Shown here: one piece after another, positions 1-64,000 of the stretch
Numbering within the stretch: position 1 is the first letter of the stretch
How the letters are laid out: each line of letters starts with the position of its first letter
NCBI GenBank assembly: GCA_037903355.1
Contig: JBAJFE010000025.1
Span: 372,001-436,000, forward strand
Length of the DNA: 64,000 nucleotides
Source of the DNA: Trichuris trichiura
Lineage: Eukaryota; Nematoda; Enoplea; Trichinellida; Trichuridae
Direction: 5' to 3'
The notes under the pieces: model-generated
What the model was told of the DNA's origin: nothing
Database searches by the model: none
The model's input: the letters and a program-made list of their open reading frames with translations, nothing else
Made by a program: the position numbers and the translations under genes

Positions 1-416
1 GTTAAAAAGTTATTTGTTTTAAATGCAAATATATTAAACAAAACTAAAGCTCAATTCAAGGTACTAAGCCCAGTTGACTGATATACTTCTTTGTGTGAAC
101 GGTACCAACTATTTACTTTCCGAATAAGTTCATAAAAACGTCTGATGATGCCTGAAGCGCCTTAGAACTGGTAAGAAGCACAGTGGTGAAGTTAAGTTAC
201 ACACTGTATTTCACTTTTGACGTTTAACTGGAATAACAAATAAAGGCATCTCAAGCTCGCTAACCCTACCAAGGTTGCCACAGCCCTTCGCATTGGTAAC
301 ATTTCTGTCACAAGTGACAATAGTTGAATTACGTTTCATACCCTCAATGTTTAGCTTCATAAAACGAGTTACAATATCTTGAAATACGAAAGTCATGGGA
401 AAAACCTAAAAGTGTG
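1..416. other. no gene recognised
   Basis: Nothing coding is recognisable here on either strand; reading frames are short and lack motifs. It leads into the hairpin element that begins after the direct repeat at 417-430. Confidence 0.5.
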
Positions 417-520
417 AAGTGAGCTTTAGTCTTGAAAATGTGGTTTCTTCGTACGAGACCGTATGTTTTCACAATGCAAAAGCTTTATTATGGAATAATT
501 CCCGTTTAATGCGTGTTAAC

Positions 521-560
521 TCCGGAGCTTTCGGGTCGACCGGGACCCGTCTTCAGAGGT
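521..560 (-). ncRNA. hammerhead-ribozyme-like motif
   Basis: On the minus strand it reads CTGAAGA, C, GGGTC...GACCC, GAAA, GCTC, CGG. Core positions match the hammerhead consensus, but the helix I partner upstream is AACCT, so pairing with CGGAG is weakened. It is probably the decayed partner of the plus-strand copy in the other arm. Confidence 0.5.
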
Positions 561-610
561 TGTGAATTATGGATAGGTTGTGAATTATGATTGGTTGTGA
601 ATAATTCACA

Positions 611-653
611 ACCGCTGAAGACGGGTCTCGGTCGACCCGAAAGCTCCGGAGTT
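611..653 (+). ncRNA. hammerhead-ribozyme-like motif
   Basis: CTGAAGA (615-621) is followed by a helix II of GGGTC (623-627) with GACCC (634-638), GAAA (639-642) and GCTC (643-646). CGG (647-649) then pairs with CCG (612-614) as helix I, and further pairing of CAA with TTG is possible across a bulge. The predicted cleavage is after C646. An unpaired C follows the CTGAAGA core, as in most copies here. Ribozyme activity is inferred from consensus only. Confidence 0.65.
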
Positions 654-847
654 AACACGCATTAAACGGGAATTATTCCGTAATAAAGCTTTTGCATTAT
701 GAAAGTGAGCTTTAGTAGAAAATTTATCCGTTCACTCCCCCAGAGCGTAGCTTAGAAAATGTATCTGCAACGCTTACTCACAAACCAGATCTCTAAAATT
801 TTCACTTCGTTTCGTTAAAAATTATTAATAGAACTAACACATTAATA

Positions 848-1151
848 TTTCGAAAGACTGGGTGTCTTTTAACAGGCTTTGGTTGTTTCATAGTTGTTCT
901 TCTGGTTCACGGGTTTGGCCTGTTTGATGTTTTTTTCCAACTCCCCAACACTGCTGACGACAGAACAAGAGCAGTTCCGAAACGTACGGTATAGAAATTG
1001 TTCTGTATTTTCTCTTACAATTTGCTCATCCATTCATTGGTAGGGCACTTTGAAGTTTACTTGCAGATACATCCAACAGGCCAAACCCGTGAACCAGAAG
1101 ATCAACTATGGAACAACCAAAGCCTGCTAAAAGACACCCAGTCTTTCGAAA
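848..1151. mobile_element. A-family hairpin element, copy 1
   Basis: The ends are inverted repeats beginning TTTCGAAAGACTGGGTGTC and including the family signature GGTTCACGGGTTTGGCC / GGCCAAACCCGTGAACC. The left arm lacks the stretch with ACTTCAAAGTGCCCTACC that the right arm keeps, so the left arm has an internal deletion. One hammerhead-like motif sits at the inner edge of the arms (950-990). No clear target duplication was found. The same family recurs at 11.1, 28.95, 41.0, 44.3 and 56.4 kb. Confidence 0.75.
950..990 (+). ncRNA. hammerhead-ribozyme-like motif (A family)
   Basis: Helix I strand ACTG (950-953) is followed by CTGACGA (954-960), helix II AGAAC...GTTCC, GAAA (979-982), CGTA (983-986) and CGGT (987-990). 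ACTG and CGGT pair with one G-U. One base of helix II has changed (AGAAC where other copies have GGAAC). The two-base palindrome ACGT replaces a looped helix III. Confidence 0.6.
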
Positions 1152-3110
1152 CTTTGGCTCCTTCGCCAATCCACATAAGTAAATGCTTTTACAACCACAA
1201 CGGTATGGTCGATAGCAATTAAAAAAAATAGATATGTCAAGTAGCATTTCTTTGTTCGCATCTGCGCTGAAGACTATAAAGGGGAACATGCAATCTCCGC
1301 ATTGTTAAGAGCATAGTCCGTTTCCAAAACATTTTTAAATACTGGACAGCGACTGACTAGCAGCTATTTGCATTACTTGAAAAAGTACTCAAACTTCAAT
1401 AAGGCGTTTTAAACAGCCAAAATACCAACATCCTTAAATGAAAATGCAACATTTTGAAAAGCCTGCATAACTTTTCGTCCAAAAATAAAGTAAGAATTTA
1501 CGTTTAAAAAGTTTCTCGAAAAAACTTCTGTTGCATTGCTTCCTAGGCTCAGTAACTTTTCTGTGCCGATGGCGGACAAATTTTTTCACTTTTAATTGCC
1601 CAAATTCAGGCGTATGCTTCCTGATGTCACTGCTCACATAAAGCATGTGATATTGAAAATAGCATGAGACATTTAATGGTAAACATTATGTTTAATTCGG
1701 TGGTCATGAAGGTTTCACATGTTTCTCTGTCAGGCAGATCCTAAGATCTGCAACACTCCACTAACCACTCTACTCCATCTCGCATAGTTTCCCTGTTTGT
1801 TATGCATGCGAACAAAACCAAAATAGAATTTTTAAAGCTCTCTTGAAATTCCATAATTTCTTCACGAAAAATTTGAAACAGCTTTCTCTTGAAAGCTCTG
1901 TTCGTCATAATTTGCAAAAGCCACTCATCCAGTAAAGAAAGTATGAAATTTCGAGGCACCGTTTCAAAATAGAAGATTTCAGGCGTCCAAACAAAATACC
2001 CTCATGAGCATAATTCTGTCAGGTACACTTTTATTATCACAAGTTTAAAAGCCTTCTTCGCAATAAGGTTTTGGCATCAACATTTCGAATCATTCTACAT
2101 GCATTTGTGGTTGTTTCTGAGTAATAGAACGACGCGTCCATCGAACCATACAATACGGAAACAATTCTGTCAAATATCCTATTTAACAGTGCTTCCCGCT
2201 CATCAGCTCTAGCATATTAAGAAGGATGCATAAGGTAGAACGTTTTTGGCAATCACGGTCCCAGTCTTTCCCGAAGTGTTTGCGTATTTCAACATTCCTG
2301 AAAGTCATAAGTGCCGTTTTGCTAAGTATAACTGCGGGAAAGCATAACTTTTGCCACCATTCGCAGGAAGCGATTTTTGAACGTGTATAACTTCCTTTTG
2401 GCCAGTTAAAGTTGAGAATAACAACAGATCTTCTAACGCGTTATCTGGAGGAAAAGAGAGCCGGCGATACTACTAATGGTGGCAGTGTAGCTCTTACGCG
2501 ACTGGCTAATAGTAACAGTTAGCCTAATACGCGTAAACTTGCTTTGCTGCAAAATGCCTAAGTTGCTTAAAGTACACTTTGAAGCCGTGACTTCAAATCT
2601 CTTTCCAAAGCTACCATTGGAACATTCGACACTTGCGCCACTACAAACGATTCCTAGCCAAGCAAAGATCAAAACGCACGTTTCCCAACAATGCCGTATC
2701 GATTATGAACAGCCTCAATCTGTTTACTCTCATTTGAACGTCTTTGTTTGTTTGGATGGAAAGAGAAGTGCTTATTGGCTGGCTCGTTGGTCGGTCATGT
2801 GAAGGAAAACCGGTTTTCACCTTCTAACTTGAAAAAAGTCAGACAAACCGGTTGCTTGGTGAACAGAAACTGATCCTGCCACACTTAATCTAGCGTAATT
2901 TCCCTCCCTCCCTCTGTTCTCTGCCAAGACATTAGAAGTGTGCTCCCTTCATTGGTATCGTTCTTTGGTTCCAGGTTTAGTTTCTAAATTTACGCTTTAC
3001 CACGTATTTTCTTTGTCCGATTCGTTTTGACAGAATAATGCCTTTCCAAGTTTTCGCACGTGCAAGTATTGCCACTCTCCACATTATTCGAATTGAAGGT
3101 CATTTTTTTG
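1152..3110. other. no gene recognised
   Basis: About 2 kb between an A-family element and the cytidine deaminase gene. I see no coding motif, splice-linked frame, or RNA gene. Promoter elements of the deaminase gene should lie in the last few hundred bases, but none can be pinned down by eye. Confidence 0.4.
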
Positions 3111-3113
3111 CAG
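3101..3113 (+). promoter_or_regulatory. probable trans-splice acceptor
   Basis: A pyrimidine-rich tract ending in TTTTTTTGCAG lies 22 bases upstream of the deaminase start codon. In a nematode this is the expected position of a spliced-leader acceptor. A 5'-UTR intron is the alternative. Confidence 0.45.
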
Positions 3114-3135
3114 TTCCCTTTGACGCAGTAGAACA

Positions 3136-3540
3136 ATGAATGCTGACGATCTGCTTTCCCGTTTGATTACCTCTGCTGTTAAAGCGAAGGAACACTCGTA
3201 TTCGCCGTACAGCAAATTTAGAGTTGGTGCCGCCGTTCTCTGTCAGGACGACACTATCGCGACCGGCTGCAACATAGAGAATTGCTCTTATGGTGTTGGT
3301 GTTTGTGCCGAACAAGTGGCTATTGCCAAAGCGGTGTCCGATGGTCATACACGATTCAAAGCGATTGCCGTCAGTACCGACTGTCCCACGGTGAAAACAC
3401 CGTGCGGACGATGTCGACAGTTTCTCATAGAGTTTGGCGACATGGATTTGTACCTTGCCAACAAAGATGGTTCCACCACGCAAAAAATGACGATCGAATC
3501 ATTGCTTCCTCGAGCATTTACTCCCCGCGATCTTAATTAA
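3136..3540 (+). CDS. cda: cytidine deaminase
   Basis: An intronless 134-residue protein of normal length for the homotetrameric, zinc-dependent cytidine deaminases. These enzymes convert cytidine and deoxycytidine to uridine and deoxyuridine in pyrimidine salvage and act in the cytosol. Visible motifs are SPYSKFRVGAA near residue 24 (substrate side), NIENCSYGVGVCAEQ near residues 46-60 with the CAE catalytic segment (zinc-binding Cys and proton-shuttling Glu), and PCGRCRQ near residues 89-95, which supplies the other two zinc cysteines. The start is chosen because the first ATG after a strong AG acceptor gives exactly the family's N terminus. An AATAAA lies 174 bases after the stop. No neighbouring gene is close enough to suggest an operon. 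Lack of introns is unusual beside the other genes here, so retroposition or transfer is possible. Confidence 0.95.
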   Translation: MNADDLLSRLITSAVKAKEHSYSPYSKFRVGAAVLCQDDTIATGCNIENCSYGVGVCAEQVAIAKAVSDGHTRFKAIAVSTDCPTVKTPCGRCRQFLIEFGDMDLYLANKDGSTTQKMTIESLLPRAFTPRDLN

Positions 3541-3713
3541 ATTATTTATTGCCTTTCAACGCATCATGAAAAAGTAAAGGTCGCGCGACTTGCACCAGTA
3601 AACCGCCTTACCACTTATTTGCTCTAAAGGAGACTGTCAGTATTTCTTAAACTATAAGTAGCATCTCCTACTGGGGCTGAATTAAGTCTCAATCCGCTGT
3701 GAGATAAACATTC

Positions 3714-3719
3714 AATAAA
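3714..3719 (+). terminator. polyadenylation signal of the deaminase gene
   Basis: A canonical AATAAA lies 174 bases downstream of the stop codon, on the sense strand. Confidence 0.5.
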
Positions 3720-5669
3720 TTAATGTTACAGCTATTATTTCTGCACCTTTAAAGCATAAATATTACAGCAGTGACTTCGCAGGTGCTTTCAAGTAGCTGA
3801 GTAGATTGAGAAATAGTAAATATTGACACGGCTATGTCGGCTTAACCTCAACTGCTTCATGTACTAACAATCATAACGTCGATCTGAAGGGATATATGCA
3901 GCACACGGAGCTGTTCACTTACACAAATCCCCATCGTACATATCCGTTTAGCTCTGATGCAAAGTTGTACAAACAACGTTAAGCCGCTTCGTGGAAACAA
4001 AAACTTATTCAAGAAGCGGTAAACCCAGAGCAGTTAAACAACAAACACGCTTTGAAGTCGCCTCAATTAAATGGGTAATCGCAAAAATAAGCTACACAAA
4101 TCCTCAGCTTTATCCACTCCTAACCTAAGAACAGCAATTAGTATAATCAGTACTACTCCCGCGAAACCATAATCGAGTATTTACTTTAAGTGTTAAAAGC
4201 CACAATTATTTCTGCTCGTTATGGCTTTTCAACTCTTACGTCCCACAGTTCTGAGAGGAAGCCCTTTTACCAAAAGCTTTGAAGGAGATAAGAAGAGGCT
4301 GGGACAAAGAACAATGACACTGTATAGGGTACGGCCATCGAGCTCCCATTTTAAAACTTTGAATCAGACTTTTCTTACGTAAAAAATAGTGCAGGTTGTT
4401 TTCAGGGCAACGCTTATTTAATAAAGGTAAATGAATGACGCAAACAAAGCAGGTACACAGTGACAAAGCAACAATGTGCTCCTAAAACTTCTCCGTCGCG
4501 CAAATGCAGGCATAATACTCTAATCTGTACGGTTAGGTGCCAATAAACTGCCGACAGCCACTAATGACAGAAGGTAGCACTATTTCGAAGAAGTAAAATC
4601 ATACCGACCCATTCCAATGGTTACATTCAAACAAACAAGATAGCGTAATAAAAAACAGGCGTGAGAAATAAACAAATGAATTATTACGCTCATAAATCTT
4701 CTGCCTTTTATGATAATACAACAAACGGACGAAGTTGTTGAAAGAATGAACACAACAATTGTTCATTTCCTTCAAACCAAACATTTTTAAAGTCGAAAAA
4801 CCCACTAGTGCTCTAAAACCGGGTTGAACGTTCGAATAGTTGATAGTTACTGTTCATACGAGTACGTTACGCGCATTCTCAAGCTCCATTTAAGAAAAAA
4901 AGTATTTTTCATCGCGAACAATAATACAATGGGTTTTTAACTCCTCCATAGCTCACTAACCCAAACATTGTGTATTATAAGACGCTGCTGCTTTGAGTAC
5001 GTCATACGCACACACTTTCCCACGTCACGCGCGCAAGTGTATCCAGCTGTCAAAGTCACGCTGTTAACCTCTCTTCTAACGCGCGCTAGCCACTGCACAA
5101 TGGCATGAGACAATCAGGTTGCTCATCTACTTTTTGAATAATTATAAGTCAAGATCACATCGTCTACAGTAGTCTCTGTCTCGTTCTCCTAAATACCTTT
5201 ACTCCACCTGGCATCGTGTACTTCAAAAACGATTACGGTTACCTTGATGCCAAGAGACATTAAGGCACAACATCTAAGCAGCAATGTATCAAATTCATTC
5301 AATGCACAACTTTCAAAGTTTTCAAAAAATTATCTGATTCTCTTATTATTGAAGCTTGTTCATTTGCAGTTTTTTTCTTTAATGCACGCAGTCGTTTGAC
5401 GGATAAATCACTTGGCTGAAAGGTCGTTTTTCTCGAACGGGTGAAAATTCACAGAGTAAAACGATGAATTGGCCAAAATTCCGAATGCGTTAGAACGCTC
5501 ATTAGGTTGAAGGCTGCATAGAACGAAATGCTGAGCGGGCTTAAAGATGCAGGAAAAATTGCACTGTCCTTCCATTTCTTGCTGCGTGCTTACAGTGCGC
5601 TGTGTTCGGCTGTTTTCTTCCTGTGCGATAGGTGCCGCTCCGTAGGCGGTTTACTGTAAACCCCTGCGC
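3720..5669. other. no gene recognised
   Basis: About 1.9 kb of AT-rich sequence with no recognisable coding frame, RNA gene or repeat unit. It ends at the left edge of the large inverted repeat. Confidence 0.4.
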
Positions 5670-6692
5670 CTAAACAGCAAATTTCATCCAAGGAACATGG
5701 AATTTATTTTTCTTTAGAGCAAGTACAAGCCCATCTCCGTATCCGCTACTGATAGCCGTTGAAAGTACGCGTTAAGTTCCTAATCGGAAATTCCGATATC
5801 TCACCTTGAGGACGGCAATCTTGTATATGTGAACAGTCTCACGGATAGAATCGTATGACTTCAACTGTGTCGTACTATACATAGCACGATGAGATCATGT
5901 GCTCTCCTGTCTCGTTCCGCGTGAATAGCTTGTTTTTTCATCTAACTTATTCGTACAATTCATGCTGGATATCCGTTAATCACTTAATAATTACTTTTGT
6001 TATTTGATCGAATGGTCTTGTATACTATAGAACCTGTATTGATGGCATATTCGAACTACTATCAAGATAGGTTTTTCTCATTGACGGCATTATCAAATTG
6101 AATTGGGGTTACTTAAGAACAATTCAGTGCATCCAATCGCTGTCACTGTTGAGTGATAAGGGAACGCAAGATAATAATCACGGCTCGATGATACCGCGAA
6201 TGCATCCTTAGAAAGTCAGTAGGAACCTAAGAAGTCAGAGTACCCGCGTCGCTCAGTTCAGTTTGATTAGTCGCGTGTACAGTAGGCTATCATCATGAGA
6301 AGTTGCGTAACTTTTATGATAAAGTGCCTCATTGTAATTGTTTTGTTCTATTATTGAAATACACGAGCTTCTACTACTGCGATCAATTATTCCGGTTTAT
6401 TTCAAACTGTATCTTGCTTATGACCGCGTAGGCAAGTAAAGAAATAAGATATTGCACATGTTGATAAAGTTACTCCACGCAAATACGGCAAACGACTTCT
6501 GTTACTGAATGAAGCTTTAAGAGAACATTATCTCTACTGCTATTTGTGAACATTGGGTGTCATATTTAACGGTATTTTCATCCCGCTTTTCAGTTTATGA
6601 CTTTTCCTGTTTTTTCATGAATGCATATAATTGAAATGCATCAACGAATGAATTGGCAAATTTTCAAAAAAAATACAGGAACAAATGTTTTG

Positions 6693-6726
6693 CATGTTCC
6701 GCAGCTGCTCTTGCTCTGTCGTTGGA
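6693..6726 (-). ncRNA. decayed A-family hammerhead-like motif
   Basis: GTTCCGCAGCTGCTCTTGCTC is the reverse complement of a degenerate A-family core and mirrors 7325-7362 in the other arm. Core bases are lost, so it is a fossil only. Confidence 0.35.
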
Positions 6727-6842
6727 GATAGAAAGTACGTGTTCAGAGAGGAGTTTATATAGGACTATGTGAGCAATTGGCGTGACTGGGTTAATAAGGT
6801 GAAACATTCATCTTCAACAATACAGTTCAGTTTTGGTAAGTC

Positions 6843-7178
6843 TTCTACGGCTTTTCTCTTTTTTTGTTCGTGTTGGTGCCTGTAATTAAACGAAGAACTG
6901 CTCTACTAGCGGACAGATGAGCGATTGTTAGGAAATTGTACAGAACCAATACACTCAACTTTAAAACTGACGACAGAACTATAGCGTTCTGAAAGCTCTG
7001 AAATAAAGTTGAGTGCATTGGTTCTGTACGATTTTCCTAATAATTGCTCATCCATCCCTTGGTGGAGCAATTGTTTCATTTAATTACAGATACTAACTAA
7101 CGCAGACAAAAAGCGCGAAAGGCCGTAGAAGACCTACCAAAACCATGAAACATTATCCCGTTACGAAGCATCCTGTGT
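6843..7178. mobile_element. B-family hairpin element at the centre of the giant inverted repeat
   Basis: Inverted arms run from CTTCTACGGCTTTTC (left) to the matching region ending about 7130 (right). A one-sided tail follows on the right (CATGAAACATTATCCCGTTACGAAGCATC). A second copy of this family lies at 55857-56150. The centre is a hammerhead-like motif whose helix I is a 26-base arm. The tail recalls the A-family tail (CTATGAAACAACC...CCTGTTA), so the two families share one design. Confidence 0.7.
6938..7029 (+). ncRNA. hammerhead-ribozyme-like motif with very long helix I
   Basis: The core CTGACGA (6967-6973) is followed by helix II AGAAC (6975-6979) with GTTCT (6986-6990), GAAA (6991-6994) and GCTC (6995-6998). 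A6966 can pair with T6999; after a small internal loop, 6938-6963 pairs with 7004-7029 at 25 of 26 positions. This gives a type I-like hammerhead with only the two-base palindrome AGCT in place of helix III. The internal loop in helix I is typical of natural type I hammerheads. Activity is inferred. Confidence 0.65.
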
Positions 7179-7324
7179 TCCTGGGTGTACCTTGTGTGAA
7201 TGTCACTTCGACGGGAGGATGCGCTTACCAATAGTCCCTGTTAATAAAGACCAATTTTGCACCTTATTAACCCAATCACGTCAACTGCTCCCACAGTCCT
7301 TAGTGAATGCGCACTTTCTATCCA

Positions 7325-7362
7325 TAACGACACAGCAAGAGCAGCTCTGAAACTTACGAAAC
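7325..7362 (+). ncRNA. decayed A-family hammerhead-like motif
   Basis: CGACACAGCAAGAGCAGCTC followed by TGAAACTTACG aligns with the A-family core but has lost CTGA and part of helix II. It is the right-arm partner of 6693-6726. Confidence 0.35.
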
Positions 7363-8154
7363 ATTTGTTCCTGTATTTTTTCGAACAATTTGCTAATTTA
7401 TTCACTGATGTACTTCAATTATAAACATTCATAAAAAAACAGGGAAAGCCATAAACTGAAAAGTAGTATGAAAATACCGTTAAAATATGACACTCAATGT
7501 TCATCAATGACAATGGAGATAATATTCTCTAAAACTTTCATTCAGGAATACAGTTCGAGCGCCGTATTTGCGGAGAGTAACGATATTAACATGTACAATA
7601 CCTTATGTCTTTACTTGCCTACGCGGTCATAAGCAAGATGCAGTTTGAAATAAATCGGAATAATTGATCGCAGTAGTAGAAGCCCATGTATTCCAATAAT
7701 AGAACAAAGCAATTACGATGAGGCATTTTATCATAAAAGTTATGTAATCGTAAACTTCTCCTGATGGTGGCCCACTGTACACGCAGCTAATCGAACTGAA
7801 CTGAGCGACGCGGGTACTCTGACTTCTTAGGTTCCTACTGACTTTCGAATGCTGTATTCGTGGTATGATCCAGCTGTGATTGATGTCTTGCGTTCTTGTA
7901 TTGCTGAAAAGTGACAACGACTGGATGCACTCAATTGTTCTTTATGGCACATTCGAATTAATATCATGATTGGTCTTTCTTGTTGACGCAATTATTAAGT
8001 TAAATTGGGGTTACTTGAATACAAACTCTATGGTATACAAGACTATTCGACCAAATAAAGAAATGTAATTATTTGGAAACATAAATTCTCTTAACGGGTG
8101 TGTGAATTAGCATTGTTGCACAGATCAGCTAGCCGTTCAAAGTTTTATTATAAT

Positions 8155-8195
8155 TGCGAAGCTTTCGGGGAACACCTGTCCCCATCTTCAGCGAA
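8155..8195 (-). ncRNA. hammerhead-ribozyme-like motif
   Basis: On the minus strand it reads CTGAAGA, T, GGGGAC...GTTCCC, then CGAAA, GCTT and CGC. Helix I is reduced to two pairs, and it is the inverted partner of 8210-8250. Confidence 0.5.
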
Positions 8196-8209
8196 TGAAA
8201 AGATTTTCA

Positions 8210-8250
8210 TGCGCTGATGACGGGGACAGGTGTTCCCTGAAAGCTTCGCA
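8210..8250 (+). ncRNA. hammerhead-ribozyme-like motif
   Basis: Helix I TGCG (8210-8213) pairs perfectly with CGCA (8247-8250). Between them are CTGATGA (8214-8220), helix II GGGGAC (8222-8227) with GTTCCC (8232-8237), GAAA (8239-8242) and GCTT (8243-8246). Predicted cleavage is after T8246. This is one of the best preserved copies; its helix I bases differ from other copies while still pairing. Confidence 0.7.
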
Positions 8251-9080
8251 GTTATAATAAAACTTTGAACGGGTAGCTGATCCGTACAACAATGCTAAAA
8301 GTAATTATTAAGTGATTAACGGACATCTAGTGTGTGAACTGTATGAACCAGTCAGATGAAGGAACGAACGATTCACGCGGCGCGAGACAGGAGAGCACAT
8401 GATTTCATCGTGCTACGTATAATACGACACTGTTGAAATCATATGATTCTATCTGTAAAACTTTTCGCATATACGAGATAGTAGCTCTCAAGGTCAGACA
8501 CCGGAACCTCCGATTGGGAGTTTAACGCCTATTTTCAACAGTTATCAATAGCGGATACAGAGAAAAATTTGTATTTGCCTCAAAGAAAAAATGTACTCCA
8601 TGTGCCCTGGATAGAATTTGCTGCTAAAATACAGAAATTAAAACGTGTCGGCTAAATGCCTGCAAGCAGTTAATCTTCAGTCGGATCAGTTTCTGGACGA
8701 AAGTCTGTTCTGTTTATGTGTGGCTTAGAAAACACACAGACTTTTAAAAACTGACTAAACTGCTGCAGAACCATTCCCATTGCTATGGTATTCAAATGTT
8801 TAAAACGAGAAGTTATGTTTTACCTGATTTTTTTCTTAGTAGCAAAAATGCAGATACCCTTCTTTCAAACACTTGGCACATCGAGTTACAACACTGGCTG
8901 GATAAAAGCATAATAGTCCGTATACTTTCAGCGTATATATTTGCGGGGGGGGTTTCCTCTTATGGAGAAAGGTTTACTATTGAAAATATAACTTTTTGGT
9001 ATGGAACCATAGGTTTTCATGTTTGGATTGTTTGTGTGGAACTTGCCCCGTTGGAAATAACTAAACATTTCACTTGTAAG

Positions 9081-9118
9081 CCGTAGCTTTCAGGCCGCGC
9101 GACCCATCTTCAGTGGTA
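9081..9118 (-). ncRNA. hammerhead-ribozyme-like motif, partly decayed
   Basis: The minus strand reads CTGAAGA, TGGGTC..., then CCTGAAAGCTACGG. CTGAAGA and GAAA survive, but helix II is weakened and helix I starts with a C-A mismatch. Confidence 0.4.
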
Positions 9119-9146
9119 CTTAAAATTAATGTCTTTAATTTTCAGT

Positions 9147-9186
9147 ACCGCTGAGGATGGGTCACGCGCAACCCTATAGCTACGGT
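9147..9186 (+). ncRNA. hammerhead-ribozyme-like motif with mutated core
   Basis: Helix I ACCG (9147-9150) pairs with CGGT (9183-9186) and CTGAGGA with TGGGT...ACCC is intact, but GAAA has become TATA (9175-9178). It should be inactive; the retained helix I pairing helps define the fold. Confidence 0.5.
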
Positions 9187-9406
9187 CTCCTATTAAAATT
9201 TTTTGTATTTTGCAATGGGACAAGCTCGGTATAAAAATCCAAAAAGGTTCATTATGTTCACGTCGCTTTCAGACCAGAGCTACGTGAGCATAATAAAACT
9301 TCTTCATTGCCGCAAATATATAATGAAGCTTTTTACAACGTTTAGGATGTTAGGCTGCTTCTTTTACGGAATGCATGTACCGCTGAAAAATTTTAATTCT
9401 AATTTT

Positions 9407-9446
9407 CCCGAAGCTTTCGGGTCAAACGCGACCCGTCTTCAACGGG
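9407..9446 (-). ncRNA. hammerhead-like motif with core C to T change
   Basis: Same sequence as its inverted partner except that the invariant first core C is T, which should abolish cleavage. Confidence 0.5.
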
Positions 9447-9469
9447 CTTAAATTGAACATCAATTTAAG

Positions 9470-9509
9470 CCCGCTGAAGACGGGTCGCGTTTGACCCGAA
9501 AGCTTCGGG
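9470..9509 (+). ncRNA. hammerhead-ribozyme-like motif
   Basis: Helix I CCCG (9470-9473) pairs with CGGG (9506-9509). The core CTGAAGA (9474-9480), helix II GGGTC (9482-9486) with GACCC (9493-9497), GAAA (9498-9501) and GCTT (9502-9505) are intact. Predicted cleavage is after T9505. Confidence 0.7.
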
Positions 9510-9521
9510 AAAATTAGAATT

Positions 9522-11075
9522 ATATTACGTTCCTACCGTTTCAGCAAATGGCCACACAAGCCGCAACACTTCTTATGTTTTTCGTCAGGATTTAATAGAG
9601 TGGATGTGAAACATCATTTCATTTAAACTTCTAATAAGCACAGACTTACTCTTAACGGACATGTAAGTACTCATTTTCACTCGTCTCTCTTCCTTTCAAT
9701 AGGACAGGCGTTTGCCCTTTAGAAATATAAAAAGTAGCACTTGTTAGTCCGCGCATATTTGACGAAACAAAAGTACTTCTCAAATTTTTTATGGCATATG
9801 CTCTAGTTTTGTACGAACTTTGTCACTGTTTTTCTCATAAATATTAGCAATCGCTAAAACATACGCCCACAGTGGCGATTATTTACCAACGTTTTCGTAA
9901 CTTTCGATTGCAGAGGAAGTGATTCATGAAAGTATTTTTTAAAAGAAGTCACTGTTGAACATGGAAGGTAAACTAGAAACATAATATTCAATATGGTACA
10001 CATTGGAAACGAGTATGTTGTGTGAAAAAAGGCAGGTCAGGATTGCTCAAAAAACTTTGCTAGCCTCGTTTCTCCAATATCAAACAACACTGTCAATAAT
10101 GACTTGCCACAATTCTGCTGTAAAAGACAGAACTGCACGCCCTCTGCGTACAGCCAAATTAAGAGAACCAATGTGAATAAATACTGGAGTCAATATTGAC
10201 GACACAACATGGACTAATAAAAGCTCACTATACGATTCACCATACTCCGAAAGCACAAGAAAAAAATTTTCTATTTACAAGAGCTACGCAAGAGAATACT
10301 TATACAACTTTCACGCATGGGCACCTATTCCAACGAGGGCATACAAGAAGTACACATTTCAAAACGCCTTTCGTACACAACCTATGGTCAGGCCAAGAAA
10401 GCGCTTGAAATTTGTTTTTCATATTTTTTTAGCTTAAGATTGCAACACTCTTTGACAGGAAACAGGAAGCACTAATGCAATCATTGCCTTCCGTCATTCG
10501 ACGAACAATAATGGCAGTAAACAATGCGCAGGCTTGAGCAGAAAAAAAGTGCACTGAATAAATGCGCCCATCTTAAGCGAGACCGTTAAGAACATTCTAC
10601 CCAAATAATCCCAACGCTTAAATAAAAGTGAAAGCGTAAACGATACTTGGCATAGCATTTTTGGGTTTCTCACGCATTTCTAGTGCTGAAAAGCATTGGT
10701 AAGTTAAATAAGATACACAAATATGAGAAAAGGCATTAAATTAATCGTCGCACAAATTGTAAGTTCTATTTTGGGAAAGAGGAAGTATGCAGTCATGAAA
10801 AAAATTGAAGACAAAAACTGACTTAAGCAAGTTGTCTACCGTTTTGACTCAGCAGGAAGATGTCACCTATTACAGACTGAGGAAATAACCATAAATGGTA
10901 GCACTGTTAAGTTCCTACCAGGTAAGACTGGCTAGAGTACCTTTTGAGCTCAGGTAGTTTTTATCTATGGTGAAAGCTTAATAAGGAGGACGATTTCACA
11001 ACAATTTCATACGAATAATTGAATTTAGATGCTCTACACTTTAAGAAGCTGCCTTACTTGAAACAATGGCTTAAC
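9522..11075. other. no gene recognised
   Basis: AT-rich DNA without a recognisable gene. Short frames (for example 10196-10408) have no motif and no splice context. Confidence 0.4.
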
Positions 11076-11418
11076 GCAAGAAAAGACGGTCTTCTGGTTC
11101 ACGGGTTTGGCCTGTTTGATGCATCTGTAAGTAAACTTCAAAGTGCCCTGCCCTACCAACGAATGGATGAACAAATTGCAAATTGAAAAATTTGGTTCCC
11201 TCACACTGCTGACGACGGAACAAGAGCAGTTCTGAAATGTACGGTATTCAAATTGTTCTGTATTTTCTCTAACAATTTGCTCATCCATTCGTTGATAGGG
11301 CACTTTGAAGTTTACTTACAGATACATCAAACAGGCCAAACCCGTGAACCAAAAGATCAACTACGAAACAACCTAAGCCTGTTAAAAGACATCCTGTCTT
11401 TTAACAGCAAGAAAAGAC
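11076..11418. mobile_element. A-family hairpin element, copy 2, with 12-bp TSD
   Basis: GCAAGAAAAGAC at 11076-11087 and 11407-11418 flanks the element (11088-11406). It starts inside the family sequence at GGTCTTCTGGTTCACGGG, whereas copy 1 starts about 50 bases further out, so the 5' end is truncated. The 3' end stops at the usual point (...AGACATCCTGTCTTT). Both arms carry ACTTCAAAGTGCCC, and a hammerhead-like motif lies at 11205-11245. Confidence 0.85.
11205..11245 (+). ncRNA. hammerhead-ribozyme-like motif (A family)
   Basis: ACTG (11205-11208), CTGACGA (11209-11215), helix II GGAAC with GTTCT, GAAA (11234-11237), TGTA and CGGT (11242-11245). Helix I and helix II each contain a G-U pair. 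The helix III palindrome ACGT is changed to ATGT. Confidence 0.55.
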
Positions 11419-14400
11419 ACCGATATTCCACTGTTGGAGAGGTAGATTGGGTAACAAGTAGGTCTTTGGAGTGTCTATCATCGTAACGGCGCATGTATTT
11501 GCTGCCTGCAACATGTAAACGGATTCATATGACAAGCAGAACTGTCCATTCACGTTTGTCAATTACGTCCTCTGTGTAATAAACAAATAACCATACACTC
11601 GGGTGAAAATACCTCTACGTCATTGTGGATGAGCAAAAGTACGATTGATGGCAGCAAAGGGTGAACTGATTTACAATTTTAAACCTGCACCCGTCCACAT
11701 ACGTCGATGGGTTCCTACACAGTGGCAGATACAAATTACGCGCGTATGTCAACACAATGCAATTTATGTCCTTATACTGGTTTCCAATCACAAAATAGAT
11801 GAAAAAAATTGCTTTCAGCGTAATGTTATTTGACAAGCAACAATGTATTCATAAAAATGGGAAACTGCTAAAAACAGCAACTTGCTGACAAAAAAATACT
11901 TCTTCTATCGAGCTATCTGACTTTGACCAGTCGATGAACTTGCTAACAATGAAAACAAGCAGACAATAGTGACCGCGTCTGTAATAGACGACACTCTGTA
12001 GCTTTTATAACAAGGAAAGTTTTTTACGGACATTTTCTTCAAATGAACGCCATTCTTCACCTCACTTATAACCACTGATTTTGTACCCTCGTTTACCCTT
12101 TAAAATTAACCATGACTTTGCTACAAAACTAGTGCGTTGAGAAAATACGACTTAACACTTTTAACAAGATTGCTTGAAGGGGTAGTCAAACTCGCTTAGA
12201 AAATCCTCGTCGACCATATAGACATTCCATATTTAAACGTGCGTTTTTCGTTCGAGCCATACTAACAGTTGATGCAAATAAGCTAAGATGAAACGATTAT
12301 TGAAATTTAAAATTTCACACAACCTCTCAAAGCTGATGCTATTTTCGTTGGAAAACAGTAAACGGCAGATTAAACTACCAAGCTAAATATATAAGCTTCT
12401 GTAAATACGATGGCACTACTCTTACTTGCTAAAACATGACTATGCCGATGGAGCAACCAATATTAGTCCTACATATTAATCTTTCCCACTGAAAGTTCAC
12501 CCCGAAATGCAGAAGAGCCGGTTTGAACGGGAGGCTAAACTTTTTGTTCGCAAAAAAAGAACCTGTTTAAAGTGCCGCTTTGAAGGGAACTGTGGACTGC
12601 CGAAAAAATGCCTTTCAGCAGCGGCTAGATTCAAAACGTTATTAGCTTATAAATAATGATACGCGTCATTGCGAAAACCCCAAAAGTGACCGTATAAAAA
12701 CGATGGAATTGCCGTTTCGTCATTCGCTATTCTACGTGAGCAGATCGGTTGAAATATAGTTACTAACTATATGCATAAGAAGCCAAAAAACTGTTTTCGC
12801 CTATTTGACCACTTTACAAACTAAAGTGTGAACAAAATTATCATTCTGTTTTTTCCGCCTTTAGGAATGAAATACTTTATTTCTACTCTCACTCAGGATC
12901 CAATGAAAGCAAACGCCAACCGAAGATACCTTCGATTTGACCGATTATACGTTCTTGGTAGTGATACCAGAGAAACCATAAAAGAAGCGAATGTGTTTAC
13001 TTTACCATCCGCCAATAAACGTCACTGAGTTCGCTTTGCCAGCAAATGGAGCAACAAAAAAAAGAATGCTATACAACAAATAACATTGTTGCAACAAGCG
13101 CTGGAACAAAAGCTTTCCCATCAGTCATGTCATATCACCTCAGCTCTGCGTAAGCAACTGGTAAGAAACGATTACGTATATGAAAGTTGCAATTTCCAAC
13201 ACTGTCTGCGTTTATGAAAGGAATATAACTTTGGAAGGACCACTTCGTCTGCTGGTCTAATTTGCATACTTCGAAGAAGAAATCCACGCAGGCAATAAGT
13301 CCAAATAACGCTAGAATGTTAGTTATAAAATGTGTTACAACAAATGAGCAACGATTTTGAAAAGAAGCATTGTGAACCGCTTCGAGATGTGTTTAGAAAT
13401 AAAACGCCTTCGCCTCCCACAGCAATGGTTCAAAGAAAAAGGCGCTTACTTATTTAAAATGCCACCTGACGAGTGTGGAGAATTGATAGGCATTCCGTTG
13501 GCTCATTTTGGAATGCCTTCGTTTTAAACTAAATTTGACTATGCTTTATCGCATGAAGAAGATCGAAAGCAACGTTTTAAACTAGAGCTATCAGGTGCCA
13601 CTAACATGAAGTCGAGCGCTAAGGTTCTATGCAATTAGTAATAACAGCAAAGGCGCACACAACGTCAGCCAATCAGAAACTTCATCCAGAGTGCAAAAAG
13701 TCGCACGACTGATGGAACGTCAAATTATTCAAATTCCAAAGCGTTTGAACGGCTGGTGAACCCGCTGCTCAATGCAAATGGGCGTTTATTTGAATATTTT
13801 GAAAACATTGAATAAAATTTTGACTTTGAAACATCACGGTTGCATGCACACTCGTTCAAGAGGAAGGCATCACGGCTAATTGCGGCCAAAGTTTGAAAAT
13901 TAAATTATAAAAACCTCCGCGCACTCGCTAATGCTGAAACTTATTTCACACCGTCGCTTGATGGAACGAGTACCATTTAACCATGGCGCATTAGGGCTAT
14001 TAGTAATATTTTGAAAAACAATTACTGCTTCATTTCAATTTTTTCCTAATATTCTAACTTCAACTGACCAGACAAACTGTTCTACAACCTTTTCAAGTCA
14101 AATGCTTCATACATGAATCTTAGGTATTTGCGCGAAAGCTTCGATGGGAATGATGCTAGTCAAACTACGCTGTTAAAACGGAATAAGCTCTGCAGTGGTT
14201 TTAAAATCGAAACGAGTCTAGTCGACTGCATGCCGAAGGGACTCGCCTCGTAAGCCATATTGATTATCATAAATCTTCCATGTGACGTAGTATGCCAGTG
14301 CTAATGTCGCGGCTGCGACATTAAGCTACTCGAATTCTTGTGATTTGCATTTAAAAATTACCGCTTAATGAATAGGAGGAGGCGACAATGAGCACGCAGA

Positions 14401-17400
14401 AAACTAGTTAACGCCGCCCACACAAACTGTACACTTACTGTTGGAGCTTAACTAACGTTCGGCGAAGTTGACAAAGTCAAGGTCAATCAACATTGAAATT
14501 TCAAGCTTCAGTCTGAGCTGGCGGCTGCTATTTTTTCTCTCGCTTCATTTGTGCTTAAAAGTCAAAATATCAGTTGCTTCTGCTAAGGAGGACAATTAAG
14601 CGCTGTTAAATGTAAAGAAAAAGACCTCGTTGGCTGAGTCATTTCAAAATAGCTTCAAAGATCTAAAATATTAATAATATAAGGCTATTGAAATGGGTAC
14701 AAAAAGCTCGACCATTTTAGCACGGAAAGAGCGCGTCCACGGTCAGCACTTGATATGTACGCTCTAAAGGCTGTCAAACTAAAACGATTGAAGTGAGCAT
14801 TACTTTACACAAACGTTTTTCAAACATTGTAAGTTCAATTGTTCAACTTTGCATAGCACATTTACCTATGGAATGCTTTTTCATGCGATGATGGTCCACG
14901 CGATAAGAAAGGGAAACTTTAAAACTGCGTTGCAAAAAGTGTGGAATTGGCACCTGATGCTCAGTTTTGACCATTTAGTGACAACCTAACGAAAAAGTAT
15001 TGGTCAAAATTCAACTAACATATTTCAGGTGCGACGCATGGAATGGAACCCAAGGAATGACTCGAATAATTAACGCTATGCTGGCTATAACGCGCGAAAT
15101 CATTCTTCCCATATTCTTTGTTCTATAATCAAGTGAAGGTTGTTTTTCTTAAAGAAAAAAGCTTTTGCTGGTACGAAGAACAATGAGAACATTGAAGCCG
15201 TTTTCTGATGGAAGGAATAGCGGAAGGCTTGGCATACTCGACCGTTAGTCGTTTTCAGCACTAGGAAAAGTGAGCTCAGGTCGGATTAATGATTGAACTA
15301 ATCAGAAACATTTCACAGTACGATAATTCAATTTCGCTTGCAGACATCTTTACACTGTAATGTTAAAAAAGCTGTGCCTTCTGCTCATTTGACTGTTTTC
15401 ACTAAAAACGCCGAAAGGTCCATTGATAAATTATCTGCCATGAAACTTCCATTTCTTCAGTACATTCCCCGCTTTAATCCCTCCTATAGTGGGCGTTCAC
15501 TCATCGCAACATTGAGTTTTGGGTTAATACAATTTTTAAGAGGGCAAGATGAGCAGAAGCGGTGAGAGTCAGCGCAGAATAACGCCAAGTAGTACCTGAC
15601 AGTTTTCTAACGGCCAATAAAGCATAACTTACATTCACAACTTCCACATGCTAAAATGAAAAGTAATTCACGTTGCAGATGCTCGATTAGGAATTATCAG
15701 ATCTAATAGTGGCCTTGTAAGCTTGACGATGACGAACGGCGAAAAAGGCTAAATTAGTTCGTTGAAAAAGAGATGTTACTTGATTCACATTACAGTGTTG
15801 CTGGAATGTTTTCAGTGCACTGTGCTACTTGATAGGTACACAAAAGTTTTTAACATTGCGTTAAAGTTGCTACTGCTATACTCTCAGAAATACGCTTGCG
15901 ACAATTCCAACATTGCAACGGTTGCATCAAAAACGTGTCGCAAGTAAATTGCAGCACTTTGCCAACGCCAAAATACTGAGCAACATTATTAAAAGCAACT
16001 ATAACGACTGGAACCTTTCAAAATACGTTCAACAAACTTCTAAAATCGCTATAAATCACGCTTACGTCCGCCCAACATTTGATTGGCTTATGCAAAAGCG
16101 TAAAGTTTTTCTGAAAGACAGTTGATGCATTTAAACGTGTTTTCTACATTCCAAATAAAACCAAACCGCCTAAATTTACATGTCGGAAAAAGGAAAATAA
16201 GTTTCCTACTTTCATGCCTCCACTGATTGTCGACCATACTTGGTGATTGCGGACAAATCGATTAGAAATGATATTCTATGCCGTAGTAGCCGAAATAAGT
16301 GTTAACGGAATCTCCTAAGACAATTTGGAGGAGCGTAGTCAATTTTGACAAAACTATTGCAATGTTTAATTACGAATCTGCACGAATAGGAGACAAGGGC
16401 AAAATGACTCCGCCTGCAACATTTCTTCCTCCTCCAACCAGCAATGCAGTCATGCGCGCGTGAAAAGGTGTACGTACACATGGCATTCAAACGTTCCTAG
16501 CATAGCTGAACAAATTCATCCTTATAGTTGTCTAACGGAAAATTGTTCATTCAGTTCATTGATAACCAAAGGAAGGAAAGTCACTCATGAAGGAGTTGCA
16601 GATGCTATTAAAAAATATATGCGCCTACGCGAAAACCCATAATGAGCAAATGTTAAATGACAACGCACCTAATACTCCTACGCATAACTGCATTAAGACG
16701 GATAGGCACTTGAATTTTCTGGCTATCGCATTATCCATGCTTCAAAAAAATCACAATGCCTTTTACGAGACGTACCTTCAAAAACTTGCCTCAAACTGAA
16801 AAAATGTAAACAGAATGCTGGCAAACGAACGATGCAAGAGAATGCCCACTTAAGGAAGGATCGACGACCGAAAACGTCTTCAGATAATTTAAACCTGGGC
16901 TGATACCAAAGACTTTTCGTACTTTGGTGCAAAAAGGAGACTAACACAAACTTGCCGCTTTGAATGTATATTACTTCTTCAAAAGCCATTTAACACATTA
17001 CTTTGCAGTTTTGGACAAGCGACATAGTGACACGGAAGTCATTCTGAATGTTACCGTTAGATTTAAGAATATTACACTTGAACGTATGCAGTTAACACGG
17101 AATATGAAAATCTCAGCACATTTACCAATTTGGAATAGCGCTTTGGCGATACAGTATAGGGAAAAATAAACTTTAACAGCTTTAACTTACGAATGGCGTG
17201 TTAATGTTGCATTTGCAGTTGTCAACCGGAAAGAGCAGCTGTTTAAAAACAATCAACACTTTTGAATAACACCCCACAAAACCGTCACACATTAGCAGAA
17301 ATGCTGCTTCTAAACTTAACCTTATAAGAGAAGCAATCGCTCGAGCGAATGAGCAATTACTCATTATTCGTCTAATACTTATTCTAAACAAACTAAACGT

Positions 17401-20400
17401 ACATTAACAAAGAGTTTTGAAAAACTTGAACTATGAACACTTTGATACCTTCAGCCTAACGAAGCGGGACGCATGCTTAGCAACGATTATGGTAATGGCA
17501 AATAATCATCATAAGCTACTGTTAGTCAAATGAGGCAATATGCAATCCCGAGCAACCTATTACGTGAAACACAAGAATGTCGTCGTTGAGGAGCATAAAA
17601 AGGCTTTGCACTGGTCGGAACATTTTTGTTTAGATCGTGGAAAATTACGTTATCACTTTAGAATTACCGCGAAATAACGCCTTCGAAAGACTTAACTTTC
17701 AGTAAGAGCATGACGGCTTTATCTCAATAATTTGAAAAAACATATACTTACCAAAGTAAAAACGTTTAAGCTACCATTGGCACGTGTTAAATTCGGATTT
17801 CACGCATCATCGTACTCTTCTGCAGAACAGCTAAATGAGAAAACAATAGCAATGAAAAGTCGTTGTAAAAATTATGCACTTAAAATGGTTCATTAAAACA
17901 TCTGAATATTACGGCTTCTTCTAAACGTGGCTTGCGTCGCTTGCAAGCACTGTTCGCAGACATGCCGTTAAACGCGGACAAAGTTTGAAGCACGCTTTCT
18001 AATACCTTTAACAGCTGTTAGTTGTGCTTCCATTAGAAAAACGCAAGTTGATGTTTTTACCACTGAGGACATGGCATCAGTAAACGTAAAAACGTTTTCC
18101 AACAGAGCATGTTTGCTATCTTAAAAATTGATTTCTTTTCTTATTTTCGAATACAAACGACCCCATGTAAGATTATCGGCAAGTGAGACGACCTGACATA
18201 AAAAGTCTTTGTCAAAAAAAAGGTCGCTGCGCCTAACCATGCATTTGAAACATTCTACCGATTGCAATGATAAAAGTGGAAATTCAAAATTCTTACTTCT
18301 TTGTCAACGTAAATGCTACATAGAAAAAGGCAATAGGATAAGCCATTCCAAATTTTTCTACGCTTTAAGTTCAAAAGCCACCATTTCCACAAGATAAAGA
18401 GAAAATAAATTCGCAACCGTAATATCATCTCAGCGCACCATTTTCCATTTGCATGTATTTAGAATAAGTAGCAGTCACCCACTGCCACTCATGGCTAAAG
18501 GAAAATTCAGCAAACCGATGGGTAACTGATCAGTTTTATTATTATGGAAGTTCCTTAAAAACGGCGTCCGTTTGAACGCTTAAACTTTATCAGATAAAAA
18601 GTGAAAGTAGGTCGCTATGCATGACCACAATCAGTTCGTTGCTTTCTTCTAGCATAATGAAGCATTGCATATTTAATGAAAGGATTTACGAGTAAGAATA
18701 AGTGACTTACCCAATCGATTGTATGCTTGATTTTGGAACGTCTGAGAAAAATGCTTCGTTGGAATATGCAAAAGAAATAATTTTCATGTCGCAGATTTGG
18801 CCAAAGAATTATGGCAGCTGTGTATTGAAAATAGCCAATTGGAACTGTTGTTCTTCTATCGGTGGAAATGAAGCTCGAAAACATGCTCTTCCTAGAAAAT
18901 GCAAAAGAAACGAATACACAAACAGGAGCTTAGAATTAACTCTAAAATGGTAAGTTAGTTTCAAAAAGAATTTGACTTTCTCTCACTGCGTTGGTGCATT
19001 ATACTGCTAAAGGATACGGAGAAATTTATAAATTGAAAACGTAGGCAAAGACTGGATTGGATTTATCTATTCTTCCTTAAGCGTCAACATCTAAACCCTG
19101 TAATGCAGCAAAGGCAACTGACAAGAGTACAAGGATAGAAGTATGTGTCAACGCCAGCAATTTTAAATGGGAAATTTTTTTCGAATTCCTATCTTGAAGA
19201 ACCAAACCTTATCTTGAATAAACCAACTTGAACAATCTCGTTGACCTGTGACGTTCAAAAACATTTCTACGTTAGGAAAATGCAATAGTACTGGACTTCT
19301 AAAGCTTATTTTGGAGAGTGCAAAAGATTCCTGTTAATACACAGAACGCATGAAAAGCAAACCCAGTTTGCTAACAGAAAATATACCGGTTAGTGGATGC
19401 TTCAAGCAATCCTTTACGCTGGCTTTGAGGCAAACATTTAACAAAGACACAGGAAACAACGATTTAAACAAGAGGACATTGATTTCTTTATCAATTCATT
19501 CAGCTGAGAGTATTAACCATTGAAATACAAATGAACAAATAGTTCAGGAGTATTAAAACGCGATTTTTAAAAAGGGAAATGTTATCTATAAAACAACAGA
19601 AAATAATCAGTGCAACAATCTAAAGAATTATCTTGGCAAAGTTGCTGCATGCAAATTTTCTTACCACCGTATGGACAAGTTTTGCAAGCTCGACCTACCT
19701 TTCGCATTGTTGTAGAACTAATCTTATGCTGTCTCAAGGAGGTCAACAGTATATGAACACAAAAAGTTAGATAGCCCACCAAAAGCATTTCTGTTATTCC
19801 ATTGGGAGTCTGTAGAAGGATTTTAGAAACGGTATTTAAACAGAGACCGACAAGATTATTCCATGATAACGAATTTCAGTCTTTTGCGCGATGAATACGT
19901 TGCACTGCAAGTGCTTCAATGAACTCAGCTTCTTCGATAAGAGATGTCTGACGCGCAAATATTCATTTGTTCTCATGTGGAATACCATGGTATTTTTCGT
20001 TTAATGAGGTAGAAATATAATATAATGTTCGAGGCTTTTGGGATCGCCCGGAGTAAAATAAAGTTAATAATTAGCAGAAACAGATAAATATAGCCTATGC
20101 TTGAATGAAAGCAAATTGAAGCCTTGAGAAGAGACATCTGGCATGCGACAAAAGATAGAGAAAACTAAACAGTTGGCCCAGTGTACACAACACTGCAATT
20201 GTCTTTTCTCTTCTCTAGCTAAATCTTTTTTCATCCAACGGAAAAAAAGTTATGGAATCCTAAAAGCTCATGCTTGTTTCAAGAACGTCAGACGCTAAGT
20301 TTTTTCCTTTCAAATAATGACTAACAACCCAGCTGGTATTCTAGAAAGAATTAACGATAAGTAAGTTGCCATTCAGCGAAGATCATGCCCTAAGCTCTCG

Positions 20401-23400
20401 TTTTTTGAGCTCACTTATCCATTAGATTATGTGAAAAGGTTGTTTGTTTGCGTATTCGCAACAGAAGATGCCGATATTGCCTACTGCTAAGATGTGGAGA
20501 AGCCATACAGCCCATTGCGCGATTACACAGATCTTTTCTAAAAACGATAGCAGGGCTCTGGTTTCTCACTTTATTAAAATGTGAAGACAAAATATTGATG
20601 CCAAGGAAAACTCGCCTTTGTCAGGCACGAAGTAGCCAATTCATACTCAATTTACAAAGTCCAACAAACGCTCAGTCTTCACATCTCAGTGAGGCGAAGC
20701 GATTTTTGTTTTCAGTGAAAACGTCACAAAAAGTGATAACCTCTTATACTTTTTTCCATCACTACAGAGATAAGCATCGCGTTTCAGTCAGACAATAGAT
20801 AAAAATATTAACTAGTGTCAGAAGGCAGTTGCTTCTTTGAGCCGACAGCTCCAACAAGGTCGTTGTTTACTTTTATTAATATATTGTTGGCAGAAGCAAA
20901 ATTTCAGTAATAATAATACTTTTCAAATTGCATTTTCTGCTCAGCAGAAAACTGTCTTTCTAGGAAGACAGTATATGAAAAAAGAGTATTGCATTGCTGG
21001 TCAACGTTGACTAGTTTTCTAACGCGCTTCAATAGGCTATTCTGTAATTCTGCTGCTTATTTAACAAATACTTAGACTTGAAGTGGCTTTAACGTGGAGG
21101 GAGATCTCTACCTGTTGAGCAGCTCTTTGTACTTTTTCAGTAAATGCTGTTACTTTTTTATTTCCGAAATTACCCTAGTTTTAAAGCGGATGCTTAGTCT
21201 TCAAATACTTAAAGTGAGAAATTATTAAACAATAAAAATGAAGAGCTTTTGCTGAGAGAGAAGCCTTTCATTTTTTTAACGGGTTAACTAACTTCGGAAA
21301 TACCGCTGGCCCTGTTTTGAACAATGATCAAAACGCTGAAAAGAGGAGAACAGGTGTTCCGGAGACTAGCTAAAGTTATCGGAAAAAATAAAAACAATTC
21401 TCTCAGTGAAAGACCATGAAATTATTCATCACACGCAACCTATCAATCGAATAAAGTATACCTCAGAAAATGATACTTATTCTCTTCACTTGTTTACCAT
21501 AACGTTAGCTACTTGCCAATATACGAACTATGACAAGATAGAATTATAAACGGAAACTCGCAAGGTTGTTTCAATAAGCATTATACTTTTTACGAAAACA
21601 ATAGAAGGCTATATTTACTCTTAAAGAGACAACAACTGCAGGGCATTTATCATGTGCAAAAGTAAAGCTTTTTGTAAGCCGCTTAAAGAAAAATTTAAAA
21701 AAAGCTGAAAGCCCATCTGGAAGCTATCAAGACTTGAACAATGCTGTTTCACATCATTGCCTTAACACATTCCTAAAAATGTCACTACAAAACTATTTCT
21801 GCATCGACGTAATGTGCCTCTGACGCATTAGCCTTTAGAAGAAGGCGCTGAAAAATGTAGCTTAATATACTGGGCCGTTAGCGTTAAAATACTTGAGTAA
21901 ATTTTATTTAAAAATGGCAGTGAGTACGTTACGAATAGACTTATTCGATTAATAAACAACTCGGCTTATTGGTAAGAAAATGAATCATCGTATACACCTA
22001 AAAAGGTAATATATTTAACGGAAGCACAATGCTAATACAACAGATGAAACTGGACATCTCTTACAATCACTATACGAGACTAACTTGAGAATGGACTATT
22101 TGATAAAAGTAGCTTGAAATAACCGCTCTTCGTTTTTCCCGTAATGAAAAAATAGGTTGGTCAAGTTACCCGCCTAGCAAAAAATAGAATGATCACATAT
22201 TAAGTAGAGAAATAGTAAGGACACAAGTAGCTAAAATGATCAACAGATATTGTCGGATTTAACTTCCCATTTATGGCAGCATATGGGCAGGAACCAATTA
22301 AAAGGATTTTAATCTTCTCCCCGAAGGAGAGACAAATTCAGGAGATGACATTTCTTGTAAAAATTTAACTCTTCAACTTGTAACTTTTCATCCGTTTTTG
22401 TTGACGCACTCTAGCATAATTTTTTGCACATTAGGAAACTAGCGACATCTACTAGCATCTACTGTCGAAAAAATAATAAAATATTTGCGTAAATAGACTT
22501 ACTTACCCTAAATAAAGCTGGGAACTCTAATTTCAGCTGCATAAGCAGACATCTGAGAAATTGTGGAATTCCATTCGTATATTTCTTCCTTTGTCTCTTC
22601 TTCGTTTAGCCGATCGGTAACCGGCCGTCTCTTCTTTACAATAACAATACTGCATCCTTCCAGTTGGTCTCCAGGACACAGTTCGACCACAGTCACGGTC
22701 AGGAACGTTCTTCATATCAGCTGCACAAAGAAAATCGGCGCAAACAGATCCTCTTTTTGCCTACAATTCAGACAGACCATTATTTCTTTAAATGCACTTC
22801 TGTGTGCGCGGGAAAGCTGTTCTGCGTAACGCGTGACGGCTGCTTTCATTTATTTAGTATATAATAGCCCATAGACGTTGCAAGGAAAACATCACTTGAA
22901 GATAAACGCGCCTAGAATTGAGCTCCACGAGATAACATCAACGCGCGCATTAATTTCTGACCCACAGATCAGCATTCAACGTTCACGTAAAACGAATTAA
23001 ACTTATCCTGAGCATCGATGCACACACATTGTTTTGCAAACCTTAGATGCTAATTTTGACAAGCTAATTTTAAAATTAAAACCTTTATCAGGTAAATTAA
23101 ATGACTGCTCCTAAATGTGAAGCTCATTCTCACACGTTTTCTGCCTCATCAAAGCACCACTCGATCAAAAGCAAGTAATAGTTACGGAAAAAAAGAGAGT
23201 TACAAAAACTTTGAGAACTTCATTCAAGCTTAATGAAAGTTTCGCTCGCAAGCTACGAAAAATCAAAGTCAATATGCGATAAAAACAGAGCAGGAAATAC
23301 ATCACCAAAGTCGGAAGCGTTGAAATGCTTTAACAAAAGGGCAACAAACATATAAGGAGGAATGACAAAACGACCGCTATTTAACCATATTCGTTGAAGC

Positions 23401-24160
23401 GTGCAATAAAAGCGTAGGAAAGTAGGGCATGAACTACCCGTAAGGTTTAAGCCGAATGATTTGATTCGCAGGTGTATGCCACGGCTGTACAGAAGGTTAA
23501 TTTATAAACGTACCAGGAAACTGCTCCTTTCAACCTTTAGGAACTATACAATTTGCTTAGAATTAATGACTGCCGATGCGATGAGCAGTCCAACACACTT
23601 CTTTCTTACTTTCAAAATCTTTTTGAATATTGCAATTTTCGCTTCTGCAGTTCCGATGTTCTACAGGCCCAATAGTCAAGATCATAATTTGCTACGTAAA
23701 ATATAAAAAACTTGAAAATGCGCTTAATCGTAAATGAATTAAAGGCAAAAGCTTCTGAGCAGGGGACATTAGCTTTTACGTTTTTTTACGGACTTAATGC
23801 TTTCCTTTCAACGTTAGAATTTTATTAGTAAAACTTTCACAGCCAACTGTGCTCTATCGTTGTGGTTTGTGCGCAGCGCATTATTTACGGCAGAAATCAA
23901 ACCACTCTAGTTACACAATATTAAATTATTCCAACTCACATAAACCCCAGATTTTTACTGCACATCAAAATAACTGCTGAAAACGTCAAATGCTGTCCTA
24001 TTGCAAGAGAATTATTGCAACTCTAAGAATGACTCGCAAGTGCAAGTAAACAAGTTCTCAACGGGATGCATACTGTACAAGTAGGTCGTACGCAGTCTAA
24101 GCAAGCGGCAATACGTACTGCCTAGAGCGTTCTACGAGGTCTCCTATCGGAAGATTGCGT
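11419..24160. other. 12.7 kb without a recognised gene
   Basis: I read both strands for conserved domains, splice-linked frames, RNA genes and large repeats and recognise none. All open frames are below about 120 codons and lack motifs. A candidate minus-strand exon at 22508-22715 is listed separately. Two adjacent small palindromes lie near 20934-20974. The tract could be intergenic, or contain genes too diverged to recognise by eye. Confidence 0.4.
22508..22715 (-). other. weak candidate exon
   Basis: On the minus strand a strong acceptor (TTTTCTTTGTGCAG) lies 5 bases before an ATG at 22715. The stretch ends beside a GTAAGT-like donor near 22506. Two overlapping frames stay open for about 60 codons, one of them with a charged, plausible composition (PVTDRLNEEETKEEIYEW). 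I cannot choose a frame or name a family. It may be a first exon or chance. Confidence 0.2.
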
Positions 24161-24164
24161 GAAA

Positions 24165-24170
24165 TTTCAG
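24165..24170 (+). promoter_or_regulatory. probable trans-splice acceptor
   Basis: TTTCAG ends three bases before the ATG of the coiled-coil gene, a spacing typical of spliced-leader acceptors in nematodes. Confidence 0.4.
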
Positions 24171-24173
24171 CAC

Positions 24174-27100
24174 ATGGGCGAAAGAACGACAGAAAACGAT
24201 GTTTCATGTTTCGAAAGGTCGATAGAGAACCACCCGGCGAAGAATCTAATTGCCCTCAAAACCCATTTATTATGCGTCGACAAGTCCATCCGTGAAGCTA
24301 CGGCTACAGCTGAAGTAAGCGGACACACGCGTTATATTGTTTTTATTGCAATATTAAACTGACTGTTTAAAGATAATCAAAGTACTGAGAAAGGAGCTCG
24401 AACAGAAGGATAAGCAAATCGCGTTTCTTGAAGAGAAACTGCTCGTTCTAAAACATGCGGAACAGAAGAAGCAGAAGGATGCAGCCGACTTAAGACCCTT
24501 CGCACTGGAACAGAGCGCCCAAATCGCGCAAGCCTCAGACAAAATAGTACAACTGCAAATGAGTGAACAGGTATAAAACATTCTATCCTCGTTTAGTAGT
24601 GTTCGGATTATGAAGGAACTAAGCTTAAAGGACTTTTTTCTTACCTTTCTAGGAGGGCAATTTCTTCTTATTTTACCTTTAGTAGTTCGCTCTTGCTAAG
24701 TACTAGCTGAATCGAGTCTTACGACAAAAATAACGTTTAAGTTCAATACATACTTTTTACCTTTAAAGCATAGGTTAACTAGTATCTTCTCATATTAATA
24801 CTAGGAACACATGTTTGATGAGGGTACAATATTTCACCTAAGTACGTTCCCGTTTATTTCGATTGAGATCTTCGAGCAAGTCATAATGACAACTCGTATC
24901 TTCTGCTGGTGAACGATAATTTTAAAAAAGGCTCTAATGCTGGACTCTGCTTAAAGAATTTCTCATTCCGTATCATTAGCTGAAAATTCAAAATGTTACC
25001 TGAAAGTAAGCTTAAAATGAAAACGCTAATGTTTTTTGTTTTTGCTTTTGGGTTCTTTCATTTAAGCGTTTACAAAACTTCGTTTTCTTTCATCCGATAG
25101 TCGTCTTGTTCGGGCAAGCCACTTTTGTATGTTTAAACTGTGCGCAGGTCACTATCGTGTAGCGTTATATACAATTGTAAAGTTTGACTTTTAGCGATGG
25201 AGAACCATATCCGAGCACTACAAGGAGATAATGGACAGTCAACGTTTGGAAACGGTGGAACTGCGAACCAAGTACGAGACGCTATTGCGCAACGAAGCGT
25301 CGTTGCAAGCAAAGTACGAAATGTTAGAGGCGCAGCTGATAGAGTACAAGTCGAATTCGCGGATCAAAAACGCCGATCATCAAATGGCACGGCCTGATGG
25401 CAAGGAATTTTGGCATCAAGGTGCATGTTGTAGTTCTGTCCCATCATCCGGTACGTAGATGTTTCATTTTTTTGCTTTCATTTTCATTGGTTGGTCGTAA
25501 AAGAGAAACATGTTTTCGAGTATTCAGATAGCGAAAATAATATCTGTCCAACAGTTAGCTTGGTACGAGTTTCACAGAGATACGACATTGTTTCTCACGA
25601 TTTGATACATCTCTACGTGTATATGCAAAGAAGTCATTGTTCAATGTCCTTAAGCTAAGATACGCGGGGGCTGAATCAGGGACGAATCTCTCAAGTCGGT
25701 TATTGCCAAATAGTCAGTTATTGTTATTTCACATTTTCACTCTTTCTCGTAGTGGTCCAGTTGGAATTTAAATTCATTTTCACCTTTAATTGTCTAGTTT
25801 CTTCACTTTCTTCCATATGCCATGTTGTTTTTCCAGTTGCCAGTTATACCAGGTCTTTTCAGCCGTCACGTGCATAAAAAATGAAGCTGCGTCGTTGGGA
25901 AAGAATTTCCTTCCATTAAAAGCAGCGGAAAAGAGCTCCACCGACAAATCATCGTTGAGTAGCGTAAGACAAGAACACCCCGGAGGTGCTGTAATCGAAC
26001 ATGTCAACATAAGGCGAGAAGAGACCCCTAAGCGTCCTGATAACTTTCGTACCAACAAAAGCGAACCCGACATTGCTGAAACGATTACAAAAAATGGTAA
26101 AGACCAGCTGCACTCTAATGAACTTGAAAGTACCAGAAAGCGATTAAATTCCGTGGCAGCAATGATACTGAAGAAAGCCAGAGTTGAAATGGCTTTGCCT
26201 CCTTTCTTGCCACCCATTGGTGTAAGTACATTGCTGATTTGAGCAAGTTCTCATTTGAGCTTTTTTCGTTAGCAGCAAGTGAAACGAAAGAGTTTACCCT
26301 CTGAGCAAGCAAAGAAAATCGGCAATCCCGAACCGAAGGGAAACATTCGAATCGGCTGTCTAATGCAGATTTTACCTCCGTCTGATAAGGCCAAAATAAG
26401 CGCAAACGTTTCGTCGGTTCAAGCCGAGACGTCAAGTAAGAAAAAAAAGGAAAAGAAAAATGTAGGTCTAAAACAATGCTGTATTCCACCGAAATTCGAC
26501 AAGACTAAAACTTCGGACATACCAGCTTCAGTACGTAACTCACTTGCAGTAAGAAGTAGTGTTCAATTGATTCCCATTGAGTCGGTGGGCAAACGCGGCA
26601 AATGGCTTAAAGATTCCGCGTTCCATGAGAAGCAGGCACCGGTGGGAAAGTTGGTAAATGGCTACGATGGTAGTCAACCGCTTGGACCCAATGCCAATAT
26701 TTTAGCGACCGAAGCTTTGGCGACTGTATCCGCTATTGGCACTGCCCACTTGCATACCAATGCTGTATGCAACTTGGAAAAGAGGCGACCCTTCAACAAA
26801 GACGTTGAAATAATCAGATCGGAAAAAACAATTGAACAGAAAGACGCTTCACACAGCGACTTAATCGACATGGAAGCTCGTTTAATTATTTGTTTTGATG
26901 ATACTGTTGAGAACGCAGCTCAACAAAGGAACAACAATGCTGAAACCTTTGATGGGGTGATCAAATTTCCTGGTTCATTTCCTTTGATTGACCACTGTCA
27001 GATGCCGTTACCGTCTTCAATCGTGCCAGTTGTAGGTAGCGTTACGGTGGAGAGGTACTTACTTAGCTTGTTTGAAACGAGTGCCTTCCTTACTCCAGCA

Positions 27101-28291
27101 CTTGCATGCAAAAGATTACATTCACTTGGAAAAGCGTTGACTCCGCAAACATTGACCAACAGTATCATCACAGTTCTGTTGAGTCGGGGATTTCACACAG
27201 CCAATCTTTGCAGGATGGCTCGTGTAGTACAGTTTGAGCCTATTAGGGTCAAAGGTGAACGTTGCATTGTAGCTTTGCTGGAGCAACTTTTTAACTTACG
27301 TCCCTTGGCATGGCGTTCAGAGGTGAAAAATCTATTGGTGAAGCAATTGCTCTTACGGTTGGTGAAAAATCTATTGGTGAAGCAATTGCTCTTACGGTTA
27401 CGTCATATTCATGATTCGTTGACTGCTACTCAAATGGAAACGTTATGCAGATTCTACGTTCTGTTCGCTGAAATGATAAAAAGTACATCTGCTGTATGTC
27501 ATCTGATCGAGGGAGCTGCTATGTTAGCGGTTGAAGAGGAGGTTGAATTAGCTATGTCCGTGTTGATTAGTTGGCCAAAGATATTCAAGGAAATTGCATG
27601 CGACACCAAGAAGGAACAACCATTCGCTCGCATTGTATTAGCCTTGCTGGTAAAGTCAACAAAGGCAGTTCCACAGAGCGTTATGGAGAGGTTAATATTC
27701 AAATTTTGTGGTGAAAAAATTGAGGTACCAATGTTGGAATACGAGCAGCTGTTCACGAATTTGTCAGACTGCCTTTTGTCTAGTGGTAAGGTAGAATTTT
27801 CAACCGTTACGGGTGATGTCCGTCTTACGAAAAAATGGGCTCGGAAGTTGTGCATGTTAGAAACTTTGTTTAAATTGTCCAATGAGCTTAACGTTGTTTC
27901 TGCTGTAAGAGACAACTTTTATACGAATATCATCACATGGCCCGGCAAAAGCAGTCAGTTATCTATTAGTGATAATAGATTTAGAAGCTTTCTTGTCTCA
28001 TTGATTGCTTTGGCTCAACTAGCCGATCCGACCACTGCCTTCTGTCAACTTAACCTCGATCGGATTGTACGTAAATTGGAAGACATATTAGAAGGCAAAG
28101 GAATGTATTCGGAGAATACCGTTTTGAGATCCTGCTGCGCTCAATTGCTTGTTCGTCTTCTGCCGTGGTATCCCAAGTCGTGTTATCGCATTTTGAAAAA
28201 AGAATGCAGTGCTGCGACAGCGGATGCCCAATGGCGTCGCCTCTTTGAAATGGCAAAGCATGTCTACGTTGATGGAATAATGCCTAAGTAA
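24174..28291 (+). CDS. coiled-coil protein, five exons, possibly ICE1-like
   Basis: Exons 24174-24314, 24373-24570, 25195-25450, 25863-26221 and 26276-28291 join in frame (phases 0,0,1,0) to about 989 residues. Residues ~48-175 form a charged heptad-rich coiled coil (KVLRKELEQKDKQIAFLEEK onward). A Lys/Ser-rich, probably disordered middle includes ILKKARVEMALPPFLPPIG. The C-terminal ~300 residues are mainly helical and hydrophobic with no motif I can name. Coiled coil, disordered linker, PLPP-like segment and helical tail resemble ICE1 of the snRNA little elongation complex, but this is a guess. Exon 3 could end at 25420 instead of 25450 in the same phase. The last intron ends in TTAGCAG, so one extra Gln is possible. 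An exact 39-bp tandem duplication lies at 27322-27399. Downstream AATAAA is not evident. Confidence 0.7.
27322..27399 (+). repeat. exact 39-bp in-frame tandem duplication
   Basis: 27322-27360 and 27361-27399 are identical and add a second copy of the 13-residue helical unit VKNLLVKQLLLRL near residue 670 of the coiled-coil protein. Exact identity points to a recent event, or an assembly error. Confidence 0.9.
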
Positions 28292-28948
28292 AATAACGTA
28301 TCGTTTGCGTGGTGGTTATCGATCGTGAACGACTTCGCACTTTCAAAGTAGTAAAAAGAACTTTCTATTGCATTTTCTATTAAGCAGCCAAGTTGGCTTC
28401 TCCACATTTACTATCGATATGCTTCCTTGCCACAAGGTTGAACAACGATCTATCCTTTGCGTACAACGTTCTAAATTTGTACAACAGGTCTTCGCATTGC
28501 TTGATGTTCACTATGAGCACTCTGAAATATCACAGTTGAGAAAATGAAAAGTTTCAGGTTAATCGTGATTTACGTTTTGACTTGATTTTCAAATATTTTA
28601 AGCTCTATCGAAATAAGCAACAACTAGCTGCCACTTCAGCAATAAACTCCTATCACAGCAAATGAAACCAATAACTTCTAAAAATCTGTTGTGTAAGTTC
28701 ATTCAAACACACTTCCTTGTTTCTTAGCTTTTAGATCGCGCCCACTATTTAAAGCTGATAAATTATCTGATCTTATTGGAGTGGAATTGGTGAGCATTGT
28801 ACGTTTAAACTTACCAAAAGAACTCAGCAGACCGTTGTGTGCTTTTATCATTGAAAAAGCCGATTGATTCTTCTTTTTTTCTTTGCTAACGGGTGCGTTA
28901 TTCAGAATATCCTAACTTAACCTTGTCCCTAAAGCCACGAAACTGTTA
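28292..28948. other. intergenic, no gene recognised
   Basis: Sequence after the coiled-coil gene with no clear polyadenylation signal and no coding motif. Confidence 0.4.
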
Positions 28949-29010
28949 AGTGTTTGTTCTGTATTTTTCCTTAATAATTGTTCATCCATCCGTTGGTAGG
29001 GCATTTGCTT
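28949..29010 (+). mobile_element. fragment of an A-family hairpin element
   Basis: TGTTCTGTATTTTTCCTTAA followed by TTGTTCATCCATCCGTTGGTAGGGCA matches the inner right arm of the A family. No ribozyme core, second arm or tail is present. Confidence 0.6.
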
Positions 29011-30740
29011 CGGTGTAATTCCAGAATCCATCAATGGGCAAGAAAACATACCGTATGAAGAAGTGATAAATAAACAAAGAATACAAAAAAGATGAGCAGC
29101 CAACGTTGAAAATGCTGGGAAAACTGGCCTATATTTCCTTCGCAATTGCTGAGAAGAGAATAATTCTTTTTACGATGAAGCATCCTACATGTAGTTAGGG
29201 TGCTTCCACAATAAAAAAAGAACAACAGCAAAAGTATCTGAGTAAATGTTTCCAATTTTCGGTTGCCACTGAAAGTGGCATTAACTTAAGGCTGATCCAT
29301 CCAAATTACTGAACCTTGAAGCTTTTCCTTCATCAAGCAAAGGCTAATGGAATGACGGATAAAGTGACTGATTCATCACGTAGGTATTTCATTGAGAAAA
29401 GCATATGCGTAAACATTTAATGCAGTTGCCTGTATGCACTTAAAGCTTCAAATGAGATTATGGATAAGGAAGTTCTAATTTTTTAAAAAAGAATACTTCC
29501 TCCTTCCCTTTGGTCCGTTAGATCTAGTTAAATGAGCTTCACTACCGCTCTGCTAATGTTGACTTACGCTTATGGCTCAACTAAGACCGAGCTTTGGAAG
29601 ATGCAAGCAGCGGCATGGCAAATTATAACCTGCAGTTCTGTACAACTTAAAGCAATAACAATAATATACAAACAGTGTGTGTCTCAGTGTAAGTACCTTA
29701 ACGGACACACGCAGCACGAAGGCATTTAAGGTAAGAAAAGGCGAGAAACTCATGTCACCTTAACTATTCTACAGCGATGACCGACAAAAAACGAGATTAT
29801 AAAGCCCTCTTTGGGTTCACGGGTACAAGTGACTTGCTAACAGTGCTACAGGTTAAAACAAGGGCACAAGACATGGTGCAGGCAATTATAAATACATATA
29901 TGTCGAAGCAAAAACTGCCAATCACTTGCATGCACGCACGGGTTACATTCAAAACGTGAATTCGTGAAAGACAGCAGCTGAGGTAACACCAGTTTGCAGC
30001 ATAAAGCCATGCCCATGACAATTAAATTATTACGCTTTTTCCCAGACTCAACTTGATTTTATCGTAATGCAAAAGTATTAAAAACAATTCGACTCTCAAA
30101 AGTGTTCCCGCCAAGCCCATTAGCGTAACAAATACCCAAAAGTTTAAATAAACAAAGTGCGTCACGTCTAAACGATGACTAATGAATTTGTGAGTTCGCA
30201 AAAGTTGACAAAGCGTATCGCCGATTTTTGAAAAGGCACCTAACTTCAGAGATAGCTTTTTTGTCTGCTGGTGCGCATTTTGAACGACGAAACCCTTTTC
30301 CACCCGCAAGTTGATATTGAAGAAACGTTGAAGCTCTGAAAAGTTGTTTAGTTAAGATAAGATTGATGCGCTAGCAGCACCGTTGTGATAATTTAGTTCA
30401 CTATTCCTGGTCACTTGTGAAATATCGAAGAGTCCATCGATTTTACAGGTACGGAAACATTTCTCTACCAAACGCCAGATTATATTCTCCACCACCTTTC
30501 TATGTATATACATGAAAACATAAAGTTACAAGTACCCCTATAATAAACCAATTATTTGGATAAGCTAACCTACGTATCAGGGCGAAGATAAACAATACGT
30601 AGAAAAGGATCAAGTAAAGAAGATTAACTTGTCAGATTCAGTCTAGCTTGGTCAACACAGTGGTGTGTTCACACATCTTTAACTACGTACTGAAAAACTG
30701 AACTACGCGATCATATATACGCACATAGCACGCGTTTTTA
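29011..30740. other. intergenic, with one weak candidate small gene
   Basis: No recognised gene. An ATG at 29532, ten bases after an AG acceptor, opens a frame with a signal-peptide-like start (MSFTTALLMLTYAYGS) that reaches a GTAAGT donor near 29690. A possible following exon begins after TTCTACAG near 29775. No family is recognised; confidence that this is a gene is about 0.2. Confidence 0.3.
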
Positions 30741-30745
30741 TTTAG
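30733..30745 (+). promoter_or_regulatory. probable trans-splice acceptor
   Basis: GTTTTTATTTAG ends 13 bases before the protease start codon, the expected position of a spliced-leader site. Confidence 0.4.
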
Positions 30746-30758
30746 TTGGTTTTTTTAA

Positions 30759-32806
30759 ATGTCTGCTGGCAGAACGAGGAAAATGGTATACTTGATGACA
30801 TTTCTAACTGCGGCCTTCCTCTCAGGAATAAGAGGCGGCGAGTATGAAACTATTTACGCTGAATTAACGAAGGAAAATAGCAAGCCTACCACGTGGAAAG
30901 TATGGAAAAGTTTTGTTACCCGAAAAGTATACGCACATTTATTTAGATGGGCTTAAATCCCGCCTTCAGCTCAAAGTCTCTAAAACAGATTTCCTCATTT
31001 CTTGGAGATTTGACATTATTGAGAGAAGGAACGAACGGACCGTTGAAGACAAAGATTGCAGAAAAGATCGATCTGCCAACCAACTTTGATGCTCGTACTC
31101 ATTGGCCGTACTGTAAATACATAGGTTTCATTCGCGACCAGTCTAATTGTGGCTCATGCTGGGTAGTTCAAACAACACTTACTGGAATGCTCGTAAAGTT
31201 GCATTTTCTCTTCAAGGCCGTATCCAGCGCCAGTGTAATAACCGACCGTCACTGCATTGCTTCCAATGGCTTTGAGCAGCCGTATATTTCGGACGAACAA
31301 CTGCTGGCCTGCTGCACATCTTGCGGCTTCGGGTAATAAGTTTGCATTGTTTAAAAAACACGAATAACATAGTCGTTCACCGTTAAATCAGCTGCAACGG
31401 TGGATATCCAGCAGATGCATTCGAATTTTGGATTGATAAAGGGCTCGTAACCGGCGGACCATACGGAGATCGCAAGAGCTGCATGCCTTACGAGATTCAA
31501 CCGTGCGAAGAACCGGAAGGCAGCGCAGAGACCCCTCAATGCAAGGAGAAGTGTGTCGAAGGTTACTCCATCGATAAAAACGACGATACATTCCACGGTG
31601 GATTGAAAAGGTTTGTAAGATGAAAAGAAAAACTGACGACAAAATTTAAGGCAATTCTTACTATCACTTAAAATCAAACGAAACGCTTATACGACAAGAA
31701 ATTTACCAGAATGGTCCAGTAGAAGCTTCTTTTTCCGTCTACATGGATTTTCTCTACTACATATCTGGTAAGCAATGTATTGTACAATAACAATAGGAAG
31801 TGCTTGCGCGCGCGTAAACACGGAACTAGACGTGATTAACAGATTACCTTAATCATTTCAACGTTCCAACAGATAGCTACCGTTTTTTCCAGCTGAAATA
31901 TAAGCTGGTAGAGATAATTTGCAATTCACCTCTACAAGTGCATATGTTTTATTTTCATCTATTTTTTCTGAGCTGAGCCAGAAATATTTCTACTACCTAC
32001 AACTAAATGAATCAAAGCAATGCAAGAAGTGCTATTAGACGGAAACGACGGCTGCATTATGCATGCATATTGTGCGGCTGCATTAACTCAGTTTGTGTCT
32101 AAGGTTTTGTTATCGAAGAGCTTTCGGCTCCTTCCTGACCCGTCATCAACGCACAAAGGCCTGGAATCAAAAAAGATACGAGAGCTTTGCAGTAATAAAA
32201 AATTTAGTCCCATAATACATACAATGAAAATACGGAAAGCTGCTCATACTCATCCAGCCTACGAAAGACCCATAAATGCAAACTGTAAAGAGCTTTTCAA
32301 TTTAAAATAGACAACTGCTAAACTAATTAACACATTGTTGCCTATGCTGAATGCCGTCCTTCACGACCGCGAGGACTTTCGTATCATAACGCAATGAGAT
32401 TGCTTGACAGAGTAGAACTTTTCTAGCGTCTTTGTTGGGTCCATAGGCATAATTAATAATACACACTCCGTATTATAGGAATTTATACGTATACTGCGGG
32501 ACGATACTTAGGTGGTCACGCTGTAAGGATAATCGGATGGGGAGAAGAAAATGGAGTTCCGTACTGGCTAGTCACTAATTCATGGGGACAGACATTTGGC
32601 GAGCACGGTAAATGTTCCCTGCGTATACCTTTCTTTTCAAACGATGTGACCGCATCATTCTAGGCATCTTTCGTATTAAAAGAGGTTCAAACGAATGTTT
32701 CATTGAAACAAGAGTGATTGGTGGCATTGCGAAAAGACGACTGCCCGACGTTCGTGTTCAACAACAAAAAAGTTTGGGCTATCTGTCTAAGCCTTCCCAA
32801 ATTTGA
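30759..32806 (+). CDS. cathepsin-B-like cysteine protease
   Basis: Seven exons (30759-30899, 30947-31162, 31217-31332, 31392-31597, 31651-31767, 32479-32607, 32664-32806) join in frame to 355 residues. Residues 1-26 are a signal peptide (hydrophobic [14 protein letters not shown]). A propeptide follows, then mature papain-family (C1A) sequence from about DLPTNFDAR. The oxyanion Gln and catalytic Cys lie in DQSNCGSCW (Cys118), the catalytic His in GGHAV and the catalytic Asn in TNSWG, so the triad is complete. CGFGCNGG and PVEASFSVY are cathepsin-B signatures. The occluding-loop HisHis expected after PCE is replaced (PCEEPEGS), so peptidyl-dipeptidase activity is probably absent and endopeptidase activity favoured. 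The protein should be secreted or lysosomal. Five introns are 47-59 bp; the sixth (31768-32478) holds a decayed hammerhead-like motif. Confidence 0.93.
32113..32155 (-). ncRNA. decayed hammerhead-like motif in protease intron 5
   Basis: The minus strand reads TTGATGA, CGGGTC..., AGCCGAAAGCTC. The first core C is T and helix I does not pair well. No second arm or target duplication was found around it. Confidence 0.45.
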
Positions 32807-32933
32807 ACATGTCAAACCACTTTCAGATATGCCGCGCCAATCGACCAGCAAGGAAAACTGACATTGGCAACCGCTCAAATTTATGCGTCGCATTGCAGAG
32901 AGCGGACTGACAACACCTAAACATTTCAGCACT

Positions 32934-32939
32934 AATAAA
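32934..32939 (+). terminator. polyadenylation signal of the protease gene
   Basis: AATAAA lies 127 bases after the protease stop codon on the sense strand. Confidence 0.45.
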
Positions 32940-34132
32940 AGTCGTAGGAATTGTTCGCGTATAAACGTTAGAATAGTGCTGATTAAGCATTTAAATCCGA
33001 AAAAACAAAATTTCCAACGATCTGTTATAATCTATGCTGAAACGTCTAACACATATCACAAAACTGCTGCGCGCATAGATTAAGATTAAAAATGATACCT
33101 TCAGAATAGTCACAGGCAAGATCGCTTTTATTTCGCTATAAGCAAGTACAATTAGCTTATGAGTCCCAATAACTTTGCATAATCACCGTTACTAAACCTG
33201 TCGTATGCGTAGCTGTTTCGTTTTTATCAAATAAAAAAGCACATTCGTCGCTAAGCTTAATTCATATCAGCAGAGTGCTACAAGCTGAAAACTGCAATGA
33301 ACAAAGAAGCTAAAACTTAACTCTGCTCAGCCAAATGAATATAATAAAACAACACCGTACCAAGAACTTACATATTCGTACATACAGATGCCTGAAGTCC
33401 TCCTCTGATCGTCACCCACAACTTGTAATGGTTGAGGTAGACCACAGGTTAACATATTGCGCTCCAGACGTCCTTGGAAAAGAAGTGACACGCAGCTAGA
33501 TAAGTGGAAGGTCTTATAAACTCGGTCTTACACTGAGAATGCAGCTTCTTTGTGTGTGTGTGCGTAGCATTTCCTAACAGGACATGGACTAACCACCCCT
33601 CACAAGAAATACTTCCGCTATTCCACACAGCGCTGACTACGGATAGCAACTACTTAATACATAGATTATATGTTTCACGGAGTGATAGAATGCTAAGGAG
33701 AAACTGAACGAAATAGCCAAAGCAGGCGGAAGCCGGAAACAATGGTCACATTATTCCATCGTAAGCGAAAGGGCATCCGCGTGTGTTGAAGAAACGCTTA
33801 TTTTAAAATGGCTAATTCTTAATTGAAATATAAACAATTACTTGTACCATCGAATAACGATGATTTCAAACGAATAAATCCATCCATTTAACAACGGGTT
33901 GGTAGTACACGAAAAAGTTTAAGTTATTATAAAAAGAAGATAGCTTCTTCCCGTGAAATATTGCCAATAAAAGAAGCAGAAGGATAGGCAACTTTAAATG
34001 TTAGCATAAACACTTGACCTACTCTTCAAAATGATAAAATTTTCGAAAAAGGCAGCAAGTTTTATTCACATCAAAGTAGTGTAGTTCGCCAAAGCGTGTC
34101 TGAAAGGGAATTAACAAAGAAACATTAGCTGT
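32940..34132. other. intergenic, no gene recognised
   Basis: Convergent gap between the protease (plus) and ALG6 (minus). It contains a short GT run near 33549 and nothing else that I can name. Confidence 0.4.
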
Positions 34133-36173
34133 TTATTCGCGTTTTCGGTGATAGTTTCCATTCAAAATGTAAGCAGTGATGTAAAGTTCAAAAAAAACAA
34201 AAACAGCGCAAGCAAATACGCTCATAGTTACCGAGAACAAATCGGGAAGACCAATGGGCGCATTGCAAAGCAGTGACACTGCGCATACGACGATTCCCAC
34301 AAAATTAGTAGTGTGATAGAGCACGCTACCCAATTTTGGACGGCGATCTAAGGAATACGTTAGTGTCACTGACAACCAAATTGAATGCCTTACCTAAAGT
34401 CCACATACGGAAGTTGTCGTTAATAAATACGCTGTACAAGATAAGCATGGCAAAAAACGATACCACAGCATTATCCTTTACGCTCAAGTGAAACAGGCTG
34501 TTTTATAGTGACGGCAATTATCGCAAGACATAAAAAAGGTAAATCAAAACTACGTACCTGAAAACTGACGCTACCAAAAATATTAAACAGGGTAAAGCGC
34601 AGTATTCGACGCACAGTAAAGCTGGTCTGAACATTATTCAATTACGCTTATGAAACAGCATTGGATTATTTACGTTGCAACTAAAAGAATACTTTTCTCA
34701 TGCACATGGTAAGAGCAGAGGAAAAAGGAAAGCGATGATGACAACAAGCTGAGATGCAAATTGGTCGTCGATGGATTACGAAACACATGCCAACATGACG
34801 GCATTATTCCTAGTAAAGTTGTCAACGTGCTAAAACATTTCATTCAACAGAAAACATTTCGTTATGATCATTAATGTTACCATAATGCCAATAGGCCTTG
34901 AGTAGTAAAATGGCGTTTCAGTTTTACTAACACTGACAGGGAACACCACAGGTTGGCAACTTTGTCCTTAATGAAGTAAATGCTACAAAAATATAAAATA
35001 AAGAAAAGTCATAACACCTCATAGAGGCCTCTTTCGACGGGAAACAGACGACGTAAGACGGCCATCGTGAGCTTTTGTTCCCGTATGAACGGCCACCATA
35101 TAATGCAAAAAGTGGAGAGGACAACCAAGCTGAGGCAAGTAAATTTCCACAATCTACGTTCCAAAACTTCAACTTATAAGTAGTGTCAATAAAATAAAGG
35201 TACCCTTGCCGAGCCTTCAACTTGCAACATTTTCCCAAGAGGTAACAAAATATGGCCGGAGCGTGGTACAACTCCATCTGCTTGTAACAAAGAGCGCAAA
35301 CGAAGAAGAACGAAGCAACCATGTCGAGATCGTTTTCAAACATAACAATAGCCCACATAAACAAACCAAGGCTGACACAATTGTATCTGCATATTCAAAA
35401 AGTAAACAAAAAGACAGTCGCAAAAAATGGAAATAATACTGGAAGTGAACAAAGTCAACGAGTATGTAGCCTGGATAGAGCGTAATCAGCAAGTAGTAAA
35501 CAATCTGTAAACTGTAGTATGTACTGAACTGAAAAAGTGGCTAACACTTTGTTACTTTTTCTTTCATGGACTTTAAGCTTGGCTTGCTGAGCACGTAAAG
35601 GATAGACGGCAGAAGAAAAAGAAACATATCCGAAAACAGTACGGTACATCGCATGAAGAATTTGAGGTCCAAAGATTCGATCCCGCGAGACTTTTCAAGT
35701 TCAACCCAAGTTCTATTGATAATACGGGCTCTAATATGAAAAGAAGTAACGCAAGCAGTTTTCACAATTAGACGTGTACCCATGGCCAAGCATCCAACTA
35801 TGGTAAGCTGTCAACGGTGGATAATCCAAACCCCAATACATAAGGTCATTACTGTTGCTATGGACATACCTACGAAAGAATTGAAAATGACACAATCTAA
35901 AGGTAGACCTATTTGATCTCACCATTCATCAATGGGTAAATTAATCGTTATTTCCATCCAGTGCCGTTGAGCCTCATAGTCACCGAACATTGGAGGTTTG
36001 TTTTCTCCTGGCACAAAAGAAAAACGTTCAACACAAGTTGAAATGCCAAGTTTGTTTCTACCTGAATATGGGCTAAGGGAAGCAATGCATCGAATGGCAA
36101 TTGAAACAACGACTGCAACAACGAATACGTCTTTTACGTCAACGACCACTTGATCAACGCTTCTTGAAGCCAT
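34133..36173 (-). CDS. ALG6: dolichyl-P-Glc:Man9GlcNAc2-PP-dolichol alpha-1,3-glucosyltransferase
   Basis: Twelve minus-strand exons (36173-36062, 36007-35923, 35869-35780, 35730-35556, 35528-35440, 35386-35204, 35153-35018, 34966-34881, 34829-34674, 34626-34558, 34497-34409, 34368-34133) give about 501 residues, near the usual ~507. ALG6 adds the first glucose to the lipid-linked N-glycan precursor in the ER membrane. Diagnostic segments are [19 protein letters not shown] and [14 protein letters not shown] (luminal catalytic loop), [52 protein letters not shown], and [12 protein letters not shown], among many hydrophobic membrane spans. Two ends are ambiguous. Exon 4 may stop at 35595, giving a 66-bp intron instead of an implausible 27 bp. 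Exon 11 may stop at 34394, but 34409 gives a GTATGT donor and a 40-bp intron. A TTTTAG acceptor lies three bases before the ATG. No stops or frameshifts are seen. Confidence 0.93.
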
Positions 36174-39100
36174 TATCTAAAAGAAATACGATTACTCCCT
36201 AAGTGGTATTTCTCGGGAATGGCGAGAACTTGGATGCGTTGAATTGATCAAAGTTTAAGTTTTACACCTTAAAAAATTCAGTTAATCACTAATAAAATAG
36301 AAGCATCTTCTGCGTGCTTTATCAGCTGAAGGAAGCTGTATCTAACATGCTTTGCGGCCGGCAATAACATGCATGTACATTAACAAACAACAGTCTTTAG
36401 TAGTGATAACGCTAAAGCTGCAAAACGTGCGCATTGAGGTGGTCTACAATGCATTAAAATACTACAACAGCACAAGGTGAGTACATTCTTCAAAATCTAT
36501 TACCACAAAATCACACATTCGCTGTTTCGATAGAGCAAACCAAAACAGCTAACCGAACCCCATAAAATGACAGCTTAGAACTTCCCAGGAGAATAGTATC
36601 AGAAGAATTAAAAGAGAAAAAAATTGCTGACCGGCATAGCTTGACAGCAACGCAATTGAGCATTCATATTACAATGAGTGGACGCATACTTTGAACAGAT
36701 GAACCCAGATACTTGTAAGGGAAGATTTTGCGATTTATTTCATACGCAGGTCACGCGTTTACAAATGCACCTGCGTTACACTTTTCACCTGCTTAGCGAT
36801 AGCCGTAAATCTCTACAGGTAGAAAACATTTAAAACCGCCGCATACTGCTTCATTTACTGTCAAAGCAAAACCCAAAGTGAAAATTGAAACCCCGAAACC
36901 CGTGCTTCAACCGCACTTCAAACAACAGAGATGCATTCTAGTTACTATTGACAATTTTACGAATGTAACTGTAAGGATGATTTTAATGTTGACGAAAAGA
37001 GACGATTATTTTCGGGCAAACAAAAAAGCTCTCCTTTTTGCAGTACCGCCAGTCAGCGCTGCGCTTGCGCTAGTGTATGAAAGGTTTTAAAAGTTAAGTG
37101 TCTACAAGTACACTTTGGAAAATTGACAACAAAACGCTTCATTTCATCTTTACATTTGTCGACCGTCCCAGCAAAGTAATTTGCACGAATAATTTATTTT
37201 AACTTTATAAAGTGCAAGTCAACACTTAGTGATTGTTAACATAAAGAGCGGTTACAATATTCAAATCTACAAGAGCTTTACCGCAACCTATATGACACGG
37301 TAAACTGTGATTACCTGACTGCTGCGGTAATTACAAGGATTCAAATAAGCTATAAATGTTAACGCTGTTCTTCAGTCGCGACTTTGTAACGGTAAAAAGT
37401 AGTGGCTGAAGAACAGCATGAAAACACAGTGTTAAATGATGTACAGTGCTCAGCAAGATGTCAACTATTACCTTCTAGTGCAGTGTATCAATGTTCACTG
37501 GAACAAAGCGTTCTTTCCGCTACAGCAGACCAATCTGAAACAGTCATTAATGAACGCATTTTCCCGCATCACATAAACATGTACTCTTATTCTCCAAGTT
37601 GCGTCTTCTAAAACAATGGAGCTTAAATGAACTAGTCAAATAATGTAAAGTACATCTGCACATACTTGCATATACAGCTAGCAATGAAAGAGAAAGGTAT
37701 CAACTGCATTTATGAAAACTTTTATTGCTAACAAACTGCAACATATCACGGATGAGGATAACATTAATAATAACTCACAGTTGCATAAACGCAATTCGTA
37801 CTGCAACATTTTTGCCACCTTTATAGAACTGGCTGTCAGACAATTCTTGAGACGCAAACCAAACTATGAACATTCCGGTCCGGCCGGGTCAATGCAGCTT
37901 TGGAAGCTCACAACTGAATGCTTGAAAAAAAAAGGTTTTCAATGACCCGAATTGCCAATAATGCTAATGCCACCGCAGTCTCCAATGGTGGAACTTGGTG
38001 TGCTACATCATTCTAACCTCCATAATGCACCTTGCGGACGACCAAATTAAATAGCACCGCCGTTGCAGGCTCCAATGGTGGATAGATTAATCCTTCAATC
38101 TTCGGCAAGACGACTCAAATCGACAAAGTGGACTTCTCCGAAAGAAATGAGTCGTCTTAGGATTCTATCAATTTGGAAAGGAGTAGCACAGTACAAAGTA
38201 TCGCTGACTAGTTGCAACCTTTCCCATTCCAATACTGGTATTGCTTGCAATAACCAAAAGCCTACAATTCATACAATCTATAAGCAGACCGCACGCGCAT
38301 AAAAATCTAGGACAGCTCGCTATGTGCCAAGGAGCCAGAAGGTAAAGCTTAGCTTCTCAGCACTACTGCACTTTAATGGATATCGTACAGGTCTTTGTTC
38401 ATTGCAGAAGCCACGACTCTCACGTTAAGAAATGGTAAATAGCAAAAGTCCTGGACAGTGCACGAGTTGCATTCGATGCTAATGTCGGCATACAGTTCGC
38501 TTCGACAGGTGAAAATGTTCTCCGAAAAAATAGCAACAACACAATATCCTTAGTCTTGTAAAAAAGACCATTTATGACGTCGGATGATGAACAGTGACTA
38601 TTTGCAATTTCAGCGTACGATAACATGCTATTTTCAAACCAACCCATTCGGGCAAAGTTTCTCATCCAATTGTGCATCCAATAACCGTTTCAGCATTAGC
38701 TTCACCTGCAATGCCCATATACTGACATTAGATAGAACGTATTGTTGGGATTTTGGGAGCGAGTAGGACAGCTTTTGCTTGTAAGAACAGGCAACACTAC
38801 CGAGAGACACACTAGAATGACCGACTAACTAAAAGCAGGTTAGGTACTGTACGCAGAAGATAAAACGATTCTCAGGCTCTTCTCGTCGTAGGCTTCTCGT
38901 GATGGACATGCCTTGTCCTAACACGTATATAGAGACTTGAGGCGTAGCTTACGGAAAGCCAATTTAGGCTACAACTAGTACAATAAATCAACGAATGAAA
39001 TGCGAACCATTTCTTCTAAACGCATGCAAGAGCAGGAAATGAAAAAGCGCGCCCAAAAGCAGTAATAAAATCTAGCACGACGTCTTGCTGATTTTGAAAG

Positions 39101-39620
39101 TGCTCAACAGCACCCAGCAGAATTAAAAGAAAAGTGAACGTAATACATTTTACGCTGCTAAGAATAATCAAGTTGTTAACTTTACGGTGTGCTATGTTGC
39201 CAATTAAATTTTATTGAAAAGTTACTCTACTTGGTTTAGAGAGGTGACAAGTCATGTTTTATATCAAATAGGGTAACAGTTTATAAGCCCACTTTAAAAG
39301 AGATTGTCAGTTTTCTTGAAGTTTTCGGAACTCTTTTTGTTTCGTTGTCAGCTGAAGATAGTAAAGCAAAGGCAGAAAATAGCCTTATCAAAGGAGACGA
39401 CAGCTCAGAGAGAGCCATGGCGTAGTACCTAGCCTGATTGATAAATAGCACCGTTCATCTAACCCACCTCGACTTCCTTGTGCGGCTCAGTCATGAGATT
39501 ATGGCTTCTTTGACTTTTCCCAAGTTGAAACTGTATTCTGTTTTCTGGTGTCGATAAAAGTACGTTGCTTCGTTCTTTTTCTTGCATTTTTGCTGACACT
39601 TCTTACTTTCTTGAAATTCT
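36174..39620. other. intergenic, no gene recognised
   Basis: About 3.4 kb between ALG6 and the small coiled-coil gene. Two imperfect ~30-bp direct repeats (GCCACCGCAGTCTCCAATGG near 37970 and CACCGCCGTTGCAGGCTCCAATGG near 38054) and an 11-bp hairpin (38107-38117 with 38148-38158) are visible. A decayed hammerhead-like motif is listed at 39319. No coding sequence is recognised. Confidence 0.4.
39319..39352 (-). ncRNA. decayed hammerhead-like motif
   Basis: The minus strand reads CTGACAACGAAAC...GTTCCGAAAAC, aligning with the A-family core. Core G to A (CTGACAA) and loss of the ACGT helix III should inactivate it. Confidence 0.35.
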
Positions 39621-39668
39621 TTTTAGGTTTCTAAAACAAATTCGTGCTTTACCAGCGAAGTAACGAAC

Positions 39669-39983
39669 ATGTCAGAGAAGATTACTTCGCTTCTTCACGA
39701 ACAGGAAGCTCTGAAGGCCTTGATAGAGGATTTGGAGCGACAAACTGATCACCTACGGTCCCTTATTGTGGCTAAAAACACTGAATTAGACGACATCATC
39801 GGCCGAATCGAGTTTGCTTCCCAAACGGACCAATTGCTTACCGGGTGTGATAAGCTTACTTCACGTATAATTATGGATATTACATGCCAGTCAAACGAAA
39901 TCGTCCTGCAGTTCAGCAGCGATACCGATTTGCGAAACTGGCTGTCACAAGAATACTCAGATGAAAACATCTTCCCCAGGTAA
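39669..39983 (+). CDS. 104-residue coiled-coil protein, function unknown
   Basis: A single exon encodes a 104-residue acidic protein. Residues ~2-50 form a coiled coil (EKITSLLHEQEALKALIEDL and onward); the C-terminal half (DITCQSNEIVLQFSSDTDLR) may be a small folded segment. I do not recognise the family; a subunit of a cytoskeletal or vesicle complex is possible but unsupported. The start is the first ATG after a TTTTTAG acceptor (39625-39626), 42 bases upstream. AATAAA at 40030-40035 follows 47 bases after the stop. The acceptor, a composition unlike its surroundings and the polyadenylation signal support a real gene. No nearby gene suggests a partner. Confidence 0.7.
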   Translation: MSEKITSLLHEQEALKALIEDLERQTDHLRSLIVAKNTELDDIIGRIEFASQTDQLLTGCDKLTSRIIMDITCQSNEIVLQFSSDTDLRNWLSQEYSDENIFPR

Positions 39984-40029
39984 AGTGAAAACCTCTGTTT
40001 TCTTCCTTTTATATACCCCGCTCTCAAGT

Positions 40030-40035
40030 AATAAA
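40030..40035 (+). terminator. polyadenylation signal of the 104-residue gene
   Basis: AATAAA in the sense orientation 47 bases after the stop codon. Confidence 0.5.
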
Positions 40036-41018
40036 AAAGTCTTTACAGTGCGACGTTATTTGTTGCAGACGAAAGATCCATTTTTAAACGAATTAAAGTT
40101 CACGTACGAATAAAAATACGCTGCGCTCTTCGGGCAATCATACATGCAGTCGTACTTTATTTCCTGCAGTCTCGGTTGGGCAAGGCTGTACGGGTTGACC
40201 GAAAACGACTGCTTGTTAGCACGGAGGTAAATTTATGGCTGCTTCAAAGACATTAGCTTCGCTTTCGAGCTTTGAATGACCACAGCAGAATCTCTGTAGG
40301 TTGGCCACCCAAAAGGACTGGGACAAACTGGTCAACATAGAGAGGTGCATAAGGCTAAGCTTCCTGTAACAAATCGCAAGCGAACTTTACTTTCTTCAAC
40401 AGGTCTTCCTGGAGAATGTCATGCATAATTAAAACATGATACAGTCACTCAAACAGTATCATGGAAATTCAACTTAAAGAGCTAGTCAATGTTTACGTGG
40501 CCAACACAACTTCCAAAGGTGGTCGACATACGAAGGTCAGACTTCCATTTGAATACGTGCGGGACAACCATCCTATGAAAACTTGGTCAAGTTATGGAGG
40601 CATTACTGTATTTCACTTTGCAATGGGAAGTTAGGTTCTTTTCAAATGAAAACCGGTGGAATTATTATGCATTCATTTTGTTACAGTGAAATTAAAAGTG
40701 AAAAAAATTACTGCAGGCAAACATGGAAATCTAATTAACTTTACTGAGTAGAAACAACAATATAGATTTCGAAAGAAATGCTTCATCTTCTACCTGCATT
40801 ATTTAGGTGTTAGCAGATGAATGGTGCTATTAGCATCATAGACATGCGCGTGGGACAATTCCAAACTCTCGAGACTATACGAGCACCGTTGTCAAGCAGT
40901 ATCAACGTCCAAATCTTAAGAAATTTTGCTCTGTCATTTACCAGAAGTAAATACATTCAAATAACAAACAAACAATCAACCATATCTACTGAAGGAATAT
41001 AATAACAATAAGAGCAGT
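40036..41018. other. intergenic, no gene recognised
   Basis: No recognisable coding or structured sequence. Confidence 0.4.
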
Positions 41019-41180
41019 TGGTCATCTAGTTCACGGGTTTGGCCTGTTTGATGTATCTGTAAATAAACTTCAAAATGTACTACTAAAGAATGGATGAGCA
41101 AATTGTTAGAGAAAATACAGAAGAATTTCTATACCGCACGTTTCGGAACTGTTCTTGTTCCGTCGTCAGCGGTGTAAGGG
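41019..41180. mobile_element. half copy of an A-family element
   Basis: It runs from GTTGGTCATCTAGTTCACGG through CTGTTTGATGTATCTG and GGATGAGCAAATTG to the ribozyme motif, then stops. Only one arm is present, ending at the hammerhead-like sequence. Confidence 0.7.
41133..41173 (-). ncRNA. hammerhead-ribozyme-like motif with changed cleavage base
   Basis: On the minus strand helix I ACCG pairs with CGGT, and CTGACGA, GGAAC/GTTCC and GAAAC are intact. The base at the cleavage site is G (CGTG), which is not permitted by the NUH rule, so cleavage is probably lost. Confidence 0.5.
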
Positions 41181-41361
41181 AAATGTTTATTGGTAATTAT
41201 AATGATAATAGTAGAGTAAGGAATCTTCTTGACTTTCAGTCACATGCGACTCGTTTCATTTTTTACAGATAAAATTTACATGCAAACATAGAGCTACCGG
41301 GAAACGTCTGCTCTTTCCAGCAACGTTTAGATAATGATTAATACAATAAGGGCTATACGTA

Positions 41362-41382
41362 CCGTGTTTCCCCTATCATAAG
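41362..41382 (+). repeat. left terminal inverted repeat of the pogo-like element
   Basis: CCGTGTTTCCCCTATCATAAG, preceded by TA at 41360-41361; the partner lies at 49729-49749. Confidence 0.8.
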
Positions 41383-41606
41383 GCCAGGTCCTATATTTAT
41401 TTTTGTTCCAAAAAACATGGCAGAGTTTATTTTTCAGGGATGTCTTATATTTTCAGGTACCACACTCTGCACTTGTTCCTTTACTTAGACGCAGAAGCTT
41501 ATAAGAAGCGCAAATTTAAAGGACGAAAAATATCCAAGCACCTAGAAAAAGAACAAAAAATGTGAGGCAAGAAACACGCTGATTACGCTGCTGGCGAGTC
41601 ATGTGC

Positions 41607-41624
41607 AGACCCGAAAGCTTCGTA
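41607..41624 (+). ncRNA. 3' half of a hammerhead-like motif
   Basis: GACCCGAAAGCTTCG matches the helix II 3' strand, GAAA, AGCT and helix I start of the hairpin family, but no CTGANGA precedes it. Probably an insertion remnant or chance. Confidence 0.25.
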
Positions 41625-41715
41625 AAACGTTTTTCAATAAACGTTAAATAAACAACGGGTTAAAATCTCTGCAAAAGAACTTTAGAACGCAATAAAAATG
41701 CACAAATACCTACGT

Positions 41716-42298
41716 TTATTTGGACACAGTTATGTCATCACTTTCTGAGACGTCTTCGTAAATCTCTGAATTCTGAATTCCAGCTTGAATTTCCTTTGAC
41801 TCCGTTTCTTGCAAGACCATTGGGCTCAGCCTCTCATGTCTTGCAATAGAGCTCTCCTTCTTAAGTGAGCACTTCTTGTCCAAATAGACTGCTCGTAGAG
41901 CATCGGCAACACAGCTGTCTGTGATTTTGTCCGAAGAGTTCCTTACCCAAGTCACAATCTCTTGCAATCTGAGCCAAACAAAGGAAGTTGCCACGCTGAT
42001 TTCCCTTCACTTTATTTTCAATGTACTAATTGACTTCACTCCGCAAATTGCCATTGAATGGCTTGTTTATTCCAATATCGAAAGTCCGGAGGTGGCCAAT
42101 CATTCCTGGAGGAATCATTTCCTGATCTATTCTTCTCTCTGAAAAAAAGTTCTCCATCTCTTTAAAGCAGTGAATGCTGGCTGAATCCCAGACTATCATT
42201 CCTCTTTGAACACCTTCCAAAATAAGTAGCAGCATTAAATCGACCCACTTCGTTACAACTGACTGTGCGCACCAGGCTTTTTCGGTTTGAAGAGCATA
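41716..42298 (-). pseudogene. pogo/Tigger-like transposase, C-terminal part
   Basis: The minus-strand frame opens at the BEL/Pao insertion point (TEKAWCAQSVVTKWVDLM) and contains IVWDSASIH and PPGMIGHLRTFDIGINKPF. These carry the second and third catalytic Asp of a DDD-type transposase. A TAG near 42026 replaces a codon. After a frameshift, 41716-41994 continues with VRNSSDKITDSCVADALRA and a characteristic acidic C terminus. It is the continuation of 48635-49456 on the other side of the retrotransposon. Inactive. Confidence 0.85.
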
Positions 42299-42303
42299 AA
42301 TAT
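42299..42303. repeat. BEL/Pao target-site duplication, left copy
   Basis: AATAT directly before the LTR at 42304; the second copy is at 48630-48634. Confidence 0.85.
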
Positions 42304-42541
42304 TGTCACGAACAGAGCCGAAATGGTGACAAGAGACGAAATATGCACGAAGATAGGACGTTTACTAGATCACAAGAAAGCGACCGTTATCTGTGACGTC
42401 GACAGACAAAACTAAACTTAAACCTCGCGAGCAAGTAAACGCGATGTAAAAAATAGGTAAGCGTTCTGCATGGGCGACCACAGCGACGAAACTTTAGCCT
42501 CATGCTGACAGCCTCGACTCTAAACGTTTTCGTTCACGACA
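42304..42541 (-). repeat. 3' LTR of the BEL/Pao element
   Basis: About 238 bp, starting TGTCACGAACAGAGCC on the plus strand; it aligns along its length with 48398-48629 with many substitutions. Confidence 0.85.
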
Positions 42542-42555
42542 CACCTCTCCACCGT
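42542..42555 (-). promoter_or_regulatory. polypurine tract candidate
   Basis: On the minus strand GGTGGAGAGGTG directly precedes the 3' LTR, the position where plus-strand DNA synthesis is primed. Confidence 0.5.
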
Positions 42556-42659
42556 TTCCACGTCGGTGGAACCACATGCAGGAATAGTAACGGCGAGACA
42601 AAAGAAAAAATTAAGATGATCGACATGGGGCTAAGGTAATTTTAACCGAAACTTGCGAT

Positions 42660-44313
42660 AAGTGCTAAACGAATCACGGGCCTTACATAAGACCGATTCT
42701 TGGTCTTCAACGTGGCGATTCAAACACGGCCGTCAGTGCCTTCGACAATGTAAGTTATACAACCCAGCGGCCAATGACCACGCGGTTGCTGTGGCTCGAC
42801 GATTACCACTACATCGCCAACTTTCACGTTGGGAGTGTCTTTCGTCCACCTGGACCTATGCTACAACGTTGATAAATATTCCTTTCACCAGCGCTGCCAA
42901 AATCGGTCCATGATCCTATGTGCGTAGCACCAATGTTTATTCGAGGTGCGTTCCTTGACGCAGGTGACGTCTACAAGTACGTTGCTATTCGATCTTCCTG
43001 TCAGAAGCATGAAGGGGGTTAGTGGTTCGAGTTCCAAAGGATTTTAGCCAATGTAGCACAGCGGTCTTCCATTCAGCAATGCCTCAACTTCTACAACTAT
43101 AGCAGTTAAGACCTCGTCTGTGCAGTTGTTCCCATGTAAAACTGCACATAGCGCCGTTTTTTGCCTCGCCGATTAATCGTTCCCAAGCGCCGCCGAAACG
43201 TGGACCACGGGGAGGCGAGAATTTCTATTTGATACGTAGATCGGCTAGGCTAGCACTTAACCCATCGACATCAACTTCTGGCCACTCCTGATGGAAACAT
43301 TTTGCTGCTTTCACGAAGCTACTGCCATTATCAGACATTGTAATTCTTGATCAACCGCGACGTGAGACGAACTTCTTTACCGCTTGGATGAAGGAATTCA
43401 AGTTCAACGACGGAGTCAACTCTAAGTGCACTGCTCGACTTACCAAACAGATGAACATGCAATCGTACTGCTTTTCTCGTCTACGTTTTACAAATACCTT
43501 GAATGGTCCAAAAAAGTCTATGCCAACGTTGGTGAACGCTTGTTCATGGAAATCCAGTCGTTTACTGGGCAAATCTGACATCATAATTTGCTTCGATACT
43601 GCACTCAGTTTACAGCAATGGAGGCATTTGCTTAATACACGCCGTACTAATCGCCGACCGCCAGTAATTCAACATTCTGCACTCAGATCAGCGAGGACTC
43701 GTTCAGTTCCGGCACGCGTTAAATCAAGGTGACGTTGCCAAACAATTCTGTGTGCTAAGGAACTTTCGCCTAGTAGAACGACGGAATGTTTAGTTGACAA
43801 GTCGACGTCTGCACGCCGGATCCGCCCGCTGACGCGTATCAAGTTTTGTTCATCCAAAAAGGGGTCAAGTCCTATCAATTTCGTGGATTCTTTGACCTTA
43901 CAACCCTCTCGCATATCAGCTATTTCACTGCCCAAAAAAATATTCTGTACTATACGAACACGTAGCCTTTGCGCCATCTGGATTTCGTCAGCGTCTAGTA
44001 TCTCTGAACCTGCCTTCCGACGATAAGCGAATCGGCAAACATAGGCCATGGTGCACAGAATTCGCTCATAACTCGAAGTCACGTCGATTACAAGCAGTAC
44101 ACAGTTTGTTTCGGCAGCTGACATGGCTCCAACGCATGGAGTTGGTCCCAGCGTCTCAAGCACAGCTTCTTCAGAAAGGCTTCCAACTATATTCTTCGGC
44201 CACGTTGATTCTTGTTCAACCAAAAAGGGAGGCCAAGGGAACCACCGACGTCCATCATTTATCTTGTTTGCGGGTAATGACGCGTCGTTAGCGGGATTAA
44301 AATTCCCTGGCAA
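42660..44313 (-). pseudogene. BEL/Pao integrase region
   Basis: Broken minus-strand frames. The first part (44313-43669) holds PGNFNPANDASLPANKI and SGRIRRADVDL, the linker and start of integrase. 43584-43351 holds FTNVGIDFFGPFKVFV and CLVSRAVHLEL,the first catalytic Asp and surrounding core. Further on PPRGPRFGGAWERLIGEAKN (near 43200) is the conserved integrase catalytic-Glu region, and VKVGDVVVIVEPQQPRGHWP (near 42800) is the C-terminal domain typical of BEL/Pao. Several stops and frame changes interrupt it. Confidence 0.85.
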
Positions 44314-44330
44314 ATAGCGCTAATTATTAG

Positions 44331-44611
44331 CTTCAGAGAATTTCATAGTTGGTCTTCTGGTTCACTGGTTTGGACTGTTTTATTTATCTATAAGTAAACT
44401 TCAAAGTGCCTTACCAACAAATGGATGAGCAAATTGTTAGAAAAAATTGTTCTGTAATTTCTCTAACAATTTGCTCATCCATTTGTTGGTAGGGCACTTT
44501 GAAGTTTACTTACAGATACATCAAACAGGCCAAACCAGTGAACCAGAAGACCAACTGTGAAACAACCGAAGCCTGTTAAAAGACCCCCCGTCTTTCGAAA
44601 CTTCAGAGAAT
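44331..44611. mobile_element. A-family hairpin element inside the BEL/Pao element, 11-bp TSD
   Basis: CTTCAGAGAAT at 44331-44341 and 44601-44611 flanks the 259-bp element (44342-44600). Arms carry GTTCACTGGTTTGG and CCAAACCAGTGAACC. The centre has lost the hammerhead-like motif, joining directly through AAAAATTGTTCTG. The left end starts at TTCATAGTTGG, inside the family sequence, while the right end is full length (...CCCCGTCTTTCGAAA). Confidence 0.9.
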
Positions 44612-45323
44612 TATAGTATCTCTGCTACACGATGAGCAATGAAAGAGCGCGTTCTATCTGGTACGTGCAACCAGTGAAGTACTGTTGTTGAATCAGTCCA
44701 GTACACAGTATGATCTACGGACAGACCTATTTCTTGTTTTATAGTATCAACCAGACGCACGGCCACGACTGCTGCCTGTAGTTCAAGCCACGGAATCGTC
44801 AGCGGACGTCGTGAGACGATACGTGTCTTCACCAAGAGGAAAAAACGCTAACAGTTCGGCTGGTACTAACGGTCCTCAAGTATACAACAGCTCCAACGGC
44901 TGTCTCAGACGCATCAGAGAACGAATGTAGTTCGATCCTCGCAACTTCACTTGGAAGTAAGAACAATCTTGATATTAACAGAGAACTAGTTGAACTAATT
45001 TTGGACGACCAATGCTGAAATTGTTGCGAGAATTTCTTATCCAAATCTTTATCCCAATCAGTATTTAGGCAGGTAGTTTCTCGCATGAGCAATTTGGCTG
45101 TCACTATCGCAGGAGCCAGGAAACCAAGCGGATCATAAAGACTCCCGATTGCGCTTAGCATCTGTCGTTTTGTCTTTACGGTTCTACTGTCAATGTGAGA
45201 CGCAAAACGAAATGGGTTTGATCGTTGACTCCATAGTAAACCAAGGACATTATCAAGCGGTATGTCGCTCAGTCTTAAGTTGACAATGCCGTCTGAACGA
45301 TCAGTCACTGCGAAATGTTCCAA
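44611..45323 (-). pseudogene. BEL/Pao RNase H region
   Basis: 45323-44829 contains LYDPLGFLAPAIVTAKLLMR and RIELHSFSDASETAVGAVVY (RNase H start with its first catalytic Asp). After a frame change, 44835-44611 continues with PWLELQAAVVA and YWTDSTTVLHW, then stops at the hairpin element insertion. The order matches BEL/Pao polyproteins. Confidence 0.85.
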
Positions 45324-45333
45324 AAGTTCCGCC

Positions 45334-46015
45334 TTACTGGATGACCATTTCGTTAAGACAAAGCCTCCTTCCCATAAGCGCTTCTTTCAAGTTTCTTGCG
45401 ACTCTGACAGCATTTTCCACAAACTCGAATGAATCCAAATAGTTATCGACGTAAAACTGTCTTTGGCAGCGCGCAGTTACTTCAGCGGGAAAAAATGTTT
45501 CTATGGCGCATTTCAACGCGTACATGCATGATGCGGGAGCAGAGGTCAGACCGAAGACCTGCCTGTTTTTTTGGAACGTGAGCGGAGCTCCTTCGTCCGA
45601 ACTGGTCCATAGAAAGTGAAGAATAGACCGCCCAGCTTCAGGGACAGCTACTTGGAGAAACATTTTCTCCACGTCAGAGACGATCGGAATAGTATATGTC
45701 GACGAAAACGAATTAGTATCCCAACAAGCTGTTTGTTAAATCTGGTCCTTTAGTCATGTGGTCGTTCAGGGACGTGCCGCCAAACTTAGCTGAGGCGTCG
45801 AAAACTATTCGAATCTTTGTTCGGCTTATTCGGATGACAAACACCATGATGTGGTAGGTACCAAACTCGGCCAGGAGGCAGTCCCAGCTTGTCCTGAGGC
45901 ACCTCGCTGGCAATATTACGTCGGAAAAGATCATCCATCGCATGACGATACATTGACTGCAAGGCAGGATTAGCTCGTAATCGTTTACGAAGAACAAGAA
46001 AACGGCTAAGAGCAA
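45334..46015 (-). pseudogene. BEL/Pao reverse transcriptase
   Basis: Minus-strand frames carry [47 protein letters not shown] and the polymerase active-site region FYVDNYLDS. The usual active-site YVDD is YVDN, a change of the second catalytic Asp. A frameshift separates 46015-45713 from 45672-45334. Inactive. Confidence 0.85.
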
Positions 46016-47000
46016 GTGGTCGGTTGTTTGTGAGGGTGTTTAGACCTGGCTTCCATAACAGTCCGACTGAGAAACGATTGGCGAAGTACGCAGTGGAAGA
46101 ACTCAAGAGACGTTGTGCGTACTCTACTTCTGGAGATACGGGTAGCTTGCTGTTTGGTTTAGTGCCAAAGCGCTCCGTCGACCAAAATTTCTCCAGGGTT
46201 TCTAAGAGTGGTGTTTCATCTTCCGCTGCCTTGATGGTGACTCGATTGATTTGAATCGAGTACAAAATACGTTCTTCCTTGGATAACGAGAAACGGCCAC
46301 AGACTGTCCAACCCAACGGCGTCTTTACACCATACGGCTGCCCTTGCCTCGCAGGTTGCCGTAATTCTAGCGGCTGGATAGCATCAAAGTTGTCTGCTCC
46401 AAGGAGCAGCTCTACGTGAGCATAATCGATTTTGACGAGAGGAAGATCATTCGGATGACCAAGACGACCCTTGATCTTTGACCAGTCAATAATGCGATTG
46501 GATACATTTAACGATGGGACGACTATAGCGTTCTTTATGTCAAACGTTTTTTCTCCCCTTACCGACCGTAATTGGAACGTTGTCTTGAATAGTTCTTGTG
46601 GAGGATCCTGACCATGAAATGTAGACAGTCGTAGCTGACATCGATCCTTCGCGAGACGTAGTTGGCGAGCCAGTTTTTCCGTAATCAGGGAGCCTTCACT
46701 GCCTGTGTCAAACAGTCCATATGTAGATACGACACGATCTCCTGATGCTGCCACGACCGGAACGACTGACAGCAGAACAATCTCGCTAGCATTCGTCACT
46801 GTGGTGCCAATCATGGTCGACTCAGAAGACGGACAAGATTTCGTAGCTGAACGTTCTTCCTTTTGTGCGGGTGGTTGAGCGTACACACGGGGGGGGGGCA
46901 CCGTGAAGTAGAGGATGATGACGTAACCGACACCCGTCGACGCCACATCTTCTTCTCGAGCGACAGAACCGAGCGCTGTGGAATGGATCGAAACAAGCAA
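45786..47000 (-). pseudogene. BEL/Pao aspartic protease and start of RT
   Basis: The longest remaining frame (404 codons). YGLFDTGSEGSLITEKLAR carries the retroviral-type aspartic protease triad DTG; downstream LGHPNDLPLV, LLLGADNFDAI and GVKTPLGWTVCGRFS are the conserved protease-RT linker of BEL/Pao elements. It runs into RT sequence ending at a frame change near 45786. Confidence 0.88.
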
Positions 47001-48300
47001 AACACAAGCCGAAGTTTTTTAGTGTTTCAGCCCTACGAAGAGGTGACAACGACAATAACTGAGGGCATTGCTCTAGCGGGTGGTTCACAGATGCGACAAA
47101 CGATTGTTCCTGTTGAGGAAGTTAGCGTGTTTACCTGACGTGTTGACTTCAGACGTCTTGGCAGTTTCTTTGCTTGGGAAGAGTCCACCTCACTATCTCC
47201 GACGCTATTTTGGACGATGACCATCTCTTCGAGCCATTTATCAAAATCAATCAAAGCGACCATTTTTGGAAGTAGGTCGAATGCTCTTCTGGCCCACAAT
47301 GCTTTCAACGTATACGTAAGTTTGGTGGACACAGAATGAAGAGTTGCCTTAGACTGGAGCTCAACATTAGACCCAAGAGCCCGGAATGTACTGACTGCAC
47401 CACGCACTTCGAAGAAAAACTTTTCTACTTCTTCCTTCGAGTTGCTCTTCATTGGTGCTATGTTCAGTAAGCTATGAATATGCATATCCAAAGCACGACT
47501 TGGGTCGCCGAAAAGCTGACGAAGATTGGCTAAGGCTTCTGGGTACATTTCGGGACTATGCAGACAGTTCCCGAGACTGGATCGCAGCCGAGGTGACAAC
47601 AACTGGCTCAAAATAGCAACTCTTTGTGCGTTGGACTGTACGACATCATGAACCAGAGCCTTGAAACTGCCGATGTTTCCCACTGACGAGGGTCGCCGTC
47701 GAAAGGTTCGATCTTAACGGAGGAGCCAAGTTGCTGTAGGGCGTTAAAAGGCAAATGATTGATAGCTGGCACTGGGTCCGCAGCAGACCCCCCATTGCGT
47801 GCAAGCGAGTCAATCCAGTCGTCAGCTCGGGAGGCGCTGTCTTGTGAGCACGCTTGCTTCACAGGAATCGCCTTAGGCGGAAACGCACCTTTTGCTTCCC
47901 GCAGAGAATTTGCTCATTACCAGTCAATTGATTGTGATAGTAAAGACATTGTAACTTGTGCGTCAGCATGAGAATTTAGCATACCGGAACAAGAAAATTC
48001 TATGCTGGAATGGTGTCCATTCCTGTTCGTTGTGAATTGCTCACCAGCAGGAGGGCTTCAGGTTAAACGGAGCTCATTGAACAGCGTAAATAAATGAGTC
48101 TTGATCTCCGAAACTATAGCAGACACTGTATCGATAGTGACTTCATCTGGATGCGAAACATTCGAACTAGGATCTGTTTGTCCGCTAGGAGCACGAGAGC
48201 TTGACCTGCGACGACGACCGCCGGCGGCGGCTCGACCACCGACAGGTCCTGAAGATTCCATGTGAGCTGCCGCGGCTTCAACCTCTGAACAGTCAGACAT
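46822..48300 (-). pseudogene. BEL/Pao gag with zinc knuckles
   Basis: Three minus-strand pieces. 48300-48058 is an Arg/Ser-rich N terminus. 47862-47608 contains SSVKIEPFDGDPRQWE, the start of the gag core. 47683-47033 is the helical core (LSPRLRSSLGNCLHSPEMYP, LDFDKWLEEMV-like segments). 47088-46822 carries CFACFDPFHSARFC and Cys/His spacing of zinc knuckles. Frameshifts separate the pieces; a run of nine G near 46890 marks one frame change. Confidence 0.8.
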
Positions 48301-48374
48301 ACTCGATTTAACAGACTAACGTAAATGATCTTCGGAAAGCTCAAACTGGGCCGGGAAGAAAAGGGAAGCTGGGT

Positions 48375-48392
48375 TCCAGGCTCGAGGCACCA
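48375..48392 (-). promoter_or_regulatory. primer-binding-site candidate
   Basis: On the minus strand TGGTGCCTCGAGCCTGGA starts five bases after the 5' LTR, matching the expected start TGG that pairs with a tRNA CCA end. The tRNA was not identified. Confidence 0.45.
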
Positions 48393-48397
48393 AATCT

Positions 48398-48629
48398 TGT
48401 CACGAACCAAGCCGAAACGGTGACAAGAGACGAAATACGTATGCGGATACGACGTTCACTAGAGCACACGAAAGCGACGTTCTCTGCTACGTCGACAGAC
48501 TAAGCTTAAGTCTGGCGAGTAAGTAAACGCCATGCCAAAATTAGGTAGGCGTACCGCATGGGTGACCAAAACGACAAAACTTGTGCCTCATGCTGACAGC
48601 CTCAACTCTAAATGTTTTCATTGACGACA
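48398..48629 (-). repeat. 5' LTR of the BEL/Pao element
   Basis: About 232 bp, starting TGTCACGAACCAAGCC on the plus strand and ending GACGACA. Confidence 0.85.
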
Positions 48630-48634
48630 AATAT
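48630..48634. repeat. BEL/Pao target-site duplication, right copy
   Basis: AATAT directly after the LTR end at 48629, identical to 42299-42303. Confidence 0.85.
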
Positions 48635-49456
48635 GTTCTTCAAACCGAAAAAGGCATTTACCTGAAACATGCTTGATTTCGTTTCTTTTTCCCTTCTTAA
48701 TGATTTGAAGAGGAATTTTCTTTCCGTCCAAACGAATTGCCAGAATGCAGGTGATGCGCGTACTTTCAGAACAAGTAGGAGTGCGGATTAACGAAGATCC
48801 CCTACGGTCAATTGTTGTTTGAAATCTTTGACACATAAATATTGCAGTTTCATCCATAGCAATCATGTGGGACAGTCGGTATTTAGAAAAATCGATTCTG
48901 TCAGCAAAGGACTCGAATGTAAATGAACGTTTAATAACTTCAGTATCTTCAAGCTTGAACAACGTTGTCAACTCCTTAGTGACAGTTCATGTCGCTGAAG
49001 AAAGCTATCCAGCCAGTGCTGTGACGCTTTGAATTTTTCTGTGGATATCTCTAACTGTGATGCCGTCGCAAGGGCAAATTCCTGAATATCAGACCTGCGC
49101 ACGATGAAAGCCTGTGCTCTCCTGTCAGCAATCCATTTATAAATGATGTTCTCAAGCTCGGGAAATAATGGTTGCCGACCTGATCCACATTTCCGCTTCT
49201 TTGCATTTCCCTTGTCCATCTTTTCACAGAGTTTATCGTACTGTGCTCGCCATTTTCGAACCATTCGGTGATCGAGCTTTTTCTCTTTGCAAAAAGCCGT
49301 CAGATTCTTGCCTTGAGAGTCCTCCACGATTGCTTTCTTGTACTCGACGCTATAACTCTTCCTTGTTGCAGGCATCATGCCTGAGAGTGAAAACATTATT
49401 CGCTTTCGCAAACAAAATTGCACTTCTGCACCAACCTGTCGCACACAAAAGTGCAA
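48635..49456 (-). pseudogene. pogo/Tigger-like transposase, N-terminal part
   Basis: Translation begins near MPATRKSYSVEYKKAIVEDS, a helix-turn-helix of the pogo/CENP-B type with KKLDHRMVRKWRAQYDKL. A second DNA-binding segment follows (WIADRRAQAFIVRRSDIQE, FKASQHWLDSFLQRHELSLR). A one-base frameshift near 48970 leads into TTLFKLEDTEVIKR and HMIAMDETAIFMC, which holds the first catalytic Asp. The frame ends at the retrotransposon. The rest is at 41716-42298. Confidence 0.87.
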
Positions 49457-49728
49457 AAATTATTAGGAGAATTCGTTCGGACGGATTGCGTGAAAGATCA
49501 CCACAAACGCACGTGTATCAAAGCATTTACTCGTGAACTCTAGAGCACAGTAATTTAACCATAAACAACCTATATATTTTAAAATACGATACGCCCGTCA
49601 CAGTTTCCAACGGACTTGCTAAATATGCTTTTCTGGCGCACGATCGCAATTGGGGTTTATTTTCAGGGTAGGGCTTAGACTAGCGAGCATCCTAAAAAGT
49701 TACGCTAGGGCGTTTTTTCACGTGAGGT

Positions 49729-49749
49729 CGTATTATAGGGGAAACACGG
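49729..49749 (-). repeat. right terminal inverted repeat of the pogo-like element
   Basis: CGTATTATAGGGGAAACACGG followed by TA; complement of the left terminal repeat at 41362 with two differences. Confidence 0.8.
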
Positions 49750-49751
49750 TA

Positions 49752-51529
49752 ATTCCTACTCAGTCGCATTCTCTGATCTCTCTAAGGTCGACTGCAATGG
49801 CTATAGGTCAATGGTTTATACAGTGCATAGATATTAAGCATGCATACATATAAGACGCAAATACCGCTGATAACCCAAGAGAAAAGATTTAAAAAACAAC
49901 GGCGACAAAACAGGCTACGGTAGTTGATAATGTGCAGGTTTTACCCTTCAAAAAGCTGCACAGTATGTGGGCTTAGGTAAACGTTAGCATCCCGTTAATT
50001 CACGGTTAGGAAACAGCCACCTATAACAGGAACTATTCGTATTTATTTTGTTGTTATTGGCAGTGTAAGTACTGAGCGACAGAAAGTAAACAAACAGGTT
50101 GTTAGAAGACAAAGCTGACAGAAATGGCGTACATTTACAGCACAGGCCAATACGTTCTTTCAGAGTTTTCTGTTTACAAGTTAATCTTATTCAACGAACA
50201 CGTAAATGGGTACACTTGCTTCAAGACAGGCGTTTTCTAGCCGCTAGGCGCGTTTGCTTGCGATCATTGCGCTCGGAAGAAATTTGCAACAAGTACAAAA
50301 ATGAAAACTTTATTGAGCCAAAAATCCGAAAAAAGCAAATGCGGCACAATTATCAACGGACAGTGTATAAGCTCTCTAATGGACGAGCACCAAGCAGAGA
50401 GCCCCTTCAATTGACGAACAGAACGACGAACAAGACTACAACGTTGTTTACAGATACCAGCCGTACGTAAAGTCATCTTCGTTCTCGGGCGTTAACCGTG
50501 TGCTCAACGTTGGCATCTTCAGATGTCCAATTTCCTTCATCCAAAGAAGCCATTTTGCTCAATTCAAAGAGCAGCACCAGCAGTTCTTTGGAATTCGTTT
50601 TAATGGCTCAAGTGTTACTCGTCCGGCACCGCTTTCAGTTCGGCTGCAACGACTCCAGGTCTTATAATTTATACGATCCATAGATAGATCATACACAATG
50701 ACCTAAGACCTATGCCATTGCTAGCCGATCAGCAGCGCCCGACGAGTAACTTAGAAAGCTTTGGCAAATACAGTAGGTACCGTGAAACGGTAAATAGTAT
50801 GCAGGCAGTATTTCTTCCACGTTGCACTAAAACGAAGACTGCGTGGGCGCCGACTACTGGCATCTTGCTAATCATGCCCATCGTTTGTTTTTATTTTAAA
50901 CAGTTTAATGGGTTTTCTTTGTAACGAATTTACGACGTTCAAAATCTAGTTTCGTGCGCTTGATAATCACTTTACAACGTTTTGACGCACACATTTTGGC
51001 TTTAAAATGCGTTTACGCAATGTCCAGGCTTTCGGTTCAAGTTTTAACACTTACAGCCTTTGAAGTTAGCATAAGCGTTGCTTTGTCAAAACAAATTATA
51101 TTTATTATGCTTAAAAATCCGTGCCCAATGCTACAGCAGCTTGTGAAAGCTTTTTTTACTGAAGTCTTTATATCTCACTGTATCCCGCGGGCAGCTGGCG
51201 GAAAAACAGAACAAGTTGACAAACTGTTTCAGCTGTCGGCATTGTTCTCACATTTTAGCAGGGCTTCATATGTTTTACTTTGAGCCGATAGGATCAAATG
51301 CAGCTACGAGAGCCCGAACAAAGCGACAGGGTGCTGATCATACCCGGCTGATTTAACTTCATACCTTTTACTCTTTCATGTAAAAACGAGATTAAGTTCT
51401 CAATGTTCGGCAATGAAGGTAGCCATCATTGCAATGTAAGTACTGCTAATAATGGAAAAGACGTAATGGTAGTGAATTCCTAGCTTACTGGCCGCATAGC
51501 CAAAGGCAGTTGTAGGCATTTCAAAGAAA
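49752..51529. other. no gene recognised; expected 3' part of the Pol III gene is absent
   Basis: The minus strand should continue the polymerase gene here but none of its conserved C-terminal segments are visible. Short open frames on both strands have no motif. No structured repeat was noticed. Confidence 0.45.
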
Positions 51530-52792
51530 CTAATGAGTATGATAGTCATGGGGATACTGTATGCAGCCGAGAGTAAAGCCGAGCTCTGTGAGAGGATCAA
51601 TTTCCAAATGCGTTGTAGTTCTATCACACAACGAATCAATTATTTGGAAGCGATTTGACACCGTAACTCACTTAGTTACGTCCTTCTTACGCATTGCAAT
51701 TCGTACGGTGTTCCGTTCATTGACATCCAAGTACTCAATGAAACCTGTAGTGAAAAAGTGATCAAAAACTCTTTCACCTCTTGCCACTTCATCCATATGC
51801 TTTTTTTCGATCCTTGGTTGCCCATGTTCAATTAAAACATAAGGCCTTGAAAGGGTAAAGTAGTTGAATGGGAAAATACTAAAACGCAGAATTAAAAAAT
51901 CTCGTTACTTGCAAACACGACCAGCTTCGGTGGAAAAGTAGACGCAGCGATGGGGCTCGTGCAGGAATGCGCTAACAAACTTATGAAGGCAACCATATTG
52001 ACGAAAGAAACGAATATCTTCAACAATTTCTTTTGGTCTCAGAGTGGCACCAACGACGTCACCATTCACTAGCACGTAGTAATAGCCATTTTTCAACAAC
52101 TCGTGGCTTTTAAAAAGGAGCACGTCCTCGACACCCAAATCGAACAACGTCGCCACTAGTTTCTTCGCGTCACCTTCCGATGAGATGCAAGTCGAAAGAG
52201 CAATACTACTGCCTACCTTACAAGGCTAAATGAACTTCATAGAAGCGCATAGCATAAAAACACTATCTACCTCCCCTTTCGGAGCATTGCCAGGGCAAAC
52301 CGTTTTCCAACACGAAGATTGAAAAGAACCTGAACAGTCCACTTTTCTGCTCCATTCATACTGCGAAGAAAAATTAGTAAGACTTGAAGAAGCTATTCTA
52401 ACAGTCAAACTTGAGTAGTCATTCTTCTCATCGAGTCAAATGCAGAAGCGTAGGACAAAGATGACACCACTCGCGTCACCCCGCGACGATCCAAACTGTA
52501 CCGTTGTACGGACCAATTTCCCTAAGTATGCATCGTTAAAGTGTAATAACTTGAAAATGCAACTCGGCTGAACGCTCATAATAGCAGTTTCTAATCAGAA
52601 ATGGATTTTCAGATGAAATCCACCGATTAGTCAAAAACAAAAAAAATACAGGTGTGTGGTCTTTAACGGGTTTGGTTGTCATAGAAGAGATGTACATGGA
52701 TTTTTCCCGTTTTGCATCTGCCCATAAAACGAGTCAAAAATTGAAAAAAACTTTAATGTCATTCAAGGGCATAAAAACCAAACAAAAGTCTG

Positions 52793-52830
52793 GCGAAGCT
52801 TTCAGCTCAATCTTGAGCCGTCATCAGCGC
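52793..52830 (-). ncRNA. hammerhead-ribozyme-like motif
   Basis: The minus strand reads GCG, CTGATGA, CGGCTCA...TGAGC, TGAAA, GCTT, CGC. Helix I is GCG with CGC; core and helix II are intact. Confidence 0.6.
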
Positions 52831-53157
52831 ACGCAGGAGTTGCCCTCCCGCCGAGTTTTTCCTCAGGAGTGGCCCCTCCACCTTTCCGAGTCGTGTGCGT
52901 GCCTGTCTAGTCGAACCTTGACCTGTCGAGGCTATACACACACGACTGGATCAGCTTCGGAGCAACTTCCTTACAGGCTGTCCTCGGCGGAGGCACAACG
53001 CGCAATCTAGCCTGTAAGAAAGTTGCTCCGAAGCTGATCCAGTCGTGTGTGTCTAGCCTCGACAGGTCAAGGTCCAACTAGACAGGCACGCACACGACTC
53101 GGAAAGGTGGAGGGGCCACTCCTGAGGAAAAACTCGGCGGGAGGGCAACTCCTGCGT

Positions 53158-53195
53158 GCGCTGATGACGGCTCAAGATTGAGCGGAAAGCTTCGC
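53158..53195 (+). ncRNA. hammerhead-ribozyme-like motif
   Basis: GCG (53158-53160), CTGATGA (53161-53167), helix II GCTCA with TGAGC, GAAA (53185-53188), GCTT and CGC (53193-53195). Mirror copy of 52793-52830; they differ by one base before GAAA. Confidence 0.6.
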
Positions 53196-54762
53196 CAGAC
53201 TTTTGTTTGGTTTTTATGCCCTTGAATGACATTAAAGTTTTTTTCAATTTTTGACTCGTTTTATGGGCAGATGCAAAACGGGAAAAATCCATGTACATCT
53301 CTTCTTCTAAAAACAAAAAAAAACTTTTAAAGGCTCAGTCACCTACCGTAGCAATAGCCATTGTCAAACCGGAAGTGATTGTTTTTTTAGGGATACACTC
53401 TGCAATGTCGAACTTAGTAGTTTTCTCTTCTTTTAACATGTTCTTATCAACGATTGTTGACAGCTGACAAAAATAGATAGAATTATGAAGAGATTTGTTG
53501 ACGCTGGATATTCACCTCCTTATTTAAACGTCTAAATAAATCTTCGAAAAGAACTGCGATCAGAGGACCAGCCAGTTCAAGTTGCTTGTTGCCATAAAAG
53601 TCGGGATCGTCATACGAGCACTGACCACTTTCAGCTTGAATTATTCTTTGTACCATCAAACCCACATAAACTGCCTTCCGACGCATATCACTTCGACTTG
53701 ACTTAAGCAAAACAATCCAAATATGGAACGATCAGATGAGTCTCGCACCGAAACATGACAGAAGGCAACTTTGTCTAAGAAATCCAACGCTTCCTCTTTC
53801 TTATCTACTTCACCATCATTCTTCAGCTGAATGTACTTCTTAGTGCGGGCGCCTATGTAGCGCAGCGCCTAAAGGCGACATTGATTGAAACGATGAAACG
53901 GAAAAGGTTGAAAATAATTCCTCTACACTATTTTGACTTTTGATCTTAAGATCTGCGCATTCAAAGAATGAACCGACGTATGGTTCAACGTATGCTTCTT
54001 GAGTTCCCATTAGGTAGGCAATTTCTTGATTGCACTCTATGCCCATTGCTCGAAACACTATGCAAAGTGGAATGTCCTGGAAAAAGGGAATGAAAAAAAG
54101 CCCGCCTGCTGATTTCTGTTCACCTCGGACAGCTTATTATGTCGTACATAAAACTTGCCATTTTTGTGCACAACTTTTGACTTACCTCGACCGCAATATG
54201 TCACGCTAGAAAAGGCAATTCATATTATTGAACATGGGGTGCTTCCTAACGCGATTGTCCTTCACTTTGGTAAAGGTCGACCACAGCTTGGCAGAAGAAA
54301 GGATGTGAAGTCTCTACTTACCTCAGAACTCCGCAAAATACTTCATCTGACGAATTCTGGAGAACAAACATACGGTTTCTTGACTGTTCTTCCTGGGGAA
54401 AAATCATTCTTTCCATTCCTCCAATAATGAAATAACCTCCCGGATCGAGATGGCATTCTTTCATGCTCCCCAGTTCTTCAGCCGACTTGCCGGTCAATAC
54501 ACAACGATTACTGCGCAACATTATTGGTAGTCTAAAGCGAAAAAAGTTAAATGAAATTAACTGACCGCACAACTGCTTTGCCCATAACCTTCCAATAGGT
54601 AGATCAATGCGTCGAACTACCTCGTTACCTCTCGTGTATTCAATGTCTACTACTACAGGCGCCGAATATGTTTTATTTTGCAGTCTGCATTCGTGCGGTG
54701 TAATAGAACAGTTATCTAAGCCATTATTCATGCCGGCATATCCCACACGTACATCAAGATAC

Positions 54763-55856
54763 CTGAACAAAAAACGATATTTTCTTGAGCAAATTATTGA
54801 GCAAAATAAAAGAAAGTTGGCGAGAAAGTGATACATAATATAATACAAAAATATGTCCAGTAAAAGGTAACCAGACTCAATAGAGACCATTTGTTAACTA
54901 ATATGAAATCTTTTGGATGAATTTTACGAACTATTAGCGCGTAAATGCGTCGTTTAAGCGTATACCTTTATAAAGAATGGAATGAAATATTACAGTAGGC
55001 AAACTGCATAACAACAGAATGCAACAAAGCAAACCAACTACAAGCCAATAATATTTGGCGGGTTGGTTAAACGAAAGAAAATCACATAACAACCCGAAAT
55101 TGGAATTCCTGCGATATGCCTTTATATTTTATTCATATAGGGTAAGCTATTTTTATTAAATTTTTTAAACCTCATCCCATCAACAATATCGAACGTAATT
55201 ATCAAAGAGATGTGCTACTTATAGCCTACTGCATAGTAACAGTTTAAACGTAGGGGATCGGCGAGTTGTAAAGCAAATTCCTATTTCCGCGAGATAATCA
55301 CCGACTATCGTTGGTAGTTACCTCCTTGGAAATACGAATTTCATTGTCACTTACATTCGACGTGAATAAAATGAGACATTTCAAAAGGCTGTTACAGAAA
55401 GCATATTTTCAGTAATACGCTTTTTATTGGAGAAACCTGTGGTACACTGTAACATTGACTAAATGAACATATGAAATGTTTAACGTTGTACAATAACGCG
55501 AAAAAGTAACCTGCAAAATGGAGGTTACTTTTTCGCAGCTGCGAATCGTGGACGTCGAGCAAAATTAAACCCTCTTGTTGCCAAGGAAAAGGCACTGCAT
55601 ACCTCGGGCAGTGGCAAAACATATCGTTCAATGCAACAAGGCAGTTAATGCGAAAATCTTATGTTATGAAACTAATTTACCATTACGAAAGATTAAAAAA
55701 GCGGTCTGCATTCGACGCAACGTCAAGTACAACTAAGACCTAGGGGAAGATGTACACATGATATGGTCACACTTGATTGATTCGACAAAATGCTGTACTC
55801 TTTCCAAAATTGGACTTTTAATAATAGCATTAGATTGTCACAAAGAAAAATGAACA
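54763..55856. other. no gene recognised
   Basis: The N-terminal exons of the polymerase gene would be expected here on the minus strand, but no matching sequence is recognised. Nothing else is identified. Confidence 0.4.
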
Positions 55857-56150
55857 GTTTTCTAGATCTTCTACGGCTTTTCCCGTTCTCATCTGCTTTG
55901 GTATCTGTAATTCAAACGAAACAAATGCTCTACCAGCGGGTAGGTGAGCTCCAACGCTCTAGTTCCGAAAGCTCTGAAAAATAAAGTTGAGTGTATTGGT
56001 CCTGTTCATTTTTTTCCTAATAATCGCTCATCCACCCGCTGGTAGAGCAATTGTTTCGTTTGAATTACAGATACCAAGCAGATAAGAACGGGAAAAGCCG
56101 TAAAGGATCTAGAAAACTATGAAACATCATCCTGTTACGAAGCATCTAAT
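55857..56150. mobile_element. B-family hairpin element, copy 2
   Basis: Arms start GTTTTCTAGATCTTCTACGG and end GGATCTAGAAAAC, followed by the one-sided tail TATGAAACATCATCCTGTTA and ACGAAGCATC, as at 7.1 kb. The centre keeps only the 3' half of a hammerhead-like motif (GTTCCGAAAGCTCTG, near 55960-55975). Target duplication not identified. Confidence 0.75.
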
Positions 56151-56313
56151 TTTTAAGAATGAAAAGTAAAAGTTGAATTTTCCTAATGAATTTAAAATAG
56201 AGCAGTTTGGCAACAATTGAATGCACACGACGTTGATAAATCTCTGGATTCACTATGAAACAGAGGAGACGTGTTAGCTAATCGGTGTCACGATTTCACT
56301 CTTTCTTTATTTC

Positions 56314-56355
56314 ACCGCTGAAGACGGGTGACGGAGACAAGCCGAAAGCTTCGGT
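56314..56355 (+). ncRNA. hammerhead-ribozyme-like motif, solitary
   Basis: Helix I ACCG (56314-56317) pairs with CGGT (56352-56355); CTGAAGA, GAAA and GCTT are intact, while helix II (GGGT...AGCC) is weak with a long loop. No second arm is seen around it. Confidence 0.55.
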
Positions 56356-56499
56356 TCAGCTTCTTTTAAATTGAAGAGTGAGTAGGGATCTTTTGATTCA
56401 CGGGTTTGGCTTGTTTGATGTATCTGTAAGTAAACTTCAAAGTGCCCTACCAACGGATGGATGAGCAAATTGTTAGAGAAAATACAGAACACTTTGGAT

Positions 56500-56540
56500 A
56501 CCGTACGTTTCGGAACTGCTCTTGTTCCGTCGTCAGCAGT
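56500..56540 (-). ncRNA. hammerhead-ribozyme-like motif (A family)
   Basis: On the minus strand ACTG, CTGACGA, GGAAC...GTTCC, GAAA, CGTA, CGGT are all intact. Confidence 0.65.
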
Positions 56541-56577
56541 GTGAGGGAGTTATTGAACAGGACCAATACTCGCTCAC

Positions 56578-56618
56578 ACTGCTGACGACGGAATAAGAGC
56601 AGTTCCGAAACGTACGGT
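56578..56618 (+). ncRNA. hammerhead-ribozyme-like motif (A family)
   Basis: ACTG (56578-56581), CTGACGA (56582-56588), GGAAT with GTTCC (one G-U), GAAA (56607-56610), CGTA and CGGT (56615-56618). Inverted partner of 56500-56540. Confidence 0.65.
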
Positions 56619-56784
56619 ATCCAAAGTGTTCTGTATTTTCTCTAACAATTTGCTCATCCATCCGTTGGTAGGGCACTTTGAAGTTAACTTACAGATACAT
56701 CAAACAGGCCAAACTTGTGAATCAGAAGATCAACTATGAAACAACTAAAGCTTGTTAAAAGACACCTAGTCTTTCGAAGAGTGA

Positions 56785-59392
56785 ACGGGGAAACCATATG
56801 ATAAAATACTTTACTATATGCTTCACATTTTTTCATTAAATGCGCGGGACGTTAGATATTCCCTTAGCGGAGCTTAGAAAGCCGATTGCTCATTTGCTGA
56901 AAACAGCATCAGACAAGTCGCGGAAGATCTATTTTCATTTTACGTTTGCTAAATAAAGCTGCTTATTCTTAAAGCGCTACTGGCATTGGTAGGACTGCGA
57001 ACAAGATTAACCGTGCTATCATCATTACATCGAACATTCCTGTTGGCAATCCCATCTTCGGTCAGATATTTTAAATCGGCTAATTTGCTACTCAAAGTTG
57101 GGAGCCATTCGGCCTATACAGGATGACGATAATAATTTTGGTTAAAGCTTGGTAGTGAACCGATGAAATGATAACGGATAGCGAGCTTATTCTTGCCAAC
57201 TTAAAGTTTGCTCACTTAAATCATTATCATAATGATTTAGCTTACTTGAGAGAAAAGTTGGCATCGATCTTACTTTTGACGACATTATTTGCTGCGACAA
57301 TTTTTTTAATCTGAAAGAAGACAAATAGTCCAAAAATGTTGAGAATTTGGTCACCTTACCTCGACATCTACGAAATAGTTAAAAGAGTTAACCTGATCTT
57401 TCATTAAGGCTTGCGTGTCCAGAAACTCGGGGAGGTACTGCCACTTGCCCTGCAAGGTGAGTGAAAAGAAACTAAAACCGCACAACTACAACTGAAACCG
57501 CGCTTAACCTTTAGTTCTTCGGCCGAACGTCGGAAACTGATCGCTTTCTTTTCCATTTTCAAAGCGAAAAACTTGCAGCCCAACAATTTTCTCGCAAAAC
57601 CAAACAATCGCTTCCAACTTACTACAGTAAAACGATCAACAGGACCTCATCAAAGTTAGACATAAGAACTTGCGTCACGAAAACTTTGAACATTCTTATG
57701 AACATCAAAAAGTAACTTACGAAAGCTTGAATGTTTCTCATGGCACAAAATCATATATTAGCAAAATTTGAGATAAAATTAAAAGCATTAATTTGCATTA
57801 AAAGTAATCGCTGCTTGTTCAATCGTGCAGGACAGGTTTTTCATGAAACTTTCAAACTAAAATTTTCAATTACCTTCTAATAGCGAACACCTCGTGACGC
57901 ATGCAGGACTTTTTGCCGCAGGTTTGGTTCGCAGTCGATAGGACAGCGTTAATTAGCTGATTCGACCACAATTACCCAGACATAAGTCGGTATTCCTTCA
58001 GGTCACGTAGTTGTACCATTTAGTTAAGTAAAAGTAATTTGTTATTTCCTCCTTTCAAGGTTTGCTGGAGCTTTGAGGCCTTCCTATCTAGGCGTTCAAC
58101 AGAAGTTATTTGTTGCTTTCCTATTGCCCTTTATGGATGTCCACTTAAAGTTTAATGATATGGAAGCATATGGTGGGGACTAAATTAACAAAAGTGTACG
58201 CAAATTGCATGCAGCTGTATTTTATCGTGTTAACACACCAGACCATTTGGTGCAAAACGTACAACATTCGAACTCTCTCCTTTTCTTTGTACGAATACTG
58301 TTGCCTTTTTACGCCTTCGTTCTCACATTTATACGCCGCCAAATCTCGCATGCTGATGAGAGAGGTCTCAAAAGCGTCATAATTTCTATTTTGCCGTTGT
58401 TCCAGTAACTCTCGTCCTTATTTAAACGCTCACTGGTTTTAAAAGGGGATACTCAACAGCTGTATCGCTCTACGAAGATTAAAATTAATTCTGAAGAAAA
58501 CTTTGCAAGGCGAATAGTAGTCAAACCTTCTTCAGACGACTACTGTATATTTACTCGCTTTCAAGTACGATGCCTTTAAAACACTAGTTTCTGACAATAG
58601 GAAGTATGTCTCGCGCTTCAGTGCTACTAAGTCAGTTGCTAACTATTTCACAAAGTGAATATTTGCGATAGACGAACAGCCGCTATTTCTAATCCGACGA
58701 GTTGTTTTTGGAAAAACCTTGTTCCAAAGACGGGTGTGAAAGGCTTCCTATAATTTCCTTGTATATTTACGACAGGCTTTCTCATTTTGAAAAGTATTCA
58801 GTGACGTTTCACTCGTTATTGCTTTCATTCATTTTACGCCGATAACAGATCAAGTAAGAGCCGATAGCTCTGATAAATTAATAAACTGTTCTTCAGAATG
58901 GCAAAGATCACCGTAAAAACGTAATGAAATACTCTTTTAGACCAGTTTCAAGCATGCAGCAAAAGAGTTCCTAAAGCTTCATAGCAATAAATGCCTAACA
59001 ACAATGCTCACTTTCACTAGTTACAAATCGTTCATTTAGTACTCAGATAATGAAAAATTTTAGTTTTCCGTAAATAAATAACATGAAATTTCAAAACGCC
59101 TTTATTAGGTCTTTTGTTTTCGAGGGAAAAACTTCAGTAATTTAGACCATCTTTACAAGATGAAACCGCAAAAAAGTGTAATTAGTATAAGTCTGCGTGC
59201 TGTGATTTACAATACAGAGAGGGAAACTACTCATACTTAACAAAGATTAAGATTAAGTTAACTTTAAAATAAGTTCTACCTTTTCTCTCAAAGATAGTTT
59301 AAAGTAAAGAAAGGATGAATTTTCCCAAAAGTAAACGTATATGATGCTGACGTTTCGATCAGGCAGAGGTGCAGAAATAGTTGTCAGTAAAA
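56785..59392. other. intergenic, no gene recognised
   Basis: About 2.6 kb upstream of the TRPC gene without recognised coding sequence or repeats. Its promoter should be in the last part, but no element can be assigned. Confidence 0.4.
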
Positions 59393-62300
59393 ATGACTGC
59401 TTCGTCACCTGCACCGTCTCCTGCAATTCTAAAGTATATATTCAAATTGATCGATGAAGATAAACTTCAGGAGCTCGATGGCGTCTTTGCGGTACGTTAC
59501 CTCACTTCCCAATTTTCAATCGTTCACCGCAGGAAACCTATTCGTTCAGAGTACACAGCACTTTCAAAGCTAATTCGCACGGGGTGCAGCAGTCATTAAT
59601 ACAACTTAAAAATCCTACTTTATCAAGAGGTGCTGTTTGCACATTTTATCATAAAGTACTACAAAGCCATGTGCCAGAAAACCATTCTGAACTTTAAATA
59701 AGTGTGCTAACTAAAAAATATAGTTTACAGGATCACTTTCACTTGCTAGCGAGCACTTATTTGCGCAGAAATAAATACTAACACATGAAATTTTGGCTAA
59801 CAAAAAAAGGTACCTCTTAAATTTTTTCGGTTATGGATCCTACAATCTTACAGAAACAACGTGACACTCCCGTGTTGCTGCCACTGCATTTATGCGTCGA
59901 GAAGCGTAACCATTGGTCAAACAGCCTTCATTCAACACAATTTCGTCATCCCCATTTTTTACACTTCTCTCCTTGCAGTTCACTAGGCATTTTGTCCTGA
60001 ATCCCAGTTTCACAGACTGTCTTAGGGAACTGGACAACGCGAGTTGGCACTAGCAACAATAATGGCTATGTGAACTAACGCAAAAGTGAATGAGTTCGGA
60101 TGACGGTTATTGTCGGTTACGCTAGTACTGCCAAAAAATCCAGGTTTCTTTCTAGTAAACATGCGTCGAACCATTCTAGCCTTACCAGCTAGAATGTTGA
60201 CCATCTTGTTCTGCCCTTACGTTAGCATTAGCTTAAAAATAAGCCTTCCATTTAGACTTAGAATGGCTGGCGAACGTATACTGCGATGGCTGGGCGCATA
60301 ACCGGCAAGGCCTACGAAAATAGGACCACTACAATGCAAGTGGCATATCTGCATTGTCCTGCATGAGGCCATGCTATGAGAAAGCCCCTTCTGCTTAATG
60401 TTCACCAAAGTTTCAAATTCAAACCGTAACTATTCGGTTCAAATTCTGATAGTTAACAAGTGACATGCCAAACGAGAACACGCAAGTTCAAAGTAATAAT
60501 CTCGTCACTGTAAAAACAGAATGAGATATTAGTATTCACAATAGCTGCACATATTTGGAACAAATTTCCTTCTATAAAGTAAAGGTCCATTTCAGGGAAA
60601 CGAAAAATGGATCAACGTAGAGAATAGCGCAATGCTAACACCACTGATGTACGCACTTCTGATGAAGAAGAGTTTGGTAGTACGTATGCTCGCTGGAAGA
60701 ACTTTTTATCGTTTCATGGATACAGTTATGATTGCCATAGTTGTGGACAACACTTTTGCTGTTGATATGATGTTTAAGGAAAGGTAGGTGCGATTACTGG
60801 AAACTAGCTTTCCAATCTAAGCAAACAGGAATGAGTAACGCAACGCCATTTTTGGCAATTCGCGTAAACTAAAAAATTCCATTAATTGATTTACTGAAAA
60901 GAGCGGAACATACCGTTTCCTAAAGGGAACCGCAGCATTGAAAGATCACGCTTCGAACTTCAGGCCGACTAAAATCAGCAGAGAAATGCCCATTTTCTTT
61001 CCGCACTATATGACACCTCTGATGTTGGCTGCCAACTATGACAACTACGGAATTGTAAAACTACTCATAAGCTATGGGGAGACTCTTGAAATACCTCATA
61101 GGCCGGACTGTAAGTCTACGAACCAATAAGTTTATCTAACTTTCCATATACACAGGCAGATGTACCAAATGCAGAATGCTAGGCGATGGTAGTGACTGCA
61201 TAGAAAGAAGCGCAAATCGATTATATGCCTACCGCGCACTTTGTAGCCACGCCTTTCTGTTGCAAAGTGAAATTGAAGATCCTATCTTGTACGCATTCCT
61301 TATTGCACGGGACTTGGAAAAATGTCAAGAAAGTGATCCGGATAATGCGGTAAGCATACTTCCCACTTCGTGTATTGTTAAATTTTAACACAGCATACGT
61401 TTAGGTACTTTATGCAAAAATGTCCGAACACGTGCAACAACTTCCGCTGGCACTGCTTAACTGCTGTGAAAATGCAAAAGAGGTTATGCTGATGCTAACG
61501 CAAAAGGAAGGATGCCGCACCGCGGCATCTTCTACGTTAGCTCGTTTACAACTGGCTACGGATACAAAACAGAAAGAAGTATGCCCACAAGCCAACTTCT
61601 AGAATGGAATACTCTCGCAACCCTCTACTAGCAATGACTGCTTTTTTTCAGTTCGTAGCCAACCCTCGTTGCTTTGAAGTATTCCAAAAATTGTGGATGG
61701 GAAACTGGGATCAGAAAGGCAGTAAGAGAAAAGAAATAAGAACTTCCAAGGAGAAGATGCTCTTATTATTATGGCATAGCGTTTTCTATCCAATCAGTAG
61801 CTTACTTTATTTGATTAGCAATGGCAGGCTAGCTACTTCGTATGACTATCCCTTTGCCAGGTAATTCATCAAACAGGAGCTTCCAAAGTGTAATGCATTC
61901 AGAAAGCTAAAAAATCTTTTCCCGCCTAACAACGAATAGTAGAACGTAAGCTTACCTCAGCGCAAATTGTTGATAAATCTTGAGAAGTATTAGTGGCACA
62001 GCTTAAACGTTATTGATATCAAAGTATCATATGAATAAATAACAACGGTGGAACAAAATATCCATCCCTTGAAGAAGTAAAGAGACCACGCATACGGTTC
62101 AAATGCCACTACTTCCTAAGAAAACAGTATTTTAGATTTTTGTCTCAGGCAACATCTTACGTAGTGTTTCTCATATGCTTGGTTTTTTTCACTCAGTACA
62201 AAGAAGGAAGAACCCTTCGAGGCACACCTGAATCAAGTATAATGTGATTTGCTCACGTGATATACAATATTAAATTTCAATAACTTTCAGAGCTGAAATT

Positions 62301-63706
62301 ATTCCTGCTCTTTCACATATGGAGCTACGTGTTCTCCATGTTTACAATCACTTGGATTGACCTCATTCGTTTAGGATTTCGAAGATTCTTGTGCGCCTGG
62401 TGGCGATGGTATGTTTCAATATAGTTACGTATATTAGCCTGTCATATCCTTCCAAAATTTTGATGAACATACCGTATCCAAACATTAGTTAGTAGTGCAA
62501 GTTGGTAAAAAAAAGTTTAAAAAGTTGTGGTACAATGTCTATTTTTCTGGTTTTTGCAAACGTACAGACACGTTGAGGTAGGTTCGGTTAACGGAGTAAT
62601 TCGAACTCAAACTTTGTTTGGAAAGAACATCGCATGCTTTCACGCAATATTAAACAACACTTTTATTCTACAGGTATGATTTCGTTCATTTGATTACGTA
62701 CATGCTTGCCTTCAATGCATTGCTTGTGTCTTGGGTTATGACTTACGCACATGGCGAACCGCACGCTCATCGCGTTCATTGGGATCCACTACATCCGACA
62801 TTGGTTTACGAATCATTGTTTACAATTGCTGCAATTTTGTCTAGTTTTCGGATCTTCTATTTTATTCAAGTTTTGCGCACTATGGGACCTCTTATAGTAA
62901 GTTTTTTACAACAAAAAAAAATTAGCGTACGCAGTTGTTGCAATACTACTGCGTCTATTCTCGTAATTAAAAAACTTTTACTGCCAGTTTACACACTGTC
63001 ATCTCACTTAATCTTTAGGTATCAATCGGAAACTGCATTAAAGATATTCTAACGTTCCTGCTTCTCTTCTTTGTCGTCATCGGATCTTTCGCTTTGGGTT
63101 TGAACTTCCTAATTGAACATTATAAGTACAATGTTGCCGTCAGAGATGGACAAATTGTTGAGCAGCCGTTTTTTATGACAAGGTAACCTTTATCAGCGCT
63201 CAACAACGTCCTTCCTTATAAAAGAGACCATTTATTTAGCATCAAGGACGCACTGAGATATTTGTACTGGGCGTGGTTCGGCTACCTGGATCCAGAACGA
63301 CTTGAAGTTATTGTTGGAAATTATGATCCTCAAGGCTATGAGTCAAAACATACAATAATCCAATATGCTGCCGAATTTTTGTCTGCACTCTATTATATCA
63401 TTTTGGTAGTGTCCTTGCTGAATCTGATGATATCTATCATGGCGACTACGGCTCAAAGTGCTATAGTAAGTAATAGGTCAATCGAAAAGGCGATCGTCAT
63501 TTCGCATGCTTCAGGATAACAGCAAAACGGAATGGCAGTTTGTCTGCTGCTTGTTATGGTCCGAGTATTTTGGCGATTGTAGAGCTCTTCCACCTCCCAT
63601 CTGTTTGCCTTACCTTTTCTTAAAAGGGATCATTTGGGTGGCTGAAAAATTATTTACCAACGTGAGAGCCTCACTAACCTCGGTAACATTCAATCTAAAA
63701 GACTGA
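59393..63706 (+). CDS. TRPC-type cation channel
   Basis: Twelve exons (59393-59491, 60596-60783, 60904-61109, 61156-61349, 61405-61578, 61652-61860, 62136-62236, 62291-62408, 62674-62896, 63019-63182, 63240-63465, 63515-63706) join in phase to 697 residues. This family forms plasma-membrane, Ca-permeable channels gated downstream of phospholipase C. Ankyrin-type N-terminal sequence (PLMLAANYDNYGIVKLLIS) is followed by a CxC-x2-C zinc site (DCRCTKC), the TRPC linker (FVANPRCFEVFQKLWMG), membrane segments, the S4-S5 signature (RTMGPLIVSIGNCIKDIL), a pore region (LYWAWFGYLDPE), S6 (VVSLLNLMISIMATTAQSAI) and the TRP box EWQF. It is short for TRPC (often 750-1,000), lacking part of the N terminus and ending soon after the TRP box. 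More exons may lie in the 1.1-kb first intron or past 63679, where GTGAGA could be a donor. It resembles worm trp-1/trp-2. Confidence 0.9.
59840..60204 (-). other. weak candidate cysteine-rich small gene antisense in TRPC intron 1
   Basis: Overlapping minus-strand frames include a hydrophobic stretch (FTFALVHIAIIVASANS) followed by Cys-rich sequence (RCPVPKTVCETG in the neighbouring frame). The frames do not connect without splicing or a shift. It could be a small secreted inhibitor-like gene or chance. No family named. Confidence 0.2.
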
Positions 63707-64000
63707 AGGTGATCTGGAAAAAAATCGCAACTGCCACAGACTGTGCCTTAAGATAGTGCACATCAAAAGAAAATATTAATAATTCTTAAAAATGCTTCGT
63801 AAAATTTTGCCATAAGAGTTCAGAAGCTCAACTGAGTTGGACAGACTCGACAGAATTGATATTAGACAGTCAGATTAGAACAATGTTGATTAGACTTTGA
63901 GAAGAACATATGCTTTTATACTGTTATTGTAAGTTAGTTTTTTATGACGTCAAGCACACCGGCCTTCATTTAAGGATTACTTAAAGCATCGACAGCTTGC
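63707..64000. other. downstream of TRPC, no gene recognised
   Basis: AT-rich sequence to the end of the window; no clear polyadenylation signal or exon seen. Confidence 0.4.

What the first reader, a model, noticed from the sequence alone, without database searches (positions are those of the whole stretch)
417..56784. A dense family of hammerhead-ribozyme-like motifs inside hairpin elements
About nineteen sites share CTGANGA, a short helix II, GAAA, a two-base palindromic helix III and a helix I. Helix I covaries between copies (ACCG/CGGT at 56314 and 41133, CCCG/CGGG at 9470, TGCG/CGCA at 8210, CCG/CGG at 611, ACTG/CGGT in the A family), so base pairing and not sequence is conserved. Most copies have one extra unpaired base (usually C) after the CTGANGA core, a deviation from the textbook helix II junction. 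Hammerheads are known in Penelope-like elements and retrozymes; the density and the inverted arrangement here look unusual.
Basis: partly seen in the sequence, partly recalled or inferred. Interest (0 to 1): 0.88.

Follow-up and report, generated by a model that had tools for sequence, protein, structure and literature searches.

The report
Hammerhead-ribozyme leaders of Penelope-like retrotransposons
The hairpins are short copies of the start of a jumping gene's RNA, which carries a hammerhead-ribozyme motif; they are pasted in head-to-head pairs, and their ends record how this little-understood kind of jumping gene inserts itself.

Summary
The motifs are real. A strict descriptor finds 7 intact sites in the window and 0 in 40 shuffles. 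Genome-wide, one exact pattern has 3,159 matches against 2 for its reversed control. Helices I and II covary. Yet no Rfam hammerhead model tested scores above its cut-off.

They lie in leaders (pseudo-LTRs) of Penelope-like retrotransposons (PLEs) in a Trichuris-like nematode genome. Long family A copies run into a reverse transcriptase ORF with a partial GIY-YIG match. In six families the arm ends read as PLE-like ORF starts. The motif lies 13-19 nt from the commonest cDNA 5' end, a probable transcription start.

The inverted arrangement is an insertion signature already described for PLEs: two cDNAs joined head to head, in 33 of 55 pairs with a duplication of 9 bp or more (chance 0.45). In 41 of 42 classifiable pairs one arm has the long 'tail' end, the other the short end, and both arms share a template type. 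Likeliest: a paired enzyme copying one RNA, or RNAs of one locus, from two internal start sites. 0 of 110 arms start at the ribozyme cut site. Cleavage itself is untested.

The parts
417..716 (.). Family B PLE leader insertion: head-to-head arms (about 431-570 and 601-702) inside a 14-bp target-site duplication AAGTGAGCTTTAGT (417-430 and 703-716); left arm with long tail, right arm with short end
612..649 (+). Hammerhead-like motif, family B, intact (extra C at 622)
522..559 (-). Hammerhead-like motif in the inverted arm of family B; helix I broken (CCT against CGG)
848..1151 (.). Family A insertion with long tail on both arms (the one LL case among 42); no TSD found
950..990 (+). Hammerhead-like motif, family A; first helix II pair mutated
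6830..7143 (.). Family G PLE leader with degenerate motif (core at 6967+), followed by ORF start MKHYPVTKHPVF
8065..8309 (.). Family C insertion: arms about 8074-8201 and 8204-8300, candidate 9-bp TSD GTAATTATT (8065-8073, 8301-8309; a second 9-bp candidate was also found); possible ORF start MLIHTPVKRIYV in the left tail; minus-strand motif at 8191 with only 2 bp of helix I
8210..8250 (+). Hammerhead-like motif, family C, intact
9076..9190 (.). Inverted pair with two degenerate motifs (9113-, 9151+); not assigned to a family
9394..9522 (.). Family D head-to-head pair, arms 98% identical; minus-strand copy has lost C3; no TSD found, no ORF start read
9470..9509 (+). Hammerhead-like motif, family D, intact
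11076..11418 (.). Family A insertion inside a 12-bp TSD GCAAGAAAAGAC; motif at 11205-11245+ with mismatched helix III
41133..41173 (-). Family A motif with helix I ACCG/CGGT but G at position 17
44331..44612 (.). Family A insertion truncated before the motif on both arms; 12-bp TSD CTTCAGAGAATT; one short end, one long tail
52636..53322 (.). Family E head-to-head pair, arms 309 bp, A-rich (uncertain) 11-bp TSD; ORF start MTTKPVKDHTPVF in left tail; motifs at 52827- (intact) and 53161+ (helix II base mutated)
55856..56160 (.). Family H PLE leader, degenerate (no CTGANGA), followed by ORF start MKHHPVTKHLIFK; no TSD found
56314..56355 (+). Hammerhead-like motif, family F, single; family membership not traced
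56373..56784. Family A head-to-head pair with a candidate 9-bp TSD GAAGAGTGA (found, not by the finder) and two intact motifs (56536- and 56582+)

Best explanation
The hairpins are insertions of the 5' leader (pseudo-LTR) of several Penelope-like retrotransposon families in a Trichuris-like nematode. In family A the PLE mRNA starts about 30 nt after a TATA box; a minimal hammerhead-type motif with a 2-bp palindromic helix III, able to close only as a dimer, follows 13 nt later (19 nt in family B); then about 120 nt of leader; then the ORF start. The PLE enzyme starts reverse transcription inside the mRNA at one of two sites (at ATGAAA, 'short', or 35-38 nt further, 'tail'), with a cut DNA end as primer, and copies to the mRNA's 5' end. 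Both DNA ends of one staggered cut are extended, one from each site, and the two cDNAs are joined head to head, giving an inverted pair inside a duplication of about 9-14 bp. SHOWN: motif, covariation, ORF of family A, two ends, asymmetry, shared template type, 5'-end clusters, duplications in most pairs. INFERRED: that all families are PLEs, paired enzyme on one RNA, transcription start, dimeric closure, and that the motif cuts at all.
For: Family A copies run upstream into an ORF with RVT_1 (5.7e-12) and a partial GIY-YIG match just under Pfam's cut-off; the 23 best-scoring relatives are Trichuris suis or T. muris proteins, 47-81% identical. L070 holds leader, ORF start MKLFKPVKRHPVFRN and a 3' leader that ends at the short site; by eye a 12-bp TSD AAGACCACAATA flanks it. 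Four of 16 ORF-start loci (L075, L079, L081, L088) carry an upstream leader that spans the motif in direct orientation. Arm ends of families A, B, C, E, G and H read as PLE-like ORF starts (frames picked by eye, weakest for B and C). TATATAA lies 30 nt before the commonest 5' end in all three A reference copies. Of 62 head-to-head junctions of families A and B in held loci, 7 run on into the ORF and were set aside; of the other 55, 42 have both ends classifiable: 41 long/short, 1 long/long, 0 short/short (P = 1e-11 for independent equal choice). TSD of 9 bp or more: 33 of 55 pairs, mean 0.45 of 55 when flanks of different insertions are matched (20 rearrangements); 29 of the 41 long/short pairs have one. 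Arms agree at diagnostic sites: A 27 of 362 discordant against 0.486 for random pairing, B 6 of 148 against 0.427. In vitro precedent: the Anolis PLE extends both DNA strands and starts at two internal sites (PMC11167929, parts 1-2 of 4 read).
Against: 13 of 55 pairs have one end at neither site. 22 of 55 show no duplication of 9 bp or more. Discordance at diagnostic sites in A (0.075) is about twice that at other columns (0.040), and single pairs differ more (L015 3 of 5, L009 2 of 6). The shared template type could also come from gene conversion or from two RNAs of one locus. Loci were chosen as best hits: the A query had two long tails, which works against the result (19 long/short, 1 long/long of A among its loci), but the B query was itself long/short (14 of the 41); the small pattern-chosen set gave 2 long/short of 2 classified. 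[quoted passage not shown] it does not, in the parts read, say which sites pair within one event. Only family A was traced to an ORF. No full-length, unbroken autonomous copy was seen.
Confidence: 0.85

Rival explanations
1. MITE-like DNA transposons whose terminal inverted repeats carry a hammerhead-like sequence by chance.
For: Inverted arms, hairpin potential, short duplications.
Against: Arms end inside an ORF start, end at two different points, are truncated at variable inner points, and the same sequence joins an RT ORF in family A. I did not search for a transposase tied to them.
Confidence: 0.03
2. Self-priming (snap-back) of one cDNA or on an antisense RNA makes the inverted pair, as proposed for A. 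vaga Penelope (PMC3846280, passages).
For: Arms share the template type; palindromes at inverted junctions are described in that paper.
Against: Snap-back should repeat the same outer end on both arms; 41 of 42 pairs have different ends. Either arm can be the shorter by more than 20 nt (L in 5, S in 10 of 41 pairs).
Confidence: 0.12
3. Retrozyme-like route: ribozyme-cut, circular RNAs are the templates, as proposed for animal retrozymes (PMC7229834, passages).
For: One array has three motif copies in direct repeat at 475-bp spacing.
Against: 0 of 110 arms begin at the cut site; 33 of 72 (A) and 28 of 38 (B) begin in an upstream cluster instead. The elements have PLE ends and duplications.
Confidence: 0.05
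4. The motif is a dead relic without ribozyme activity, carried along because the enzyme binds the leader.
For: The extra C can pair with G12 in 15 of 15 aligned sequences; Rfam models score below threshold; templates are uncut.
Against: CTGANGA, GAAA, the palindromic helix III and helix I are kept across families with compensatory changes; 3,159 pattern matches genome-wide, though related copies inflate this count.
Confidence: 0.3

Closest known systems
Minimal type I hammerheads of PLE pseudo-LTRs (Cervera and de la Pena 2014; Lunse, Weinberg and Breaker 2017; neither paper held; described in PMC7761336 and PMC6155905, passages)
   Same: Location in the pseudo-LTR, near-absent helix III, cleavage proposed to need a dimer.
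   Different: Here a pyrimidine is fixed between A9 and helix II in the families seen. Whether those papers include this form I could not check.
Chrysanthemum chlorotic mottle viroid hammerhead with an extra core nucleotide (De la Pena and Flores 2001; title seen in a reference list; viroid and place of the base are recalled)
   Same: One extra base in the core, at the same place if recall is right.
   Different: There an A (recalled); here C or U, which could pair with G12.
Poseidon PLE of Anolis (PAc), PMC11167929 (parts 1-2 of 4 read)
   Same: Both strands extended, two internal start sites that define the tail, hammerhead at the leader, cleavage not needed for insertion.
   Different: There the hammerhead overlaps the ORF start and RT starts about 111-118 bp into the ORF; here (family A) the motif lies about 120 nt upstream and the two sites lie within the first 45 nt of the ORF. 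How the two sites pair within one event was not reported in the parts read.
Penelope families of Adineta vaga, PMC3846280 (passages)
   Same: Inverted pLTRs, head-to-head, tail optional on one of them, TSD 8-10 bp, TATA box.
   Different: The passages read describe mainly element-length copies and do not count tail types; here leader-only pairs are common, so the ends can be counted.

Membership tests
Penelope-like element with endonuclease | PLE-type reverse transcriptase | tested here: met
   Family A only: RVT_1 5.7e-12; nearest relatives are Trichuris RT-domain proteins. That these are of the PLE clade rests on the GIY-YIG match and the anatomy; no tree was built
Penelope-like element with endonuclease | GIY-YIG endonuclease after the RT in one ORF | tested here: inconclusive
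   Same frame in L033, but 21.7 bits against a cut-off of 22.6 and only profile positions 2-33 of 78
Penelope-like element with endonuclease | Direct and inverted pseudo-LTRs with optional tail, TSD | tested here: met
Hammerhead ribozyme (any type) | CUGANGA, GAAA and NUH around three helices | tested here: met
   helix III is only 2 bp without a loop
Hammerhead ribozyme (any type) | Helix II follows A9 directly and G12 is unpaired | tested here: inconclusive
   One extra base in each of the 68 sites; it could pair with G12
Hammerhead ribozyme (any type) | Self-cleavage | not testable with these tools
   No experiment possible
Rfam Hammerhead_1, Hammerhead_HH9, Hammerhead_HH10 | Score above the family cut-off | tested here: not met
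   26.7 of 34, 16.7 of 52 and no match, own genome, best candidates scored; weak hits also appear in 11 of 14 control genomes for the first two
Rfam hammerhead types II and III | Score above the family cut-off | tested here: not met
   Window only: no hammerhead family listed
Animal retrozyme | Direct tandem repeats of 150-450 bp with type I hammerheads, spread through RNA circles | tested here: not met
   Window elements are inverted pairs or singles; one 475-bp array exists elsewhere; circles not testable

The most novel reading that the evidence does not exclude
One RNA, two start sites, two DNA ends: a paired PLE enzyme holds a single RNA and starts one cDNA at the upstream site on one DNA end and a second at the downstream site on the other end, so that a leader insertion is an asymmetric head-to-head pair. 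The leader's ribozyme is held off because the fixed extra pyrimidine pairs with the catalytic G12, and it is released only later, by protein or by a partner ribozyme, so that uncut RNA is used for insertion.
Probability: 0.3. Interest if true: 0.75.

Novelty: new member of a known kind. Interest (0 to 1): 0.52.

Why it matters
How Penelope-like elements insert, and what their hammerheads do, are called open in the papers seen. This genome holds thousands of motif copies, and the leader-only pairs preserve both ends of each event, so competing models (snap-back, two RNAs, one RNA with two start sites; cut or uncut template) can be tested by counting. The counts made here favour uncut RNA and one source per pair, and they disfavour simple snap-back.

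Tried and rejected
MITE reading: rejected on the ORF starts at the arm ends and the RT linkage of family A. MicroRNA precursors: Rfam lists mir-556 and others at 44409-44494 with E below 1e-3, and weaker ones at other arms, all far under the cut-offs; I take these as artefacts of near-perfect inverted arms. Closer-to-partner test on arm distances: 4 of 29 pairs have arms closer to each other than either is to any other insertion; I first read this as different templates, but the nearest of many near-identical copies wins by chance, so I replaced it by the diagnostic-site test, which points to one template type. A peak of 5' ends at the ribozyme cut: looked for and not found; three ORF-linked copies (L070/L074, L086, L088), not among the 110 arms counted, have an inner end about 3-6 nt from it, which I take as ordinary truncation. 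Extra-C/G12 pairing: the shifted register scores almost as well (0.433 against 0.478), because C and G are invariant there; undecided. Purine at the extra position: 57 against 3,159 pyrimidine matches, by eye mostly point changes of pyrimidine copies. ViennaRNA monomer and dimer folds model no tertiary core and settle nothing. No covariance model was built and no tree was made.
Full report
OBSERVATION. CTGANGA occurs 53 times in the window against 27.3 expected. By my reading of the 53 contexts, 16 lie in repeat elements with a helix II and a GAAA-like partner. Seven meet every criterion of a strict descriptor, and 40 Markov shuffles give none. Most sit in inverted repeats.

GENOME. The window is G000:C20:372001-436000 of a 72.7-Mb assembly. 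The pattern CGCTGANGAYN{10,24}GAAANNTHCG has 3,159 exact matches, its reversed control 2; 100 are listed. The family A pattern has 321, control 0; at least one match is in both lists. The window is therefore not special. These counts include related copies and do not measure selection.

STRUCTURE. In 15 hand-picked sequences of different families or subfamilies, 93.3% of cells pair, 22 cells carry changes on both sides (shuffles 6.3), 6 pairs have such a change (shuffles 3.9; 11 of 500 reach 6), and the covariation score is 0.478 against 0.153; slid controls are far lower. Shuffles do not remove relatedness. Helix III is AXYU with XY = GC (12 of 15) or CG (3 of 15): a self-complementary 2-bp helix with no loop, so it can close only between two molecules or two copies (inference; dimeric action is proposed for PLE hammerheads in PMC7761336, passages). 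One extra base follows CTGANGA: of 68 distinct sites in held loci (families A and B dominate), 55 are in the +1 register, 13 in registers shifted by mutated pairs, none in the canonical one; the base is C in 52 and T in 3 of the 55. Of the 68, 5 have a non-palindromic helix III and 3 have G17. Genome-wide the extra base is a pyrimidine in 3,159 and a purine in 57 pattern matches. It could pair with G12. [quoted passage not shown]

RFAM. No hammerhead family at gathering score in the window, none at E up to 10 in the window or in two short stretches with laxer filters. Own genome: RF00163 best 26.7 bits (cut-off 34), RF02275 16.7 (52), RF02277 none.

WHAT THE ELEMENTS ARE. Family A copies that extend upstream run into an ORF with RVT_1 and a partial GIY-YIG match just under the cut-off. 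The 23 best-scoring relatives are Trichuris suis and T. muris proteins (47-81% identity), so the host is a Trichuris-like nematode (inference). L070 contains a leader (5'-truncated about 4 nt before the cut site), an ORF starting MKLFKPVKRHPVFRN in two overlapping frames (a frame break), and a 3' leader that ends at the short site; a 12-bp duplication AAGACCACAATA flanks it by eye. The ORF start has 41 matches in the genome (40 candidates scored), of which 16 loci were fetched: four (L075, L079, L081, L088) have an upstream leader spanning the motif in direct orientation, seven (L076, L080, L081, L084, L086, L088, L089) have an inverted leader directly in front of a direct one, and three (L077, L078, L083) show no leader match. 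Where the window's other families can be read past the arm, they encode MTTKPVKDHTPVFF (E), MKHYPVTKHPVFLG (G), MKHHPVTKHLIFK (H), VKTYGLVRRNHIFK (B) and MLIHTPVKRIYV (C). I judge these related by eye to the family A start (MKLFKPVKRHPVFRN in L070); B and C are weak, and D and F were not read.

LEADER ANATOMY. In all three family A reference copies TATATAA begins 30 nt before CTCCCCAACACTG, the commonest 5' end, and the motif begins 13 nt after it; the ORF start follows about 120 nt after the motif. Of 72 A arms, 33 begin at -17 to -7 relative to CTGANGA, 11 at -6 to +2, 16 beyond the cut site, 8 further upstream, the other 4 in between; of 38 B arms, 28 begin at -20 to -14. None of the 110 begins at the predicted cut site (+30 to +36 in A, +29 to +35 in B). 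The templates were therefore mostly full 5'-end, uncut RNAs. This agrees with PMC11167929 (parts 1-2 of 4), where hammerhead mutants did not affect insertion in vitro.

INSERTION SIGNATURE. In the window and loci L001-L090 I found 62 head-to-head junctions of families A and B. Seven continue into the ORF and were set aside, leaving 55; 13 of these have one end at neither site (11 with a long, 2 with a short partner) and were not classified. Of the remaining 42, 41 have one long and one short end, 1 is long/long, 0 short/short (P = 1e-11 for independent equal choice). Sampling: loci fetched with the family A query, which has two long ends, give 19 long/short and 1 long/long for A; loci of the family B query, itself long/short, give 14 long/short for B; pattern-chosen loci give 2 of 2. 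Duplications of 9 bp or more flank 33 of 55 pairs (29 of the 41 long/short pairs); when left and right flanks of different insertions are matched, the mean is 0.45 of 55 over 20 rearrangements, and none reaches 11 bp against 28 observed. At sites diagnostic of subfamilies the two arms agree: 27 of 362 discordant in A (random pairing 0.486), 6 of 148 in B (0.427); at other columns the rates are 0.040 and 0.032, so A's diagnostic sites differ about twice as often as the rest. Either arm may be the more truncated.

MECHANISM. PMC3846280 (passages) already describes inverted pLTRs, TSDs, an optional tail on one inverted pLTR and head-to-head as the most frequent arrangement, and proposes self-priming. 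PMC11167929 shows in vitro that a PLE cuts and extends both strands from two internal start sites that correspond to the tail; it finds no difference in start site between top and bottom strand, which neither contradicts nor shows a long/short pairing within each event. The counts here fit two separate extensions of one RNA, or of RNAs from one locus, one from each site, better than snap-back, which should give equal ends. Gene conversion between arms could also explain the shared template type. The rigid long/short rule suggests that the two start sites are shared out between two enzyme copies; this is inference.

THE RIBOZYME'S JOB. Unknown. In Anolis the motif cut only when protein was added (PMC11167929). 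Direct copies (leader-ORF-leader loci; the 475-bp array L090) could form dimers in cis. In an inverted pair one transcript holds one sense and one antisense copy, so no cis dimer can form.

NOVELTY. PLE hammerheads, inverted leaders and tails are known; the two primary hammerhead papers were not held. Searches for hammerhead with Trichuris, Trichuris with Penelope, Nematis with Penelope, hammerhead with nematode and retrotransposon and PLE second-strand terms listed no title or abstract on these elements or on the long/short rule. They cover open-licence papers only;'s nine papers I read parts of PMC11167929 and passages of PMC12910113, which has no mention of hammerheads.

Noticed in passing
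window 44829-45323 (-): ORF with Pao retrotransposon peptidase (Peptidase_A17, 5e-27), probably part of a BEL/Pao element.
   Followed up: no
window 48968-49456 (-): ORF with Tc5-type transposase DNA-binding domain.
   Followed up: no
window 54318-54890 (-): ORF matching RNA polymerase beta subunit domain 1 (RNA_pol_Rpb2_1), probably an exon of a cellular gene.
   Followed up: no
L090 1-1151 (G000:C1:2085450-2086600): Three motif copies in direct repeat at 475-bp spacing, resembling a retrozyme array; by eye, the stretch before the first motif is inverted relative to that before the other two.
   Followed up: partly
window 44409-44494: PLE inverted arms match several microRNA families at E below 1e-3 though under the cut-offs; such hairpins could be mis-annotated as microRNA genes.
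   Followed up: no
L072 200-510: Two motif copies 98 bp apart in direct orientation inside one family A insertion, as if the template was copied twice or a jump occurred.
   Followed up: no
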